The position numbers and the translations under genes were made by a program. A DNA stretch of 64,000 bases from Corynebacterium sp. GTDB taxonomy: Bacteria; Actinomycetota; Actinomycetes; Mycobacteriales; Mycobacteriaceae. The notes beneath the pieces are model-generated. The model was not told the origin of the DNA. It saw nothing but the letters and a program-made list of their open reading frames with translations, and searched no databases. The number at the start of each line of letters is the position of its first letter. The stretch's first letter is position 1. The stretch covers positions 110,294-174,293 of the forward strand of contig NZ_JAUNUG010000001.1 of NCBI RefSeq assembly GCF_030538285.1. Reading direction: 5' to 3'. Of this stretch, positions 1 to 64,000 are shown piece by piece.

Positions 1-36
1 GTCCAGTGCTACTATCCACGCTATCCAAGGGGAACA

Positions 37-3000
37 ATGCACAGCAGGAGAATTGTCTCCGTCTCAGCGGCGGTGATGCTCGGTTTGTCCACGGCGGTGG
101 TTCCGGTCATTACTCCGAACATCACGACGCTTTCAGTCGCGGCGGCCCAAACTCAGGCCGATCCGCTACCGCAGCCCACCGTCCGGACCGACGGTGTCGA
201 CTGGAACTTGGCACGCTATACCGATGGTCGCATCGTGGCGCTCGCGACTTCGCAGTTTATCGTCGGCTCTCAGACCGAGGGAACACCGACGTATGATTTC
301 GAGGACACGACCTATGACATGCGTCTCGTGGCGGCCACCGATAACACCGGTGCTCCGATTCTGGCGGGGACCGAACAGGTCTACTACTGGGAGACCGTGC
401 CCTATGAAGGCAATCACTCTACGGAGTGGGTCTATGAATGGGGGATCTCGAGTGTCCGCGACACCGAGCTCGTTCGTTCCCCCCGTAACGGTCGCTTGGT
501 CAGGCCTACCGCCGATGATCAAACCGCTTACTTGGCGTCAAACGTAGAGCCTTTCGGAGTCACGATCAACCGGAACCCTGCGATCCGTTGGCGCATTCCC
601 CACCTCGTGGGCGAACCCCTGTTTAACGTGCAGTTGACAATGGTGTTCCCTCGTGAGCTCCCTGAACCGACACTCATCACTCCTGGCGACACCTACTTCT
701 ACGGTGGTTCCATTCCACTGGAGGCCAGTACAGCTGACCCGAAGGAACGGGCGCAGTTTCCTGCCTTCAATACCAATGGCGCACGGGGACCGATCCCGGC
801 TGAGTACATCGAGTGGGAGGTGCTGCCAACAGAAGACCCTTACGTCCAAACTATGTTCATCCCGTACATGCCTGCAGGCACGATGAGCATCATCAACTGG
901 CAGCAGATGAACCCAGAGCGCCTCACCTACACCGCACTGGATGCCACCGTCACCGCCGACAAGTTCCACTACGAGCCCATTGAGGTTTACCAGGCCGAGG
1001 AGGAAACCGGGGCTGCGCCACTGAACCCCGAGGCGGACCGAACGCAGCTGGCAGGTGTGAACTTCACGGCAACGGACGAGACACCTGAATGGGTGGAGGT
1101 GAACCTGGAAACAGGTGCTCTCACCGCTCGCCCCGGTTACGGTGTTCCCGCTGGCACCTACGAGTTCCCCGTCGATGTCACCTGGCCGGAAGCCTCCAAT
1201 ACCGGCACGAGGATTTTGGGAACAGTCATTGTCAAGGATCGTCCGGTGGTGGCGAATTACACGCCGGTGACTGTCGTCCAGGGCGACACTCTGGAGGTGA
1301 CGGGACCTGACAACTCTGGTTTCTTCCCGCCGGACACCGTTTTCACGCCGATCGAAGGCGTGACTCCCGACTGGGTCACCGTCAACCCCGACGGGTCCGT
1401 CACCGTCAACCCGGGCAGCGATGTTGCGCCCGGACCGCAACCGGTCCGCATCGCCATCGAACTGCCGGACGGAACCACTGGTGAAGGCACCTTGGTGGTC
1501 TACGTCGTCAACCCGAATCAGCCTGTCTATGAGCCGATCCAGGTGGTCCAGGGAGGCGACTCGGTATCCACTCAGATCCCGGCGAACCAGGATGGCACCG
1601 AGCTACCGGAGGGCACGAGGTTCGGGTCCACCCCGGACACCCCTGAATGGGCGACGGTCAACCCCGATGGCACGGTGTCCGTCGAGGTCGGATACGACGT
1701 CCCAGTTGGCGCTGTTAATGTCCCCGTCCTGGTGACTTACCCGGATGGCACCACTTCTGTGGTCAACGCTCCGGTATCAATCATCAACGACGATGACCCG
1801 CGTTACGCGCCGACCACCGTGCAACAGGGGTCCGATGCCGTGACCCCTGCTCCGGTGGATACCACCGACGGTACTCTGCCGGAGGAAACCACCTTCACCC
1901 TCGGTGAGGGTGCACCTGACTGGGTGACCGGCATCGATTCAGACACCGGCGTCCTGACTCTAGAGCCGGGTCTGGAAATTCCGGCCCAGGAGTATGAGAT
2001 CCCGGTCATTGTGATGATCCCAAATGGCGACGCTCCGGGATCGACCACCATCAACATCATTGCTCCGGTATTTGTCACCGAAGCGGTGAAGTCTCCGGTT
2101 TATGAACCGATCACGGTAGCGCAGGGTGACACCGGTACCGTACCGGTGCCCACCGCCTACGATGGTGTCACTCAGCTTCCCGTTGGCACCACCTTTGCTG
2201 CGGTCCCCTCTGACCCGGCTAACCCGGAGGCGCCCGCCACTCAGGATTGGGTTACCATCCAGCCTGATGGCTCCATCTCAGTGGTTCCAGGCAACGGAAC
2301 GCCGGCGGGAACCTACCAGGTTCCCGTGGAAGTGTCGTACCCGGATGGCACCTCCGAGATCGTGAACGCCACGGTCACCGTCACCAACCCGAATGAGCCC
2401 GCCTACACGGCAGAGACCGTGTTGCCGGGTGAGATCGCGACTTCTGATGTGCCGAGCGGACTGGTTACCGACGGTGCAACCTTTGAGGTCATCCAGGAGA
2501 ACGTCCCGGCAGGTTGGACCAACGTCAGTGTTGATGCCGATGGTGTGGTGACTGCAACCTCGCCCGCAGAGGCGGAGCCGGGCAGCACGATCAACATCCC
2601 GGTCACAATCAATTACGCTGACGGTACCTCCGTCGTCGTGGATTTCCCGGTGATCATCGCCCCGCACACCGATGCTGTGGATCCCTTCTATAACCCGGTG
2701 ACTACCCCCGCGGGCGTCGAGGTTGATTCTCCCCTCAGCCTCCCGGAAGAGCAGAGCATTCCGGAGGACACCGGTTTCGCCCTGGAGGAGGGTTGGACTG
2801 CTCCCGAAGGTTGGACGGTCTCGGTTGATCTAAACATGGGTGTCGTCACCACAACCCCGCCGACAGATGCTCGCCCTGGCGATTCTATCTCCGTCCCGGT
2901 GGTCGCCACCTACCCGGACGGTTCGACCGATACGATCCCCGCGATAATCACCGTCGGCGTTGACCAGGCCGCTGACAATAACCCGTCCTATGATTCTGAG

Positions 3001-4266
3001 ACCACTGCTCCGGGTACGGCGGTGGATCTGCCGCAGATTGGTGATACCGATCTGCCGGAGGGTACCGAGTTCGGTTTGCCGGAGGACTACACCCCGCCGA
3101 CCGGGTGGGATGTGGTGGTTGATCCGGGCACCGGTGTGGTGACTGTGACGCCGCCGGCTGATGCCGTCCCGGGTCAGTTCATCACAGTTCCGGTGCTGGT
3201 GACCTACCCGGACGGTTCGACCGACAACGCACCAGCCACCGTGATCATTGGTGGCGGCGAGGCTGGCGAGCACCAGCCGGAGTACCAGCCGGAGAACACG
3301 CAGGCTGGTGTCCCGGTTGATGTGACCCAGGATGCGAGCCTCCCTGCAGGGTCCGAGTTCGCAACTCCTGAGGGTTATGTCCCGCCGGCTGGCTGGGACG
3401 TAGTCGTGGACCCCGCCACCGGCACGGTTACGGTGACTCCGCCGGCCACGGCGAGCCCGGGTGACGTTATCCAGGTTCCGGTCGTTGTGACGTACCCGGA
3501 CGGCACTGTTGATCGTGTGACGGCAACTGTGGTTGTCGATGCGGATGAACTGTTCTGGTTCGGTACCCAGGTTGAACAGGGTGGGGTGGCTACCATCACC
3601 GTCCCGCGCAACCTGGATCCGGACGGTCTGCCAGAGGATGTCACATACACACTGGGTGATGGCGCTCCGGAGTGGGCGACCCTGAACCCGGATGGCACAA
3701 TCACGGTGACTCCGGGCGAGGATGTCCTGCCGGGTTACTACACCATCCCGGTCGAGATCACTGACGCGGACGGTAATGTCCGGATCCTCCCGGCGATCGT
3801 CGAGGTCGTCGAGAAGGAGCAGGAAGTGCCCCCGGTTCCAGGTGGTTCTGACGGTGGTTCCTCCGATGGCTCTGACGGTGGTTCCTCGGGCCCGGGCTCG
3901 TCCCTGCCGGGCTCCTCTAGCGGGTCCAGCGGTTCCTCTGTGACAGATCGTTGTGTCCAGGCGGCTGCCACAGTGGGTATCCCGCTGTTGGCCTTACTGC
4001 CGATCGGGCTGGCGACCCAGGTGAACATCCCGGGTCTGTCCCCGTTGGTTGCCGATGCGCAGTCTCAGTTGCAGAACTTCAACACTGATCTGCAGCAGCA
4101 GGCTGGTATCCATGACCCGGCTACCGCCAACTTCATGAACCAGGTCAATGCCGAGCTCCAGAAGCACGGCGGTGTCGTTGGTAAGGCTGTTGGTGCTGCC
4201 GCGCTCATCGCCATCGGCGGTCTGGTGGGCAAGTACCTCTACGACAACTGTGTTCCGCGCCGCTAG
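37..4266 (+). CDS. Secreted surface protein with ten YPDG/Rib-like repeats
   Basis: A 1409-aa protein with a Sec signal peptide (hydrophobic residues about 8-36, then AAQTQA). Residues about 40-305 form a unique N-terminal domain. From about residue 308 to 1262 there are ten tandem repeats of 85-105 aa. Each opens with a Y-x-P/E...V-x-x-G segment, carries W-x-x-V/L-N-P-D-G, and closes with a V-T-Y-P-D-G-T/S-like strand, as in YPDG and Rib/alpha adhesin repeats. A Ser/Gly/Asp linker (about 1268-1300) follows, then a C-terminal part with two hydrophobic segments, one Cys at its start and one four residues from the end. No LPXTG sortase signal is visible. The start follows an AAGGGG site. Likely an adhesin or surface-layer protein; the ligand is unknown. 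Confidence 0.85.
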   Translation: MHSRRIVSVSAAVMLGLSTAVVPVITPNITTLSVAAAQTQADPLPQPTVRTDGVDWNLARYTDGRIVALATSQFIVGSQTEGTPTYDFEDTTYDMRLVAATDNTGAPILAGTEQVYYWETVPYEGNHSTEWVYEWGISSVRDTELVRSPRNGRLVRPTADDQTAYLASNVEPFGVTINRNPAIRWRIPHLVGEPLFNVQLTMVFPRELPEPTLITPGDTYFYGGSIPLEASTADPKERAQFPAFNTNGARGPIPAEYIEWEVLPTEDPYVQTMFIPYMPAGTMSIINWQQMNPERLTYTALDATVTADKFHYEPIEVYQAEEETGAAPLNPEADRTQLAGVNFTATDETPEWVEVNLETGALTARPGYGVPAGTYEFPVDVTWPEASNTGTRILGTVIVKDRPVVANYTPVTVVQGDTLEVTGPDNSGFFPPDTVFTPIEGVTPDWVTVNPDGSVTVNPGSDVAPGPQPVRIAIELPDGTTGEGTLVVYVVNPNQPVYEPIQVVQGGDSVSTQIPANQDGTELPEGTRFGSTPDTPEWATVNPDGTVSVEVGYDVPVGAVNVPVLVTYPDGTTSVVNAPVSIINDDDPRYAPTTVQQGSDAVTPAPVDTTDGTLPEETTFTLGEGAPDWVTGIDSDTGVLTLEPGLEIPAQEYEIPVIVMIPNGDAPGSTTINIIAPVFVTEAVKSPVYEPITVAQGDTGTVPVPTAYDGVTQLPVGTTFAAVPSDPANPEAPATQDWVTIQPDGSISVVPGNGTPAGTYQVPVEVSYPDGTSEIVNATVTVTNPNEPAYTAETVLPGEIATSDVPSGLVTDGATFEVIQENVPAGWTNVSVDADGVVTATSPAEAEPGSTINIPVTINYADGTSVVVDFPVIIAPHTDAVDPFYNPVTTPAGVEVDSPLSLPEEQSIPEDTGFALEEGWTAPEGWTVSVDLNMGVVTTTPPTDARPGDSISVPVVATYPDGSTDTIPAIITVGVDQAADNNPSYDSETTAPGTAVDLPQIGDTDLPEGTEFGLPEDYTPPTGWDVVVDPGTGVVTVTPPADAVPGQFITVPVLVTYPDGSTDNAPATVIIGGGEAGEHQPEYQPENTQAGVPVDVTQDASLPAGSEFATPEGYVPPAGWDVVVDPATGTVTVTPPATASPGDVIQVPVVVTYPDGTVDRVTATVVVDADELFWFGTQVEQGGVATITVPRNLDPDGLPEDVTYTLGDGAPEWATLNPDGTITVTPGEDVLPGYYTIPVEITDADGNVRILPAIVEVVEKEQEVPPVPGGSDGGSSDGSDGGSSGPGSSLPGSSSGSSGSSVTDRCVQAAATVGIPLLALLPIGLATQVNIPGLSPLVADAQSQLQNFNTDLQQQAGIHDPATANFMNQVNAELQKHGGVVGKAVGAAALIAIGGLVGKYLYDNCVPRR

Positions 4267-4282
4267 AAGGTAGCAGTTCCTG

Positions 4283-4314
4283 AACCCCAACCCCGGTCAT
4301 CCAGGGTTGGGGTT
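4283..4314. terminator. Bidirectional terminator between the surface protein gene and sigC
   Basis: An 11-bp perfect stem (AACCCCAACCC / GGGTTGGGGTT) with a 10-nt loop lies between the convergent surface-protein gene and sigC. It overlaps the sigC stop codon. The T-tract is short on both strands, so termination strength is uncertain. Confidence 0.55.
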
Positions 4315-4880
4315 TAGTTGTCGGGGCGGGCGGCGTCGATAAGATCTTTGCGGGCGCGGGCGACGCGGGAACGGATTGTGCCGACGCGGACGCCGGCGAT
4401 CTTCGCGGCCTCTTCGTAGGTGTAGCCGAGGACCTGGGTGAGGATGAGGGCTTCGCGGCGTTCGGTGGGGAGGGCGTCGATAAGCGTGCGCGCGTCGATC
4501 CACTCGGACCAGGAGGAGGCGTTGGCGCCGTCAACGGGGGTCGTGGCGGCGGCGTCTTCGTATTCGGTGACGGATTTGCGGGGGCGGGCCATGTCATGGC
4601 GGATGTTGTCGACCCATACGCGGCGCGCGAGGGAGAGTAGCCACGTGCGTGCGGAGGAGCGGGCGGCGAAGCGGGGGAGTGCGCTCATGACACGGAGGTA
4701 GGTCTCCTGGGTGAGATCATCGGCGATGTCGCGGCCGCCGAGGTGAGCGAGGAGGCGCCACACGTCGTCCTGGGTGGCGCGGATGAACTCCGTCAGCGCT
4801 TCGCGGTCGCCACGACCGGCGCGGAGGGCCAGGTCGGTGACGCGGGCGTCGTCTGATGCGGAGTGCTTGCTCACGCTCAT
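4314..4880 (-). CDS. sigC: ECF-family RNA polymerase sigma factor, SigC-like
   Basis: A 188-aa sigma-70 family protein of ECF size. Region 2 lies at about 25-95, with DIADDLTQETYLRVM typical of region 2.2 and a W-x-x-x-I/A-R segment. Region 4 lies at about 125-180, with the helix-turn-helix YEEAAKIAGVRVGTIRSRVARAR. It sits directly upstream of, and divergent from, a catalase gene, the same pairing as sigC-katA in Corynebacterium glutamicum, where SigC controls respiratory-chain genes. No anti-sigma factor gene is adjacent. The name rests on this neighbourhood and family. Two copies of the dispersed GGCGTCGATAAG motif fall inside the gene. Confidence 0.8.
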   Translation of the reverse strand: MSVSKHSASDDARVTDLALRAGRGDREALTEFIRATQDDVWRLLAHLGGRDIADDLTQETYLRVMSALPRFAARSSARTWLLSLARRVWVDNIRHDMARPRKSVTEYEDAAATTPVDGANASSWSEWIDARTLIDALPTERREALILTQVLGYTYEEAAKIAGVRVGTIRSRVARARKDLIDAARPDN

Positions 4881-5016
4881 CGACGTTACCAGGGCAAACG
4901 GCAGTCAAATATTCGGATAGGTAGCGTGGGGGTTGCACGGCTCACAATATGGGCCTAGGCTATTAACTAACGCCCACCGATAGGTGGAACACATTATGAA
5001 TCCAGAAAGAGGAGCT

Positions 5017-6567
5017 ATGAGCGACCAGAACTCCAAGGCAAACGAGATCGTCGAGCGCGGTCTGCGCCCCAACGTCACCGGCAACACCACCCGCCACAAC
5101 GGTGCGCCGGTCCCGTCCGAGAACATCTCCGTCACCGCTGGCCCGCAGGGCCCGAACATCCTCAATGACATCCACCTCATTGAGAAGCTCGCCCACTTCA
5201 ACCGCGAGAACGTTCCCGAGCGCATCCCCCACGCCAAGGGCCACGGCGCCTTCGGTGAGCTCCACATCACCGAGGATGTCTCCCAGTACACCAAGGCCAA
5301 GTTGTTCCAGCCCGGGACCGTCACCCCGATGGGTGTCCGCTTCTCCACCGTCGCCGGTGAGAAGGGTTCCCCCGACACCTGGCGCGACGTGCACGGTTTC
5401 GCCCTGCGCTTTTACACCGAGGACGGTAACTACGACATTGTCGGTAATAACACCCCGACCTTCTTCGTCCGCGATGGTGTGAAGTTCCCCGACTTCATCC
5501 ACTCCCAGAAGCGCCTCGGCCGCAACGGCCTGCGCGACGCTGATATGCAGTGGGATTTCTGGACCCGCACCCCCGAGTCCTCCCACCAGGTCACTTACCT
5601 CATGGGTGACCGCGGTACCCCGAAGACCACCCGCCACATGAACGGCTACGGCTCCCATACCTTCCAGTGGGTCAACGAAAAGGGCGAGGCCTTCTGGGTG
5701 AAGTACCACTTCATCTCCCGCCAGGGTGTGGAGAACTTCACCGACGCCGAGGCCACCGAGATGGCCGGCATCAACGCCGACCACCACCGCCAGGACCTCT
5801 ACGAGGCTATCGACCGCGGCGACTACCCCATCTGGGACGTCAAGGTGCAGATCATGCCGGTGGCAGAGGCCGAGAACTACCGCTGGAACCCCTTCGACCT
5901 CACGAAGGTCTGGTCCAAGAAGGACTACCCGCGCATCGATGTCGGCTACTTTGTGCTCAACCGCAACCCGCGCAACCACTTCGCCCAGATCGAGCAGATC
6001 GCCCTCGACCCGGGCAACCTGGTCCCCGGCATCGGCCTGTCCCCGGACCGCATGCTCCAGGCCCGTGCCTTTGCGTACGCCGATCAGCAGCGTTACCGCA
6101 TCGGACCCAACTACCGCGACCTGCCGGTGAACCGTCCCCTCAACGACGTCAACACCTACAGCAACCGCGGCCCGATGGCGTACTTCTTTGACGATGAGGA
6201 TCAGCCGACCTACTCCCCGAACCGCTTCGACAAGGGGGCTGGCTACCTGGATAACGGCGAGGATTCCTCCTCCAACCACACCTCCTACGGCCAGGCCGAT
6301 GACATCTACGTCAACCCGGACCCGCACGGTACTGACCTGGTGCGCGCCGCCTACGTCAAGCACCCGGAGGACGATGACTTCGTGCAGGCTGGCATCCTCT
6401 ACAACGAGGTCCTCGATGACGCCGCCAAGCAGCGTCTCGCCGAGAGCATCGCCGGCGCGATGGTCGGCGTGACCCCCTCGGTGGAGGAGCGTTGCTACTG
6501 GTACTGGACCAGCGTCGACCCGAAGCTCGGCGAGGCTGTCAAGACCGAGTTCGCCAAGAAGAAGTAA
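5017..6567 (+). CDS. katA: Haem catalase
   Basis: A 516-aa clade-3-size monofunctional catalase that converts hydrogen peroxide to water and oxygen in the cytoplasm. The distal His lies in [12 protein letters not shown], the distal Asn in NNTPTFF, and the proximal haem-ligand region is [21 protein letters not shown]. The reading frame opens further upstream (a GTG at 4984 and an ATG at 4996), but ATG 5017 gives the normal catalase N-terminus and follows AGAGGAG, though only two bases separate that site from the codon. Codon use is strongly biased to C-ending codons, as in highly expressed genes. A variant of the dispersed motif (GCTTCTCGACGCC, 6573) begins six bases after the stop. Confidence 0.96.
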
Positions 6568-6592
6568 CTACTGCTTCTCGACGCCCGCGCTC

Positions 6593-6624
6593 AGCCCGCC
6601 CCGCAGTTTTTGCGGTGGCGGGCT
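6593..6624. terminator. Hairpin after katA
   Basis: A nested stem AGCCCGCC-CCGCA / TGCGG-T-GGCGGGCT with a GTTTT loop, 26 bp after the katA stop. It is stable, but no T-tract follows on the plus strand, so it may protect the mRNA rather than terminate transcription. Confidence 0.4.
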
Positions 6625-6651
6625 TGGCGTCTGCGGGGTGCACGGCCTGCT

Positions 6652-6731
6652 ATTTCCCCTGCAAACGAGTATTTCGGCCATGCATATGCACAGTGAAAAT
6701 ACCCCGTTTGCAGGGGGGCACTGGGGGAAAT
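6652..6731. repeat. Long imperfect palindrome between katA and mnhG
   Basis: CCCCTGCAAACG (6656-6667) is perfectly complementary to CGTTTGCAGGGG (6705-6716). After a small bulge the stem continues with GTATTT / AAATAC. The loop holds a 10-bp palindrome TGCATATGCA (6681-6690). A weaker outer pair, ATTTCCCC / GGGGAAAT, can form with 6724-6731. It lies between convergent genes and contains no ORF. Either a transcription barrier or a protein-binding site. Confidence 0.7.
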
Positions 6732-6802
6732 CGCACTGAGACCCCCGCTGCGCGCCACCCTGCTCAATGACCACGGGTTCACGCCCGAGGAGGTTGAGTG
6801 GG

Positions 6803-7147
6803 CTAAGCCCCCGGCTGGTAGGCGCGGTCCTCGGCGTGTTTCTCATCCACCACGGTCACGCCGTAGATGGAGCGGCCCATGTAGTAGGAACCGACTGAGG
6901 CGACGATCCACACACCCGCGATGGCCAGCAGCGCTCGGATAAAGTTATTGAGATCGAAGCCGGTGGTTGACCAGTCGAGGATGAGCTTGGACATCAGCAA
7001 CAGCGGGAAACCCACACCGATGACGGGGCCGAGCAGGTTGACGCGTGTCAGGGCATCGGGCGCGCGCCACATCGCGACGGAGGTGGTCACCACCATGAGG
7101 GTGGCGGTGATGGCAAGGATCGAGACGATGATCTCGGCGACAGACAT
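6803..7147 (-). CDS. mnhG: Na+(K+)/H+ antiporter subunit G
   Basis: A 114-aa membrane protein of the MnhG/MrpG family with three predicted transmembrane helices (about 5-25, 38-58 and 66-88) and a short charged tail. It is the last gene of the mnhA-C-D-E-F-G operon, and its ATG overlaps the mnhF stop codon by one base (TAATG). MnhG is a small required subunit of the multisubunit cation/proton antiporter, and its own role is poorly defined. The family assignment follows from size, hydrophobic pattern and operon position. Confidence 0.88.
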   Translation of the reverse strand: MSVAEIIVSILAITATLMVVTTSVAMWRAPDALTRVNLLGPVIGVGFPLLLMSKLILDWSTTGFDLNNFIRALLAIAGVWIVASVGSYYMGRSIYGVTVVDEKHAEDRAYQPGA

Positions 7148-7419
7148 TAGCGACGCCCCCTCGAGATGATGCGGGCCATAGACAAGGTGGGCAGGACGCC
7201 ACCGGCGATGGCGGCCAGCAGAGCCACCTCGTAGCCGATCGATGTCGGGTTGGTCAGCGTCCAGGTGAGGAAGATACAGATCATCGTGTAGAAGATGAGG
7301 TCCGCCAGCACCGCGCGGGTGAGCACGTCAGAGGTGCGCAAGACGAGCACCAGACCGGACAGCAATGTGGCCGCCATGATGGCGATGCACGCGGCGAGGA
7401 TCCACTCGAAGGGGCTCAC
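7147..7419 (-). CDS. mnhF: Na+/H+ antiporter subunit F
   Basis: A 90-aa MnhF/MrpF protein with three hydrophobic helices. The GTG at 7419 is chosen because it begins the hydrophobic family-like N-terminus (V-S-P-F-E-W) and overlaps the end of mnhE by four bases; the open frame continues upstream only as out-of-family sequence. The conserved L-R-T-S-D-V-L-T-R-A-V-L-A-D segment of MrpF is present. Translationally coupled to mnhE and mnhG. Confidence 0.88.
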   Translation of the reverse strand: MSPFEWILAACIAIMAATLLSGLVLVLRTSDVLTRAVLADLIFYTMICIFLTWTLTNPTSIGYEVALLAAIAGGVLPTLSMARIISRGRR

Positions 7420-7835
7420 TGGTTCTTCTCCTTCCGGTCGGTCGGGTACTCGTAGAACTTCGGGTCCAGCGTGGTGGTCGGACCCTGGCCCGGGACACCG
7501 TGATCGATGGACTTCACGTGCGGGGCCATGCGTGCCTCCATGTCGGCGAGAGACTCGAAGACCTCTACCGGGTTGGAACCGAAGGCGGCCTGCACCAGCA
7601 GGATGTGGGGATCTCCCTCGTGCTCCGGGGCGCGCAGACCCAGCGACAGAGTCGAGGGGGTGGTGGTGATGGATGTGGTGAACCAGAAGATCTGCCACTC
7701 GCTGGTCACGCGCAGCGGGTAACGCACGACAACCGGGTCATAACCGGCATCGGGGCGGAACCCGGCCCAGGCGACCTGGAAGCCGGCGACGAAAATCTCC
7801 TTGATCCACCAGGGGATGTAGAGCAACACGTGCAT
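7416..7835 (-). CDS. mnhE: Na+/H+ antiporter subunit E
   Basis: A 139-aa MnhE/MrpE family protein. It has a short hydrophobic N-terminus and a longer soluble part containing the family-like segment Y-P-L-R-V-T-S-E-W-Q ... T-T-P-S-T-L-S-L-G. It overlaps mnhF by four bases and follows mnhD after one base. MrpE proteins are needed for full activity of the antiporter complex. Confidence 0.88.
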   Translation of the reverse strand: MHVLLYIPWWIKEIFVAGFQVAWAGFRPDAGYDPVVVRYPLRVTSEWQIFWFTTSITTTPSTLSLGLRAPEHEGDPHILLVQAAFGSNPVEVFESLADMEARMAPHVKSIDHGVPGQGPTTTLDPKFYEYPTDRKEKNQ

Positions 7836-7836
7836 G

Positions 7837-9360
7837 TCAGCGGCCTCCCTGGAGGTCGGTCATGTCGGGAACACCGATCGGATCCTCGCCCAAGACGGCG
7901 GCCGCGTAGCCGTCGACGTCGAGGAGGCCTTCGGTGGCGGTGAGGGTGGCGTCGATAAGCGGGCCCGCGAAGATGAACATCGCCAGCGATCCTGCCATGA
8001 GCACCGCGGAGGGGGCGATGAGCCGGGCGGAGATGCGCAGCTCCTTGGGGTAGCGTTGCATCGGCTTACCCCAGAACACCTCGCGCCAGACGCGCAGCAT
8101 GGACAGCAGCGCACCGATGGAGGCGACCACGATGACGGCGATGACCAGCCATGCCCACCAGTCGACAGCGCGGGCAATCTCGAAGACCAGCAGGATCTTG
8201 CCCCACATGCCCGAGAACGGCGGGAAACCGACGATGGAGAACGCGCCCGCGGCGAACAGCGCTGCCACGATGGGATCGCGCCGGGCCAGACCCGAGAGCT
8301 TGGACAACAGCCCGGTGGCGTAGGTCTCCTCGATCGCGCCCGAGGTGAGCAGCAGTGCGCCGACGGTGACCATGTGGTGCAGCGTGTACAGCAGGCCGGC
8401 GGCCAACGCGCGTTGCGGATCATCTGAGGTGAACGCCAGCATGACCAGGATGAACGGCATGCCGTTGATCATCTGGTAACCCAGCACGCGGCGGATCGAG
8501 TTCTCCGCCAGACCCGCGAAAGCGCCGATGAGCATCGAGACCACCATGATGGCGATGATGAGCCAGTTCCAGCGGTCCTCTAGATCGAAGATGTTCACGT
8601 AGATGCGGTAGAGCATGTACACCGCGACCTTCGTGTGCAGGCCGGAGAACAGGCCCATCACGGCTGCGGAGGTTTCCGGGTAGGTGCGCGGCAACCAGGT
8701 GTGGACCGGGAAGACACCGGCCTTGGCACCCACGGCGATGACCACCAGGCCCATGGCGACCACCGCCGGGCCGTTACCCGCGGCAACCCCCTGGAGCGCG
8801 GCGATGTTCACCGTGCCGGTGACGCCGTAGAGCACGCCGACACCGATGAGCAGCAGCGTCGAGGCCGCCAGGTTGACCAGTACAAACGCACGCCCACCGG
8901 CCAGGCGTGCCCAGGTGCCGGACATGGCGATCAGACCGTAGGAGGGCAGCAGCATGACCTCGATGAACACGAAGAAGTTGAACAGATCGGCGGTCAGCAG
9001 CGCGCCGTTGACACCCGTGATGAGGATGAGCGTCAACGAGGCGTAGTAGCGGTTGACCGTCTCACCGGAGATGGTGGCGAACCAGTTGGCGGTGGCCGCG
9101 ACGATCATCGTGGTGATGATCATGATTGCGGCGAAAGTATCCGCCGCAAACGGGATGGCCACACCACCGACATACAGGCCGACGTTGTGGGCGATGGGAC
9201 CGTTGTCCGCAGTGTGCAGGAACAACCAGATACCGGCGGCGACGCCGAGCAGCGGGATACCGATGTGGAGCACATCGCGGGCCCAGCGCCACGGCAGCAG
9301 CACCGCGATAGCCGCGGTGAACAGCGGGATGGCGGCGAAAAGGGGGAGAGTCCAGTCCAT
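7837..9360 (-). CDS. mnhD: Na+/H+ antiporter subunit D (NuoN/ND-like)
   Basis: A 507-aa polytopic membrane protein of the proton-translocating ND2/4/5 family with about 14 helices. Conserved features visible are the helix with F-F-V-F-I-E-V-M-L-L-P-S-Y (buried Glu) and K-A-G-V-F-P-V-H-T-W-L-P with its Lys in the channel. MnhA and MnhD are the two ND-like ion-translocating subunits of Mrp antiporters. The start ATG overlaps the last base of mnhC. A copy of the GTCGATAAGC motif (7951) encodes L-I-D-A near the C-terminus. Confidence 0.93.
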   Translation of the reverse strand: MDWTLPLFAAIPLFTAAIAVLLPWRWARDVLHIGIPLLGVAAGIWLFLHTADNGPIAHNVGLYVGGVAIPFAADTFAAIMIITTMIVAATANWFATISGETVNRYYASLTLILITGVNGALLTADLFNFFVFIEVMLLPSYGLIAMSGTWARLAGGRAFVLVNLAASTLLLIGVGVLYGVTGTVNIAALQGVAAGNGPAVVAMGLVVIAVGAKAGVFPVHTWLPRTYPETSAAVMGLFSGLHTKVAVYMLYRIYVNIFDLEDRWNWLIIAIMVVSMLIGAFAGLAENSIRRVLGYQMINGMPFILVMLAFTSDDPQRALAAGLLYTLHHMVTVGALLLTSGAIEETYATGLLSKLSGLARRDPIVAALFAAGAFSIVGFPPFSGMWGKILLVFEIARAVDWWAWLVIAVIVVASIGALLSMLRVWREVFWGKPMQRYPKELRISARLIAPSAVLMAGSLAMFIFAGPLIDATLTATEGLLDVDGYAAAVLGEDPIGVPDMTDLQGGR

Positions 9361-9737
9361 TACTTACCTCCGGTGCCGGCCGCACGGCCGAGGGTGGCGA
9401 CAGGATCGGCGGCGATGTTGTCGTCGGCCGGCTCGGGGACGTCGGTGTCATCGTCCCGGCCCAGGGCGGCGAGGGTGAGCAGGATGGTCGTGGTGGCCAT
9501 GGCGATGACGATGGCTGTCAGCACAAAGGCCTGCGGCAGCGGGTCCGCCGCCACATCCAGCGGGGTGCGGTCCGGGAAGGGCTCCCCGCGCCACGCGCCG
9601 ACACCGGCGGCCAGCAGGGTGAGGTTTCCGGAGTGCCCCAGCAGGGACATGCCGAACACGATGCGCACCATGCCGCGCTGCTGGATGAGATACACCGACC
9701 CTGTCACCAGGATCGCGATGGTCAGGGCGAGGATCAT
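9360..9737 (-). CDS. mnhC: Na+/H+ antiporter subunit C (NuoK-like)
   Basis: A 125-aa NuoK/MnhC-like protein with three transmembrane helices and the family G-M-S-L-L-G-H-S-G-N-L segment. The last 30 residues are hydrophilic (acidic and Pro-rich) and probably cytoplasmic. The start overlaps mnhA by four bases. Confidence 0.92.
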   Translation of the reverse strand: MILALTIAILVTGSVYLIQQRGMVRIVFGMSLLGHSGNLTLLAAGVGAWRGEPFPDRTPLDVAADPLPQAFVLTAIVIAMATTTILLTLAALGRDDDTDVPEPADDNIAADPVATLGRAAGTGGK

Positions 9738-12730
9738 CGCTCGGCCTCCTTCTCGGTATCGGTCTGGGCATCGGTCTCAGTATCGGTCTCAGCGACGAGT
9801 ACCGAGCGCGGCGCATCGGCTGGGTTGATCGGCTCGGGGAAGGACTCGGCGTGCCCCTCGCCTTTCTCGATGGTCGGGGTGGCGGGCAGGGGCCCGTCTT
9901 CGTCGATACGCGCGTAGTTGAGGTCGTTGACGTCCACGCCCGGGCGCAGGTAGCCGCCGAGAGCGTTGATCGCCATGGTGAGCATGCCGAGCACCGCCAG
10001 GTAGATACCCAGGTCGAAGATGAGCGAGGTGGTCATGTGCTCGCCGAGGATGTAGCCGTGGATGGCGTAGAGGAAGGAGCCCTCCAACAGGCCGATGAAG
10101 CCCGCGCCGACGGCGGTCATGATGCCGATGCCGGTGAGCCACACCGGGGTGGACTCGCGGAAGACGATGCCGTCCTGGCCCTTCGACAGATACGCCAGGC
10201 CGATGGCGGCACCCATGATCAGGGCTGCGACGAAGCCGCCGCCCGGATCTTGGTGGCCGCGCATGAACACGAGCACGCTGAGGATCGCCAGCACCGGGAT
10301 GACCAGCAGGATGACCTTGCGCATCGGGATCGAGTTGAGCTGCGACTGGCCGAACGGTGCCGGGCGGGTGCCCTCCTTGAAGGGGTGGCGCGGCATGGAG
10401 TGGGCGACCGCGGCGATGACGATCGCCGCCATGCCCAGCACGGAGAGCTCGCCGAGGGTATCCAGGGCGCGGAACTCGACAAGGATGACCGCCACGATGT
10501 TCTGGCCGCCGGTGATCTCCGGGGCCTGGTCGAGGTACCACATGGCCAGCTCGGAACGCTCGCGGCGACCCAGCAGCGCGAAGACGCCACCGAAGGTGAC
10601 CACGCCGGCCGCCAGGGCGATGATGAAGGAGCCGATCTGGCGTCGGGAGGAGGTGACCTTGGGGAACAGGTTCGGCTGGTAGCGCAGGACCATCATGATG
10701 ACGATGACGGTAAGAGCCTCGACCGTCAGCTGCGTGAGTGCCACGTCAGGTGCGCCAAGCAGCATCATCTGCAGGCTCATGCCCACGCCGACGGTGCCGA
10801 TGAGCACCGCGGCCGACAGGCGCGAGTTGGTGATCGCCAGGCCCACGACCGACACGCCGATGATGATGAGCGGGATGAGGTCCCACGGGTTGTCCAGGCC
10901 TTCGGTGCGCGGGGCCGGGGTGATGCCGTCGACGCCCGGCGACAGGTAGGTTGCTCCGCCGAGGACGATGACGCACAGCACCAGCGGCAGCAGGTGGCGC
11001 GAGGGGTTGTGGGTGTTGGCCATGGCGCCGACGGCACGGCCGAAGCGCCCGGAGATGCGCACGCCGTGCTCGAGCAGTTCGTTGCCGGAGGAGGGGAACA
11101 TCTTGCGCCCCTCCAGTACCGGCCAGATCTGCTTGCGGAAGACCACGCCGATGATGCCGACGATGAGCACACCCACCGAGATCAGCAGCGGGGTGTTGAT
11201 GCCGTGCCACAGCGCCAGATGCGACTCGTGCTCGGCGCCGATGGAGGCGGTGATGGCGTCGAGGGGGGCGTCGAAAAGCCCCGCTAAGAAGGCGAAGGGC
11301 AAAGACATCAGGCCCGGCAGGGCGGCCGGCAGCCACAGGGAGACCGGGGCCTCGTGGACCTTGGACATGTCGCGCGGGCCGTCGATGAACGCGCCGAAGA
11401 CGATCTTCGCGGAGTACGTGAAGGTGAGCACCGCGCCGATCGCGGCGACGAACAGCAGCAGGCCGGAGTAGGGGGCGTCCTGGAAGGCGGTGAGCATGCC
11501 CTCCTTGGACAAAAAGCCCAGCAGCGGCGGGACCGCGGCCATCGACGCCGCGCCGATGACCACCGAGGCGAACGTGAACGGCATCTTGTCCCACAGGCGG
11601 CCCAGGCGGCGGATGTCGCGGGAACCGGCCTCATGGTCGATGACACCGATGAGCATGAACAGGGAGGACTTGAACAGCGCGTGCGCGGCGGTGTGCACCA
11701 CGGCCGCGGCGAGGGCGAAGGGGGTGCCCACACCGATCGTCGCGACGATCCAGCCCAGGTGGGAGACCGTCGAGTAGGCGGTGAGCTGCTTGAGGTCAGT
11801 CTTCTGCACGGCAAAGGCCGCGGACATGATCGCGGTGGCCATACCGGCGATGATGAGCAGCCCGTTCCACACGGCCACGTCGTGGAACACGGTGGAGAAA
11901 CGCAGCAGCAGGTAGATACCGGCCTTGACCACGGCGGCGGCGTGCAGGAAGGCGGAGACTGGCGTGGCGGCGGCCATGGCCTCCGGCAGCCAGAAGTGGA
12001 AGGGCAGCTGTGCGGACTTGGTGAAAGCGGAGACTGCGACCAGCACCGCCAGGCCAGCGGTGACACCGGGGCTCTCCGCCCAGAAATCGGCCGCCAGGAT
12101 GTCCGAGAGGCGGGTGGTGCCCGCGGTGGTCGCAGCGACGGCCACGGCCACCAGCAGCGTCAGGCCACCGATGAAGGTGAGGATGAGGGTGCGGATGGAC
12201 CCGGCCTCGCCGGAGGAGCCCGAGCGCGCAATCAGCATGAACGACGCCAGCGACACCAGCTCCCAGGCGAGGAAGAGGAGCACCACGTCGTCGGCAAGCA
12301 CGAGCAGGAGGATCGACAACGTAAACGCCGTCATGATCGTGTAGAAACTGGTGTTGCCCTGGCGTTTCGGCAGATACGCCGCAGAATAGATGAACACCAC
12401 CGCGCCGATGATCAGCGCCAGCATGGCAAAGAACACACCCAGCGCATCACCCCGCAACGCCAGCGAGACATCCATTCCCGGGGCCACGACATCCGTGACC
12501 CACACGTAGTCGAAGGTGAGGGGTCGGCCGTCGATAACCGCGGGAAGTTCCCTGCCGAGCGCCACCGCCCCCGCCACGAAGAGGGCGGCCAGCGGCCACC
12601 CTGCCTTTCTGTCGAGCACACGCACCGCAGGTGGGGCCGCAACCACCGCCACAGCCGCGAGCGTTATGACAAGGATCAGTGTCACTGGGGAACCACGCTC
12701 AATATGTTCGGAAACAGTTAGGAATCTCAT
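9734..12730 (-). CDS. mnhA: Na+/H+ antiporter subunit A, fused A-B type
   Basis: A 998-aa protein. The N-terminal two thirds are ND5-like, with S-A-Q-L-P-F-H-F-W-L-P-E-A-M and H-A-A-A-V-V-K-A-G-I-Y. The remainder combines a DUF4040-like part (about 620-730) and an MnhB-like domain (about 800-950, with D-P-G-G-G-F). The operon therefore has no separate mnhB. It is first in the operon and is the largest ion-translocating subunit, active in Na+/K+ tolerance and pH homeostasis. The start is ambiguous: ATG 12730, or GTG 12685, which begins the first helix directly. Divergent from the next gene. Confidence 0.9.
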   Translation of the reverse strand: MRFLTVSEHIERGSPVTLILVITLAAVAVVAAPPAVRVLDRKAGWPLAALFVAGAVALGRELPAVIDGRPLTFDYVWVTDVVAPGMDVSLALRGDALGVFFAMLALIIGAVVFIYSAAYLPKRQGNTSFYTIMTAFTLSILLLVLADDVVLLFLAWELVSLASFMLIARSGSSGEAGSIRTLILTFIGGLTLLVAVAVAATTAGTTRLSDILAADFWAESPGVTAGLAVLVAVSAFTKSAQLPFHFWLPEAMAAATPVSAFLHAAAVVKAGIYLLLRFSTVFHDVAVWNGLLIIAGMATAIMSAAFAVQKTDLKQLTAYSTVSHLGWIVATIGVGTPFALAAAVVHTAAHALFKSSLFMLIGVIDHEAGSRDIRRLGRLWDKMPFTFASVVIGAASMAAVPPLLGFLSKEGMLTAFQDAPYSGLLLFVAAIGAVLTFTYSAKIVFGAFIDGPRDMSKVHEAPVSLWLPAALPGLMSLPFAFLAGLFDAPLDAITASIGAEHESHLALWHGINTPLLISVGVLIVGIIGVVFRKQIWPVLEGRKMFPSSGNELLEHGVRISGRFGRAVGAMANTHNPSRHLLPLVLCVIVLGGATYLSPGVDGITPAPRTEGLDNPWDLIPLIIIGVSVVGLAITNSRLSAAVLIGTVGVGMSLQMMLLGAPDVALTQLTVEALTVIVIMMVLRYQPNLFPKVTSSRRQIGSFIIALAAGVVTFGGVFALLGRRERSELAMWYLDQAPEITGGQNIVAVILVEFRALDTLGELSVLGMAAIVIAAVAHSMPRHPFKEGTRPAPFGQSQLNSIPMRKVILLVIPVLAILSVLVFMRGHQDPGGGFVAALIMGAAIGLAYLSKGQDGIVFRESTPVWLTGIGIMTAVGAGFIGLLEGSFLYAIHGYILGEHMTTSLIFDLGIYLAVLGMLTMAINALGGYLRPGVDVNDLNYARIDEDGPLPATPTIEKGEGHAESFPEPINPADAPRSVLVAETDTETDAQTDTEKEAER

Positions 12731-12803
12731 CTGACGTTACCAGGAGTGACCTACCGCGCGCCTACCACATCATCCACCCCATCTACCAGTACTTTCGGAG
12801 GGT

Positions 12804-14204
12804 ATGAGCGCCTCCATTCGTCATTGGATCACGGCACTGCTGCTGGTCGTCCCCCTGGTTGTGGGGGCGGCGGTCGCCGCTGCCACCCATCTCGATCCCG
12901 CCGCCACGTGGAGCAGCGGGGACGAACCGGCGGCCGCCCCCGCGCCCATCGCTTCCCAAGAGCTTATCGACGCCCGCCGCGCCGCCGGTGAAGCCGGTTC
13001 CCAGGCGGGTTTCCTCACCACGGGCACCGGAGAGCTGGCCGAGGGTGTCGCCGAGATGCGGACCGGCGCCGAGGGCCTGCCGGAGGAGTTCAACGAGGCA
13101 GTTCTCGGCGCGCAGCAGCTGCACCAGGGGCTGGTGGAACTGCAGGCAGGCGTGGGCCAGCTGGGGACCGGCGCCGGCGAGGTCGCCGACGGGGTGGGCG
13201 GCGCCGTCGACCAGGTCATCGGTCTCGGCGCCCTGCGTGGCCAGCTGTTAGCGGCCATCGACGACACCACCAGTGGCATGGAAGGCGTGAGCGACCCGGA
13301 TGTCGTCGAGGCGCGTGAGCAGCTCCTCGGCCTGCGCGGCCAGGTCGAGCTCATCGAGCTGGACGGAGAGGTGGCTCAGCAATTGCAGGCGCTCAAAGAC
13401 GGTTCGCGTGAGATCGCCAACCAGCTCGGCGTCCCCGGCTACGCCTTCCACGACGGCATCTACTCCGCCACCCAGGGGGCGCAGGAGCTCTCCTACGGTC
13501 TCACCGAGGCGCAGGGCGGCATCGGCGAGGCCATCTCCGGTGTCGAGGCCCTCGACGAGGGAGCCCAGCGTATCGACGACATGGCCTCCCGCACCCAGGA
13601 CCGCATCACCGCAGTCCAGCGCGCCCTGCCCGCCGTGCAGGCCGCCGACGCGGAGTCCGAGCAGGTCAGCCCGGCATTATCCCCGCTATTCGCACTGCTC
13701 ATCGCAGCACTTGTCATGGTCGGTGGCGCCTTCGCCGGTGCTCCTCGACGCCCCGTTATCGCCCTCGCCGCCATCCTCGGGTTGACGGTGGCCGGCGTTG
13801 TGCTGCTGTGGCTGGTCGGAGCGGGACTCGGGGCCGGTGCGCTGGGACTCGGGGCGGTGGTGCTGGCCTCCGGCGCTGCAGCCGCCGCGGTGAGTACCCA
13901 TGTGCTGATGCGGCTATTCGGTGGCATCGGCGGTTCCATCGCGGCCGGGGTGCTCGGCCTGGTGCAGCTCGGCATCGTCGGCTGGGTGTGGAAAACCCTG
14001 ACCACCACCGAAGTCTCCGCCGCCTGGCAGGTCGCTGCGAACCTCTTCCCCCTGGGCTGGGGCACCGCGGGGCTGACCGCCGCCGGCAACGACGGCACCC
14101 TCGGCGTGCTCTGGCTCTCACTCGGAGTGCTCGGAGCGATGGCCGTGCTGGGCGTAGGTGCGGTGTTGGTAGAGCGGCGTGAGGCTGCACGGCGATCTAG
14201 CTGA
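12804..14204 (+). CDS. Membrane protein with heptad-rich outer domain, YhgE/Pip-like
   Basis: A 466-aa protein with one N-terminal transmembrane helix (about 8-28) and an extracytoplasmic region (about 30-280) rich in L-x-x-G heptads such as G-V-A-E-M-R-T-G-A-E-G-L and G-L-V-E-L-Q-A-G-V-G-Q-L-G. Five to six helices follow in the C-terminal 180 residues. This architecture matches YhgE/Pip-type proteins related to ABC-2 permeases, although no ATPase gene is adjacent. It may be an envelope transport or scaffold protein; substrate unknown. The start (ATG 12804) is preceded by CGGAGGGT. A GCTTATCGACGCC motif lies at 12962 and encodes L-I-D-A. Confidence 0.75.
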   Translation: MSASIRHWITALLLVVPLVVGAAVAAATHLDPAATWSSGDEPAAAPAPIASQELIDARRAAGEAGSQAGFLTTGTGELAEGVAEMRTGAEGLPEEFNEAVLGAQQLHQGLVELQAGVGQLGTGAGEVADGVGGAVDQVIGLGALRGQLLAAIDDTTSGMEGVSDPDVVEAREQLLGLRGQVELIELDGEVAQQLQALKDGSREIANQLGVPGYAFHDGIYSATQGAQELSYGLTEAQGGIGEAISGVEALDEGAQRIDDMASRTQDRITAVQRALPAVQAADAESEQVSPALSPLFALLIAALVMVGGAFAGAPRRPVIALAAILGLTVAGVVLLWLVGAGLGAGALGLGAVVLASGAAAAAVSTHVLMRLFGGIGGSIAAGVLGLVQLGIVGWVWKTLTTTEVSAAWQVAANLFPLGWGTAGLTAAGNDGTLGVLWLSLGVLGAMAVLGVGAVLVERREAARRSS

Positions 14205-14214
14205 GACGAGAAAA

Positions 14215-14243
14215 ATCCCCCTCACCGCGCTGGTGAGGGGGAT
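14215..14243 (-). terminator. Rho-independent terminator after tRNA-Pro
   Basis: A 12-bp stem ATCCCCCTCACC / GGTGAGGGGGAT with a five-base loop. Read on the minus strand it is followed by TTTTT, so it terminates the tRNA-Pro transcript. It may also stop the membrane-protein gene coming from the other side. Confidence 0.85.
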
Positions 14244-14252
14244 CAACTTCAG

Positions 14253-14329
<77 letters not shown>

Positions 14330-14403
14330 GTGTCCTGCGGATTACTCCGTGGTACCTGGAATACCTTAGCCCACATCCGGGCGAAGCGGCAAAACGCCAG
14401 GTC

Positions 14404-15309
14404 TTAGGAAGTTTCGGTGATGCGCAGCAGGGTGGCGGAGGGGCGGCAGAACAGGCGGACGGGCACGAACTTGGAGGTGCCCAGCCCGTTGGAGACGTGC
14501 ATTTTCATCCGGCCGAAATTGTGCAGCCCCTGGACGCGCGCGCGGTCAATGCCACAGTTGGTCACGATCGCCCTCGACCCCGGCAGGCACAGCTGCCCAC
14601 CGTGGGTGTGCCCCGACAGGGACAGCTGGTAGCCGTCACGCTCGAACTCGGCCAAAACCCGCGGCTCCGGGGAGTGCAGTAACGCGAGGGAGAGGTCGGC
14701 GTCGGGGTTGGGGGCGCCGTCGATAAGCGAATAGTCGTCGAGATCATGATGCGGATCATCGACACCGGCGGCGGCGATCCGCACGGAACCGACCTGGAAC
14801 TCCAGGCGCTGGTGGGTGGCGTCCTGCCAGCCGCGTTCAATGAACGCGGCGCGCATATCGCGCCACGGCAGATCGATGTAGGAGGGGATGCGGCGCGTGC
14901 CGAAGAGGTAGCCGAAGGGGTTGGGCAGCTGCGGCGCCCAGTAATCGTTCGTGCCGAACACGAACATGCCCGGGCGGTTGAGCAGCGGGCCGAGGGCGCG
15001 GAGGACACCGGGGACGGCGCGCTCGTCGGAAAGGTTGTCGCCGGTGTTGACCACCAGATCCGGGTTGAGGGAGTCCAGCGCGGACACCCATGCCTCCTTC
15101 GTCGACTGCCCCGGGATCATGTGTAGGTCGGAGACGTGGAGCAGGCGGAACTCCTCACGCCCGCGCAGCGTGCCCGGCGGCAGGAGGGGGACGGTGATGT
15201 CCTTGAGCTCGAAGCGGCGCAGTTCGGAATTGCCCCAGGCGAGCAGTCCGGCGCCAGCGAGGGCGGCCGCGCCGAGGGCACCGACGAGGGGGTAGATGAG
15301 CTTGTTCAC
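14404..15309 (-). CDS. Metallophosphoesterase
   Basis: A 301-aa calcineurin-like phosphoesterase with an N-terminal membrane anchor (about 5-25). Metal-binding motifs are visible: H-V-S-D-L-H (D-x-H), N-T-G-D-N (GDN), F-G-T-N-D-Y-W (GNH-like position with N-D), H-S-P-E-P and S-G-H-T-H-G-G (GHTH). It is homologous in position to Rv3683. The GTG at 15309 is preferred over the upstream GTG at 15318 because a TAGGGT element lies seven bases before it, fitting a leaderless start. Probably cleaves a phosphoester outside the membrane; substrate unknown. Confidence 0.88.
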   Translation of the reverse strand: MNKLIYPLVGALGAAALAGAGLLAWGNSELRRFELKDITVPLLPPGTLRGREEFRLLHVSDLHMIPGQSTKEAWVSALDSLNPDLVVNTGDNLSDERAVPGVLRALGPLLNRPGMFVFGTNDYWAPQLPNPFGYLFGTRRIPSYIDLPWRDMRAAFIERGWQDATHQRLEFQVGSVRIAAAGVDDPHHDLDDYSLIDGAPNPDADLSLALLHSPEPRVLAEFERDGYQLSLSGHTHGGQLCLPGSRAIVTNCGIDRARVQGLHNFGRMKMHVSNGLGTSKFVPVRLFCRPSATLLRITETS

Positions 15310-15347
15310 CCGCACCACCCTACCTGCGGAGTACCGTGGTCCCCATG
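15307..15347. promoter_or_regulatory. Overlapping divergent leaderless promoters
   Basis: Only 35 bases separate the GTG (15309, minus) and ATG (15345, plus). TAGGGT on the minus strand (15322-15317) and TACCGT on the plus strand (15332-15337) are each seven bases from their start codon, as for leaderless transcripts. The -35 region of each gene would then fall in the other gene's start region. Confidence 0.6.
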
Positions 15348-15818
15348 AGTGAGCTGAAGGACAAGATCCGCGCCGACCTGAAGACCGCGATGCTGGCCAA
15401 GGACAAGGGCCGCACCGGCACCATCCGCATGCTGCTGGCCGCTATCCAGGGAGAGGAGACCACCGGCACCAAGCATGAGGCGAGCGACGAGGACATCCTC
15501 AAGGTCATCGCCCGGGAGATCAAGAAGCGCCGCGAGTCGGCGCAGATCTACACCGATAACAACCGCCCCGAGCTCGCCGAGACGGAGCTCGCGGAGGTCG
15601 CGGTGCTGGAGGAGTACCAGCCGGCGCAGTTGGATGACGCGGGCGTCGAGAAGCTTGTCGACGACGCGGTCGCCACCGTAGCCGCCGAGCAGGGCATCGC
15701 ACCGGCAGAGGTGTCGATGAAGCAGATGGGGCAGGTCATGAAGTCCGCCACCGCGGCTGGTGCCGGGCAGGTGGACGGCAAGCGCCTGTCGACCGCCGTG
15801 CGTGCCAAGCTGGGCTAG
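15345..15818 (+). CDS. GatB/YqeY-domain protein
   Basis: A 157-aa protein of the YqeY family, related to the tail domain of the aspartyl/glutamyl-tRNA amidotransferase B subunit. It has the typical charged helical N-terminus L-K-D-K-I-R-A-D-L-K-T-A-M, then R-M-L-L-A-A-I, and the end K-Q-M-G-Q-V-M-K...R-L-S-T-A-V-R-A-K-L. Its biochemical role is not established. ATG 15345 follows a TACCGT element by seven bases; a GTG nine bases upstream is less likely. An inverted pair of motif variants sits at 15645-15662. Confidence 0.9.
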   Translation: MSELKDKIRADLKTAMLAKDKGRTGTIRMLLAAIQGEETTGTKHEASDEDILKVIAREIKKRRESAQIYTDNNRPELAETELAEVAVLEEYQPAQLDDAGVEKLVDDAVATVAAEQGIAPAEVSMKQMGQVMKSATAAGAGQVDGKRLSTAVRAKLG

Positions 15819-18181
15819 AGGCCGAGGGCGTCACGCAGCTGATTCGTGACGTCATCGATGTCCTGCTGCGTGATCTGCGGGGGTGCCGGACGCGTCGTAG
15901 GACGCTCCTGGGTAGGCGGTGGGGGCGTGTAACCGCGGGAGATTTCCAAGGTCACGGTGCCGCCCTCCTGCAGGAGGCCATCCGGCACCGCCCGCTCCAC
16001 ATGGCCGCGGGGGCGGGACCCGTCGACCGTGCGCACCTGCACCCGGTAGCCGTCCCCTTCGAGGACGCGCCGGGCATCCGGCTCGCGCATGCCCTCCACC
16101 TCGGCGAGCACCGCGTGAGTGGTACCCAGGTCATAGGTTGAGTCGTGGCTGGGCAGGGCGCCGTTCACCGCGACGGGAACCTGGTTCGCGGCCTGGAACC
16201 ACGAGTTCGCGGCCTCATTGCCGCCGAAGAGGTTGCCGTAGCCACACTGGCGGACCGGGGAACTACACAGCGGGGAGCTGGCGGTACCGTCGTTGTAGAT
16301 GTACGGCGCGGCGGCGAACCCGGTGTTGAAGCCGAGGAACGCGGAAGAGTAATGCGACTCGGTGGTGCCGGTCTTGGCGGCGGCCTGTCCACCCCACCCG
16401 TGGGCGGAGGCAGCCCGGGCGCCGGTGCCGGAGATGAGGTCCTCCGCCATGCCACCGGCCAGGGCATTCGCCACACCTTCGTCGAGGGCCTGCTCGCAGG
16501 CGGGGCGTTCGAGGAAGATCTCCTGGCCCTCCCGGTCGGTGACCTTCGCGATGGGGTTCGGCTCGCACCAGCGGCCCCCGGAGGCGAGGGTGGCGCCGAC
16601 GTTGGACAGCTCCAGGGGATTCACGGCGGTGGGGCCGAGGGTGTAGGAGCCGAGGTTGGCGCCCTTCATGTACTCGGCGATGGACGCCTCACCGTCGAAG
16701 GTGCCGGGGACCTCATAAGAACGCAGTCCCAGCTTGACGGAGATGTCGACGACCGCGGGCACCCCCACCTGCTCGATGAGCTGGATGAACGTGGTGTTCG
16801 GGGAATGCGCGAGAGCCTCCCGCAGGGTCATCTTGTCCTTGTAGGTGCCGGAGTTCTCCACGCAGTAGGTGTTCGGCGGGCAGTTGGCGGCGCCGCCGGA
16901 ACCCAAGCCCTGGGCTTCGTAACGGCGCGGCACATCCAGCACCGTCTCCAGGCCCATGCCCTGGTCGATGGCGGCGGCGGCGGTGAAGATCTTGAATACC
17001 GAACCCGCGCCGTTGCCCACCAGGGAGCTGGTCTGCGGGAGAACCGTCTCTCCGGCCTCGAGGTTGAGTCCGTAGTTGCGGGAGGAAGCCATGGCGAGGA
17101 TGTTGCGGGAATCCCGGCCCGGCTCGACGACGTTCATTACCTCGGCCACCCCCTGGGCCATGGGGTCGACGTTGTTGCTCACCGCCGCGCGGGTGGCGTC
17201 CTGGACCTGCGGGTCGAGGGTGGTGGTGATGGTGTAGCCGCCCTCCATGAGGCGGTCCCGCTCCACGCCCTTGGCCTCGAGGTAGGTCAGCGCGTAATCG
17301 CAGAAGAAACCACGGTCACCGGCGGCGATGCAGCCGTTAGGCAAGGTGGCGGGGGCTTCCAGCACCCCCAGAGGTTCCGCGATGTATGCCTCCGCCTCCT
17401 CCGGGGAGAGGTAGCCGTGGGTGGCCATGGCGCGCAGCACGGTGTCGCGGCGCTGCTGGGCACCTTCCGGGTTGGTGTACGGGTTGAGGTACTCGGAGGA
17501 CTGGACCATGCCGGCCAACAGTGCGGCCTGCGGGACGCTGAGCTCGGCGGCGTTGCTGTCGAAATAGGTGCGGGCGGCGGCTTCCACACCGAAGGAGCGG
17601 TTTCCGAAGGGCACGAGATTGAGGTAGCGGGTGAGAATGTCGTCCTTGGACAGATTGCGGTCCAGGTCGGAGGCCATCCGCATCTCGCGGAGCTTGCGGG
17701 GGATGGACTGCTCGATGGCGGCGGCTTGCTCGGTCTCGTCCTCGGCGTCGATAAACAGCAGGTAGTTCTTCACGTACTGCTGGTTGATGGTGGACGCACC
17801 TTGTTCGACGCCACCGGCCAGCACGTTGGTGGCCATGGCGCGCATGGTGCCCTGGATGTCCACGCCCTCGTGCTCGTAGAAGCGGTGATCCTCGATGGCG
17901 ACGATCGCGTTCTTCATGTTCTGCGAGATCTCGTCATTGCCCACGGGGTAGCGGCGTTGGTCGTACAGCCAGGCGATAGGCTGGCCGGTCACGTCCGTGA
18001 TGGTGGTAACCCCGGGGGTGGTGCCATCGGTGAGGTCCGCCAGGTTCGACTGCATCGTTTCGTTGGTACGCGCGACACCCACGCCGGAGATACCGGCGAC
18101 CGGCGCGAGGGCGAGCGCACCCGCCACACCTGCGACAACGGCGGCGGCGGTGATTTTTCCCAGGGATTTCCACACAGACAC
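15815..18181 (-). CDS. ponA: Bifunctional class A penicillin-binding protein with PASTA domain
   Basis: A 788-aa peptidoglycan synthase. After an N-terminal membrane anchor, the GT51 glycosyltransferase domain (about 90-260) has the catalytic Glu in A-I-E-D-H-R-F-Y-E-H-E-G and G-A-S-T-I-N-Q-Q-Y. The transpeptidase domain (about 380-680) has S-V-F-K (SxxK), S-P-N (SxN) and K-T-G-T. A C-terminal PASTA domain (about 690-755) and a Pro/Thr-rich tail follow. Its placement next to the metallophosphoesterase and WhiB genes matches ponA2 (Rv3682). GTG 18181 lies seven bases from TAGGGT. It overlaps the yqeY-like gene by four bases, tail to tail. Confidence 0.94.
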   Translation of the reverse strand: MSVWKSLGKITAAAVVAGVAGALALAPVAGISGVGVARTNETMQSNLADLTDGTTPGVTTITDVTGQPIAWLYDQRRYPVGNDEISQNMKNAIVAIEDHRFYEHEGVDIQGTMRAMATNVLAGGVEQGASTINQQYVKNYLLFIDAEDETEQAAAIEQSIPRKLREMRMASDLDRNLSKDDILTRYLNLVPFGNRSFGVEAAARTYFDSNAAELSVPQAALLAGMVQSSEYLNPYTNPEGAQQRRDTVLRAMATHGYLSPEEAEAYIAEPLGVLEAPATLPNGCIAAGDRGFFCDYALTYLEAKGVERDRLMEGGYTITTTLDPQVQDATRAAVSNNVDPMAQGVAEVMNVVEPGRDSRNILAMASSRNYGLNLEAGETVLPQTSSLVGNGAGSVFKIFTAAAAIDQGMGLETVLDVPRRYEAQGLGSGGAANCPPNTYCVENSGTYKDKMTLREALAHSPNTTFIQLIEQVGVPAVVDISVKLGLRSYEVPGTFDGEASIAEYMKGANLGSYTLGPTAVNPLELSNVGATLASGGRWCEPNPIAKVTDREGQEIFLERPACEQALDEGVANALAGGMAEDLISGTGARAASAHGWGGQAAAKTGTTESHYSSAFLGFNTGFAAAPYIYNDGTASSPLCSSPVRQCGYGNLFGGNEAANSWFQAANQVPVAVNGALPSHDSTYDLGTTHAVLAEVEGMREPDARRVLEGDGYRVQVRTVDGSRPRGHVERAVPDGLLQEGGTVTLEISRGYTPPPPTQERPTTRPAPPQITQQDIDDVTNQLRDALGL

Positions 18182-18326
18182 GTCCCTTACCCTACGCAGT
18201 GGAGGGGGGTAGTGGGAACTATTGATTGCCCCTGGAAGTGTGACGTATTCGACTTAGTGTTAAGACTGTGAATACACTTACATGCAGGAAACCAACGCCA
18301 CACGGCCTGTCAGATTGGAGAGCATG

Positions 18327-18665
18327 ATGGCAACCCCCCTCGCCGGAGAGTCCTTCCGTACGCCGTTCGATGAGCAGCAACCCACCTGCTACGAGCGTGG
18401 GGAGTGGATCACTCAGGCGAAGTGCCGCGCCGGGGACCCGGATGCCCTGTTCGTCCGTGGCGCCGAGCAGCGTAAGGCCGCCGTCATTTGCCGTCACTGC
18501 CCCGTGGTCACCGAGTGCCGCGCCGACGCCCTGGATAACAAGGTGGAGTTCGGTGTGTGGGGTGGTCTCACCGAGCGGCAGCGCCGCGCTCTGCTGCGCA
18601 AGAACCCGCACATCACCAATTGGGCGGAGTATCTGTCGTCAGGTGGGGAGCTCAACGGCATCTAA
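18327..18665 (+). CDS. whcA: WhiB-family iron-sulfur regulator, WhcA/WhiB4-like
   Basis: A 112-aa WhiB protein. The four cluster-binding Cys are in A-K-C, I-C-R-H-C and T-E-C, with one extra Cys just upstream (P-T-C-Y). The G-V-W-G-G turn is present and a basic R-Q-R-R-A-L-L-R-K segment follows for DNA binding. It is divergent from ponA, as whiB4 is from ponA2 in M. tuberculosis; WhiB4 and corynebacterial WhcA are redox-responsive regulators. ATG 18327 follows GGAGAG; ATG 18324 immediately before it is an alternative. The intergenic region has an AGTGT...ACACT inverted repeat near 18258-18280, a possible operator. Confidence 0.88.
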   Translation: MATPLAGESFRTPFDEQQPTCYERGEWITQAKCRAGDPDALFVRGAEQRKAAVICRHCPVVTECRADALDNKVEFGVWGGLTERQRRALLRKNPHITNWAEYLSSGGELNGI

Positions 18666-18682
18666 GCGGCTAGTGTGGTGCC

Positions 18683-18838
18683 ATGACTAATTGGGAATAC
18701 GCCACCGTTCCGCTGCTCAGCCACGCCACCAAGCAGATCCTGGATACCTGGGGTGAGGATGGCTGGGAGCTTGTCACCGTCATTCCGGGGCCGAACCCCG
18801 AGAATGTGGTCGCCTACATGAAGCGGGAGAAGAACTGA
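18683..18838 (+). CDS. Small DUF4177-like protein
   Basis: A 51-aa protein beginning M-T-N-W-E-Y-A-T-V-P-L-L and containing W-G-E-D-G-W-E-L-V, the DUF4177 signature. A similar small protein is found at this position in mycobacteria (near Rv3678). A TAGTGT element six bases before the ATG suggests a leaderless mRNA. The stop codon overlaps the next start (TGATG), so it is translationally coupled to the RidA-like gene. Function unknown. Confidence 0.85.
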   Translation: MTNWEYATVPLLSHATKQILDTWGEDGWELVTVIPGPNPENVVAYMKREKN

Positions 18839-19299
18839 TGAGCACTGTCTCCGAGCGCCTCGCTGAATTGCGCATCGAACTGCCTGAGGTCGCTGCCCCG
18901 GTCGCTGCTTATGTGCCCGCCATCCGCACCGGCAATCAGGTGTGGACGTCCGGCCAGCTCCCGTTTGTCGATGGGCAGCTCGCTGCCACCGGCAAGGTCG
19001 GCGAGGATGTCACCGAGGAGGAGGCCGCACGGCTGGCCCGCACCGCGGCGCTCAACGGCTTGGCGGCCATTGATGCCCTGGTGGGCATCGACAAGGTCAC
19101 CCGCATCCTCAAGCTCGTGGGCTTTGTCGCTTCGGCGCCGGGTTTCACGTCCCAGCCGGCGGTGGTCAACGGTGCGTCGAACCTCATGGGTGAGGTATTC
19201 GGCGACGCGGGAGAGCACGCTCGTTCCGCGGTCGGTGTCGCCGAGCTGCCGCTGGGTGCCCCGGTGGAGATCGAGCTCATCGTCGAGGTAGCTGACTAG
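18838..19299 (+). CDS. RidA/YjgF-family protein
   Basis: A 153-aa member of the RidA superfamily, whose better-known members deaminate reactive enamine/imine intermediates. It has the family pattern V-W-T-S-G-Q-L-P-F at about 36-44 and a C-terminal R-S-A-V-G-V-A-E-L-P-L-G-A-P-V-E-I-E. The Arg in R-S-A-V-G-V corresponds to the substrate carboxylate-binding residue of active RidA enzymes. Positional homolog of Rv3678c. Confidence 0.9.
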   Translation: MSTVSERLAELRIELPEVAAPVAAYVPAIRTGNQVWTSGQLPFVDGQLAATGKVGEDVTEEEAARLARTAALNGLAAIDALVGIDKVTRILKLVGFVASAPGFTSQPAVVNGASNLMGEVFGDAGEHARSAVGVAELPLGAPVEIELIVEVAD

Positions 19300-19356
19300 A
19301 CCCAATTTATGGGTATCTGTTCGGCTGGCCGCGCAAAGGGGGCTAAGCTGGTGCCC

Positions 19357-20169
19357 ATGGAGCATCCTGCCTACAGCCAGCTGCGACCGGTCACTGAGTC
19401 CGCGTCAGTCGTCCTGTGCCCGAATCCGGGTTATGCCTCTTTGGAGGGCACGAATTCGTGGGTCATCCGTGCGGAGGGGGACACCCACAGCATTGTCATT
19501 GACCCCGGCCCGGAGGATGAGGGCCACCTCAATGTTCTCGGCGCGAAGGCCGAGAAGGTGGGTCTGATCCTGCTCACTCACCACCATCCCGATCATGCTG
19601 ATGGGGCGCATCGTTTCCGTCAGCTGACGGGCGCCCCGATCCGGGCGTTTGATCCCACCGCGTGCGCCGGTGACGGCACCCCGCTTATCGACGGCGACGT
19701 GGTCTCCGTCGACGGCGTCACACCGCAGGTTGAGGTTGTGCACACCCCGGGGCACACCGCGGATTCCGCGTGCTTTTTCATCTGGTCGGGCAAGCCGGGG
19801 GAGTCGACCCTGGAGGGCATCATCACCGGCGACACCATTGCCGGCCGTCACACGACGATGATCTCGGAGACGGACGGGGATCTGGGCCAGTACCTGGACA
19901 CCCTGCGTCTTCTGGAGGAGCGTGGCCAGGGTGTCACGCTGCTGCCGGGCCATGGTCCGGAGGGGGAGGATGTCTCCGCCTTTGCCCGTAAGTACATCGA
20001 CCGGCGTGAGCATCGCCTCAACCAGATCCGGGAGGTGCATTCCCGCCTTGGTGAGGATGTTGACCTCAAAACCCTCATCGACGAGATGTACGACGATGTT
20101 GACCCGGTTCTGCGGCACGCCGCGGAGCAGTCGACCCGCGTGGCCCTGCGGTACCTGTCCAAGCAGTAG
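19357..20169 (+). CDS. Metallo-beta-lactamase-fold hydrolase
   Basis: A 270-aa MBL-fold protein with zinc ligands in T-H-H-H-P-D-H-A-D-G (HxHxDH class), H-T-P-G-H-T, G-D-T-I-A-G and L-P-G-H-G-P. Positional homolog of Rv3677c. The family includes glyoxalase II and RNase-like enzymes; the substrate here is not known. The ATG at 19357 is chosen because TAAGCT lies seven bases upstream and the preceding 16 codons (from 19309) are not family-like. A GCTTATCGAC motif occurs at 19683. Confidence 0.9.
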   Translation: MEHPAYSQLRPVTESASVVLCPNPGYASLEGTNSWVIRAEGDTHSIVIDPGPEDEGHLNVLGAKAEKVGLILLTHHHPDHADGAHRFRQLTGAPIRAFDPTACAGDGTPLIDGDVVSVDGVTPQVEVVHTPGHTADSACFFIWSGKPGESTLEGIITGDTIAGRHTTMISETDGDLGQYLDTLRLLEERGQGVTLLPGHGPEGEDVSAFARKYIDRREHRLNQIREVHSRLGEDVDLKTLIDEMYDDVDPVLRHAAEQSTRVALRYLSKQ

Positions 20170-20177
20170 AACGTGAA

Positions 20178-20213
20178 GAAACCGCCGCCCCCCAGCGAGG
20201 GGGCGGCGGTTTT
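20178..20213. terminator. Bidirectional terminator
   Basis: A GC-rich stem AAACCGCCGCCCCC / GGGGGCGGCGGTTT followed by TTTT on the plus strand and preceded by an A-run, so it can serve both convergent genes (the MBL-fold hydrolase and glxR). Confidence 0.9.
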
Positions 20214-20224
20214 TCTCTGCTGGT

Positions 20225-20908
20225 TTAGCGGGCGCGCTTGGCCAGCGACTCGGTATCGACGATGAGGACGCTCTTGCCCTCCAGGCGGATCCAGCCGCGG
20301 TGGGCGAAGGTGGCCAGGGCCTTGTTGACGGTCTCGCGGGAGGCGCCGACGAGCTGGGCGATCTCTTCCTGGGTGAGATCGTGGTTGACGCGCAGGGCGC
20401 CCCCCTCCTGGGAGCCGAAGCGGTTGGCTAGCTGCAGGAGGGTCTTGGCCACGCGGCCGGGGACGTCGGTGAAGATGAGGTCCGCGAGGGAGGCGTTGGT
20501 GCGGCGCAGGCGGCGGGCGAGGACGCGCAGCAGCTGCTGGGCGATCTCCGGGTGGTCGGAGACCCACTGCTTGAGCATCTCGGAGTTCATCGTCGCGGCC
20601 TGGACCTCGGTGACGCAGACAGCCGAGGAGGTGCGCGGGCCCGGGTCGAAGATGGACAGCTCGCCGAACATGTCGGAGGGGCCCATGACGGTGAGGAGGT
20701 TTTCGCGGCCGTCAGAGGCGTGGCGGGCGAGCTTCACCTTGCCGGTGGTGATGATGTAGAGACGGTCGCCCGGTTCGCCTTCCTCGAAGATGGTTGTTCC
20801 TCGGGGGAATCGGACGGTTTCCATGTCTTTGATCAGGTTGTTGACGGCAACCGGATCAACCCCCTGGAAGATTCCGGCGCGGGACAGGATTTCCTGTACA
20901 CCTTCCAC
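20225..20908 (-). CDS. glxR: cAMP receptor protein-type global regulator GlxR
   Basis: A 227-aa Crp/Fnr regulator. The cyclic-nucleotide domain (about 12-125) has [16 protein letters not shown], the cAMP phosphate-binding cassette. A dimer helix follows, then a C-terminal helix-turn-helix with [20 protein letters not shown]. The protein matches corynebacterial GlxR, which binds TGTGA-N6-TCACA sites genome-wide. GTG 20908 follows a GAGGAG site at six bases. A class III adenylate cyclase gene, the likely signal source, lies in the same window at 41848-43374. Confidence 0.95.
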
Positions 20909-21049
20909 GTGACGCTCCTCGGTCTACATTGATGGTGCGCCGGAGGGACCTCTATGTGGGGTCGCTTGTGACTCACGGCGCAGTGTGTTCCTCACCACCC
21001 TACCGTGGAATTGGTCACGTGCGAGCCAGGTAAGGGAAATTTGTCACAT

Positions 21050-21151
21050 TTATTCGGGCGCGGAGGGCAGGATCCAGGACTCCAGCTTCTCCATCTGCAT
21101 CGCGAACAACGCGAGAACGACCGGGGCGACGACGACGAGGACGGCACTCAT
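21050..21151 (-). CDS. 33-aa putative membrane peptide upstream of glxR
   Basis: A short minus-strand ORF of 33 codons plus stop, between glxR and nth. After M-S-A it has a hydrophobic stretch V-L-V-V-V-A-P-V-V-L-A-L-F-A-M, then the amphipathic Q-M-E-K-L-E-S-W and a short tail. This is the pattern of a one-helix membrane peptide. The ATG at 21151 is not preceded by a clear ribosome-binding site, so a leaderless or weak start is possible. I recognise no family by name. The region otherwise lacks a gene. Confidence 0.55.
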   Translation of the reverse strand: MSAVLVVVAPVVLALFAMQMEKLESWILPSAPE

Positions 21152-21183
21152 GTAGCTAGATCGTAGTGGCTAAGCTGTCCCGT

Positions 21184-21834
21184 ATGGCAACTAGTGATCT
21201 GGGGCTGACGCGGCGGGCGCGGCGTATCAACCGCCAGCTGGCGGTTGAGTACCCTGACGCTCACTGCGAGCTGGACTTCGACAATGCTTTTCAACTCACC
21301 GTGGCCACCGTGTTGTCGGCACAGACCACGGATGTGCGGGTCAATCAGGTCACTCCGGAGCTGTTCCGCCGCTTTCCGACGCCCGCGTCACTCGCCGCCG
21401 CCTCTCCCACAGAACTGGAGGAGATCCTCCGGCCCCTCGGCTTCTTCCGAGCGAAGGCTAAGAGCCTGCTGGGCCTGGGGGAGGCGCTGATGGCGCGTTT
21501 CGATGGGCAGGTGCCCCGCGACCTCGATGACCTTGTCTCCCTGCCGGGTGTGGGGCGCAAGACGGCGCTGGTGGTGCGGGGTAATGCCTTCGGGCTGCCA
21601 GGGATAGCCGTCGATACGCACGTCACCCGCCTGGCGCACCGCCTGGGGCTGTCGGAGGCGAGCACGCCGCTACAGATCGAAAAGGACCTCACGGCCCGCA
21701 TCGAGAAGAAGGAATGGACCATGTTCTCCCACCGGCTCATCTTCCACGGGCGGCGGGTGTGCCACGCGCGCCGCCCCGAGTGCGTCGTGTGTGTCATCGC
21801 CAAGGACTGCCCCTCACGGGAGGTGTCGGCATGA
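21184..21834 (+). CDS. nth: Endonuclease III (DNA glycosylase/AP lyase)
   Basis: A 216-aa HhH-GPD DNA glycosylase that removes oxidised pyrimidines. The helix-hairpin-helix L-P-G-V-G-R-K-T-A contains the catalytic Lys, the catalytic Asp is in A-V-D-T-H-V, and a C-terminal iron-sulfur loop C-H-A-R-R-P-E-C-V-V-C-V-I-A-K-D-C supplies the four Cys. ATG 21184 lies seven bases after TAAGCT (leaderless type). The stop overlaps the ATG of the next gene (ATGA). Confidence 0.95.
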   Translation: MATSDLGLTRRARRINRQLAVEYPDAHCELDFDNAFQLTVATVLSAQTTDVRVNQVTPELFRRFPTPASLAAASPTELEEILRPLGFFRAKAKSLLGLGEALMARFDGQVPRDLDDLVSLPGVGRKTALVVRGNAFGLPGIAVDTHVTRLAHRLGLSEASTPLQIEKDLTARIEKKEWTMFSHRLIFHGRRVCHARRPECVVCVIAKDCPSREVSA

Positions 21835-22412
21835 TCCGTCAGCTGCTGGCCATGGTGGTCATTGGCGTGGTGCTGACCATCGCGGTCATCGCCGGGGCCG
21901 TGATCATGTTGCAGACCGTCAACTCACCGGATGATGGCGGGGAGACGCTGGCGGTGCCGGAGGGGGCGTCGATAAGCGAGGTCGGGCAGCGACCCGACTG
22001 CCCCGCCACCGGAGCCGGGGGCGTCGCTCTGGACTGCCTCGGCGGCGATAACGCTGCGGTGGGCCCGGAGGGGATCACCGTGGTCAACGTGTGGGCCTGG
22101 TGGTGCGGACCGTGTCGCGATGAGCTGCCGTACTTCGATGAGTTCGCCGCCGCGAACCCGCAGTACACCACCGTGGGTGTCCACGCCGATAAAAATCCCG
22201 CCAACGGGGCCGCGATGCTCGATGAACTCGGCATCCGCCTGCCCAGCTACCAGGACCTGGACAATTCGTTTGCCGGCACGTTGGGGCTGCCCGGTGTTAT
22301 CCCGCTGACGGTCGTCTTCGACGGGGAGCAGCAGATCGCCCTGTTCCCCCGCACCTTCGCCTCGGCGGACGAGATCCAGCAGGCCGTCGACGAGGCGGTG
22401 GCTACCCGGTGA
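21831..22412 (+). CDS. Membrane-anchored thioredoxin-like protein
   Basis: A 193-aa TlpA/ResA-like protein with an N-terminal helix (about 5-28), then a thioredoxin fold carrying the active site W-A-W-W-C-G-P-C-R and the cis-Pro region G-V-I-P-L-T. It probably works on disulfides outside the membrane. It overlaps nth and the NUDIX gene by four bases each, an operon order shared with M. tuberculosis Rv3674c-Rv3671c. At 21968 the dispersed motif is read as S-I-S with the very rare ATA codon. Confidence 0.9.
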   Translation: MIRQLLAMVVIGVVLTIAVIAGAVIMLQTVNSPDDGGETLAVPEGASISEVGQRPDCPATGAGGVALDCLGGDNAAVGPEGITVVNVWAWWCGPCRDELPYFDEFAAANPQYTTVGVHADKNPANGAAMLDELGIRLPSYQDLDNSFAGTLGLPGVIPLTVVFDGEQQIALFPRTFASADEIQQAVDEAVATR

Positions 22413-23188
22413 GGCAGGAATTCGGGCCCGATGCCCCCGGAGAGAACACCCGGCTGGCCCCCGAGAAGGCACCCCGCTGGATGCGTGGCCTGGTGCATCG
22501 GATGGATAACGCCCGGGCGCACCGGGATGTGCGCAGCGTCGATGCGCGGGGAAGAAGCACGCGCCGGGGCGACCGCTCAGCCGCTGTCCTCATGCTGTTC
22601 TCCGGCGCTGACCACCTGCAGGCCGACCCACCATCAGATGCCGCGGTGCTGCTCACGCACCGCTCCCCGTCGATGCGCTCGCACTCCGGGCAGATCGCCT
22701 TCCCCGGCGGGCGCATCGATCCCACCGACCTCAACCCCGTCGATGCTGCCCTGCGCGAAGCCTGGGAGGAAACCGGCCTGGACCGGGGCAGCGTGACCCC
22801 CATCGCCGAGATGGACCCCGTGCACATCCGGGCCTCCGGCTACCCTGTGCATCCCGTGCTCGGGCACTGGCACACGCCGGGTGAGGTGGGTGTCGCCAGC
22901 CCCGTCGAGGCCGATGATGTTTTCCCCGCCTATCTGCATGATCTGGTTGACCCCCGGAACCGGCTCATGGTCGGCTGGTCCGGATGGACAGGGCCCGCGT
23001 TCACCATCAACGACTACCTCGTGTGGGGTTTCACCGCCGGATTGTTGTCCGCGCTGCTCCACCACGGTGGGTGGGAACAGGAGTGGGACCGGGAGACCAC
23101 CCTCGACCTGCAGGCGACGCTGGCTAAATCGCGCAACAACGAGCCTGCCTATTCCGAGCCGGGCAACCGGGTAAGATTCCTGCGATAA
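22409..23188 (+). CDS. NUDIX hydrolase, CoA pyrophosphatase-like
   Basis: A 259-aa protein whose NUDIX box reads G-G-R-I-D-P-T-D...A-A-L-R-E-A-W-E-E-T-G-L (R-E-x-x-E-E-x-G core). An upstream L-L-T-H-R-S...H-S-G-Q-I-A-F-P-G-G segment is the CoA-specific signature of the YeaB/NudL group. It would split CoA or acyl-CoA to 4-phosphopantetheine and 3',5'-ADP. GTG start overlapping the previous gene by four bases; positional homolog of Rv3672c. Confidence 0.9.
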   Translation: MRQEFGPDAPGENTRLAPEKAPRWMRGLVHRMDNARAHRDVRSVDARGRSTRRGDRSAAVLMLFSGADHLQADPPSDAAVLLTHRSPSMRSHSGQIAFPGGRIDPTDLNPVDAALREAWEETGLDRGSVTPIAEMDPVHIRASGYPVHPVLGHWHTPGEVGVASPVEADDVFPAYLHDLVDPRNRLMVGWSGWTGPAFTINDYLVWGFTAGLLSALLHHGGWEQEWDRETTLDLQATLAKSRNNEPAYSEPGNRVRFLR

Positions 23189-23219
23189 CCCCGGATTACA
23201 CCGATAGGAACCACCACCT

Positions 23220-24413
23220 GTGACACCCGCGCTCATTGTTGACGGCCTCATTTTCCTGGGGCTTGTCATCGCGATCGTTGTGGGATGGCGGCAAGGGGCC
23301 TTCGCGTCGGTGCTCTCGACGATCGGGGTGGTTGCCGGCCTCATCATCGGTGCGGCGTTGGCCCCGCCGGTGATGCAGCTGACCGATTCCGTGGCCCTGC
23401 GTTTCCTCCTCGGGCTGGGCACGATCATCCTGCTCGTCGGCTTAGGCAACCTCATCGGCGGGGTGCTGGGTTCCTCGCTGCGTGAGCGGATGCGGATGCG
23501 TTCCTCCCAGACCATCGACTCCGCCATCGGCGCCGCCTTCACCGGAGCCGCCACCCTCATCGTCATGTGGTTGATCTCGATCCCGCTGGCCACGGGCCTG
23601 GCGGGTTCCTTTAGCCAGGGGATCCGCAACTCGAGCATCCTCAGCTTCGTCGACTCCAATACCCCGCGCGGACTCAATCAGCTGCCTGCCCGGATCACGG
23701 CGCTTCTCGACGAATCCGGACTGCCCCCCATCTTCGCCCCCTTCGAAGAACCACCCGCCCGCGAGGTGGAGGCCCCGGCCATCCAGGTGGAGAACACCGA
23801 ACTCGTGGAGGCGCTGCGCCCCGGCGTGGTGCACATCCAGGGTGACTCCGATGTCTGCTCCCGCCGCCTCATGGGCTCCGGTTTCGTGGCGGAGGAAGAT
23901 TACGTGATTACCAACGCCCACGTCGTGGCCGGTACCCAGGAGGTCCGCCTGGATACCGTGCTCGGCGTCAAGGAAGCGCAGGTGGTCTACTACAACCCCG
24001 GCGTGGACGTCGCCGTGTTGTACTCCCCGGGGCTGAACCTCCCGGTGCTGCCGTGGGCGCCGGTGCCGGCGAAATCGGGCGATGACGCCATTGTCATGGG
24101 CTTCCCCGAATCCGGCCCCTTCGAGGCCGCCCCCGCCCGCATCCGCGAACAACTGCTCATCGCCGGCCCCGACATCTACGCCACCGGCCGCGTCGAACGC
24201 GACGCCTACACCGTCCGCGGCACCATTCGCCAGGGCAACTCCGGCGGCCCCATGACCAACTCGCAGGGTGAAGTCCTCGGCGTGGTCTTCGGCGCCAGCG
24301 TCGACCAGACCGATACCGGCTACGTGCTCACCGCGGAGGAAGTCCAATCTCAGATCGGCGACATCACCGCATGGACCACACCGGTCAACACCCAGGAGTG
24401 CGTCAGCCGCTAA
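23220..24413 (+). CDS. marP: MarP-family membrane serine protease
   Basis: A 397-aa protein. Four N-terminal transmembrane helices (about 5-25, 33-53, 60-80 and 100-122) resemble colicin V production proteins. They are followed by a trypsin-like protease domain with the catalytic His in T-N-A-H-V-V-A-G, Asp in G-V-D-V-A-V-L-Y and Ser in R-Q-G-N-S-G-G-P. M. tuberculosis MarP (Rv3671c), in the same gene order, is a periplasmic protease needed for acid and oxidative stress resistance. Two Cys (near V-C-S-R and at E-C-V-S-R) could form the stabilising disulfide seen in MarP. Start is GTG 23220. Confidence 0.92.
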   Translation: MTPALIVDGLIFLGLVIAIVVGWRQGAFASVLSTIGVVAGLIIGAALAPPVMQLTDSVALRFLLGLGTIILLVGLGNLIGGVLGSSLRERMRMRSSQTIDSAIGAAFTGAATLIVMWLISIPLATGLAGSFSQGIRNSSILSFVDSNTPRGLNQLPARITALLDESGLPPIFAPFEEPPAREVEAPAIQVENTELVEALRPGVVHIQGDSDVCSRRLMGSGFVAEEDYVITNAHVVAGTQEVRLDTVLGVKEAQVVYYNPGVDVAVLYSPGLNLPVLPWAPVPAKSGDDAIVMGFPESGPFEAAPARIREQLLIAGPDIYATGRVERDAYTVRGTIRQGNSGGPMTNSQGEVLGVVFGASVDQTDTGYVLTAEEVQSQIGDITAWTTPVNTQECVSR

Positions 24414-25288
24414 AGGAACTCGGCCAACGTCTTAACAAACCCCTGCGGGTTCTCCAGATGCGGCAGGTCCCGGCTGCGCGCGATGTGCCGCACCGTGACA
24501 TCCCCGGCCACCCGCTTCACCGAGCGCCTCGTGAGGTGCCGCCACCGCGGCAACGGCGGCTGCAACAACAGCGTGGGCGCCTGCACTTGGGGATGCAGCC
24601 AGCGCGCCGACACCGCCGCCGTCAGCAGCCGATTCGTCCGAGCGATCGCCGGACGGGCATTGCTTATCGACGCCGCCTTCCGACGCAACCCCAATTCCTC
24701 GCCAAAACCCGGGGAATCCCGGAACTCGGGGGTGGTGGAGGCGGCGAGGTGGCGTCGATAAGCAGCAAGCCCGAACCACGGCAACCCGGGCCGGGCCATC
24801 GTGCGCACGTGGTGCCACGGGCGCGCCGCAATAGCGCGGCGGATATCCACCGGATGGGCGGCACTCACTGACACCAACGCCGACACCATATCCGGGTAAT
24901 GCGCAGCCAACGCCCATGCAACCGTCCCGCCCGTATCCGCACCGACCACCACCGCGCTGTCATATCCGGAAGCCCGGATGAAACCCGCGATATCGCCAGC
25001 TGCGGTACGCAACCCATCACCCGGCGTCGCCGGCGGACGATCACTCATCCCGAAACCACGCGCATCCACTGCCGCCACCCGAAAGCCCCGTGCCGCCAAC
25101 GGGGCGATCACCTCACGGAACTCAAACCACCCCGAAAAAGACCCGTGCAGCAACACCACCAACGGATCCCCCGCATCCCCCGCCACCGCCGCATGCAAAC
25201 GAATCCCCCGCGTATGCACCCACACATGCTCAAAAGGCCCCGCCAACTCCACCACCGACGGCGACAACACCACGCGACGAGAGAACAC
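24410..25288 (-). CDS. Alpha/beta hydrolase, epoxide hydrolase-like
   Basis: A 292-aa alpha/beta-hydrolase. It has the oxyanion H-G-S-F motif, a nucleophile elbow G-A-D-T-G-G with Asp as nucleophile (typical of epoxide hydrolases and dehalogenases), and a late His in R-D-L-P-H-L-E-N-P. It is the positional counterpart of ephE (Rv3670) beside marP, and overlaps marP tail to tail by four bases. Two copies of the dispersed motif lie inside it, 82 bases apart (24662 and 24754), in opposite orientations and different frames. Confidence 0.85.
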   Translation of the reverse strand: MFSRRVVLSPSVVELAGPFEHVWVHTRGIRLHAAVAGDAGDPLVVLLHGSFSGWFEFREVIAPLAARGFRVAAVDARGFGMSDRPPATPGDGLRTAAGDIAGFIRASGYDSAVVVGADTGGTVAWALAAHYPDMVSALVSVSAAHPVDIRRAIAARPWHHVRTMARPGLPWFGLAAYRRHLAASTTPEFRDSPGFGEELGLRRKAASISNARPAIARTNRLLTAAVSARWLHPQVQAPTLLLQPPLPRWRHLTRRSVKRVAGDVTVRHIARSRDLPHLENPQGFVKTLAEFL

Positions 25289-25312
25289 TCAGGGCCTCCA
25301 AAAAAGAACAAT

Positions 25313-25341
25313 CCGCCCGCGCGATAAACAAACGCGGGCGG
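25313..25341 (-). terminator. Rho-independent terminator
   Basis: A 9-bp stem CCGCCCGCG / CGCGGGCGG with an 11-nt AT-rich loop. On the minus strand it is followed by a T-rich tail (ATTGTTCTTTTTT), which ends the holin-like gene upstream. Confidence 0.85.
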
Positions 25342-25356
25342 CAGGTAGGGGATGGG

Positions 25357-25860
25357 TTAGCTGTACAGACCGCGGTTGCGGCCCTCAAGCTTCTTGGTAG
25401 CCTGCCCCGGCACCAGATTCTTCAGCTCCGACACCGACTCGATGGTCTTCTTCGGTGCACCCACCTTCTTGACCTTCTTCCAACCGAACAGAGCCAGCAA
25501 CGCAGCCAGCAGCAGCATAAAGAGGAAGACGATGAGGAACGACGCCCAACGGTGCAGCCAGGTGCTCAGCAACTCCGCGGCGAAGAAGAAAAAGAAGAAC
25601 GAGGAGTACAGGGCGATAACACCGGCGACGCCGAACAGGCCACCACCGATGGCACCCTTCTTCGCCTCACCAGCCAGCTCAGTCTTGGCCAGTTCCAACT
25701 CCGCACGGAACAGAGAAGACATCTGCGAGGTGGCGTTGGACACCAGGTCACCGATGGAACCCTCGCCCGCGCGCGTCGTGTCAACGTCAGTCAGCGGAAT
25801 TGAGTTGACGCGCGGGGTGAAATCCTTCGGTCCGTCTGTATAAAGTCCGTTGTTGCTCAC
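25357..25860 (-). CDS. Phage-holin-family (Hol-X-like) membrane protein
   Basis: A 167-aa protein with a hydrophilic N-terminus, an amphipathic segment R-A-E-L-E-L-A-K-T-E-L, and two transmembrane helices (about 76-100 and 104-128), the second pair partner very Phe-rich (S-S-F-F-F-F-F-F). A basic C-terminus follows. The pattern matches the actinobacterial putative holin superfamily, found beside ephE/marP genes and not of phage origin here. The start is set at GTG 25860 because AGGAAGG precedes it by six bases; the frame extends to an ATG at 25887 without such a site. Confidence 0.8.
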   Translation of the reverse strand: MSNNGLYTDGPKDFTPRVNSIPLTDVDTTRAGEGSIGDLVSNATSQMSSLFRAELELAKTELAGEAKKGAIGGGLFGVAGVIALYSSFFFFFFAAELLSTWLHRWASFLIVFLFMLLLAALLALFGWKKVKKVGAPKKTIESVSELKNLVPGQATKKLEGRNRGLYS

Positions 25861-25965
25861 GATGTGCCTTCCTGCAGCTTCTGTCATGCGTTGTTAACCA
25901 TTCCTGACCATGGTGCCACGGATTCGCGATGAATGCGCAACCCTTGCGCCGCTATCGTAGTGGAT

Positions 25966-26661
25966 ATGTCCGCGGCTGACCCTCTGCAACCCCTCCTGGC
26001 TCTCGGCGACGTCGCCTCCCTGGCGGACTCGGCGCGCCGGGCCGTCGCCGCCGTCCACCGGCGACCCGTCTCACTACGTCGCGCGGAGGTCACCGGCTCC
26101 GAATCCGTGCTGCGCGGTGCCCGCACATCCGCGCTTATCGACGATCCCACCATCCGCCTCACCGACCCCGCCGAAGGGGCACTCGGGGCGTCTATTTCAG
26201 TCTCCAGCATGCTGGCCCCCGACTCACTGCAGTCTTCCGCGCGGGTCTTCGGGCGCGCACCGCTGCAGATACTGGCCCGCATGTCCGTCTCCGCCGGGGG
26301 TGGCGGCCGACCCGAAGGCTCACCCGAACGGCTACAGCGACTGGCTGCCCTCGTGTCCGGAGGTGTCGCCCACGATGTCCTGTTGCCACAGGTCGTCCAC
26401 GCCGAGATCCTCGGCCACCGGCTGTTCGGGGAACGCTCCGGACTCATCTCGCGTGCGGCGGGGCGGCTGGCGGCTGTCAGCTCAGGCTTTGATCCGCGCG
26501 GACTCGCCGTTCCCGAGCCCTACCTCCTGCGCCACCGTGCGGCGTACGTCGCGGCTGCGGAAGCCTGGGCGGAGGGCAGTGCCGTGGAGTTCCTGGAGCT
26601 GTCGCTGCGGTCCTGGATCGCGGGCGCAGAGGAAGCCGAGGCCATCGCCCGCGCGCTGTAG
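25966..26661 (+). CDS. Conserved actinobacterial protein of unknown function (Rv3662c-like)
   Basis: A 231-aa soluble protein rich in Ala, Arg and Ser. It has no catalytic motif that I recognise. Conserved-looking stretches are P-L-Q-I-L-A-R-M-S near 107 and F-D-P-R-G-L-A-V-P-E near 180. Database entries sometimes call relatives oxidoreductases, but no nucleotide-binding motif is visible. Its position between the marP/ephE group and the HAD phosphatase matches Rv3662c. ATG 25966 is seven bases after TATCGT. A GCTTATCGACG motif lies at 26133. Confidence 0.75.
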   Translation: MSAADPLQPLLALGDVASLADSARRAVAAVHRRPVSLRRAEVTGSESVLRGARTSALIDDPTIRLTDPAEGALGASISVSSMLAPDSLQSSARVFGRAPLQILARMSVSAGGGGRPEGSPERLQRLAALVSGGVAHDVLLPQVVHAEILGHRLFGERSGLISRAAGRLAAVSSGFDPRGLAVPEPYLLRHRAAYVAAAEAWAEGSAVEFLELSLRSWIAGAEEAEAIARAL

Positions 26662-26716
26662 CGGGTGCGGGGTGTTCGGGCGGGCTGCGGGGCGGTTCTG
26701 CGGGGCGTTTCTACGT

Positions 26717-26792
26717 AACGTCAGACGGGCAGGTGGTCTTAGGTGTGGTGGGTTGGGCGTAGTGGGGTGGGGGTGTCTGACGTTTGGTAGAC
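26717..26792. repeat. Inverted pair of an intergenic repeat (AACGTCAGAC element)
   Basis: AACGTCAGAC (26717-26726) followed by TCTTAGGT, and an opposite copy reading CCAAACGTCAGACACCCC on the minus strand (within 26769-26792). A third copy is at 44850-44891, where 23 of 24 bases equal the minus-strand copy. All copies lie in intergenic DNA. Confidence 0.65.
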
Positions 26793-26817
26793 CCGTCGGT
26801 GCCCTAAGTGGAGTGCC

Positions 26818-27654
26818 TTAAGCGGAGCCGCGACGTCCGCGCTGTGCCCACCAGATGCCGCCGGCCGCTGCGGCGGAGATGACGGCGACGATGGAGGCGC
26901 CGATGCTGATCTCGCGTGGGGAGGGCATCTGGAAGAGGGGGACGGGGTCGCGGAAGGTGCGGATGTCCCACCCGTTCTCCAACGCGGCCTTCTTCATTGC
27001 GCGGTCGGGGTTGACGGCGACCGGGTTGCCGACTGCCTGCAGCATGGGGATGTCGGTGGCGGAGTCGGAGTAGGCGTAGCTGTGGGCGAGGTCGTAGTCG
27101 TTGTCGTGCGCGAGGTCGGTGATGGCCTGTGCCTTGGCCTCGCCCTTGCAGAAGAAGAGAACTTCGCCGGTGAAGCGGCCGTCGCGAACCTCGAGTTCGG
27201 TGGCGACGACCTGGGTGATGCCGAGTTCCTCGGCGATGAGGTCGACGAGGTGGGAGGCGGAGGCGGAGATGATGATGACATCGTGGCCCGCGTTGCGGTG
27301 GAAGGCGATGAGTTCGCGGGCTTCTGCGTAGATGGCCGGGGTGACCACGTTGTGCATGGTCTCGGATGCGATCTGGCGGACTTTATCTACGGACCAGCCT
27401 GCCACGAGGGAGGCGAGTTGGTCGCGGGTGGTGTCCATCTGGTCGCTGGACTGTCCGGCGATCATGTAGCTGGCTTTGGCGAGCGACATTTGCAGGGCCT
27501 CGGAGGTGGTGATGAGGCCGTTGTGCATGAATTCACGTCCGAAGGCGAAGGCGGAGGACGTGGCGATGATGGTCTTATCCAGGTCGAAGAAGGCCGCCAC
27601 GCGCGGGGAATCCGCCGTGGTGGCCGACTGCTGCGCAGGGGACCCAGAGTTCAT
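26818..27654 (-). CDS. HAD-IB phosphatase with C-terminal membrane anchor
   Basis: A 278-aa SerB-like HAD hydrolase. Motif I is F-F-D-L-D-K-T-I, motif II is I-I-I-S-A-S-A-S and motif IV is Y-S-D-S-A-T-D-I-P-M-L. A predicted transmembrane helix lies near the C-terminus (about 250-272) and ends in R-G-R-R. Positional homolog of Rv3661, beside the pilus cluster. A phosphoserine-like or phospholipid phosphatase is possible; the substrate is not known. Confidence 0.88.
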   Translation of the reverse strand: MNSGSPAQQSATTADSPRVAAFFDLDKTIIATSSAFAFGREFMHNGLITTSEALQMSLAKASYMIAGQSSDQMDTTRDQLASLVAGWSVDKVRQIASETMHNVVTPAIYAEARELIAFHRNAGHDVIIISASASHLVDLIAEELGITQVVATELEVRDGRFTGEVLFFCKGEAKAQAITDLAHDNDYDLAHSYAYSDSATDIPMLQAVGNPVAVNPDRAMKKAALENGWDIRTFRDPVPLFQMPSPREISIGASIVAVISAAAAGGIWWAQRGRRGSA

Positions 27655-27792
27655 GAGGTCTCAGTGTAGCCCTCCATCCTGAGAAAAGTAAGATGCCAGT
27701 GTTTCTGGTGGGGCAACTGTGACTAGTGTGACAGTCGGAAGCTGGCATTTTGGGCGCCTAGCAAGCACTTTCGAGAAATCTGCTTCTCGGTG

Positions 27793-27821
27793 TTGTCATG
27801 CGCGTGTTGATGTGCCATAAT
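27793..27821 (+). promoter_or_regulatory. Promoter of the 6C RNA
   Basis: TTGTCA (27793-27798) and CATAAT (27816-27821) with a 17-base spacer form a near-consensus housekeeping promoter. The predicted transcription start is near 27828. Confidence 0.7.
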
Positions 27822-27827
27822 TTCTTG

Positions 27828-27935
27828 TGCAAGGCCCCGATATACAGTGTGGCCTGCCCCGGCAATCCCCCCCGATGCCGGGTTACAGACGGCCCGCGCA
27901 CACCCCCCCCGAGGCGCGGGCCGTCCCTTATTTTC
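27828..27935 (+). ncRNA. 6C small RNA
   Basis: Two hairpins, each with a loop containing at least six C, are the definition of the actinobacterial 6C RNA. Hairpin 1 has stem CCCGGCA / TGCCGGG with seven C in the loop. Hairpin 2 has a 12-bp stem, GACGGCCCGCGC / GCGCGGGCCGTC, with eight C in the loop, and is followed by CCTTATTTT, a terminator tail. A strong promoter lies just upstream. In M. tuberculosis the 6C/B11 RNA lies beside Rv3660c, the homolog of the next gene here. The C-rich loops can base-pair with G-rich ribosome-binding regions of target mRNAs. The rest of the 391-base gap (27655-28045) holds only leader DNA for the pilus cluster. Confidence 0.88.
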
Positions 27936-28045
27936 CGGATACTTCTCCACAGGCTAGGCGCTGATATGTCAACAATGTCGGGGGTTATCCACAGGCTGGC
28001 GGGCTGGCCCTTGTCGTCGGTCTTGGACGCGGTCATCCTGAGGTC

Positions 28046-29119
28046 ATGACCAGCACGTTCATCCTCGTCGCCGTCGGAGACCCCGTCATCCATCCGGAAG
28101 CCATGCACGTTGCCGCAGCCACCGGCCACGGCATCGTCGACACCATGGATCCCCGCGAGATCACTCGCCTTCTTCCCCGCGCTCATTCGGTGCTTATCGA
28201 CGCCGACACCGCCGGCCATGTCGCCACCCTCGACCGGCGGCCCGGCATTCATTTCCTCGCCCCCGACCCTGGTCCCGTCGATTGGCAATCTGCCCTGCGC
28301 GGACACGCAGAGAACGCTTATGTGCTTCCCGCCCAGGCCCCCGAACTGTTAGCCACTCTCGGGCATGCGAGCGCTGCCGGTGAGGATCGACAAGCGGTGG
28401 ACATGGGGCCCGGCACCGTGATCGCTGTGTGCGGATCCTCGGGAGGGGCCGGGGCCTCAACCCTGGCGGTAGCCGTCGCGCGGGTTGCCGCCCGTTCGCA
28501 CCCGGTGACCATTGTTGATGCTGACGCACTCTCGGGTGGTCTCGATCTGCTTCTGGGGTTGGAGGATGATTCCGGGGTGCGCTGGCCGGAACTGCAGCTG
28601 GGGGAGGGGGCGGTGGCGGGGTCGGATATCCGCGCGGTGCTGCCGACCACGGGTGACGGGATCGCGTGCCTGTCGGCGGCGCGGAGCACCATCGCCGACC
28701 CTTATCGGCTCACCCCGCAGTTACTGGCTCCGGTGCTGCAGGCGCTGTCCCGGGAATCGGGTGTGACCATCGTCGACTTCCATCCCGCCGGTCCGCTTGC
28801 CGATGTCGTCGTCGAGGCCAGCGACCGAGTGGTCATCCTCATCCCCTGCGAGGTTCGTCCCGCAGCCGCGGCAACCCGACTGTGTGCCGACTTCATCTCC
28901 CGGCGCGCGGCTGTCACCACGATCGCCCGCCAGCGTTACTGGGCGGGTTTGTCTGCCAGCGATGTTACCCGGATCACCGGCCGCGAAGTCATCACCTCGC
29001 TCAGCACACTGCAGGGGATCCCCAAGCTTTCGGAGCTCGGTGGCCTGCCGGAACGGCTGCCCGGCCCTCTGGTCACCACCGCCCGCCTCGTGCTGGAAGA
29101 CGCGGGGGTGACACGATGA
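28046..29119 (+). CDS. ssd: Septum-site-determining-like / CpaE-like ATPase (Ssd)
   Basis: A 357-aa protein with an N-terminal receiver-like region (about 1-110) and a MinD/ParA-like domain from about 128. The P-loop region reads G-S-S-G-G-A-G-A-S-T, a deviant Walker A without the canonical GKT/S lysine-threonine pair, as in CpaE/TadZ proteins. The next motif V-D-A-D-A-L-S-G-G-L-D holds the Asp pair. It starts the pilus cluster and overlaps the TadA-like gene by four bases. Homolog of Rv3660c; it probably localises the pilus machine at the pole or septum. Confidence 0.85.
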   Translation: MTSTFILVAVGDPVIHPEAMHVAAATGHGIVDTMDPREITRLLPRAHSVLIDADTAGHVATLDRRPGIHFLAPDPGPVDWQSALRGHAENAYVLPAQAPELLATLGHASAAGEDRQAVDMGPGTVIAVCGSSGGAGASTLAVAVARVAARSHPVTIVDADALSGGLDLLLGLEDDSGVRWPELQLGEGAVAGSDIRAVLPTTGDGIACLSAARSTIADPYRLTPQLLAPVLQALSRESGVTIVDFHPAGPLADVVVEASDRVVILIPCEVRPAAAATRLCADFISRRAAVTTIARQRYWAGLSASDVTRITGREVITSLSTLQGIPKLSELGGLPERLPGPLVTTARLVLEDAGVTR

Positions 29120-30255
29120 ATGACCTGTTGGAGAAGGTGCAACGCCGTCTCGTCGAATCATCCCGCACCGCGTGCGACGCCACGGAGCTAGTCCGCCTCA
29201 TCCGGGAGGAGGCCGGGGTTATCTCCGACGTCGATGTTCTGGATGTGCTGCGCCGCTTACGCCATGACTCCACCGGCATCGGGGCCCTGGAGGAACTGCT
29301 TGCGGTCGAGGGGTTGACGGATATCGTCGTCAACGCTCCTGATCAGGTCTGGTTCGATCGGGGGCAGGGCATGGAACGCTCCCGGCTGGCCTTCCGCGAT
29401 GACGCGGAGGTCCGGCAGCTCGCCACCCGGCTGGCCACTGCCTGCGGCCGTCGATTAGATGATGCCCGACCTTTCGCCGACGGGCGCCTGACCCGCGAGG
29501 ACGGCACCATCATCCGGCTGCACGCCCTGTTATCCCCGCCCGCCGCCGAACACCCCTGTCTCAGTCTGCGGATCCTCCGTCCCGCGACGACGACGCTGGA
29601 GGAACTGACCGACCGGGGGACCGTCGATAAGCATATTGCACATCTGCTGCGCGGAATAGTGCGCCACCGGCGTTCCCTGCTGGTCGTCGGCGGAACCGGG
29701 ACCGGTAAGACGACGCTGCTGGCGGCGTTGCTCGCCGAGGTCGCACCCCACGAGCGGATCGTGTGCATCGAGGACACCGCCGAACTGGCGCCACCCCACC
29801 CTCATGTGGTCACGCTCGTCTCCCGCGGCGCGAACATCGAGGGCACCGGGGATATCACCATGTCCGACCTGCTGCGCCAGGCGCTGCGGATGCGGCCCGA
29901 CCGGATCGTCGTCGGAGAGATCCGCGGGGCGGAGGTCGTTGACCTGCTCGCCGCGCTCAACACCGGCCACGATGGTGGGGCCGGCACTATCCACGCCAAC
30001 ACCCTCGCCGAAGTACCCGCCCGCCTCGAAGCTCTCGCCGCCCTCGGTGGGCTCGACCGCGCAGCGCTGCACCCGCAGTTCGCGGCGGCAGTCGACGTCA
30101 TCATCGTCATGCGGCGCCTGCCGGACGGTCGGCGCATAGTCGAGCAGATCGGTCGCGTCGACAACACCGCCCAACCGGAGCTGATATGGGATGCCACCCG
30201 CGGAGAACTGCCCGGCTTCGCTGAGCTCGCGCGGGAGGTGGGGGTGACATCGTGA
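29116..30255 (+). CDS. tadA: TadA/CpaF-type secretion ATPase
   Basis: A 379-aa type II/IV secretion ATPase. Walker A is G-G-T-G-T-G-K-T-T, and the Asp box E-D-T-A-E-L, Walker B region and His box G-A-G-T-I-H-A-N are present. The N-terminal domain is of the CpaF type. It powers assembly of Flp/Tad pili. ATG 29116 overlaps the ssd stop. At 29623 the dispersed motif is read V-D-K. Confidence 0.93.
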
Positions 30256-31010
30256 CTGCTCTGCTTCTCATCGCCACCCACCTGGTACTGCCGACACCCG
30301 CCCCCGCGACACGTATTCAGCCAGGTAGCCGACCCCGCCTCACCGCGCTCCCACTGCTCGGGATCGGCCTGCTCTTGCTCGTGCTGGGCAACCTCACCGC
30401 CACCGTGGCCGGTCTCCTCGCCGCGGCGGCTGCCACCTGGGTCATCCGGGATGCCCGCAGCCGCGCTCTCACCCGCCGCCGTGAAAAGTGCACTGCTGCG
30501 TTCCTCGGTCACCTCGTCGGCGAACTGCGCACCGGACACTCCATGACCGTCGCCGTCGACCACGCCGCCGAGCACCTGCCCGCCGAGACACCTCGTGACC
30601 TGGCAGACACTCTCCTCGTGGTGCGTTCCCACGTCCACCGCGGCATCTCCGGCGCGGCCGCCCTCGACGATGCCCCACCAGAACTGGCTCCCCTCGCCGC
30701 GCTCTGGCGCCTCGCCGACCGGCACGGACTACCCCTTACGGCCCTGGTCGCCCAAGCTCAGACGCGTCTCGACGCCCGCCTCCGACACCGCGACACCACC
30801 ACCGCCACACTCCAGGGGCCCCAAGCCACCGCCGTCATTCTCACCCTGCTCCCGTTGGCCGGCATCGCGATGGGCACCGCGATGGGAGCCGACCCGGTCG
30901 GATTCCTCACCGGGGGAGGCCTCGGCGGTGTGCTGCTCGTCCTCGGCACCGCTCTGGCGGCCGGTGGTTTCGTGTGGGCCCGCCACATTATCGGGAAGGC
31001 GGCGGCATGA
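30252..31010 (+). CDS. TadB-like pilus platform protein
   Basis: A 252-aa GspF-domain inner-membrane protein. Helices lie near 32-65 and 195-245, and a cytoplasmic GspF domain (about 75-190) contains G-E-L-R-T-G-H-S-M and the [12 protein letters not shown] segment. It starts at GTG 30252, overlapping tadA by four bases, and overlaps the tadC-like gene by four bases. Confidence 0.87.
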
Positions 31011-31579
31011 GCCTTATCTTCCTCGCACTCATCCTGCTCATCCCGCCCCCACAGCCCTTGTCCCGCCTGCCAGCCCGCGGTCCGAAGACGCCCCGGGATG
31101 GGCCCGCCCCCCGGTGGCGTCGACAAGCACCACCCGACCACCTCGCCATCGCCGCCGACCTCGACCTCTACGCCGCGTGCCTGCACGCCGGGCTCAGCCC
31201 GGCCGCGGCCAGCGCCGCACTCGTCGACGTCGGCACCGAACCCACCACCCACCACGCGTGGCGCACCGTCGCCGCCTTGCTGGCCATCGGGGTTCCCGCC
31301 CAGCGGGCCTGGGCGGAGGTGGCCGAGGTGCCTGGGTTACAGGACCTGGCCGCCCTGGCGACCATGTCCGAACGCTCCGGTGCAGCCATGTCGCAGGCGT
31401 GCGAACGCATCGCGACCGGGCTGCGCGACTCCGCCACCGCCCAGGCCACAGCCCGGGCAGAACGCGCCGGAGTCCTCATCGCCCTACCTCTCACCCTCTG
31501 TTTCCTGCCCGCCTTCCTCGTCCTGGGCCTGGCCCCCGTGGTCATCAGCCTGGGCACCCAACTACTCGTCACTCACTAG
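31007..31579 (+). CDS. TadC-like pilus platform protein
   Basis: A 190-aa second GspF-type platform subunit. It has an N-terminal hydrophobic segment, the motif D-L-Y-A-A-C-L-H-A-G-L near 48-58, and a C-terminal pair of helices (about 150-185) with L-P-L-T-L-C-F-L-P-A-F. It is shorter than typical TadC, as in the actinobacterial mini-Tad clusters. A GTCGACAAGC variant of the dispersed motif lies at 31119. Confidence 0.85.
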   Translation: MSLIFLALILLIPPPQPLSRLPARGPKTPRDGPAPRWRRQAPPDHLAIAADLDLYAACLHAGLSPAAASAALVDVGTEPTTHHAWRTVAALLAIGVPAQRAWAEVAEVPGLQDLAALATMSERSGAAMSQACERIATGLRDSATAQATARAERAGVLIALPLTLCFLPAFLVLGLAPVVISLGTQLLVTH

Positions 31580-31588
31580 GAGAAACAC

Positions 31589-31774
31589 ATGACCATCTAC
31601 CGCCACCTTCGCACCACCCTCGCCGACGACACGGGCATGAGCACCGTGGAATACGCCATGGGGTCCATCGCGGCCGCCGCGCTCGCCGCCGTCCTCTACG
31701 CCGTGATCAACGCCAACGCCGTGGTCTCCGCCATCGAGGACATCATCACCACCGCCCTGAACTCCACGCCATGA
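31589..31774 (+). CDS. DUF4244/Flp-type prepilin
   Basis: A 61-aa protein with a charged leader and a likely prepilin cleavage site D-T-G-|-M-S-T-V-E-Y-A, with the Glu at +5 typical of type IV pilins. A single hydrophobic helix (about 22-48) and a short tail I-E-D-I-I-T-T-A-L follow. It is the expected structural subunit of the pilus encoded here. AGGAG precedes the ATG. No prepilin peptidase gene is visible in the cluster, so one must be elsewhere. Confidence 0.88.
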   Translation: MTIYRHLRTTLADDTGMSTVEYAMGSIAAAALAAVLYAVINANAVVSAIEDIITTALNSTP

Positions 31775-32043
31775 CCACCATCGAGGCGGCGCTCGGCATC
31801 GGCAGCCTCATCACCGTGTGCGGGCTCATCATCGCCGGCCTCGCCACCATGACCGCGCACCTCTCGGCGGTCGACATCGCCGGGGCGGCGGCCCGGTCCC
31901 ACGCCATCGGCGTTGACTACCGGCCCACCCGGGGCGCGGTACATGTCACCGAACATGCCGGTCTGGCAACCGCCACCGCCAGTGTGCCCTCCCCATTAGG
32001 AACACGCCGCCATGAGGCTGTTTTCCCCGTGGAGGTGCCCTGA
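31771..32043 (+). CDS. TadE-like pseudopilin
   Basis: A 90-aa protein starting M-T-T-I-E-A-A-L-G, which keeps the prepilin-like Glu, with a hydrophobic helix (about 8-32) and a soluble C-terminus. It matches the Rv3655c-type TadE proteins of actinobacterial Tad loci. It overlaps the pilin gene by four bases and the next gene by one. Confidence 0.82.
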   Translation: MTTIEAALGIGSLITVCGLIIAGLATMTAHLSAVDIAGAAARSHAIGVDYRPTRGAVHVTEHAGLATATASVPSPLGTRRHEAVFPVEVP

Positions 32044-32336
32044 TGCCCACGCTGGTCTCCGCCGGGGCGGCGGCCGCGCTCCTCAGCCTGGCCGTCGTCA
32101 TCGTGAACCTATCCGGGCAGGTCAGCGCCCATCATCAGGCGCAGGTCGCTGCCGACCTCGCGGCGATAGCTGCCGCCACCGCGGTGTATCACGGAAAGGA
32201 TGCCTGCCCCGCGGCGGAGGAGACGGCGGGGAGGAACGGGGCGTCGATAAGCGGATGCCGGATAGTGGGCGCCGACGCCACCATCACCGCCACCATCAGG
32301 GGACAGGAGGTGACGTCGACGGCGGGCCCGGTGTAG
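32043..32336 (+). CDS. TadE/TadG-like secretion protein (Rv3654c type)
   Basis: A 97-aa protein with an N-terminal hydrophobic helix (about 5-26), the segment H-H-Q-A-Q-V-A-A-D-L-A-A-I-A-A-A and two Cys (C-P near 56, C-R near 72). It resembles the Rv3654c family, proteins found at the end of Tad clusters. Its 3' end overlaps the convergent helicase gene by 41 bases. At 32243 the dispersed motif is read S-I-S with ATA. Confidence 0.8.
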   Translation: MPTLVSAGAAAALLSLAVVIVNLSGQVSAHHQAQVAADLAAIAAATAVYHGKDACPAAEETAGRNGASISGCRIVGADATITATIRGQEVTSTAGPV

Positions 32337-34695
32337 CACCCGTCATGGTCACCAGCGTGCCCAGCAACTTGAGGGCCCCGGCCTTGTCCAGCGGATTGTT
32401 GCCGTTGCCGCACTTCGGCGACTGCACGCACGACGGGCAGCCGGACTCGCAGGCACAAGAACGCACGGCGTTAAACGTCGCTTCGATCCACTCCGGGAAG
32501 CGGGCGAAACCCTCATCGGCGAAACCCGCGCCCCCGGGGTGACCGTCGTAGACGAACACCGTCGGCAGCATTGTGTCCTGGTGCAACGCGGTGGATACCC
32601 CGCCGATATCCCAACGATCGCACGTGGCGATCAACGGCAGCAGGCCGATCGCCGCGTGCTCCGCAGCATGCAACGTGCCCGGGATATCTCCCGCGCTGAC
32701 CCCCATCGCCTCCAACGCCAGGGGATCAATGGTGTACGCCACCGCCCGGGTGAGCAACGTCTGCTCTGGCATGTCCAGCGGAACATGATCGGCGGTGGTG
32801 CCGTCGGCCAGCTTAACTATGTATCCGGTCACCCGATCCGTCACCTCCACCTCGACGCTGGCCACCCACAGGCCGGGGGAGTAGTTGAGCAGCTCAACTG
32901 GGTCCCCGAGGATGCGGATCGACGTCTCGGAACGGGCGATCGTCGAATACTCCGGTACCTCGGGACGCGCGAGAGCGATGTGCTCATCGAAGTCGAGCTC
33001 CTCAATGACGAAACTCTCCCCCTGATGCAGATACACCGCGCCGGGATGGACCTGCGCGGCCGCCCGGGCCGCATCGATCGTGCCCAGAAGGCGCCCGTCG
33101 GAGACATCGACAATGAGCATCTCTTCGCCGCTACCACCCCGCAATTGGACATGGGCGTGGGCGGTTTCGGGGGTGAGGGGGGCGTCGAGAAGCGGGGTGG
33201 GAAACCACCCACGCGGACGTTTGCGCAGGTAGCCGGACTCGGTGAGTTCGGCGACGACGCTGTGCGCACCGAGAGCGTCGACATCCGCCACGGACAGGGG
33301 TTTCTCCACGGCCGCGCAGTACACATGCCCCCGCAGCACATAAGGGTTATGCGGGTTGAACACCGTGCGCTCCACCGGGCGGCCCAGCAATGCATCGGGG
33401 TGATGGACGAGGTAGGTGTCCATCGGTTCATCGCGGGCCACGAGCACCACAATCGACCCCTGCCCGCGACGGCCCGCCCGGCCCGCCTGCTGCCAGAAAC
33501 TGGCGACCGTGCCGGGGAACCCAGCGGTGACCACGGCGTCGAGGCCACCGACATCAATCCCCAGCTCCAGGGCATTGGTGGTGGCCACCCCGAGGAGTGT
33601 GCCGTCGTCGAGCTGGCGCTCCAGGAGCCGCCGGTCCTCCGCCAGATAACCCGCCCGGTAGGCGGCGATGCGGCGGGCGAAATCCGGTCTGCCCAGCGAG
33701 GACAGCTCCTCCATCGTGCGCAAGGCCACCTGCTCCGCCGAACGCCGAGAACGCACGAACGTCAGCGTGCGGGCCCCCTCCGCCACGAACGTGGCCATGA
33801 TGCCGGCGGCCTCCGTGGTGGCGGCACGGCGCACCGGGGCACCGTTTTCACCCTCGATCCCCTCCAGGAACCCCGGCTCCCACAACACCACCGTCCGCGC
33901 GCCGGTGGGGGCACCGTCCTCCGTGACGGCTGTGACGGGGCGGCCGATGAGGGTGGAGGCATGCGCGGCCGGGTCATTGGCGGTGGCGGAGGCCAGAATC
34001 ACCGTCGGCCGCGCACCGTAGTGCTCCGCCAGGCGCAGCAGCCGACGCAACACCAGGCCGACGTGCGCGCCGAAGACGCCGCGGTAGGTGTGGCACTCGT
34101 CGATGACGATGAAGCGCAGGTGCCGCAGCAGGCGCGCCCAGCGCTGATGGTGTGCCAGGACGGAAACATGCAGCATGTCGGGGTTGGTAAAGACAAAACG
34201 GGAGGCGTCACGGATGCCGCTGCGGGCCTCGGTGGGGGTGTCTCCGTCATAGGGGGCGGGGTGGATCGTGCGCAGGCCATCGATCGCCCGCGTCAGCGCC
34301 GACACCGCCTGCAACTGATCCGAACCGAGGGCCTTCGTCGGCGTCAGGTACAGGGCGCAGGCGTTGGGGGTAGCGGCCAGAGCGGAGAGGATCGGCACGA
34401 GATACCCCAGCGACTTGCCGGAGGAGGTGCCGGTGGCCACCACCACGTCTTCGCCCCGCCAGGCATGCTCCGCGGTGGCGGACTGGTGGCGAAACAGGCG
34501 GGAGATACCTTCTTCAGAAAGATGCTCGCGCAGGCCGGGGTGCACCCACGTCGGCCACGGGCCGTACTGGGCGGTGCGCGGTTCCTGCACGGTGGAATAT
34601 GTGCAGGTGGAGGTGGGGAAGCGGTGGGTAATGGCGGCGGCGAGTTCGGCGCCGAGGAGGTTTCCGGAGGGCCCAGGCATCGTCAATGTGATCAC
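32296..34695 (-). CDS. DEAD/DEAH helicase with DUF1998 domain (MrfA-like)
   Basis: A 799-aa superfamily 2 helicase. Motif I is A-T-G-T-S-S-G-K-S, the DEAH-like box is D-E-C-H, SAT is S-A-S-A-T-A, and motif VI is Q-Q-A-G-R-A-G-R-R-G. The C-terminal DUF1998 region has a Cys cluster C-A-C-E-S-G-C-P-S-C...K-C-G-N. Bacillus MrfA, of this architecture, repairs mitomycin C damage together with an exonuclease; the homolog in mycobacteria is Rv3649. ATG 34695 is used; ATG 34680 is possible. Confidence 0.9.
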   Translation of the reverse strand: MITLTMPGPSGNLLGAELAAAITHRFPTSTCTYSTVQEPRTAQYGPWPTWVHPGLREHLSEEGISRLFRHQSATAEHAWRGEDVVVATGTSSGKSLGYLVPILSALAATPNACALYLTPTKALGSDQLQAVSALTRAIDGLRTIHPAPYDGDTPTEARSGIRDASRFVFTNPDMLHVSVLAHHQRWARLLRHLRFIVIDECHTYRGVFGAHVGLVLRRLLRLAEHYGARPTVILASATANDPAAHASTLIGRPVTAVTEDGAPTGARTVVLWEPGFLEGIEGENGAPVRRAATTEAAGIMATFVAEGARTLTFVRSRRSAEQVALRTMEELSSLGRPDFARRIAAYRAGYLAEDRRLLERQLDDGTLLGVATTNALELGIDVGGLDAVVTAGFPGTVASFWQQAGRAGRRGQGSIVVLVARDEPMDTYLVHHPDALLGRPVERTVFNPHNPYVLRGHVYCAAVEKPLSVADVDALGAHSVVAELTESGYLRKRPRGWFPTPLLDAPLTPETAHAHVQLRGGSGEEMLIVDVSDGRLLGTIDAARAAAQVHPGAVYLHQGESFVIEELDFDEHIALARPEVPEYSTIARSETSIRILGDPVELLNYSPGLWVASVEVEVTDRVTGYIVKLADGTTADHVPLDMPEQTLLTRAVAYTIDPLALEAMGVSAGDIPGTLHAAEHAAIGLLPLIATCDRWDIGGVSTALHQDTMLPTVFVYDGHPGGAGFADEGFARFPEWIEATFNAVRSCACESGCPSCVQSPKCGNGNNPLDKAGALKLLGTLVTMTGATPGPPSTSPPVP

Positions 34696-34812
34696 CCCTG
34701 TATGTGGGAGAAGTCAGGGTGATTTCCCGCCCTGAAACGTCGTTAGACTATCGCGGCGGACTAATTCGTGACACACTGGGTGCCGGTCGCTGTTTCTGTG
34801 CGTTACGTTTAC

Positions 34813-34841
34813 GTGCTCGCAAGGGATTTATACGCGAGCAC
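34813..34841. promoter_or_regulatory. Inverted repeat in the cspA leader
   Basis: GTGCTCGC and GCGAGCAC flank a 13-base AT-rich spacer (AAGGGATTTATAC). It lies in the 259-base non-coding stretch before cspA, which probably holds its promoter and long 5' leader. It could be an operator or an RNA hairpin. Confidence 0.5.
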
Positions 34842-34954
34842 CCGAATCACCGCTCCACACCTGGGGATGGTGGTCCATCGGGGGTTCGATACGACCCGGC
34901 TGTCGGCATATGTCGGCGCCGTACCACCTCCACATCAAGAAATAGGTTTTTAAC

Positions 34955-35158
34955 ATGGCACAGGGAACTGTGAAGTGGTTCAACGCTGAGAAGGGCTTCG
35001 GCTTCATCGCTCCGGCCGATGGCTCCGCTGACGTCTTCGTCCACTACTCCGAGATCCAGGGCTCCGGCTTCCGTACCCTCGAGGAGAACCAGCAGGTCGA
35101 GTTCGAGATCGGTGAGGGCGCCAAGGGCCCGCAGGCGCAGGCTGTTCGCCCGCTCTAA
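34955..35158 (+). CDS. cspA: Cold-shock protein
   Basis: A 67-aa OB-fold cold-shock protein with both nucleic-acid-binding motifs: K-G-F-G-F-I (RNP1) and V-F-V-H-Y (RNP2). It acts as a single-strand nucleic-acid chaperone. Codon use is highly biased, in line with strong expression. No strong Shine-Dalgarno site is seen (AATAGG at eight bases). Positional homolog of Rv3648c. Confidence 0.96.
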
Positions 35159-35187
35159 GCCTCACACCGAGCACTTCAAGGAAGCTT

Positions 35188-35202
35188 CTTGGCCCTCGGG
35201 CC
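35188..35202 (+). terminator. Short hairpin after cspA
   Basis: CTTGGCC / GGCCAAG with a four-base loop, 29 bases after the stop and followed by TGACAAGTTTT. Possibly the first of two tandem terminators. Confidence 0.5.
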
Positions 35203-35223
35203 AAGTGACAAGTTTTCTCGCAG

Positions 35224-35266
35224 GACCGTCCACCCGTGTCACGGGAGGGCGGTCATTGTTGTTTTT
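35224..35266 (+). terminator. cspA terminator
   Basis: Outer stem GACCGTCC / GGGCGGTC and inner stem CCCGTG / CACGGG, followed by ATTGTTGTTTTT. The dispersed motif GCTTATCGACGCC begins six bases later. Confidence 0.8.
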
Positions 35267-35271
35267 GTGGT

Positions 35272-35284
35272 GCTTATCGACGCC
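35272..35284 (-). repeat. Copy of the dispersed GGCGTCGATAAGC motif
   Basis: An exact 13-base copy at the end of the DedA-like gene, immediately after the cspA terminator. The TAA inside the motif is the stop codon of the minus-strand gene. Confidence 0.8.
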
Positions 35285-35873
35285 CCGTCCACCGCCGCTG
35301 TCCCCATTGGATGAGGGTGCCCACCAGCCCGCCGAAGCTGATGCCCACCACCACGCCGAGCAGTGGGTATTCGGAGAAGTACCACCCGCCGGCGTAGCCG
35401 ATGAGGGTGGCCAGCAGGGCCCACAGCACCACGCCGATGGTGTCGTAGAGGAAGAACCACCGCCAGGGGTAACGGACGGAGCCGAGCATGATGGTCATGA
35501 ACCAGCGCGCCCAGGGAATGAAGCGGGCGATGATGATGGTGGTGGCGGCGTTGCGGCGGATGTTCTCCCGCACCCAGGTAATAGCCCGGCCGCGGGAGGT
35601 GTCGGCGGGAGTACGCTCCACGATCCCGATGAGGCGGGTGCCCAGCAGGTAGCAGATGTTATCGCCGATGATGGCTGCTGTGATGGCCACCCCGATGATG
35701 CCGCCCAAGGCGGGGACACCGCGTGCGCCGGACCAGGTGCCGGCCAGGGTGAGGACGGCTTCGCTGGGGATGAGGGGGACCAGGGAATCTGTCACCACCA
35801 GTGCGGCGAGCACCGGGTAGAACGCCGGCAGGGTGAGTAGTGTTTCCACCCAGGTGATGAGCAGCTCGGTCAT
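35274..35873 (-). CDS. DedA-family membrane protein
   Basis: A 199-aa DedA/VTT-domain protein. The E-A-V-L-T-L-A-G segment, the G-D-N-I-C-Y-L-L-G-T motif and R-F-I-P-W-A-R (conserved Arg and Pro) are present, and there are four to five helices. Family members are linked to undecaprenyl phosphate recycling and membrane homeostasis. The start is placed at ATG 35873 (M-T-E-L-L) with a weak GGCGGGA site; the frame is open to 35960, with another ATG at 35903. Confidence 0.85.
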   Translation of the reverse strand: MTELLITWVETLLTLPAFYPVLAALVVTDSLVPLIPSEAVLTLAGTWSGARGVPALGGIIGVAITAAIIGDNICYLLGTRLIGIVERTPADTSRGRAITWVRENIRRNAATTIIIARFIPWARWFMTIMLGSVRYPWRWFFLYDTIGVVLWALLATLIGYAGGWYFSEYPLLGVVVGISFGGLVGTLIQWGQRRWTGRR

Positions 35874-35978
35874 TCCCGCCACGTTAATGGCATATCCGGT
35901 CATGGAATACGGGGTCCGGCTGTGAGAAAGCTGCGAATGGGGTGGGCACAGGAGGGCCATTAAATACTGTGTAACGTG

Positions 35979-36006
35979 TTGTCCAGACCCCGGGTTCGGC
36001 TAAAGT
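35979..36006 (+). promoter_or_regulatory. Probable topA promoter
   Basis: TTGTCC (35979-35984) and TAAAGT (36001-36006) with a 16-base spacer, about 65 bases before the topA start codon. The downstream leader contains a GAGAGGGAAG ribosome-binding region. Confidence 0.5.
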
Positions 36007-36070
36007 CTCCCGGAAGGACGGTTTTGTCCGGAAAAAGTGGCACCAGCTAGATGAGAGGGAAGATCCCCCA

Positions 36071-39025
36071 GTGGCAGAAGCTAAGGGATCAGGGAAAAAG
36101 ACCCTGGTCATTGTGGAGTCGTCGACCAAGGCGAAGAAAATCCAGCCGTACTTGGGAGGCGACTACATCGTCGAGGCCTCGGTCGGACACATCCGCGACC
36201 TGCCCCGCGGTGCCGCGGACGTGCCTGCCAAGTATAAGAAGGAACCCTGGGCACGCCTGGGCGTGGACACGGAGAACGGTTTCGCACCGCTGTACGTCGT
36301 CAGCCCGGACAAGAAGAAGAAGGTCGCTGACCTCAAGTCGAAGCTGAAGCAGTGCGATGAGTTGCTGCTGGCCACAGACCCCGACCGTGAGGGTGAGGCC
36401 ATCGCCTGGCACCTGCTCGAGGTGCTGAAGCCCTCCGTGCCGGTGCGGCGCATGGTGTTCAACGAGATCACCAAGCCCGCCATCCTCGCCGCCGCGGAGA
36501 ACACCCGTGAGCTGGACGCGGATCTCGTCGATGCCCAGGAGACCCGTCGTATCCTCGACCGTCTCTACGGCTACGAGGTCTCCCCGGTGCTGTGGAAGAA
36601 GGTCATGCCGCGTTTGTCGGCGGGTCGCGTGCAGTCGGTGGCCACCCGCGTCATCGTGGAGCGGGAGCGCGAGCGCATGGCGTTCATTTCCGCCGAGTAC
36701 TGGGACCTGTCTGCCGAACTGGATACGGGCAAGGATGGCAACGACCCGGAGAACCCACGAACCTTCCAGGCGAAGCTGTCGACGATTGACGGCCAGCGCG
36801 TCGCCCAGGGGCGTGACTTCGATGATCGGGGACGTCTCAAGGGTGAGGCGGTGGTCGTCGATAAGCAGCAGGCTGAGGCCCTGGCGGAAGCTCTGCAGGG
36901 CGCGGACATGCAGGTCACGGGTGTGGAGGAGAAGCCCTACACCCGCCGTCCCTACGCGCCGTTCATGACCTCGACCCTCCAGCAGGAGGCCGGGCGCAAG
37001 TTGCACTACACCTCGGATCGCACGATGCGTATCGCGCAGCGCCTGTACGAAAACGGTCACATCACCTATATGCGTACCGATTCGACCTCGCTGTCCGAGC
37101 AAGGTCTGTCCGCCGCGCGGCAGCAGGCGAAGGAGCTCTACGGCGATGCTTTCGTCGCGGATTCGCCGCGCCGTTATGACCGTAAGTCGAAGAACTCCCA
37201 GGAGGCGCACGAGGCGATCCGCCCCGCCGGCGAACGTTTCGCCACCCCGGGTGAGCTGCATGGACAGCTCGACGCGGAGGAGTTCAAGCTCTATGAGCTC
37301 ATCTGGCAGCGCACGGTCGCGTCCCAGATGTCGGATGCGAAGGGCACCTCGCTGAAGGTGACCATCGCAGGTACCGCCCAGACGGGTGAGGTGGCAGAGT
37401 TCTCGGCAACCGGCCGTACCATTACGTTCCCTGGTTTCCTGCGTGCCTATGTCGAGACCACCCGCCAGGCTGATGGCCGCGACGTCGCCGACAACGCCGA
37501 GAAGCGCCTGCCGAACCTCTCCGAAGGTGACGCGCTGACCGCCACGGAGATCACCGCCGACGGCCACTCCACGAACCCACCGGCCCGCTACACCGAGGCC
37601 AGCCTGGTGAAGAAGATGGAGGACCTGGGTATCGGTCGTCCGTCGACGTATGCGTCGATCATCAAGACCATCCAGGACCGCGGTTATGTCCTGCCCCGCG
37701 GCAACGCGCTCGTGCCCAGCTGGGTGGCTTTCGCCGTGGTCGGCCTGCTGGAAAACAACTTCACCCCGCTCGTGGACTACGATTTCACCTCCTCCATGGA
37801 GGATGAGCTGGACAACATCGCCGCCGGTGAGGAGGACGGCACACAGTGGCTGACCGGCTTCTACTTCGGCGACGCCGAGGCTGATGACAACACCGCCGAG
37901 TCCATCGCCCGTCACGGTGGCCTCAAGGCCCTGGTCGGTGAGAACCTTGAGCACATCGACGCCCGCGCCGTGAACTCCCTCCACCTCTTCGACGATGAGG
38001 AAGGTCGTGCTGTCTTCGTCCGCGTCGGTCGCTATGGCCCCTACATCGAGCGCAAGGTCGGGGAGAAGGACGGCGAGCCGGAGTACCAGCGCGCCAACCT
38101 GCCGGAGTCGACGACCCCGGATGAGCTCAACCTGGAGCTCGCCGAGAAGCTTTTCGCCACCCCGCAGGGCGGCCGTGAGCTGGGCGAGAACCCCGCCAAC
38201 GGGCGCATGATCGTGGCGAAGGAGGGCCGCTACGGCCCCTATGTCACCGAGGTTGTGCGTGACGATGAGCGGGCCACCGCCGAGGCCGCCGCCGAGAAGG
38301 TCGTCGCGCAGGAACGTGCCGAGGAGGACGCGCAGCGTGCCGCCGATGGCATGCGCGCCAAGAACTGGGAGACCAAGACCGCGGCCGCCCAGAAGGAAAA
38401 GCGCATCAACGCGCTCGTCGAGGAGAACCTCAAACCTGGTACGGCTTCCCTGTTTTCCACGATGGAGCCCGCGACGGTCACCCTCGAGGAGGCCCTGCAG
38501 CTGCTCAGCCTGCCGCGCGAGGTGGGTGTTGATCCGGCGGACAACGAGATCATCACCGCCCAGAATGGCCGCTACGGCCCGTACCTGAAAAAGGGCAGCG
38601 ATTCCCGATCCCTGGCCAGCGAGGACCAGATCTTCAGCATCAGCCTCGACGAGGCGCGTCGCATCTACGCGGAGCCGAAGCGCCGGGGTCGCGCCGCCGC
38701 GCAGCCGCCGCTGAAGATGCTCGGCGACAACGATGTCTCCGGCAAGCCGATGTCCGTCAAGGACGGTCGCTTCGGCCCGTATGTCACCGACGGCACCACC
38801 AATGCCTCCCTGCGTAAGGGCGATTCCCCGGAGACCATCACCGACGCCCGCGCCAACGAGCTGCTGTCGGAGCGCCGCGCCAAGGAGGCCGCCGACGGCG
38901 GTGCCCCGAAGAAGGCGTCCAAGAAGGCAGCTAAGAAGTCGACCAAGAAAACGACCAAGAAGAGCACCCGCAAGGCTCCCTCCCCGGGCACCAAGCGCGT
39001 GATCAAGGCCGGCCGCAAGAAGTAG
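36071..39025 (+). CDS. topA: DNA topoisomerase I
   Basis: A 984-aa type IA topoisomerase that relaxes negative supercoils. A Toprim domain (about 12-130, with E-S-S-T-K-A and D-P-D-R-E-G-E-A) is followed by the catalytic core with Tyr in Y-M-R-T-D-S-T and the G-R-P-S-T-Y-A motif. The C-terminal part has several actinobacterial repeats (G-R-Y-G-P-Y, three to four copies) and ends in a Lys-rich tail (about 945-984). It starts at GTG 36071 after GAGAGGGAAG. A GTCGATAAGC motif at 36857 is read V-D-K. Positional homolog of Rv3646c. Confidence 0.97.
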   Translation: MAEAKGSGKKTLVIVESSTKAKKIQPYLGGDYIVEASVGHIRDLPRGAADVPAKYKKEPWARLGVDTENGFAPLYVVSPDKKKKVADLKSKLKQCDELLLATDPDREGEAIAWHLLEVLKPSVPVRRMVFNEITKPAILAAAENTRELDADLVDAQETRRILDRLYGYEVSPVLWKKVMPRLSAGRVQSVATRVIVERERERMAFISAEYWDLSAELDTGKDGNDPENPRTFQAKLSTIDGQRVAQGRDFDDRGRLKGEAVVVDKQQAEALAEALQGADMQVTGVEEKPYTRRPYAPFMTSTLQQEAGRKLHYTSDRTMRIAQRLYENGHITYMRTDSTSLSEQGLSAARQQAKELYGDAFVADSPRRYDRKSKNSQEAHEAIRPAGERFATPGELHGQLDAEEFKLYELIWQRTVASQMSDAKGTSLKVTIAGTAQTGEVAEFSATGRTITFPGFLRAYVETTRQADGRDVADNAEKRLPNLSEGDALTATEITADGHSTNPPARYTEASLVKKMEDLGIGRPSTYASIIKTIQDRGYVLPRGNALVPSWVAFAVVGLLENNFTPLVDYDFTSSMEDELDNIAAGEEDGTQWLTGFYFGDAEADDNTAESIARHGGLKALVGENLEHIDARAVNSLHLFDDEEGRAVFVRVGRYGPYIERKVGEKDGEPEYQRANLPESTTPDELNLELAEKLFATPQGGRELGENPANGRMIVAKEGRYGPYVTEVVRDDERATAEAAAEKVVAQERAEEDAQRAADGMRAKNWETKTAAAQKEKRINALVEENLKPGTASLFSTMEPATVTLEEALQLLSLPREVGVDPADNEIITAQNGRYGPYLKKGSDSRSLASEDQIFSISLDEARRIYAEPKRRGRAAAQPPLKMLGDNDVSGKPMSVKDGRFGPYVTDGTTNASLRKGDSPETITDARANELLSERRAKEAADGGAPKKASKKAAKKSTKKTTKKSTRKAPSPGTKRVIKAGRKK

Positions 39026-39643
39026 ATGCGGTGGCTCTACTGGCTGGCGGGCGGCGCCTACGCCGCCTCCCGGCTGCTGGGTTCGCGCCGTCTACAGGCG
39101 GTGTCGAAGCCGGCGGTGGTTCCATTGCTTATCGACGCCCCCCTCACCGCCCCCACCCCCGAGCGTGAGATTGGCCTGGTGGGACTGGCTGGTGGGTGGG
39201 CTGGCGATCTGCTGCTCATGCGGCCCGGGGGCCTCCGAGCCGGGGCGAGCGCTTTCGCGGTGAACCAGGCGGCCTACCAGTGGTTATTGTGGCGCCGCGG
39301 CGCGCGTTTCCGGATGGCGCCGGTGGTGTTGCGGGCGGTGCCTTTTGCGGCAGCTACCTGGTTCGGGCGCGGTCACCTTAGCCTGGTGGCGATTTATGGC
39401 GGGATGGTTACTGCCACCTCGGCGCTGGCCGCCGATCCTGCGATGCGCGGGAGGGGACTGGCCCTGGGCGGGAATCTGTTTTTGCTGTCGGACTCGCTCA
39501 TTCTTCTCCGTCTGCTCCTTCGCTCCGAGGGCTCCCGCTCTATCGCGCGTGGGCTGGATCTGGCGGTGGCGCTGACCTATGTTCTGGCGCAGCGCATGCT
39601 GGTGGATGGCCTGGTAGGCGGCGTTGAACAGCGGAAACACTGA
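39026..39643 (+). CDS. YhhN/TMEM86-family membrane protein (first of two)
   Basis: A 205-aa polytopic protein with a basic N-terminus (R-L-L-G-S-R-R-L) and about seven hydrophobic segments, including G-G-W-A-G-D-L-L-L-M and G-G-N-L-F-L-L-S-D-S. These match the YhhN/TMEM86 fold, whose characterised eukaryotic member is a lysoplasmalogenase. It begins directly after the topA stop codon. At 39127 it carries GCTTATCGACGCCCCC, read L-I-D-A. The enzymatic role in bacteria is unproven. Confidence 0.78.
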   Translation: MRWLYWLAGGAYAASRLLGSRRLQAVSKPAVVPLLIDAPLTAPTPEREIGLVGLAGGWAGDLLLMRPGGLRAGASAFAVNQAAYQWLLWRRGARFRMAPVVLRAVPFAAATWFGRGHLSLVAIYGGMVTATSALAADPAMRGRGLALGGNLFLLSDSLILLRLLLRSEGSRSIARGLDLAVALTYVLAQRMLVDGLVGGVEQRKH

Positions 39644-39647
39644 ACTA

Positions 39648-39712
39648 TCAAGAAGTATCGGGCCGTATCGAGTTTTTCAGATACGGCCCGATACTTCCCG
39701 ATACTTCTTGAT
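39648..39712. repeat. Two-state hairpin between the YhhN-like genes
   Basis: GAAGTATCGGGCCGTATC (39652-39669) is perfectly complementary over 18 bp to 39680-39697. The overlapping left arm 39648-39663 is also perfectly complementary over 16 bp to 39697-39712, because CCCGATACTT is repeated. Two mutually exclusive hairpins can form, one with a 10-nt loop containing TTTTT. Confidence 0.8.
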
Positions 39713-39760
39713 GGAACAGGTCTGCGGCGGCTGCGAGAGCTGCCAACTACCCTGGGGCCC

Positions 39761-40486
39761 ATGACGACTTCCGCCGCTTCTCCTGCCACTGAACTGCTCA
39801 CCCGCACCCGCGAGGGGGTGGAGGCCCTGCGAGCGTCGTTGGGTGCCTCCTTCCAAGAGCCGGAACGCATCGCCTACCTGGCGTCCGGTGAGCTGAGCGT
39901 GTGGTCGCGCCTGTTTGGATGGGAGAAGGCCGCGGCCGTGGCGATCGCGACCACCATGCCCCCGCTGGCCGGCACCGTGGTGCGCCACGATGCCTCACCG
40001 GTGCTGCTCGCCGGGCTGGCCGGGGGCTGGATCGGGGATTTTGCCAAGCTGCGCAAACCGGACCACACCCCGGTGATGGGCATGTTCGGCATTGCCTCCC
40101 AGCACGCCGCCTACTCAGCGAAGCTCTACGACCGGGGCGCCCGCCCTTCTCCGGTGCGCGTGGGGTTGCGCGCCGCCGCCTGGGCCACGGGCCTGGGGTT
40201 GGCGACCTGGCGGAAGAAGTCGCTCATCGCTCCGTCTGCATTGGCCGGCGTGTTCGTGGCCGCCACGTCCACCCTGGCCGATGATCGCACCCTGCAGGAC
40301 GGGACGATCGTCCGTCAGGGTCTGGGACACGGCGGTAATCTGCTGCTCGTCGCCGAGGGTATCGCCCTGCTGCGGGAGACGGTGCTCACCGGCGATAGCT
40401 TCGGCCACCGCGCGTTGGATGCCGGGATGCGTGCCTCGCACGTCATCGGCAACATGCTGCTCGTGGACGGACTCACCCGGGAGTAG
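39761..40486 (+). CDS. YhhN/TMEM86-family membrane protein (second of two)
   Basis: A 241-aa paralog of the preceding protein with a longer, more hydrophilic N-terminus (about 1-65). It shares G-G-W-I-G-D-F-A-K-L and G-G-N-L-L-L-V-A-E-G-I-A-L-L-R. TACCCT lies seven bases before the ATG, so it probably has its own leaderless transcript, separated from the first paralog by the two-state hairpin. Confidence 0.75.
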   Translation: MTTSAASPATELLTRTREGVEALRASLGASFQEPERIAYLASGELSVWSRLFGWEKAAAVAIATTMPPLAGTVVRHDASPVLLAGLAGGWIGDFAKLRKPDHTPVMGMFGIASQHAAYSAKLYDRGARPSPVRVGLRAAAWATGLGLATWRKKSLIAPSALAGVFVAATSTLADDRTLQDGTIVRQGLGHGGNLLLVAEGIALLRETVLTGDSFGHRALDAGMRASHVIGNMLLVDGLTRE

Positions 40487-40487
40487 C

Positions 40488-41024
40488 TCAGGCTGCGTGG
40501 GCCGTGGCGGGAGGGCCGAAAAAGACATAGTGGCTGATGAGATCCTGCCTGAGTTCCGGCGGCACGATCAAGTGCTTGAGCCGATACTCAGAGGCGGATA
40601 AGTCGACCGCGAGCGAGGCCTCGGCGACGGGAATCTCAATCGGCCAGAAGGCGTACAGGGAGCCACCGCGTTCCTGTACGCGGGCCGCGCCGTCATCATG
40701 CCAGTCATCGGTGGCCTGGTCCACGAACTCGGCGAAATGGTGGCGGCAGAGGGATCCACCGATGCCTACCTGGCTTAAGGTTCCTTCGCGCAATCGGACG
40801 AGGCCGCTGAGGTAGCGGCGGCCGTCGGCCCCCGATGCGCAACTGATGACGTCGCCGGAGACAAGTCCGAGATCAAGAGCGTCGTCGAGCAAAGCGAAGG
40901 AGTCCCCGCTACGCTGCGCGCGCAGCCTGCGGTGACGCGGGGGATTGGTGACATCGTCCGGGGAAGTGGGGCGGACAGTAACGGTGGTGGTCGGGGAGCC
41001 GGGGGCCTTGCGTTTCTTTGCCAT
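40488..41024 (-). CDS. Hypothetical protein
   Basis: A 178-aa protein with a basic N-terminus (K-K-R-K, then P-P-R-H-R-R-L-R) and a soluble remainder that includes R-Y-L-S-G-L-V-R-L, Y-A-F-W-P-I-E-I-P-V-A-E and L-I-V-P-P-E-L-R-Q-D-L. No family recognised, no membrane segment, no catalytic motif. ATG 41024 follows GAAGGTGGGG. It ends one base after the convergent YhhN-like gene. Probably genus-restricted. Confidence 0.6.
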   Translation of the reverse strand: MAKKRKAPGSPTTTVTVRPTSPDDVTNPPRHRRLRAQRSGDSFALLDDALDLGLVSGDVISCASGADGRRYLSGLVRLREGTLSQVGIGGSLCRHHFAEFVDQATDDWHDDGAARVQERGGSLYAFWPIEIPVAEASLAVDLSASEYRLKHLIVPPELRQDLISHYVFFGPPATAHAA

Positions 41025-41165
41025 GGCCCCACCTTCGCAGTACTGGCCAGTCCCGTCGATACCTCGCCGCCGGACCTGTGGACAACTACCTTAACCGCGC
41101 ACTTGTCAACAAAAATCTGTGGATAAACCCCCTAGAAGCGCGCACGTGCGCGCTGGAAGGGGGGC

Positions 41166-41175
41166 GTCGATAAGC
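41166..41175 (+). repeat. Intergenic copy of the dispersed GGCGTCGATAAGC motif
   Basis: An exact GGGGCGTCGATAAGC copy in non-coding DNA, five bases past the stop codon of the YczE-like gene. It shows the motif is not tied to coding sequence. Confidence 0.8.
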
Positions 41176-41180
41176 GACAA

Positions 41181-41846
41181 TCAGCCACGGAAACGCTGCA
41201 ACGGCGGGCCCAACCACGGTTGCAAACGGGACACGGTCATGCCGATGAACAGTGCTGCGGCGACCGTCCCCTCCCGCACGCCGACGATCTCGCCCGCGAA
41301 AGACAGTGCCAGCACGACCGCCGACAGCACCAGAACCACGTCGAAGGCGATCTTGACGTAGCCGAAGACGAAAAACCGACGCTGACCGAAAACGCGCGCC
41401 AACTCCGAGGCGATGGCCAGAACCGCCGCCTCGCCAGCGAGCATGATCGACTGCGCCGCGATCTGGAACACAATCCCCACGCCTAGCAGCACAATGCCAC
41501 CCGCCACCAACACCCACTGCTGCCAGTAGGCGGCGTACCCCACCCAGGTCGTCGCCCACAAAGCGACATCGTTGAACACGCCGAACACCAGCAGCACTGG
41601 GATCTGCAGCAGCTGGACCGGCTGGAAACGGCGCCGCAGAATGAGTAGCTGCAACACCACCAAACCTGCATTGACCAGGATGGATGCCATGCCCAGGCTC
41701 AGCGGGGAAATCAAACTCAACACGTAGGGGAGCGAGGAAATGGTGGTCGTGCCCAGATCTGAACGCACCGACAAGGCGATGCCGAAAGACATGATGATCA
41801 AACCGACGAGCAGCAGAAAAAGCCGCCGAGGAGCCAGCGCAGTCAT
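41181..41846 (-). CDS. YczE/YitT-like membrane protein
   Basis: A 221-aa protein with five to six transmembrane helices. It has the N-terminal F-G-I-A-L-S-V-R-S-D-L-G segment typical of the YczE/YyaS group (membrane proteins of unknown function) and, later, G-Y-V-K-I-A-F-D-V-V-L-V. It lies one base downstream of the adenylate cyclase gene on the same strand, so the two are probably co-transcribed. Confidence 0.78.
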   Translation of the reverse strand: MTALAPRRLFLLLVGLIIMSFGIALSVRSDLGTTTISSLPYVLSLISPLSLGMASILVNAGLVVLQLLILRRRFQPVQLLQIPVLLVFGVFNDVALWATTWVGYAAYWQQWVLVAGGIVLLGVGIVFQIAAQSIMLAGEAAVLAIASELARVFGQRRFFVFGYVKIAFDVVLVLSAVVLALSFAGEIVGVREGTVAAALFIGMTVSRLQPWLGPPLQRFRG

Positions 41847-41847
41847 C

Positions 41848-43374
41848 TCAGGAGCGGTCGGCCATGGTGGGGCGGATGGGGCGCGCCAGCTGGGTCATCT
41901 CGCGGCGCCCGCGCAACTCGACGGACTTCATCACGGTCCAGCGGGCCTGCTCGGCCTCGTTGGCGCTACGCAGGGTCGCAGCGTTGGTGAGCACGCGACC
42001 GTCAGTGTCCTTTGCCAGCTCGGTCAAGCGGGCGGCGGAGTTCACGGCATCACCGATGACGGTGTATTCGAAACGATCCGAACCACCGATGTGCCCGGCG
42101 ACCACGTGCCCCGCAGCCACACCGATACCCGCCTGTAGCGCCATCCCCTTGAGCTCCTGGCGCAGTTCACGCGCCGCCGTCAGCGCGTGGGAGGTGGAGT
42201 CCGCGAGAGAAATCGGGGCGCCGAACACGGCCAATGCGGCGTCACCCTGGAACTTGTTGATGATGCCCTTGTTGCGGTGCACCACCTCGACGACGTGCTC
42301 GAAGAACTGGTTGAGCGCCTCCACGACCTCCTCCGGGGTGTGGTTCACCGCGAAAGTGGTCGACCCGATGACGTCGACGAACAGCACCGCGACCTTGCGG
42401 TCCTCACCACCCAGGGTCGGACGCTCCTCCAAAGCGCGCTTGGCTACCTCCGCGCCGACATAACGGCCGAAAATGTCGCGCACCCGCTGGCGCTCCTTGA
42501 GCCCACGCATCATCTCGTTGAAGCCGGCCTGCAGGACACCCATCTCGGAGCCGTCATAAATATCGACCTCCACGTTGGTGTCACCGCGACGCACCCGGTT
42601 GATAGCCTCCTGCAGTTCGTGCACAGGGTCGACGACACTCATGATCGCAAACGTCGTGCCCACGAAACCGGTCACCAACACCGTCAGCGACAGCGCGACG
42701 ATACCCGGGATCAGCTCACCTGCGTTGCCCATGAAAAAGCCCGCCCGCTGGGCCAGGGCCAGCAGCAGAATGCCGAGGACAGGCAACGCTGTCGTCATGA
42801 TCCACGTCAGGCGCAGGCGCTGCGTGATCGGCGGCTCCAGAGTGGCATCCTCGAATCGACGCGCCAGCGCAGCGGCCGCCACCGGGCGCACCAGGCGCTC
42901 CGCCAGCAGGTAGGTAATCAGCACGACCACCATGCCCGCGAGCAGTGTCGCCAAGCCGATGACCAGGGCCAAACGCCCGCTTGCCGACGCCCCCGTCACC
43001 ACCGCAATCGCAATACCAATCAGCCACACCGCCGCGCACACCACCGCCTGATACACCGGCAGGCGCATGACCAGGTTGCGCACCATATTCGGATCGTGAT
43101 CATCGGGATGTCTCTGCCACTCCAGCACCGGCCGGAACAACAGCAGCGTGGCCGACACGCCGACGATCACCGCGAACGCCAAATACGTCAGACCGATGAT
43201 CTCCAGGTGCGGGACCTCGGACGTGAAACTGCGCACCTCCGGCATCGGGATGAGGAAGCGGATGAACGCCATGATGGCCAAAGCGCCGATGAGGTTGGCC
43301 GCAAGCACCAACGCGGCATACAGGGGCCACGAGGTGCCCCACAGCCACTTGAACGCCCGCAACAATCGACTCAT
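41848..43374 (-). CDS. cyaB: Membrane-bound class III adenylate cyclase
   Basis: A 508-aa protein. Six N-terminal helices are followed by a HAMP domain (about 270-320) and a class III cyclase domain (about 330-490). Metal-binding Asp residues lie in F-V-D-V-I-G-S-T and F-Q-G-D-A-A-L-A-V-F-G; Y-T-V-I-G-D-A-V-N-S-A-A-R carries the ribose- and transition-state-binding residues. It corresponds to Rv3645 and the C. glutamicum cyclase that supplies cAMP to GlxR. TAGAGT lies eight bases before ATG 43374. Confidence 0.93.
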   Translation of the reverse strand: MSRLLRAFKWLWGTSWPLYAALVLAANLIGALAIMAFIRFLIPMPEVRSFTSEVPHLEIIGLTYLAFAVIVGVSATLLLFRPVLEWQRHPDDHDPNMVRNLVMRLPVYQAVVCAAVWLIGIAIAVVTGASASGRLALVIGLATLLAGMVVVLITYLLAERLVRPVAAAALARRFEDATLEPPITQRLRLTWIMTTALPVLGILLLALAQRAGFFMGNAGELIPGIVALSLTVLVTGFVGTTFAIMSVVDPVHELQEAINRVRRGDTNVEVDIYDGSEMGVLQAGFNEMMRGLKERQRVRDIFGRYVGAEVAKRALEERPTLGGEDRKVAVLFVDVIGSTTFAVNHTPEEVVEALNQFFEHVVEVVHRNKGIINKFQGDAALAVFGAPISLADSTSHALTAARELRQELKGMALQAGIGVAAGHVVAGHIGGSDRFEYTVIGDAVNSAARLTELAKDTDGRVLTNAATLRSANEAEQARWTVMKSVELRGRREMTQLARPIRPTMADRS

Positions 43375-43445
43375 GGTTCACTACTCTAACCCCCCGGCCC
43401 CTCCCGCGTGGGCACCACATGTTCAGGGTGAATAGGGTGGGTGAG

Positions 43446-44654
43446 GTGAACAGCGTTGCCGAGCGACTCTCCGACACCCCCGCCGTCCGTGACACGGTCC
43501 TAGGCGCCGCCCGCGCGGCCCGCGGCTTCGCACGTGGGGAATCGGAACTGGGCAGCGCCATGGCCCATGCGTGGATTTTCACCGGCCCGCCCGGCTCGGG
43601 CCGTTCCGTCGCCGCGCTTGCCTTCGCTGCCGCCCTGCAGTGCTCGGATCCGGATGAGATAGGTTGCGGCCGCTGTCAGCACTGCCGGGATGTTTTCCAC
43701 GACGCACACACCGATGTCCTCCACATCATCCCCGCCGGCCTGTCCATCGGCATCGAGGAAATGCGCGACATGCGCAGCGAAGCCTCCAAACTGCCGACGG
43801 TCGCCGACTGGCGCATCATCCTCATCGAGGACGCCGACCGCCTCACCGGTCCCGCCGCCGACGCCATCCTCAAAGTCGTCGAAGAACCACCCGCGCACAC
43901 CGTCATCCTCATGTGCGCTCCCTCCATCGATCCGGAGGATTTCTCCCCGACGCTGCGTTCACGGTGCCGTCATTTGTACGTGCCGTATCCATCCGTGGAC
44001 AAGATCGTTTCTTTGCTTATCGACGACACCGGCGCCTCCCCGGAAGATGCCCGCCTCGCGGCCATCGCCTCCGGGCGCCACATCGGACGTGCCCGCCGCC
44101 TGGTCAGTGACCCGGAGGCGCAGAAACGCCGCTCCGCTGCGCTCAACCTTGCGGAAATGGTCTTCCACGGCGACGAGGCCTTCAAATCCGCCACCGCCTT
44201 CCTTAAGAACGTCGACAAGCAGGTTAAGGACATGAGCGACGAGGAGGACGCCGCCGAGCTCGCAGAACTGGAACGCTCCCTGGGCAAAGGCGGGCGCGGC
44301 AAAGGCACCCAGAAAGCCATGGATGGATCCGCGGGAGCGCTGTCCGAGCTGGAGAAATCCCAGAAAACCCGCCGCAACCGCCGCAAACGCGACTTCATTG
44401 ATCTCGCCCTGGTGGACCTCACCGGCCTCTACCGTGACGCCCTCATGCTCTCCACCGGTGCAAACGTCGGACTGACGCACCCCGACTTCGAGGGCCTGGC
44501 CCGCGAACTCGCCGACAAAGTCAGCGAACCAGGCCTCGTCGAATGCCTCGACGCCGTCACCACCGCCCGCCAACACATCAGCGTCAACGTCACCCCCACC
44601 AACGCCCTCGACGGCATGCTCGGCCGCATCCGCCTCGCCAGCCAGGTCTCCTGA
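43446..44654 (+). CDS. holB: DNA polymerase III subunit delta-prime
   Basis: A 402-aa clamp-loader subunit. The P-loop is G-P-P-G-S-G-R-S, with Arg replacing Lys as in non-ATPase delta-prime subunits. The zinc site is C-(x)8-C-G-R-C-Q-H-C, and the S-R-C sensor motif is in L-R-S-R-C-R-H. A basic linker and C-terminal collar domain follow. The GTG at 43446 is preferred because TAGGGT lies seven bases upstream; an in-frame ATG at 43419 exists. A GCTTATCGACGAC motif lies at 44015. Confidence 0.92.
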   Translation: MNSVAERLSDTPAVRDTVLGAARAARGFARGESELGSAMAHAWIFTGPPGSGRSVAALAFAAALQCSDPDEIGCGRCQHCRDVFHDAHTDVLHIIPAGLSIGIEEMRDMRSEASKLPTVADWRIILIEDADRLTGPAADAILKVVEEPPAHTVILMCAPSIDPEDFSPTLRSRCRHLYVPYPSVDKIVSLLIDDTGASPEDARLAAIASGRHIGRARRLVSDPEAQKRRSAALNLAEMVFHGDEAFKSATAFLKNVDKQVKDMSDEEDAAELAELERSLGKGGRGKGTQKAMDGSAGALSELEKSQKTRRNRRKRDFIDLALVDLTGLYRDALMLSTGANVGLTHPDFEGLARELADKVSEPGLVECLDAVTTARQHISVNVTPTNALDGMLGRIRLASQVS

Positions 44655-44720
44655 CCTGTGATTTCTCCGCATGATCGCCGTGCGCTAGAATGACGCATCG
44701 GTGCTGTTTGCGCAGCCCAC

Positions 44721-44793
44721 GCCGCCTTAGCTCAGTCGGTAGAGCATCTCACTCGTAATGAGAAGGTCGCGAGTTCGATTCTCGCAGGCGGCT
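44721..44793 (+). tRNA. tRNA-Thr (anticodon CGT)
   Basis: A cloverleaf with acceptor GCCGCCT / AGGCGGC, D arm GCTCAGTCGGTAGAGC, anticodon stem TCTCA/TGAGA with loop CTCGTAA (anticodon CGT), and T arm GCGAGTTCGATTCTCGC. Discriminator T; CCA is not encoded. Confidence 0.95.
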
Positions 44794-44799
44794 CAATGA

Positions 44800-44832
44800 A
44801 ACCCCAGGTAGAACATGGTTCTGTCTGGGGTT
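44800..44832 (+). terminator. Terminator after tRNA-Thr
   Basis: Stem AACCCCAG / CTGGGGTT with inner AGAAC / GTTCT, seven bases after the tRNA, then CAGTGTTTCTG. Confidence 0.75.
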
Positions 44833-44849
44833 CAGTGTTTCTGTCCGCC

Positions 44850-44891
44850 GTCTGCCAAACGTCAGACACCCCCCTGCCTCTTAGGTCTGGG
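44850..44891 (+). repeat. Third copy of the AACGTCAGAC intergenic repeat
   Basis: CCAAACGTCAGACACCCC followed by CTTAGGTCTGG. It matches the minus-strand copy at 26769-26792 in 23 of 24 bases and shares CTTAGGT with the other copy at 26717-26744. Confidence 0.65.
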
Positions 44892-44961
44892 TGTTGATTT
44901 TTGTCTATCTGTGGTGGACTTTCGGCACCAATTTCTGATTGCTTCGCCTACTGTTCGTGTC

Positions 44962-45387
44962 ATGGAACACACCAACCGCCGTCCCTGTGAGCCCTTGCCC
45001 GTCCCGGCTGCGGAGCTCGTTGCGCGCGCCAATGCCCGCGTCCGCACGCTCGGTCTCGATGAGGCAAGAGAGCTTATCGACGATCCGAGCTATCTCTTCG
45101 TCGATATCCGCGACCCTCGTGAGTGGGAGGCGCACGGTATCATCCCCGGGGCTTACCGCGCGCCGCGAGGCATGCTGGAGTTCTGGGTAGACCCCGAGAG
45201 TCCGTACTTCAAGCCCGCGCTTGACGACGGCCGCACCCTCATTCTTTACTGCGGTTCCGCCTGGCGTTCCGCCCTTGCTGCCGCTGCCCTGCACGACATG
45301 GGTCGCACCGATGTCACCCACCTGGAGGGTGGGTTCAGCGCTTGGACAGCGGCCGGCTTGCCGTCGGAGAGCTACCCGGCCGGCTGA
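44962..45387 (+). CDS. Rhodanese-domain protein
   Basis: A 141-aa single-domain rhodanese. The domain contains L-F-V-D-I-R-D-P-R-E-W near 43-53, the active-site loop C-G-S-A-W-R-S with catalytic Cys, and G-G-F-S-A-W near the end. It would transfer sulfane sulfur or bind small anions. ATG 44962 lies seven bases after TACTGT. A GCTTATCGACGATC motif at 45072 is read L-I-D-D. It ends exactly where the convergent acyl-CoA ligase gene ends. Confidence 0.9.
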   Translation: MEHTNRRPCEPLPVPAAELVARANARVRTLGLDEARELIDDPSYLFVDIRDPREWEAHGIIPGAYRAPRGMLEFWVDPESPYFKPALDDGRTLILYCGSAWRSALAAAALHDMGRTDVTHLEGGFSAWTAAGLPSESYPAG

Positions 45388-47037
45388 CTATCCACCCAAT
45401 CCCGGGAGGAAGCGCGGCATGACCTTGCCCGTGGGGTTGCGGGGCAGTTCCTCCATGAAGTGGACGTCGCGGGGGATGGAGTGGTCTGCCAGGTTGTCGC
45501 GGACGAAGTCGCGGACGTCGTCCTCGGTGAGCGCTGCCCCGGCTGCGGAGTCGTCGCGGACGATCCAGGAGGCGACGCGGCGGAAGGTGTCCGGGTCTTC
45601 GACGCCGTGGGAGTAGACCTCACTGATGCCGGGCATGCCGTCGAGGACTTCGTCGACGGAGGCAGGGTGGACGTTTTCGCCGCCGACGATGATCATGTCG
45701 TCGATACGTCCGAGGACGCGGAGATGGCCGTCTTCGTCGAGGTAGCCGAGGTCGCCGATGCGCACCAGGCCTCCGCGCTGGTCGAGGGGGATGTCGGGGT
45801 TGGTGTAGCCCGTCAGCGTGGTGGAGTTGCGCAGGTGGATCTGGCCGACGGTGCCGGTGGGGACCTCGTCGCCGTTCTCGTCGAGGATCTTGAGGTTCGT
45901 GCCCAGTGCAACCTTGCCGGAGGTGGTGGGGTCGGCGGCGAGTTCCTCGGCGGAGGCGACGGAGGCGAGGGTGAGCTCGGTGGAGCCGTAGACGTTGCAC
46001 AGGATCGGGCCGAAACGCTCGATGGTGTGCTCGACGAGGGTCGGGGTCAGGGCGTGGCCGGAGGAGACGATGAACTCCAGCTGGGAGGTGTCGTATTTTT
46101 CGTTGTCCTTGACCTCGAGGATCTGCTTGAGGAAGATCGGGGAGGTGATCATGGCCTCTAGCTGGTGGTTGTCGATGTCGCGGAGGACCTGCTCGGCGTC
46201 GAAAATGCGGTGGCAGACGACGGTGGCGCGGGCCGCCAGCGCGATGTTGATCGCGCTCCAGCCCCAGGTGTGGAAGATGGAGGCGTGCATCTGGACGCGG
46301 ATGTTCGCCCGCCATGGCACCTTCTTGAGCATGCCGGCCAGGACGAGCGGCAGTTTCGGCTCGGGGCGCATGACGCCTTTGGGGATGCCGGTGGTGCCGG
46401 AGGACATGAGGACAATCGGGCCGTGCTTGGGCAGTGCGGGCAGGGAGATGTTCTCGGTCACCCAGGGGCGTTCGACGATGTCGCGGAGGGTGATGTGGTT
46501 GTCGTGCTCGCGGGTCTGGTGGCCGATGATCACGTGGACACCGAGCTTCTCGACGACGCCTTTGTCCAGGCGGTCGAGGAATTCATCGTCGATAACGAGG
46601 ACGTTGATGTCGTTTTCCTCGAGGCAGCCGGTGAGCTGCTCGGGGGAGGAGCCGACGTTGAGCAGGTAGATGCCGGCTCCGACGTAGCCTTTCGCGGCGA
46701 GGGGGTAGATGATGCCGCGGCCGTTGCGGGCCATGACGCCGAGGCGAATGTCGTCGAGGTCGAGGCCTGCGATGTGGCGGGCGAGGGTCTGGGAGTTCTC
46801 GCGGAGCTGGCGGTAGGTGATCTCGCCTTCGTCGTCGATGATGGCGACGCGGTGCGGGGTGGCCAGGTTGCCCTGCTCGACTTCGCGGGCGGTGGTGAAC
46901 CAGTAGCGGCCCAGTGCGGCTCCCTGGCCGGCGCCGCCGCGGGTGCTGAGGATGCCGGTGCGCAGCACGGCGGGGACAAATTCCCCGAGGGCGCGGGCGG
47001 TGATCGCGGTGTCGCGGAATCGGGATTCGAGGGACAC
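45388..47037 (-). CDS. Fatty-acyl-CoA/AMP ligase (FadD-like)
   Basis: A 549-aa AMP-forming ligase. The P-loop is M-S-S-G-T-T-G-I-P-K-G-V, the A5 motif is Y-G-S-T-E-L-T, A7/A8 regions read I-G-D-L-G-Y-L-D-E-D-G and G-R-I-D-D-M-I-I-V-G-G-E-N, and A10 ends N-P-T-G-K-V. It activates a fatty or mycolic-type acid as acyl-AMP or acyl-CoA. The GTG at 47037 is chosen because GAAGGAG precedes it by eight bases; the frame is open to 47208, with an ATG at 47073. Confidence 0.88.
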   Translation of the reverse strand: MSLESRFRDTAITARALGEFVPAVLRTGILSTRGGAGQGAALGRYWFTTAREVEQGNLATPHRVAIIDDEGEITYRQLRENSQTLARHIAGLDLDDIRLGVMARNGRGIIYPLAAKGYVGAGIYLLNVGSSPEQLTGCLEENDINVLVIDDEFLDRLDKGVVEKLGVHVIIGHQTREHDNHITLRDIVERPWVTENISLPALPKHGPIVLMSSGTTGIPKGVMRPEPKLPLVLAGMLKKVPWRANIRVQMHASIFHTWGWSAINIALAARATVVCHRIFDAEQVLRDIDNHQLEAMITSPIFLKQILEVKDNEKYDTSQLEFIVSSGHALTPTLVEHTIERFGPILCNVYGSTELTLASVASAEELAADPTTSGKVALGTNLKILDENGDEVPTGTVGQIHLRNSTTLTGYTNPDIPLDQRGGLVRIGDLGYLDEDGHLRVLGRIDDMIIVGGENVHPASVDEVLDGMPGISEVYSHGVEDPDTFRRVASWIVRDDSAAGAALTEDDVRDFVRDNLADHSIPRDVHFMEELPRNPTGKVMPRFLPGLGG

Positions 47038-47272
47038 GGTGGGGGCTCCTTCAACTGGGGTCTGTTCCACCATAGTTTCACACGGCAAAATAATTCGGGC
47101 TTTGGCGTGACGTTTTCCGTTTGGACGGCTAAGGTGTTCCGTGATCGTTCCGTGATCTACCAGAGTGGCTAGAGTGATTATTGTGACAAAAGTGGTCACC
47201 TGAGACAACTTGAGTCAAACTGGTGGAAGTTGTAGACACGAACCCGGCACCACAGGACCTCGAAGGACCCCC

Positions 47273-49863
<2,591 letters not shown>

Positions 49864-49864
49864 G

Positions 49865-49966
49865 CTAGATCGCCTGCCCCAGAAGGTAGCCGCCGAGGCC
49901 GGCGGTGAGCGTCGCAAAGCAGGCGAACACCCAGAACAACAGGGGCGGCCAGTCCTCGCCCGACAT
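49865..49966 (-). CDS. 33-aa membrane peptide between dsbA-like and ccdA-like genes
   Basis: A small ORF with ATG 49966 preceded by a good GGAGG site. The start overlaps the stop of the dsbA-like gene (TAATG), and the stop is one base before the ccdA-like start. The peptide begins M-S-G-E-D-W-P-P-L, followed by a single hydrophobic helix (L-L-F-W-V-F-A-C-F-A-T-L-T-A-G-L-G-G) with one Cys, and ends L-L-G-Q-A-I. The tight spacing and ribosome-binding site support expression. Possibly a small subunit of the thiol-redox system; no family recognised. Confidence 0.72.
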   Translation of the reverse strand: MSGEDWPPLLFWVFACFATLTAGLGGYLLGQAI

Positions 49967-50862
49967 TAAACCTCCGGGACGTTGACGTCGCCGCGGGCGA
50001 CCTTGGCCAGTTCCTCGGTGATGATCTGCTCAAAAACCTCCGTCGGCTGCGCACCGGAGATGTAGCTTTCACCGATGAAGAAGCTCGGGGTGCCGTTCAC
50101 GCCGATGGAGGCGCCGTACACCTTGGCCTCCTCGACGGCCGCGTCGAAGGTGCCGTCGGTGGCGTCGGCGCGGAAACGCTCCAGGTCCGGGACACCGGCC
50201 TCCCCGGCGTAGCGGACGAAGTCCTCGATGGTGTGATTCGGATGGCCCTGCGTCTGCGCAGTCGCGGTGAACAGGACCTTCTTGTACTCCTGGAACTTGC
50301 CCTGCGCGGCGGCGGCACGGCCGGCCTTCGCGGCGTCCTCGGCCATGGGGCCGTTGACAGGCATGTCGTTCCACTCGAAGCGGACCAGGCCGGCGTCGAC
50401 ATACGCGTCCATGAGCGCTGGCTCGGTGGTGTTGGCGAAGCGGGAGCAGAAGGGGCACTCGAAGTCGGAGAACTCGGAGATGACCACCGGGGCGTCGAGA
50501 GCGCCGACCGCGAAAGGATCATCCGCGTCGCGGCGGTGCACCTTGAGCACATCCTCGGCGGAGGTGATCTCCTCGCCGGGGCCGGTGATGGTGGCGTCGA
50601 AACGGCCGGCCGCATCCGCCTGCGGGCCCTTGTCTCGGGTCCCCGGGGTGACCTCGGCAGCGAGTCGGGCCAGCTCAGCCGGATCTTCCTGCGCTTCCGT
50701 CGTGGCCGGGGCCTCCTGGGTGACGGGCGCGGCGGCCGGAGTCGGCGCGGTCTGGCGGCCGACCAGGAAGCCGATGATCAGCGCCATCACGACGATGACG
50801 GCGACAAGCACCCACGCCAGGGCGGGGATCTTGGCCTGGGGGGCCGCGACAGAACTAGACAC
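49966..50862 (-). CDS. Membrane-anchored DsbA-like thiol oxidoreductase
   Basis: A 298-aa protein with an N-terminal helix (about 14-34), an Ala/Pro/Glu-rich linker, and a DsbA-type thioredoxin fold with active site F-E-C-P-F-C-S-R. The cis-Pro loop is G-V-N-G-T-P-S-F-F-I-G. It is the type of enzyme that introduces or isomerises disulfides in exported proteins. GTG 50862 is chosen for the GAGGAG six bases upstream; it overlaps the stop of the DUF2304 gene by one base. Confidence 0.9.
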   Translation of the reverse strand: MSSSVAAPQAKIPALAWVLVAVIVVMALIIGFLVGRQTAPTPAAAPVTQEAPATTEAQEDPAELARLAAEVTPGTRDKGPQADAAGRFDATITGPGEEITSAEDVLKVHRRDADDPFAVGALDAPVVISEFSDFECPFCSRFANTTEPALMDAYVDAGLVRFEWNDMPVNGPMAEDAAKAGRAAAAQGKFQEYKKVLFTATAQTQGHPNHTIEDFVRYAGEAGVPDLERFRADATDGTFDAAVEEAKVYGASIGVNGTPSFFIGESYISGAQPTEVFEQIITEELAKVARGDVNVPEV

Positions 50863-51212
50863 TATTTCTCCTCTGCAGGCAGCACCGGCGACTGTAGTGC
50901 CACGGCGCGTGCCAGTCGAGCGTAACGCAGTTCTTGTTCGCGGAAACGAATCCAGGTGGACATGGTGGTGAAGAGGAACGCGATGACCAGCAGATACAGC
51001 AGCAGGTCGGTGCCGCGGTCGACGCCGATCCAATTAGCCAGGACGGTGAGGTCATCCGGGCGCAGCACCGCCCACACAGCGGCGATGATGAACACCACAA
51101 AGCCGAGCTTCACGCCGGCCTTGGCGCGGGCCTTGCGGCGGTTGGTCAAAAAGTAGAATGCCAGCACCAGGGTGGCGGCCAGCAGCAGGAACTGAACGAT
51201 GGTCCCGATCAT
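50862..51212 (-). CDS. DUF2304 membrane protein
   Basis: A 116-aa protein with three transmembrane helices (about 3-22, 34-52 and 66-84) and a C-terminal R-F-R-E-Q-E-L-R-Y-A-R-L coiled tail. This is the DUF2304 pattern; such proteins sit beside GT2 glycosyltransferases and may help lipid-linked sugar transfer (compare Rv3632-Rv3631). It directly abuts the glycosyltransferase gene. Confidence 0.87.
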   Translation of the reverse strand: MIGTIVQFLLLAATLVLAFYFLTNRRKARAKAGVKLGFVVFIIAAVWAVLRPDDLTVLANWIGVDRGTDLLLYLLVIAFLFTTMSTWIRFREQELRYARLARAVALQSPVLPAEEK

Positions 51213-51926
51213 TTAGAGCCTCCTGGCCAGCAGTCCGTCGGCGAGGATGTTCACGCCGTTGATGAGCGACTGGCCCTTGCTCATCGAATATTCCGTGTAG
51301 AGGATGTCCACCGGTTCCTCCGCGACGCGCCACCCGCGGTCGGCGATCATAGTGACCAGTTCGGAGGCGTGTGACATGCCGTTCATGCGGATGTTCATCT
51401 CGTCCGCGACCTTCTTGTTGAACACGCGCAACCCATTGTGAGCATCGGATAGACCCAGTTGGCGGGTGGTGGGGGAGAGGAACACCACGGTCTTGAGCAC
51501 GAGCCGTTTAATCCACGGCACCTGGTCGTCCTCGGCGCGGGGGCGGCCGAAGCGGGTGCCCACGATGATGTCCACCGGCTCCTCCCGCAGCCGTGACACC
51601 ATGCGTACGACGTCTTTGACCTGGTGCTGCCCGTCGGCGTCGAAGGTGACGAAGTACTGCGCACCGGGCTGCGCACGCGCGTATTCGACACCGGTCTGGA
51701 TGCCGGCACCCTGGCCCAGGTTGACGGGGTGGTTGACCAGGTGGGCGCCGCCGGCGTGGATGCGGGCGGCAGAATCATCGGCGGAGCCGTCGTTGACGGC
51801 GACGATGTTGGGGAAGGTCTGCCGGGCGTTTTCGATGACCTCCTGGATGACCGGTCCCTCGTTGTAGCAGGGGATGATCAGCCAGGTGTCCGAAAAGTCG
51901 GGCTGGTCGAGGCGGATGGGTTCCAT
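51213..51926 (-). CDS. GT2 glycosyltransferase (dolichol-phosphate-mannose-synthase type)
   Basis: A 237-aa GT-A enzyme. I-I-P-C-Y-N-E-G is the nucleotide-sugar entry strand, A-V-N-D-G-S-A-D-D-S the phosphate-binding segment, F-D-A-D-G-Q-H the DxD-like metal site, and G-T-R-F a later family motif. It probably makes a polyprenyl-phosphate sugar. ATG 51926 is preferred to 51938 because the family-like sequence starts there. DUF2304 is immediately downstream. Confidence 0.87.
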   Translation of the reverse strand: MEPIRLDQPDFSDTWLIIPCYNEGPVIQEVIENARQTFPNIVAVNDGSADDSAARIHAGGAHLVNHPVNLGQGAGIQTGVEYARAQPGAQYFVTFDADGQHQVKDVVRMVSRLREEPVDIIVGTRFGRPRAEDDQVPWIKRLVLKTVVFLSPTTRQLGLSDAHNGLRVFNKKVADEMNIRMNGMSHASELVTMIADRGWRVAEEPVDILYTEYSMSKGQSLINGVNILADGLLARRL

Positions 51927-51956
51927 AATGCCCATCATGCTAACCCCTGGGGGCGG

Positions 51957-52772
51957 TTATCGGTGGAACAACCTCGCATAGGCCGCGGTGAGCAGGCCCG
52001 TTGGGAGAAGTCGGTAGGCGGTGCGTACCACCAGATTGAGCACCGCCCGGGGCCTGGAGACCAGACCATAGGCGACGAGGTTGCGCTGCATCTGCTTCTC
52101 CGCGGCGAACATGCCACGCCCGGTGCGTCGTTGGAACTGCTCCGGCGAGGTGCGGAAGTAGGTCAGCGGCTCGGGGAGGTTGTGGAAGCGGGCGCCGCTG
52201 GCCAGTAGGCGGGCATAAAGGTCGTAGTCCTCCATGTGGTGCACGGCCCGGTATCCGCCGGCGCGTTCCACTGCTTCTCGACGCACCATCACCGAAGGAT
52301 TGTTCACCGGCGAATTGATCTTGGCGTAGCGCGCGATCGCATCATGCGTTTCCGGCAGAGTCCGCACGGCGAGGACCTCGGTCGGGTTCTCCTGGAATTC
52401 CGCCAGCGCGGTGCCCAGGACGTCGGTGTCGGGGTGGGCCTCGAAAAACGCCAGCTGCCGGGCGAAACGTTCGGGGGCGGCGATGTCGTCGGCGTCGAGA
52501 CGCGCGACCAGCTCCGCATCAATCGTCGCCATGCCCGCCGCCGACGCCGGACCTGAGCCCTGGTTGCGTGCGAGCGTCACCGTCCGCGCCTTGTCATGCT
52601 TATCGACGAACCCGTCAATCACCGCCCGCAATTGCGGCCCCACCGGTCCGTCCTCAACGATGACGATCTCATCCGCCGGGTGGGTCTGCGCCGCCAGGGA
52701 ATCCAGGGCGGCACTGAGCTCTTCCGGCACAATCCGGTGGTAGACGGTGATCAGGGCGGCAAGTGTCGGCAT
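51957..52772 (-). CDS. GT2 glycosyltransferase (rhamnosyltransferase-like)
   Basis: A 271-aa GT-A glycosyltransferase. It has L-I-T-V-Y-H-R, E-I-V-I-V-E-D-G-P, A-R-L-D-A-D-D-I-A for metal binding, and H-M-E-D-Y-D-L for the catalytic-base region (E-D). It lies 11 bases after rmlA, so a dTDP-rhamnose donor is a reasonable but unproven guess. A TAGGAT element eight bases before the ATG could give an internal leaderless transcript. Confidence 0.86.
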   Translation of the reverse strand: MPTLAALITVYHRIVPEELSAALDSLAAQTHPADEIVIVEDGPVGPQLRAVIDGFVDKHDKARTVTLARNQGSGPASAAGMATIDAELVARLDADDIAAPERFARQLAFFEAHPDTDVLGTALAEFQENPTEVLAVRTLPETHDAIARYAKINSPVNNPSVMVRREAVERAGGYRAVHHMEDYDLYARLLASGARFHNLPEPLTYFRTSPEQFQRRTGRGMFAAEKQMQRNLVAYGLVSRPRAVLNLVVRTAYRLLPTGLLTAAYARLFHR

Positions 52773-52783
52773 GACGTCAGATC

Positions 52784-53650
52784 CTAGCCGTCCTGCGCGA
52801 CGGCCAGCAGGTACTCGCCGTAGCCGGACTTGAGCAGCGGCTGGGCCAGCCTCTCCAGGGCGGCGGCGTCGATGAAACCCTCCCGGTAGGCGGCGACCTC
52901 CGGCGAGCCGATCACCTGGCCGGTGCGTTTCTGGATCACCTCGACGTAGGAGGAGGCTTCGCTCATCGAGTCGAAGGTGCCGGTGTCAAGCCACACGTCG
53001 CCGCGCTGCAGACGCTGTACGTGCAGGTCACCGGCCTGCAGGTAGGCGTCGTTGACGGCGGTGATCTCCAACTCCCCGCGCTCACTGGGCCGGATGCCCT
53101 TCGCGATGTCCACCACCCGCCGGTCGTAGAAGTACAGGCCGACGACCGCGTAGTTCGACTTCGGGGTGTCCGGTTTCTCCTCGATGCTCAAGGCCCGTCC
53201 GTCCGCGGAGAACTCCACGACGCCGTAGCGCTCGGGGTCGGAGACCTCATAGGCGAAGACCGTGCCGCCTTCCGGGTGCCGGCAATCGGCTAGCGTGGTG
53301 GAGAAGTGGTAGCCGTCGAAAATGTTGTCACCCAGCGCCAGCGCCACGTCATCGTCGCCGATGAAGTCCTCGCCGATGAGAAAGGCCTGCGCCAGCCCAT
53401 CGGGGGAGGGCTGGTGGGCGTAGTCGATCATCAGCCCCCACTGGGAACCGTCGCCGAGGAGGCGTCGAAAAGCGGGCGAATCCTCCGGTGTCGTGATCAC
53501 CAGAATCTCCCGGATCCCTGCCTGGATGAGCGTGGACAGCGGGTAGTAGATCATCGGCTTGTCGTAGATCGGCATGAGCTGCTTCGAGATGCCCTGCGTG
53601 ATCGGATATAACCGGGTCCCGGAACCGCCAGCGAGGATGATGCCCTTCAT
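52784..53650 (-). CDS. rmlA: Glucose-1-phosphate thymidylyltransferase
   Basis: A 288-aa nucleotidyltransferase with the signature [12 protein letters not shown], catalytic-site [15 protein letters not shown] and E-E-K-P. It converts glucose-1-phosphate and dTTP to dTDP-glucose, the first step of dTDP-L-rhamnose synthesis for the arabinogalactan linker. ATG 53650 overlaps rmlCD by four bases and is the family start; ten upstream codons are open. Confidence 0.94.
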
Positions 53651-54962
53651 AGCAGATACAGTGCCAGACTGGTGCGCCAATTCTGTGGCACGAAACCGCT
53701 TGCCTCGATCTTCGCCGTGCTCAGTGTGCTTATCGACGGCCGCGCCGCATGCGCCTTCCCTGCAAAGTACTGCTCGCTTGTCACCGGCTGCACCATGTTC
53801 GGATCGCGGTTCATTCCGGCGTAGACAGCCATCGCGAGCTCATCGAAACCGACCTCGTCTCCACCGCCCGTCAGGTGGTAGATCCCGTACTCCGGCTGCG
53901 CGGTGAGCAGATGGATGATGCCCTTAGCCAGCTCGGAAGCGAAGGTGGGGCGGCCCTTCTGGTCATGCACCACCTGCGGTCGGATGTCGCGTTCCGCTAG
54001 GCCACGCATGGTGTCGACGAAGTTCTTCCCCTCGCCCACCACCCAGCTGGTGCGCAGAATGTAGTGGCGCGGGGTAGTGCTCACGGCCGCCTCACCTGCT
54101 GCTTTCGATGCCCCGTAGACGTTCAGCGGGGCTACCGGTTCGTCCTCTGTATACGGGCGATCTGTGATGCCGTCGAAAACATAGTCAGTAGACAGGTGGA
54201 CGAGAGTGAGATTGTTCTCCGCCGCGATCCGCGCCAGCCGCGCCGGGCCCTGGGCGTTGACGGCCCAGGCCTTATCCGGCTCCTGCTCCGCCTGATCGAC
54301 GGCGGTATACGCCGCACAGTTGATGATCGCCGAGTACTGCCGCCAGTTTCGGGCCGGCGGATCAGTGATGTCGAACTCCTCATGGGTGAGGAACTCGGCG
54401 TCGATAAGCACCTTCCGCAAGGCACGACCAACCTGGCCACTCGCGCCGGTGACCAGCACCTTCCGTGGCTTGACGGACTCCAGCTCGCGCGTGAGCTCCC
54501 GGTCCTTCGCCGACAGATTGCGGGGCGTCAGCGGCCAGTCGATGAGCTCATGCGAGACGTTGACGTAGGCGGCGTCCGGGGACCAGTGGTCGTTAACCAG
54601 GTAGAGATACGTGGTGGCATCCTCGAGCACCTGGTAGCCGTTGGCCACCCCGCGAGGCACGAACACCGCGGTGCCCGGGCCGATCTCCACAGTCTGCGTC
54701 TGGCCATAAGTAGGGGAGCCTTTCCGCAGGTCACACCACCCGCCCTGCACCCGACCGGTGCCCACGGTGACGAGCTTGTCCCACGGTTCCGCGTGCAACC
54801 CGCGGGTCGTGCCCTGCTCGGCGTTGAACGCGACATTCGACTGGACCGGGCGGAAGTCCGGCAGTCCCTCCTGCGTCATCCGGGCACGATTCCAGGCCTC
54901 CTTGAACCAACCACGCTCATCCTCGTGGACCCGCAGGTCCAGTACCAGTAGTCCCTCGATCA

Positions 54963-54963
<1 letters not shown>
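53647..54963 (-). CDS. rmlCD: Fused dTDP-4-dehydrorhamnose 3,5-epimerase/reductase
   Basis: A 438-aa bifunctional protein. The N-terminal RmlC cupin (about 1-165) has Q-S-N...G-T-T-R-G-L-H with the catalytic His. The C-terminal RmlD SDR (about 175-438) has G-A-S-G-Q-V-G for NADPH and S-T-D-Y-V-F...Y-G-A-S-K. The fusion is characteristic of corynebacteria. ATG 54963 shares its last base with the rmlB stop (TAATG). The dispersed motif occurs twice, at 53728 (read S-I-S) and 54400 (read L-I-D-A). Confidence 0.94.
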
Positions 54964-55973
<1,010 letters not shown>

Positions 55974-56026
55974 CTATACGTGCGGGCGTGGGAACCTTTC
56001 GGCCCGCGGCTGAGTCTAAGTGGAGT

Positions 56027-57046
56027 ATGACGACCCTGTTTTCATTGCCCGACGATCCCGCCGAACAAGTTGCGCACCTGCTGAGCCACATCGCCGTCTC
56101 CGACACCTTCAGCATCCCGCTTAACGACGCCCGCCCCCAGGGCCTCGTGCACTACGGCGCGCGTTTCCACCCGCGCGGATTGGCTTACTCGGCTCCGGCC
56201 ACCGCCCGCGCAGTTGCCCATCACCTGGAGAGGCCGGGGTCGATCATCGCCGAATGGTCTGCGCTCGACATCCTGGGTGTACCTGATTTTTCCGATGCCG
56301 CCGACACTACCCTGCTGTGTTCGTCTGATCGGCGCTTGACCAGGTCTCCTCTTCAGCCGACTGTGCGTCGTCGAACGAAAAAGCACCGGACGCTGGAGCG
56401 TCACGTCGGGTCCCGGAAAGTAATGGTCACCGACCATCTCGACACCCTCGCCGGGTGCCTTCGATCGCTGGAAAATGGCGAACATGCCTGGGACACCCTC
56501 GCCACCCTGGACATCGATCCGATAACCATCATGTCCGTCCAGGTCATCGACCGTTTCCGGAGGGTCTTTGGCGCCAGCACTGACCAGTTGAGGACTGGTT
56601 TGAAAGGAAAAATCCGGGCCCGACGACTCGAAGCTCTCTTGCTGCTTAGCTGTGCGCTGACGGACTCAAAACCCGAAACGGTACTGCGACTGTTGGCCAG
56701 GGAGGCAGTGGCTGACCTGCCGGAAGTGCAATTTCAATCTCAGATTCCCGTCTACGCCGATGGGGAAATCGGTCGAACCGGTGAGAAAAGCCCGGACAAG
56801 ACCCTGCTGACCATTCTTGATCAAGCCGCCGCCGCCCTGAAGGTCGGGCTGCAGCAGGACGGGGAACATCATCTGGAGAGAAAGCAGCGCGACAAAGACG
56901 CCGAGATCACAGCCGACCTCTTGAGCACAGGCTGGCAGCTGGTACGTACTTCGACCGGAATGCTGCGGAAAACCAGCGAAACCAAGCGTCGTATCCGTGC
57001 CGCGGCGCTCCGGGCGTTGCACGCGAGGGGGGAGATGGCTTCGTAA
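56027..57046 (+). CDS. Accessory protein with DUF559/Vsr-like endonuclease domain
   Basis: A 339-aa protein that reads as an accessory gene inserted beside rmlB. The N-terminal half (about 1-170) includes W-S-A-L-D-I-L-G and a basic R-R-R-T-K-K-H-R patch, like the AbiEi/transcriptional part of two-domain actinobacterial proteins. The C-terminal part (about 240-330) has G-L-Q-Q-D-G-E-H-H-L-E-R-K-Q-R-D-K-D, which matches the D-G-E-x-H...Q-x-x-x-D core of DUF559/MTES_1575 restriction-endonuclease-fold proteins. GGAG is two bases before ATG 56027. Function unknown; a role in DNA processing or defence is an inference. Confidence 0.7.
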   Translation: MTTLFSLPDDPAEQVAHLLSHIAVSDTFSIPLNDARPQGLVHYGARFHPRGLAYSAPATARAVAHHLERPGSIIAEWSALDILGVPDFSDAADTTLLCSSDRRLTRSPLQPTVRRRTKKHRTLERHVGSRKVMVTDHLDTLAGCLRSLENGEHAWDTLATLDIDPITIMSVQVIDRFRRVFGASTDQLRTGLKGKIRARRLEALLLLSCALTDSKPETVLRLLAREAVADLPEVQFQSQIPVYADGEIGRTGEKSPDKTLLTILDQAAAALKVGLQQDGEHHLERKQRDKDAEITADLLSTGWQLVRTSTGMLRKTSETKRRIRAAALRALHARGEMAS

Positions 57047-57159
57047 TTACGATTCCCGCATTTACGACCATAAGGAACGATGCATGTCAGGGTTGAACTG
57101 GCACTATGCGTTTAGATTGATCGATCGGATTAACGCATTTGCGACCTTCGTAATTACGA
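57040..57159. repeat. Paired palindromes and direct repeats between convergent genes
   Basis: The 13-mer TTCGTAATTACGA (10-bp palindromic core CGTAATTACG) occurs at 57040-57052 and 57147-57159. CGCATTTACGACC (57057-57069) and CGCATTTGCGACC (57134-57146) lie beside them. The stop codon of the accessory gene is in the first palindrome and that of the convergent flippase-like gene is in the second. The interior is AT-rich compared with the surroundings, with an ATGCGTTTA...TTAACGCAT hairpin. Confidence 0.8.
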
Positions 57160-58389
57160 GCCACCGGGGGGCGTCATTTCTTCCCCCGCGCCGCCTGCAG
57201 CGCCGGCCCCACGCAGCGCCACCGCGTGCACCAGCCCGCCGGCCACCGGCCCGGCTACCAGCGCCACGCATACACCGGCCTCCAGCGACAGAGGCGCCAA
57301 CCAGAGCACACCGAAAGCCACCACTGACGCCGCGACCCAGCCAACCACGTAGGCCTTGTGCAGCTCGGAGGCCAACGCGGCCGCGCCGGTAACCATGAGT
57401 GAGCCGGTGCAGGCCGAGGCGAACGTCAATACGGCCAGCAATGCACCGGGCACGTACAGGTCGGCGGGGAAGAAGTTCGCCAGGATCCACGGCCCGAGCA
57501 GCCACGCCAGGCCGGCCCCGATGACGCCGATGCCAAGCACCGCCAGCACCGGCATCACGAGTGCCCGGTACAACGCCCCGCGTTGCTCGACGAAGCGGAC
57601 GATGAGAGCCGACTGGAAGCGCTGCAGCGGCACCAGGATGGGGGCGCGGGTCAGCGTCACGGCGTTGATGATGCCGGCGACGGTCACCACTGTCCCGGAG
57701 CCGGGCGGGTAGGTGGACTGGACGAAGACGGGAAAGCCGGTGATCAGTGCGGCGGAGGCGCCGGTAGCGACCATGGCGGACAAAACCCGGCGGGTGAAGG
57801 TGGGGTGGGTGACGTCGATAAGCACGGAACGCGGCACTCCCCGCAACACAATCAGCCAACTCAACGCGCCGACCACCGTGATGAACAGGAAGGCCTCGAT
57901 GCCCCAGCCCAGCCGCCATGCCGTCAGCGCCAGCAGGAGTCGCACGCCGGAATCCAGTGCGACGAGCCCGGCGTAGCGGCGCCACAGCCCGAGGCCGGAG
58001 AGCACTCCGGACAGTACGGTCTGGAAAGCGTAGGTCAGCAGGCCGAACGCCAGGAAGGCGACAGCCATGCCGACGGGGGCTTCGCCGCGCAGCAGGCGTG
58101 GCAGCCAGAGCAATCCGACGACGAGCGCCACCAGTAGCACCACGCCGCCGACCCATGCCCCGAGTCGCCACGGGCGGCCGGAGCCGACGCGACCGGTCTC
58201 GCGGGCGGCGGAAACGCCGCGGGTGGTCTCCTGCATGATGCCGTCGAGGAAGCCGGTGGCCGCGAAGAACAGCCCCCAGTAGGCCTGGAAGGCGGCGAAA
58301 CTGGTGGTGGGCAGCGTCCAGGAGGCCAGGTAGATGACGACGAAGCCGGCGAGCGCCGCGAAGACCGTCGCCAGACTTAAGGCGCGCAA
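57154..58389 (-). CDS. Polytopic membrane protein, flippase-like (MVF/O-antigen type)
   Basis: A 411-aa protein with about 12 predicted helices and few charged residues, like lipid-linked polysaccharide flippases. The position downstream of a peptidase and near the rhamnose cluster agrees with Rv3630, an integral membrane protein. No ATG suits the N-terminus. TTG 58389 (read M-R-A-L-S-L) has GGAG at six bases and overlaps the M1 peptidase gene by 13 bases; the open frame continues upstream to 58752 inside that gene. A GTCGATAAGC motif at 57814 is read L-I-D. Confidence 0.78.
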   Translation of the reverse strand: MRALSLATVFAALAGFVVIYLASWTLPTTSFAAFQAYWGLFFAATGFLDGIMQETTRGVSAARETGRVGSGRPWRLGAWVGGVVLLVALVVGLLWLPRLLRGEAPVGMAVAFLAFGLLTYAFQTVLSGVLSGLGLWRRYAGLVALDSGVRLLLALTAWRLGWGIEAFLFITVVGALSWLIVLRGVPRSVLIDVTHPTFTRRVLSAMVATGASAALITGFPVFVQSTYPPGSGTVVTVAGIINAVTLTRAPILVPLQRFQSALIVRFVEQRGALYRALVMPVLAVLGIGVIGAGLAWLLGPWILANFFPADLYVPGALLAVLTFASACTGSLMVTGAAALASELHKAYVVGWVAASVVAFGVLWLAPLSLEAGVCVALVAGPVAGGLVHAVALRGAGAAGGAGEEMTPPGGS

Positions 58390-59756
58390 GGAAACTCCGG
58401 CAGGATGCGCTCGTAGAGCCAGGCGTGCCACAGCGACTCGACCTCGGCTTCGGGCACGCCGACGGCGCGGGCCTCGGCGAGGACCTCGCGCTTGAGGTCG
58501 ACGGGTTCGACGACGGCGTGGCGGCCGGAGGCGACGTAGCGACGGAGCATGCGGAAAAAGGCTTCGTCGCCCAGGAGGACGCGCAGGGCGTGGACGGTCA
58601 GGGCGCCGCGCTTGTAGACGCGGTCGTCGAACATGTCCTTGGGGCCGGGATCGGAAAGCAGCAGGTCCTGGGGTTTGCGCGCCAATTCCTCGTAGTGGAG
58701 GCGCGCGGACACCGCAGCAGGCTGATCGGCGGAGTGCTCGAACCACAGCCACTCGGCGTAGCAGGCGAAACCTTCGTTGAGCCAGATGTCATTCCACTGC
58801 GCGAGACCGAGGGAGTTGCCGAACCACTGGTGGGAGAGCTCGTGGGCGATCAGCCGCTCCCAGGCATGGTCGCCGCGGACGTGGTTGGCGCCGAAGATGG
58901 ACAGGCCCTGGGCCTCCAGGGGGATTTCGAGGGTGTCCTCGGTGACCACCACGGAGTAGGAGTTGAAGGGGTAGGGGCCGAATAGCTGCGTGTACAGTGT
59001 CAACATCCGGGCCTGGTCGGCGAATTCCTCGCGGGCGCTGTCACGCAGGGCAGGTGGGACCCAGGCGCGGACGGGCACCGTGGCGCCTTCCTCCGACAGT
59101 GTCAGGGGGAGGTACTCGCCGATCTGGACAGTGGCCAGGTAGGTGGCCATGGGGTTGCCGACGCGGTAATGCCAGGTGGTGCGGGATCCGGCGGATTTCT
59201 TCGACACCAAGGTGCCGTTGACGGCGACGACATAGGGGTTGTCGGTGGTGACGGTGATCTCGTAGGTCGCCTTCTCGTCGGGGGTGTCGTCGCAGGGGAA
59301 CCAGCTGGGCGCGCCGTTGGGCTGCGAGGCGACGAGCGCACCGTTTTCCAGCTCCTCCCAGCCGAGCGTGCCCCAGGGGGTGCGGATGGGTCGCGGGGTA
59401 CCGCCGTAGCGGATGACCAGGGTGAACTCGGAGTCGACGGGGATCTCCTGCGCGAAGGTGAGGCGCAGCTTGCCACCGGACTGACGGAAGCGGGCGACGT
59501 TGACGCTGACGCCGGCGGAGCCCTGTGCGCTTACCCGGGACACGCGCATGGAGGGCGCGAGATCGAGGGTCATGGATGACAGCGGTTCCCAGTTGTCCAG
59601 GCGCAGCGTGGCGGTGCCGTCGAGGCGGTTGGGGCCGACGCGGTAGTTCAGATCCAGGTGGTAGGTGCGGACGTGGAATCCGAGGTTGAAGTCGATTCCC
59701 GTGTAGGTGTCGCGGGTACCGGGGACGGGTGTGGAACGCAGCCTGTTTCTGGTCAT
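58377..59756 (-). CDS. M1-family zinc metallopeptidase
   Basis: A 459-aa cytoplasmic aminopeptidase-like protein. The zinc motif is H-E-L-S-H with the third ligand Glu 18 residues later in N-E-G-F-A. The exopeptidase GAMEN motif is replaced near G-L-S-I-F-G-A-N-H, so true aminopeptidase activity is uncertain. It is shorter than classical M1 enzymes (no large C-terminal domain). ATG 59756 overlaps the upstream S9 peptidase gene by four bases. Confidence 0.88.
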   Translation of the reverse strand: MTRNRLRSTPVPGTRDTYTGIDFNLGFHVRTYHLDLNYRVGPNRLDGTATLRLDNWEPLSSMTLDLAPSMRVSRVSAQGSAGVSVNVARFRQSGGKLRLTFAQEIPVDSEFTLVIRYGGTPRPIRTPWGTLGWEELENGALVASQPNGAPSWFPCDDTPDEKATYEITVTTDNPYVVAVNGTLVSKKSAGSRTTWHYRVGNPMATYLATVQIGEYLPLTLSEEGATVPVRAWVPPALRDSAREEFADQARMLTLYTQLFGPYPFNSYSVVVTEDTLEIPLEAQGLSIFGANHVRGDHAWERLIAHELSHQWFGNSLGLAQWNDIWLNEGFACYAEWLWFEHSADQPAAVSARLHYEELARKPQDLLLSDPGPKDMFDDRVYKRGALTVHALRVLLGDEAFFRMLRRYVASGRHAVVEPVDLKREVLAEARAVGVPEAEVESLWHAWLYERILPEFPCAP

Positions 59757-61747
59757 GATGCCGAAGATGTTACCTGCTGCCCCAACCACTCGTAGATGAG
59801 AGCCTCCACCCGCGCGACCTGTGCGTTATCGGCGGCGCCGGCGTGCCCACCCTCGATGTTCTCGAAGTAGTCGACGGGTTGCCCGGCGTCGCGCAGGGCT
59901 TGCGCGAACAGGCGGGCGTGCGCGGGGTGGACGCGGTCGTCTCGCGTTGAGGTGGTCACGAGTGCTGGTGGATATTGCTTATCGACGCCCGCCTGAACGT
60001 TATGCAGCGGCGACCACTTTTCAATGGCCGCCCGTTCGACGGGGTCGTCGGGGTTGCCGTACTCTGCCATCCAGGACGCTCCGGCGGACCAGGTGTGGTA
60101 ACGCAGCATGTCGGTGAGGGGGACCTGGATGACCGCCGCGCCGAAGAGTTCGGGGTACTGTACCAGGGCGCCGGAGGTGAGCAGGCCGCCGTTGGAGCCG
60201 CCGCGGATGGCGATCTGCTCCGGGGATGCGTAGCCGCGTTCGACCAGGTCAGCCAGTACCGCGGCGTGGTCCTCCCACACCTTGTGGCGGTTGGTCTTGA
60301 CCACCTGGGTGTGCCACTCGGGGCCGAACTCGCCCCCGCCGCGCAGGTTGGGTTGGACGAAGAAGTGCCCCTTCTCCAGCCAGGCGATGCCCCGTACCGC
60401 GGAGTATCCGGGGGTGAGGGAGACCTCGAAACCTCCGTAGCCGCCGACGAGTGTCGGGCGGGGCCCGCGGGAGAAATCGCCGCTGATGAAATAGGGCACG
60501 CGGGTGCCGTCGGCGGAGGTGACCCAGTATTGGCGGGTGTGCAGGCCGGTGGCGTCGAAAAGCGCGGGGGAGCGGCGCACCACCTGTGGCGTGAGACCGT
60601 CGGCGAGGTCAAGGCGGTACAAGGTGGTGGGTTCGGTGAAGGAGGAGGTGGTCAGCCACACTTCGTTGCCGTCGAGCGGGCTGGTGGCCACCACGGAGGC
60701 CGTGACAAGTGGCGGCACCTCCAGGTCGCGGCCCGGCTGGGTCGGGTCGGAGAGGGGGTGGACACTCAGCCGGGTGGTGACGTCGTCGAGAAGCGTGAGC
60801 ACCAGGTGATCGGCGGTGAACGCCGTGGCCTGCAAGGAAACGTGCGGCGTGGGCAGGAAGACCGGGCGGATGTCGCGGCCGCCGTCAAGGAAATCACGCA
60901 GCCGGATGCAGCCCAGGCCGCCGGCGGGAATCCTGGCGAAGGCCTCGCGAGGGGCGAGGAAAAGCCATTCGCGGTGGAGGATGGTCTCGCAGTCCTCCGG
61001 CACCTCGAGGACCTGCAGGGACGCATCCGGATCCAGGGGTGCGACGGATTGGCGGGTGCGGTAGAAGTCAAGCGCCCGGGAGACGATGATCCGCTCGAAA
61101 CCCGGAGTGGTGTCAGCCCACGCGCCGACGGCGACGTCGTCGAGGCGGCCGGAGGTGTAGACGGGGGCGTCGATAAGCGGGGTGCCGCGGCGCCACACCC
61201 GAACCTGCGCCGGATAACCGGAGGCCGTGAGGGACCCGGCGCCGGTGTCGGTGCCCACCAGCAGGGTGTCCAGATCGAGCCAGCTGACGTCGGTCTTGGC
61301 TTCCGGGAGCTGGAAGCCATCCACGAAAACGCCGTCCACCAGGTCGAATTCGCGGATGACGGTGGCATCGGCGCCGCCGCGGGACAGGCGGACCAGGGCC
61401 CGGTCGTATCCGGGGGTGCGCACGTGCGCGCCCTTCCACACCCAGTTTTCGCCCTCGGCGCTGGCCAGGGCGTCGACGTCGATAAGTACTTCCCAGTTGG
61501 TGTCCGGAGCGAGATAGGAATCCAGGGTGGTGCGCCGCCACACCCCGCGCACGTGCCGGGCATCGCGCCAGAAGTTATACAGGTGCTCGCCGCGGCGGAT
61601 GACGAACGGGATGCGGTCATCGACATCCAGGGCTGCGCGGATCCGCTCCCGCAACCCTGGGTTATCCAGCCCGGACTCGGTCGCATTCGACCAGGTGCGG
61701 GCCCAGGCCAGGGCCTCCGGGGCGTCGACGGACTCAAGAAAACTCAT
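59753..61747 (-). CDS. Prolyl-oligopeptidase-family (S9) serine peptidase
   Basis: A 664-aa protein with an N-terminal beta-propeller-like region (about 60-400) and a C-terminal alpha/beta-hydrolase domain. The nucleophile is in G-G-S-N-G-G-L-L, the Asp in R-D-D-R-V-H, and the His in G-G-H-A-G. The family cleaves short peptides after Pro or basic residues. TAGCCT lies six bases before ATG 61747. Three motif copies (59977, 61169, 61478 with one mismatch) and two central-base variants (60554, 60785) make this the motif-richest gene. Confidence 0.9.
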   Translation of the reverse strand: MSFLESVDAPEALAWARTWSNATESGLDNPGLRERIRAALDVDDRIPFVIRRGEHLYNFWRDARHVRGVWRRTTLDSYLAPDTNWEVLIDVDALASAEGENWVWKGAHVRTPGYDRALVRLSRGGADATVIREFDLVDGVFVDGFQLPEAKTDVSWLDLDTLLVGTDTGAGSLTASGYPAQVRVWRRGTPLIDAPVYTSGRLDDVAVGAWADTTPGFERIIVSRALDFYRTRQSVAPLDPDASLQVLEVPEDCETILHREWLFLAPREAFARIPAGGLGCIRLRDFLDGGRDIRPVFLPTPHVSLQATAFTADHLVLTLLDDVTTRLSVHPLSDPTQPGRDLEVPPLVTASVVATSPLDGNEVWLTTSSFTEPTTLYRLDLADGLTPQVVRRSPALFDATGLHTRQYWVTSADGTRVPYFISGDFSRGPRPTLVGGYGGFEVSLTPGYSAVRGIAWLEKGHFFVQPNLRGGGEFGPEWHTQVVKTNRHKVWEDHAAVLADLVERGYASPEQIAIRGGSNGGLLTSGALVQYPELFGAAVIQVPLTDMLRYHTWSAGASWMAEYGNPDDPVERAAIEKWSPLHNVQAGVDKQYPPALVTTSTRDDRVHPAHARLFAQALRDAGQPVDYFENIEGGHAGAADNAQVARVEALIYEWLGQQVTSSAS

Positions 61748-61773
61748 GCCCCCAGGCTACGCGGCATGAAAAA

Positions 61774-61805
61774 AGCACCGCCCACCAGCAGGTGAGCGGT
61801 GCTTT
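61774..61805 (-). terminator. Terminator of the mycolyltransferase-like gene
   Basis: Stem AAGCACCGCCCACC / GGTGAGCGGTGCTT (one mismatch) with a short loop. Read on the minus strand it ends in TTTTTT. Confidence 0.88.
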
Positions 61806-61814
61806 AGGCAGCGA

Positions 61815-62867
61815 CTAGAAGAGTGCGCGCTGCAGGGTCGGCCAGGACTTCTCGACGTCCTCGATCCAGTAGTTCCAGGAGTGGGTGCCGGTCGGACGCA
61901 GGTTCCAGTCGGCGTTAATGCCCAGGTTGTCCAGCTTGGCCTTGAGGTTGTGGGTGCAGATGTTGGTGGCTGCCTCAATGGCACCGCCCTCGACGATGAG
62001 GGTGGCAGCACCTGCGGAGGCCTCGGCCGGGTTGACGCCCTGGGCGGTGTAGTAGCCCGGCATGTCGTACTCGCCGGCCAGGCCGGTGGCGTTGGAGATG
62101 TAGAGCTCGGAGCCGCGCAGACCCTCGGCGTGGATGAGGGCGTCGTTGGCGCGGTTGTGCGGCGAGCCCATCGGGCCGAGCATGTCGACGATGTTGGAGC
62201 CGGCACGGTCCACGGTCAGCTCAGCGGACTTGTAGCCGATGAAGGAGGAGGTCTCGGCGCAGCCGGAGAAGGAACCGACACCGTTGTAGAAGCCCGGGTT
62301 CTTCTCAGCCAGCAGCAGGGCGGAGGTGGCGGACATGGAGAAGCCCGCGATGGCGCGCTTGTCGTTCGCGCCGAGGTAGTCCTCGACGGCGCCCGGCAGC
62401 TCCTTGGTCAGGAAGGTCTCCCACAGCTGGGTGCCCTTGAGGTAGCCCTTGCTGTTGCCCGGGTTCGGGTTGGCCCAGTCGATGTAGTAGGAGAAAGCGC
62501 CCTCCTGCGGGATGACGACGTTGACGCCGCGGTCCTTGTAGAACTTGACCAGCTCCGGGTAGCGGGTCAGCCAGTCCATGTTCTGCTCGGCGCCGCCGGC
62601 ACCGTTGAGCAGGTAGAGGGTCGGGGCGTTCGGCTGATCGGCCTTGATGATGGCGTGGGGGATCTTGCGGTCCATGGCCGGGGAGTAGATGTCGACCTGC
62701 TCGACGCCATGCTGCTTGGCGACGGTGCGCCAGGTGCGGTCGCTGTTGGGGTACTCGGCGACCTCGACGGTGACGGCCGGGTTGGCCAAGGCAGCCGGGG
62801 CGACCAGGGTGGACGCGCCGATGGCGAGGGCCGCGATGGGGGCGGCAATCCTGCGGAGGAGCTTCAT
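61815..62867 (-). CDS. Secreted corynomycolyltransferase-like esterase (antigen 85 family)
   Basis: A 350-aa protein with a signal peptide (about 1-28, cleaved after A-L-A). The alpha/beta-hydrolase fold has the nucleophile Ser in G-F-S-M-S-A-T-S-A, and a late His in G-T-H-S-W-N-Y-W. This is the family that transfers mycolyl groups between trehalose monomycolate, arabinogalactan and proteins. AGGAAGT precedes ATG 62867 by six bases. It has its own promoter region and a strong terminator. Which acceptor it uses cannot be read from sequence. Confidence 0.9.
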   Translation of the reverse strand: MKLLRRIAAPIAALAIGASTLVAPAALANPAVTVEVAEYPNSDRTWRTVAKQHGVEQVDIYSPAMDRKIPHAIIKADQPNAPTLYLLNGAGGAEQNMDWLTRYPELVKFYKDRGVNVVIPQEGAFSYYIDWANPNPGNSKGYLKGTQLWETFLTKELPGAVEDYLGANDKRAIAGFSMSATSALLLAEKNPGFYNGVGSFSGCAETSSFIGYKSAELTVDRAGSNIVDMLGPMGSPHNRANDALIHAEGLRGSELYISNATGLAGEYDMPGYYTAQGVNPAEASAGAATLIVEGGAIEAATNICTHNLKAKLDNLGINADWNLRPTGTHSWNYWIEDVEKSWPTLQRALF

Positions 62868-62928
62868 GGAGTGACTTCCTAGATCTTTCGGTGATAGCCG
62901 GACGGAATTTCCGACGCCGTACACAGGT

Positions 62929-62942
62929 GTACATCGTAGAGA
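62929..62942. promoter_or_regulatory. Inverted repeat upstream of the mycolyltransferase-like gene
   Basis: GTACAC-AG-GTGTAC, 62 bases before the start codon, in the 307-base gap 62868-63174 between two divergent genes. It is the size and position of an operator. The rest of the gap holds a GC-rich hairpin (63079-63099) in the leader of the peptide gene and no ORF that I can support. Confidence 0.5.
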
Positions 62943-63060
62943 CTGCCGCTTATGTTAACCCTCCACCCCCGAACGTGCGCGGGTACGGGGGTGACAGCAC
63001 ACTCCCTGCGTGAAACTCAAGTTACCCAAGTTTCCAGTGGTGGGCAAGTGGTAGTTGTGT

Positions 63061-63066
63061 CATAAT
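63061..63066 (+). promoter_or_regulatory. Possible -10 element for the 36-aa peptide gene
   Basis: CATAAT preceded by TTGTGT; the -35 region is weak (TGGGCA or TGGTGG). A transcript from here would have a leader of about 100 bases. Confidence 0.4.
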
Positions 63067-63174
63067 GCTTGGCAGTTCCCGGGGTGCCCTCCCCGGGGCC
63101 GAAACGTAACGTTAAGCGGCGTCGGACCGCTAAAGACACTGATAGAGTCACCCAGCCACAGAAAAGAGCAGAGC

Positions 63175-63285
63175 ATGACCATCTTCGAGCAGATCATCGT
63201 CGCCATCAATACCTTCATCGGCCCCGGCATCCACGCCATGTCCTCCGCCTCCTCCCAGGCGGCCCTGATGGCGGGCCTGTTCTAA
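63175..63285 (+). CDS. 36-aa hydrophobic/amphipathic peptide
   Basis: A short gene between the mycolyltransferase-like gene and lpd. The peptide begins M-T-I-F-E-Q-I-I-V-A-I-N-T-F-I-G, continues G-P-G-I-H-A, then has a Ser-rich stretch M-S-S-A-S-S-Q-A-A and ends M-A-G-L-F. A dedicated upstream region and a perfect terminator 18 bases after the stop support a real transcription unit. Codons are strongly C-biased, as in highly expressed genes. Size and character recall the small helical porin or mycoloylated peptides of corynebacteria (PorA/PorH/ProtX class), but I see no direct sequence match. The ribosome-binding site is weak (AGAAAAGAGCAGAG). Confidence 0.68.
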   Translation: MTIFEQIIVAINTFIGPGIHAMSSASSQAALMAGLF

Positions 63286-63293
63286 CCGCCCCC

Positions 63294-63306
63294 GCTTATC
63301 GACGCC
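63294..63306 (-). repeat. Terminator-associated copy of the dispersed motif
   Basis: GCTTATCGACGCC, exact over 13 bases; its last four bases are also the first bases of the terminator stem that follows. Confidence 0.85.
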
Positions 63307-63330
63307 CCGGTTGCCACCGGGGCGTTTTTT
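63303..63330 (+). terminator. Terminator of the 36-aa peptide gene
   Basis: CGCCCCGG / CCGGGGCG with a six-base loop (TTGCCA) followed by TTTTTT. Confidence 0.93.
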
Positions 63331-63399
63331 CATTCCGGTTTCCTTTTGTGGGGGCACTCACCGGTGACACCGGGCATGACGTGCCCTATTCTGGTGGTC

Positions 63400-64000
63400 G
63401 TGACTGAACATTATGACGTTGTTGTACTCGGCGCGGGCCCCGGTGGCTACGTCGCCGCCATCCGTGCCTCCCAGCTCGGCAAGAAGGTTGCCGTCGTCGA
63501 GAAGCAGTATTGGGGCGGTGTCTGCCTCAACGTGGGCTGCATCCCTTCCAAGGCGCTGATCAAAAACGCCGAGGTCGCCCACATCTTCAACCACGAGAAG
63601 AAGACGTTCGGCATCAACGGCGAGGCCACCTTCGACTTCGCGGACGCCCACAAGCGTTCCCGTCAGGTCTCCGACAAGATCGTCGGCGGTGTCCACTACC
63701 TGATGAAGAAGAACAAGATCACCGAGATCGACGGCTTCGGCACCTTCAAGGATGCCAAGACCATCGAGGTGACTGAGGGCAAGGATGAGGGCAAGACCAT
63801 CACCTTCGATGACTGCATCATCGCCACCGGTTCCGTGGTCAACAACCTGCGCGGTGTGGAGTTCTCCGACAATGTCGTCTCCTACGAGGAGCAGATCCTC
63901 AACCCCGAGGCCCCGGAGAAGATGGTCATCGTCGGCGCCGGCGCTATCGGCATGGAGTTCGCCTACGTGCTGTCCAACTACGGCGTCGACGTCACAGTCA
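63400..64000 (+). CDS. lpd: Dihydrolipoamide dehydrogenase (5' part)
   Basis: The first 200 codons of a flavoprotein disulfide reductase, cut by the window end. G-A-G-P-G-G-Y binds FAD, the redox-active disulfide is [17 protein letters not shown] is the second FAD motif, and G-A-G-A-I-G-M-E-F starts the NAD domain. It serves 2-oxoacid dehydrogenase complexes. GTG 63400 lies seven bases from TATTCT, a leaderless-type start. Confidence 0.96.

Follow-up and report, generated by a model that had tools for sequence, protein, structure and literature searches.

The stretch of Corynebacterium DNA analysed here (64,000 nucleotides, called the window below) carries a Tad/Flp pilus locus, with genes for its ATPases, membrane proteins and pilins (Table 1). 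A prepilin site of the form G/XXXXEY is described in PMC4322843. Throughout the window, within this locus and outside it, copies of one short word are dispersed on both strands.

An earlier note on this DNA had listed 27 exact matches to a ten-base core, GTCGATAAGC, and every one was recovered in place (13 on the plus strand, 14 on the minus strand), as were the four near-matches it had described at 4335, 12529, 17747 and 61478. In dinucleotide shuffles of the window the core occurs 0.06 times on average and at most once; the note had expected approximately 0.1 copy. All 27 sites have C directly before the core, which extends the exact unit to the 11-mer CGTCGATAAGC; the frequent extension claimed for the core reaches GGCGTCGATAAGC in 16 of the 27. 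The core is thus real, but the variability of the central two bases of the word had been missed. The true unit is split, CRTCGNNAAGC, and is present in the window in 50 copies, against 1.9 expected under an order-3 Markov model. Forty-nine of them are CGTCGNNAAGC and the remaining one is CATCGNNAAGC. Variants one base off are modestly enriched (about 64 observed against 46 expected in the window, added from the variant rows of the Markov model). On sequence evidence, the consensus of the element is (GG)CRTCGNNAAGC, an asymmetric word and not a palindromic octamer of the HIP1 kind.

Enrichment over the whole genome, by which the note had proposed that its claim could be refuted, is very pronounced: the 2.95-Mb assembly contains 798 copies of GTCGATAAGC and three of the reversed pattern. 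CRTCGNNAAGC occurs there 2,032 times, with 1,017 and 1,015 copies per strand. Strong over-representation of a 9-12 bp word, in hundreds to thousands of copies per genome, is what would be expected of an uptake sequence.

Table 1. Copies of the word and genes of the pilus locus in the window
Feature	Position	Strand	Remarks
CGTCGATAAGC site	4475..4485	+	
CGTCGAGAAGC site	6573..6583	-	
CGTCGATAAGC site	7950..7960	+	
CGTCGAAAAGC site	11269..11279	+	
CGTCGGCAAGC site	12289..12299	+	
CGTCGATAAGC site	12962..12972	-	
CGTCGATAAGC site	14718..14728	+	
CGTCGAGAAGC site	15644..15654	+	overlapping inverted pair with 15653..15663
CGTCGACAAGC site	15653..15663	-	overlapping inverted pair with 15644..15654
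CGTCGATAAGC site	19683..19693	-	
CGTCGGAAAGC site	21371..21381	-	outside called genes
CGTCGATAAGC site	21967..21977	+	
CGTCGAGAAGC site	23702..23712	-	
CGTCGATAAGC site	24662..24672	-	
CGTCGATAAGC site	24753..24763	+	
CGTCGATAAGC site	26133..26143	-	
CpaE/Ssd-like ATPase	28046..29119	+	Tad/Flp pilus locus, candidate uptake machinery; TIGR03815, 216.6 bits (cut-off 154.45)
CGTCGATAAGC site	28192..28202	-	
CATCGGCAAGC	28795..28805	-	sole match to the other dialect in the window; about chance
tadA, pilus ATPase	29104..30255	+	start approximate; TIGR03819, 470.5 bits (cut-off 373.15)
CGTCGATAAGC site	29622..29632	+	within tadA
tadB-like membrane protein	30252..31010	+	placed only by locus position and hydrophobicity; NCBIfam gave no hit
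tadC-like membrane protein	31007..31579	+	by position and by relatives that blastp finds in other Corynebacterium; no NCBIfam hit for its ORF
CGTCGACAAGC site	31118..31128	+	within tadC-like gene
Flp major prepilin	31589..31774	+	G/MSTVEY site; by sequence
TadE-like minor pilin, Rv3655c type	31777..32043	+	NF041390, 28 bits (below cut-off 40); relatives aligned
TadF-like minor pilin	32043..32336	+	relatives aligned
CGTCGATAAGC site	32242..32252	+	within tadF-like gene
DEAH-box helicase	32296..34695	-	helicase/secretion neighbourhood; TIGR03817, 1147.2 bits (cut-off 874.1)
CGTCGAGAAGC site	33183..33193	+	
CGTCGATAAGC site	35272..35282	-	spans end of a called gene
CGTCGATAAGC site	36856..36866	+	within DNA topoisomerase gene
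CGTCGATAAGC site	39127..39137	-	
CGTCGATAAGC site	41165..41175	+	outside called genes
CGTCGGCAAGC site	42979..42989	-	
CGTCGATAAGC site	44015..44025	-	
CGTCGACAAGC site	44210..44220	+	
CGTCGATAAGC site	45072..45082	-	
CGTCGTCAAGC site	45219..45229	-	
CGTCGAGAAGC site	46545..46555	-	
CGTCGATAAGC site	48200..48210	-	
CGTCGAAAAGC site	48338..48348	+	
CGTCGCAAAGC site	49910..49920	+	spans a called gene end
CGTCGAGAAGC site	52273..52283	-	
CGTCGATAAGC site	52598..52608	-	
CGTCGAAAAGC site	53463..53473	+	
CGTCGATAAGC site	53728..53738	-	
CGTCGATAAGC site	54399..54409	+	
CGTCGATAAGC site	55772..55782	+	outside genes by one set of gene calls
CGTCGTTAAGC site	56119..56129	-	
CGTCGATAAGC site	57813..57823	+	
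CGTCGATAAGC site	59977..59987	-	
CGTCGAAAAGC site	60553..60563	+	
CGTCGAGAAGC site	60784..60794	+	
CGTCGATAAGC site	61168..61178	+	
CGTCGCCAAGC site	62714..62724	-	
CGTCGATAAGC site	63294..63304	-	outside called genes
CGTCGAGAAGC site	63495..63505	+	

Maintenance of the word within genes

By our own rough gene list, the 27 GTCGATAAGC sites are read as LID (14), SIS (4), VDK (4) and AYR (2), with three lying outside genes or across their ends. Earlier counts were LID 15, VDK 4, SIS 4, YRR 1, one copy over a stop codon and two intergenic; SIS and VDK agree, while the other classes differ by a site or two. The rare ATA codon, taken before as an argument for selection on DNA, is weak by itself because 14 of the 27 copies encode L-I-D, for which common codons are used.

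Synonymous codon shuffling is more telling. The genes of the window hold 38 copies, against a mean of 3.3 and a maximum of 8 after shuffling, and three further motif-rich samples fall from 181 to 21.1, from 99 to 8.6 and from 132 to 10.3; two motif-poor genomes have 0 and 2 copies against 0.8 shuffled. As most of the excess is gone after the shuffle, the word is maintained at the DNA level inside genes. Such retention, expected of an uptake sequence, is seen in these four motif-rich samples, the window genes among them, and in the silent changes described below.

Distribution in the genus and dialects

When the reversed pattern was counted in each genome as a control, the word reached at least five times the control in 180 of 242 Corynebacterium genomes, stayed below twice in 45 and lay between in 17. 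Chromosomes bearing the motif contain from hundreds to two thousand copies. Outside the genus the word did not exceed 2.1 times the control in 159 genomes of 56 other genera. In a set of 12 named genomes, from Rhodococcus, Nocardia, Mycobacterium and their neighbours, it did not exceed 1.8 times. These counts suggest that about a fifth of Corynebacterium has lost the word or never had it.

Species differ at position 2 of the word, which is CGTCG in one dialect and CATCG in the other. CATCG is the majority form in 14 of the 180 motif-rich genomes and in four weaker ones, by a tally made by eye whose arithmetic was checked on the 39 genomes with CA counts entered. The distribution suggests that the dialect has switched at least twice in Corynebacterium, most simply to CA, with a later return to CG in the lineage of C. 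tuberculostearicum, if the direction is read correctly.

Two sister lineages, G001 (CATCG) and G106 (CGTCG), were compared over 228 kb of aligned sequence. The word is present in both at 41 aligned positions, and at 34 of these each genome carries its own dialect; of the others, one is reversed, two are CATCG in both and four are CGTCG in both. Outside the motif, the base of the same pentamers is retained in 989 of 1,409 cases and in 466 of 672. The two Fisher tests on this contrast (p 3e-13 and 4e-14) view largely identical pairs. Dialect differences at shared sites are mostly silent changes. Genome-wide differences in dialect between related species are a trait of uptake sequences, and they appear here at the level of single sites in this one pair and its 228 kb. 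The selection on DNA that had been claimed accords both with the synonymous shuffle and with this following of dialect. Conservation in relatives, another proposed check, was partial: of the sites aligned in full, only about half (36 of 78 and 38 of 70) were common to both lineages, while alignment was incomplete for 72 sites out of 150 and for 52 out of 122.

Orientation and spacing

Strand totals over the 180 motif-rich genomes are 103,736 and 103,605. The single-contig genome G009 has no arm bias (43/52 and 56/64), its contig being assumed to start near the origin. The word thus lacks strand bias in 180 genomes and replication bias in one, as an uptake sequence would. Neighbouring copies tend to alternate in orientation, a tendency reversed in G004 (12 opposite, 16 same) and G005 (20 opposite, 26 same). 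Inverted pairs, which in uptake sequences are common at terminators and not obligatory, are rare here: in only three cases among 536 sites do copies on opposite strands lie within 30 bp of each other.

At 10 kb, copies are evenly spaced in G106 (variance/mean 0.40; 0 of 2,000 random sets as low) and in G001 (0.57; 15 of 2,000), and the gap CV in the window is 0.69 (10 of 2,000). Even spacing is not consistent, however, as random sets were as low in 112 of 2,000 cases for G009 and in 1,105 of 2,000 for the binned measure in the window, and the gap CV is not low in G001 (424 of 2,000) or G106 (344 of 2,000).

Mobile DNA

The word is nearly absent from the plasmid backbones checked. The 50 kb read of C. 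striatum pTP10 contain seven sites, confined to 5.8-13.1 kb, and 50 kb of a second C. striatum plasmid contain two CG sites, which lie near 15.4-15.8 kb; the C. striatum genome has 45 sites per 100 kb. C. jeikeium pA501 has none in 20 kb. Gene patches on a resistance plasmid stand out by their word copies.

Transposases were detected in two of three word deserts (10 of 43 desert ORFs tested), and one desert of G009 gave none in its three tested ORFs. Rarity in acquired or mobile DNA, again expected of an uptake sequence, is seen in this small sample of three plasmids and three deserts.

Candidate uptake machinery

ComEC is encoded in 241 of 242 Corynebacterium genomes, and TadA (the Tad pilus ATPase), ComEA and prepilin peptidase each in 80 of 80, motif-poor species included. 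Candidates for the transformation apparatus that an uptake sequence calls for are present, equally so in motif-poor genomes, and do not distinguish them from motif-rich ones. In Micrococcus luteus, also an actinobacterium, Tad/Flp pili serve transformation together with ComEA/ComEC (PMC4322843). A reader protein was not found among the aligned relatives of the Tad locus, where no protein column separates the dialects. The PR[D/A]GP motif of TadC, the sole covarying candidate, failed on 40 further genomes.

Discussion

The word is probably a genus-specific DNA uptake sequence of Corynebacterium, comparable to those of Neisseria and Haemophilus. Among the functions the earlier note had considered, this one fits best because of the balanced strands, the genus-wide dialects and the near absence from checked plasmid backbones; nucleoid-protein and modification sites explain less. 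Weighing against it are the presence of the machinery in motif-poor genomes too, the failure to find a reader, the partial sharing of sites by the sister lineages, the rarity of inverted pairs, the inconsistency of even spacing, the reversed alternation in G004 and G005 and the G009 desert that gave no transposase in its tested ORFs. A surface DNA receptor, part of an apparatus of Tad/Flp pilus and ComEA/ComEC, would read CRTCG and AAGC across the two-base spacer, and fragments bearing the word would be taken up preferentially. Favoured fragments would then recombine into the chromosome, so that molecular drive spreads and keeps the word; copies would come to lie on both strands, about one per 1 to 3 kb, wherever the protein sequence tolerates them. 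Should the preference of the receptor at position 2 shift between G and A, the copies would follow. From this pattern we infer a role of the word in uptake, with Tad and Com proteins as the machinery and with drive, not site-by-site selection, keeping the copies.

A binding site of a chromosome-organising or nucleoid protein, selected for spread-out binding and lost by species that lost the protein, is an unlikely alternative, attractive as it is for sites inside genes, sharp split specificity, a genus-wide range with motif-poor species and partly even spacing. Many weakly selected sites would all have to change the same base upon a change of the protein; plasmids and islands should be served too, yet sites are rare there; and alternating orientation is not predicted.

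Slightly less credible still is a recombination signal of the Chi type, read by AdnAB or by some other helicase-nuclease that processes DNA ends. For Chi, an 11-bp word with nine fixed positions is long, and the strands are equal. The orientation of polar sites of the Chi/KOPS kind is biased with the direction of replication, and the one genome examined for this, G009, shows no polarity, so that the recombination site proposed earlier is disfavoured in its polar form. The abundance of chromosomal copies, their scarcity on checked plasmids and the variation of Chi words between species (PMC3630211) would agree with such a signal.

We give about the same small credence to a self-tag or modification target, by which a methyltransferase or immigration-control nuclease would spare DNA bearing the word. 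The word is multiplied, whereas restriction sites are normally avoided, and Type I targets do not usually have a spacer of two bases. An asymmetric split target, rare on checked plasmids, would suit the idea, and dialects could track change of a specificity subunit; the Corynebacterium methylome literature held nothing pertinent among the matches listed. Biased repair or mutation might also produce a word that has no reader, an origin considered for cyanobacterial HIP1 among other abundant words, and words of no agreed function are a precedent. Such an origin is highly improbable for an asymmetric 11-bp word with a free centre and alternating orientation, whose one-off variants are only modestly enriched and in which a single base tracks the species at shared sites.

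If the word is an uptake sequence, most Corynebacterium species would be capable of natural transformation, now or until recently, and would favour their own DNA. We also favour, with less assurance, a broader reading: a Corynebacterium sexual code, the first Gram-positive uptake sequence, split, alternating and read by a Tad/Flp-type pilus, in which CG and CA dialects, switched at least twice, set gene-exchange partners on skin and mucosa, about a fifth of the genus being without the word. Corynebacterium is common on human skin and in the nose and includes industrial and pathogenic relatives. To our knowledge, uptake sequences are those of Neisseriaceae and Pasteurellaceae, and we know of no other in Gram-positive bacteria; among the matches listed, the open-access literature held no report of one in Corynebacterium. 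The word would then represent an origin beyond those two families, gene flow could be read from DNA alone, and a genetic tool for hard-to-transform strains might follow. Dozens of matched sites differing at the same base, drawn from a tenth of the genome in sister lineages, would offer a natural experiment on molecular drive.

Comparison with known systems

HIP1 of cyanobacteria is likewise very abundant in coding DNA and has no settled function; it is a contiguous palindrome, whereas the Corynebacterium word is asymmetric and split. The USS of Pasteurellaceae has a 9-bp core, occurs on both strands with even spacing and forms two related types in one family. The Corynebacterium word resembles it as an abundant short word on both strands with two related types and partly even spacing, but the word is another one and USS uses a Gram-negative type IV pilus. 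The USS receptor was called unknown in 2025 (PMC12616744).

All Flp/Tad transformation genes of M. luteus (tad, Flp pilin, prepilin peptidase, comEA, comEC) are present in the genome of the window (PMC4322843 for M. luteus). Two tad loci are required in M. luteus, whereas the genome of the window has one TadA match; the main text of that paper contains neither 'uptake sequence' nor 'sequence specific' as a term.

The DUS of Neisseriaceae, read by the minor pilin ComP, is unrelated as a word. Inverted pairs are common for Neisseria DUS (PMC3630211), whereas Corynebacterium has few, a free two-base centre, adjacent copies of alternating orientation, Tad/Flp pili as candidate machinery and about a fifth of the genus without the word. 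A genome of 2-3 Mb carries between about 900 and almost 6000 DUS copies, also inside genes; the dialects differ by single bases, and some 'peregrine' copies in the dialect of a neighbour persist (PMC3630211). In copy range, copies within genes, single-base dialects and peregrine copies, the Corynebacterium word is comparable.

The word and its distribution

All 27 copies of the ten-base core GTCGATAAGC claimed in the earlier note were recovered in the window, where dinucleotide shuffles expect 0.06. A C directly precedes every copy and GGC precedes 16 of the 27. De novo word counts in samples of eleven other Corynebacterium genomes yielded versions with different centres (CGTCGGCAAGC, CATCGGCAAGC, CATCGACAAGC and CATCGGAAAGC). 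The form common to the window and its relatives is CRTCGNNAAGC, present at 50 window sites against 1.9 expected under an order-3 Markov model. Window centres are AT (27), AG (8), AA (4), AC (3) and others, and the preference varies among species: AT in the window genome and in genomes G009 and G010, GC in G001 and in C. tuberculostearicum (G106), and TC, TA or AA in G237 and G056 (40 kb sampled from each). One-base changes at the fixed positions are modestly enriched at most; in G009 the strongest is G at position 8 (80 against 40).

The window genome (94 contigs, 2.95 Mb, 96.11% complete, 6.73% contamination) contains 1,017 plus-strand and 1,015 minus-strand copies, the highest total among 242 Corynebacterium genomes. 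At least fivefold excess over the reversed-pattern control was found in 180 of the 242 (median 1,141 copies), less than twofold in 45, and intermediate values in 17. Twenty-one named or labelled Corynebacterium genomes, reached via 33 of 80 TadA loci, were counted, and 18 are word-rich, among them C. haemomassiliense (1,456 copies), C. striatum (1,262), C. silvaticum (1,162), C. glucuronolyticum (1,048), C. tuberculostearicum (1,009), C. phoceense (694) and C. alimapuense (440); C. otitidis (161), C. meridianum (157) and C. pygosceleis (144) exceed the control 2.2- to 2.7-fold. Twelve genomes of Rhodococcus, Nocardia, Mycobacterium and neighbours reach at most 1.8-fold (highest R. erythropolis, 498 against 281), and 159 genomes sampled from 56 other genera of the same order all stay at or below 2.1-fold. 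Strong enrichment of the word is therefore a property of Corynebacterium.

Copy number is just a few hundred in G028, G032, G087, G088, G108, G126, G137, G157, G186, G202 and G226, possibly species where the word is decaying or newly spreading. No substitute word of comparable strength was found in 80 kb from each of the motif-poor genomes G007, G029 and G018, their best 11-mers having at most 7 copies. Genome G026 (80 kb sampled, stretches L087-L090) has a second strong word, AAGTAGAGCAAC, whose 11-mers occur in 9 copies against 0.01-0.02 expected; it is either a locally repeated sequence or a further dispersed signal.

Maintenance at the DNA level

Synonymous codons were shuffled among called genes, leaving proteins and codon usage unchanged; gene calls are rough, being taken from codon-position GC. 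The shuffle cut the window's site count from 38 to 3.3, in line with the earlier note's view that selection acts on DNA; the counts of G009, G106 and G001 fell from 181 to 21.1, 99 to 8.6 and 132 to 10.3, respectively, so the word acts at the DNA level. Two motif-poor samples without excess had 0 and 2 sites against 0.8 after shuffling. Within called genes lie 43 of the 49 CGTCG sites of the window, counting both orientations, and their commonest class (20 sites) reads L-x-D on the complement.

Dialects in sister lineages

The word exists in two dialects, CGTCG and CATCG. CATCG predominates in 14 of the 180 rich genomes and four weaker ones, calls which were made by eye, with arithmetic covering the 39 genomes whose CATCG counts were entered. 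A ComEC tree built on 45 genomes places the 13 sampled CATCG genomes in one group, with CGTCG-bearing C. tuberculostearicum nested within it, hence at least two dialect changes are needed; long branches are flagged in this tree, two of them CATCG rows.

We then compared G001 (CATCG) with C. tuberculostearicum over about 228 kb aligned at about 80% identity. Fully aligned are 78 of 150 CATCG sites of G001, and their counterparts comprise 34 CGTCGnnAAGC, 2 CATCGnnAAGC and 42 without the full word, 14 of which differ from it by one base. Viewed from C. tuberculostearicum, 70 of 122 CGTCG sites are aligned: 34 switched (the identical 34 pairs, not 68 in all), 4 CGTCG in both genomes and 32 without the word. 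One additional pair shows the dialects reversed. The word is thus present in both genomes at 41 aligned positions, and at 34 of these each genome has its own dialect. The same pentamers outside the motif keep their base in 989 of 1,409 and 466 of 672 cases (Fisher p 3e-13 and 4e-14 against switched sites; the two tests share most of their pairs). Most switches within genes leave the protein unchanged, Asp GAC/GAT accounting for 29 and 28 listings from the two sides; those in the sense frame swap Val and Ile (1 and 4 listings, in part for a shared site). About half of the fully aligned sites are common to both genomes. Half of the sites turn over, and the base at shared sites tracks the species, as would be required by one reader for all sites; the argument rests on the 34 of 41 positions and not on all sites staying put.

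Minority CATCG copies number 108-165 in 17 CGTCG-majority genomes of the 39 entered (134 in C. tuberculostearicum), with 68 in the window genome and 31 in G002, both rich in CGTCG.

Strand, orientation and spacing

Strand totals across the 180 rich genomes are 103,736 and 103,605, and per-genome balance is tighter than coin tossing (SD of z 0.79, p 2e-5). In the single-contig genome G009 the first ten sampled stretches have 43 plus and 52 minus sites and the second ten 56 and 64. These mixed strands in evenly drawn stretches speak against a polar motif of the KOPS or Chi kind, and G009 gave no sign of replication polarity, assuming a contig start near the origin.

Adjacent sites alternate in orientation, with 449 opposite against 311 same neighbours in ten sampled genomes (p 6e-7). 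The opposite fraction in G009 is 0.628, while 60 control 8-mers average 0.484 with a maximum of 0.603; the trend is reversed in G004 (12 opposite, 16 same) and G005 (20 and 26). We are not aware of earlier descriptions of this pattern, which would be consistent with a reader importing DNA from one side of the word.

Spacing on the 10-kb scale is more even than random in G106 (0 of 2,000 randomizations) and G001 (15 of 2,000), more weakly in G009 (112 of 2,000); eight abundance-matched control 8-mers in G106 have variance/mean of at least 0.98. The coefficient of variation of gaps is not low in G001 (424 of 2,000) or G106 (344 of 2,000). The window has a low value here (10 of 2,000) and an unremarkable binned measure (1,105 of 2,000).

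Mobile DNA

Three site deserts were examined through 10 of 43 listed ORFs. Sites are also sparse on the three plasmids read: 7 in 50.0 of 51.4 kb of the C. striatum multi-resistance plasmid pTP10, 2 CGTCG sites and one CATCG match in 50.0 of 56.0 kb of a second C. striatum plasmid, and none in 20 kb of a C. jeikeium plasmid, against a C. striatum genome density of about 45 per 100 kb. The site-bearing plasmid patches would be of host origin, and word counts might trace the origins of plasmid genes.

Coordinates of individual features
Feature	Location	Position	Description
Coding region	window	37-4266	1,409-aa protein, ten RibLong stretches (Pfam PF18957)
Site-free start	window	initial 4.4 kb	no site
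Overlapping inverted pair of sites	window	15644-15663	CGTCGAGAAGCTTGTCGACG
Site desert	G009	920-940 kb	two transposases (Pfam Transposase_mut; rve with Mu-transpos_C_2), amino acid permease, one ORF without assignment
Site desert	G009	805-825 kb	apolipoprotein N-acyltransferase, two ORFs without assignment
Site desert	G106	~443-463 kb	two transposases (Transposase_mut; rve with HTH_21), ResIII-domain gene
Single patch of all sites	pTP10 (stretch L290)	5777-13119 (5.8-13.1 kb)	tetAB, dihydroorotate dehydrogenase, mshC, others
Both CGTCG sites	second C. striatum plasmid	15.4-15.8 kb	aac(3)-XI and sensor kinase
tadE-like minor pilin gene	C. silvaticum (stretch L134)	~10767-11050	apparently split over two frames; genome motif-rich

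Candidate uptake machinery

The window contains a Tad/Flp pilus locus (CpaE-like, TadA, TadB-like, TadC-like, Flp, TadE-like, TadF-like and a DEAH helicase). ComEC is present in 241 of the 242 genomes. A panel of 80 was assembled from 40 motif-rich and 40 motif-poor genomes, and every member has TadA, ComEA and prepilin peptidase, with 79, 77 and 77 matches, respectively, above the curated cut-off. Copies of the word number 51 to 183 in the motif-poor half, where G171 and G179 still exceed the control 3.6- to 4.5-fold. As motif-poor genomes carry the same machinery, none of these four proteins discriminates between the two kinds, and the machinery permits the word and does not explain it.

A dialect-split column scan of Tad proteins (4 CATCG and 19 CGTCG loci) and Com proteins (13 and 26 genomes) gave one striking column, the TadC segment PR[D/A]GP. 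It was rejected as dialect determinant when the split broke on 40 further genomes (7 CATCG, 17 motif-poor, 16 CGTCG), searched by pattern and not by alignment: G023 (CGTCG) has A, G024 (CATCG, with 352 CGTCG sites) has D, 6 of the 16 CGTCG genomes lack RDGP and RAGP, and motif-poor genomes show either form.

Discussion

The word is probably a DNA uptake sequence, which molecular drive would maintain; the measured features agree with this reading except in two respects: terminator-type inverted pairs are missing and spacing is partly uneven. A site for a nucleoid protein, a Chi-like site and a modification target are possible readings, and each accounts less well for dialects that track the species and for the scarcity of sites on the plasmids read. 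Among the matches listed in the open-access literature, no title reports an uptake sequence or CRTCGNNAAGC in Corynebacterium, and the eight papers containing the string GTCGATAAGC concern, by title, other subjects.

Read as an uptake sequence, the word has parallels in known systems. Micrococcus luteus has a comparable tad/com set, with two tad loci, which is described as serving transformation (PMC4322843). Among the DNA uptake sequences (DUS) of Neisseriaceae, overlapping pairs are reported for S. muelleri, similar to the inverted pair in the window, and the CATCG copies in CGTCG-majority genomes resemble the 'peregrine' DUS described in Neisseria (PMC3630211).
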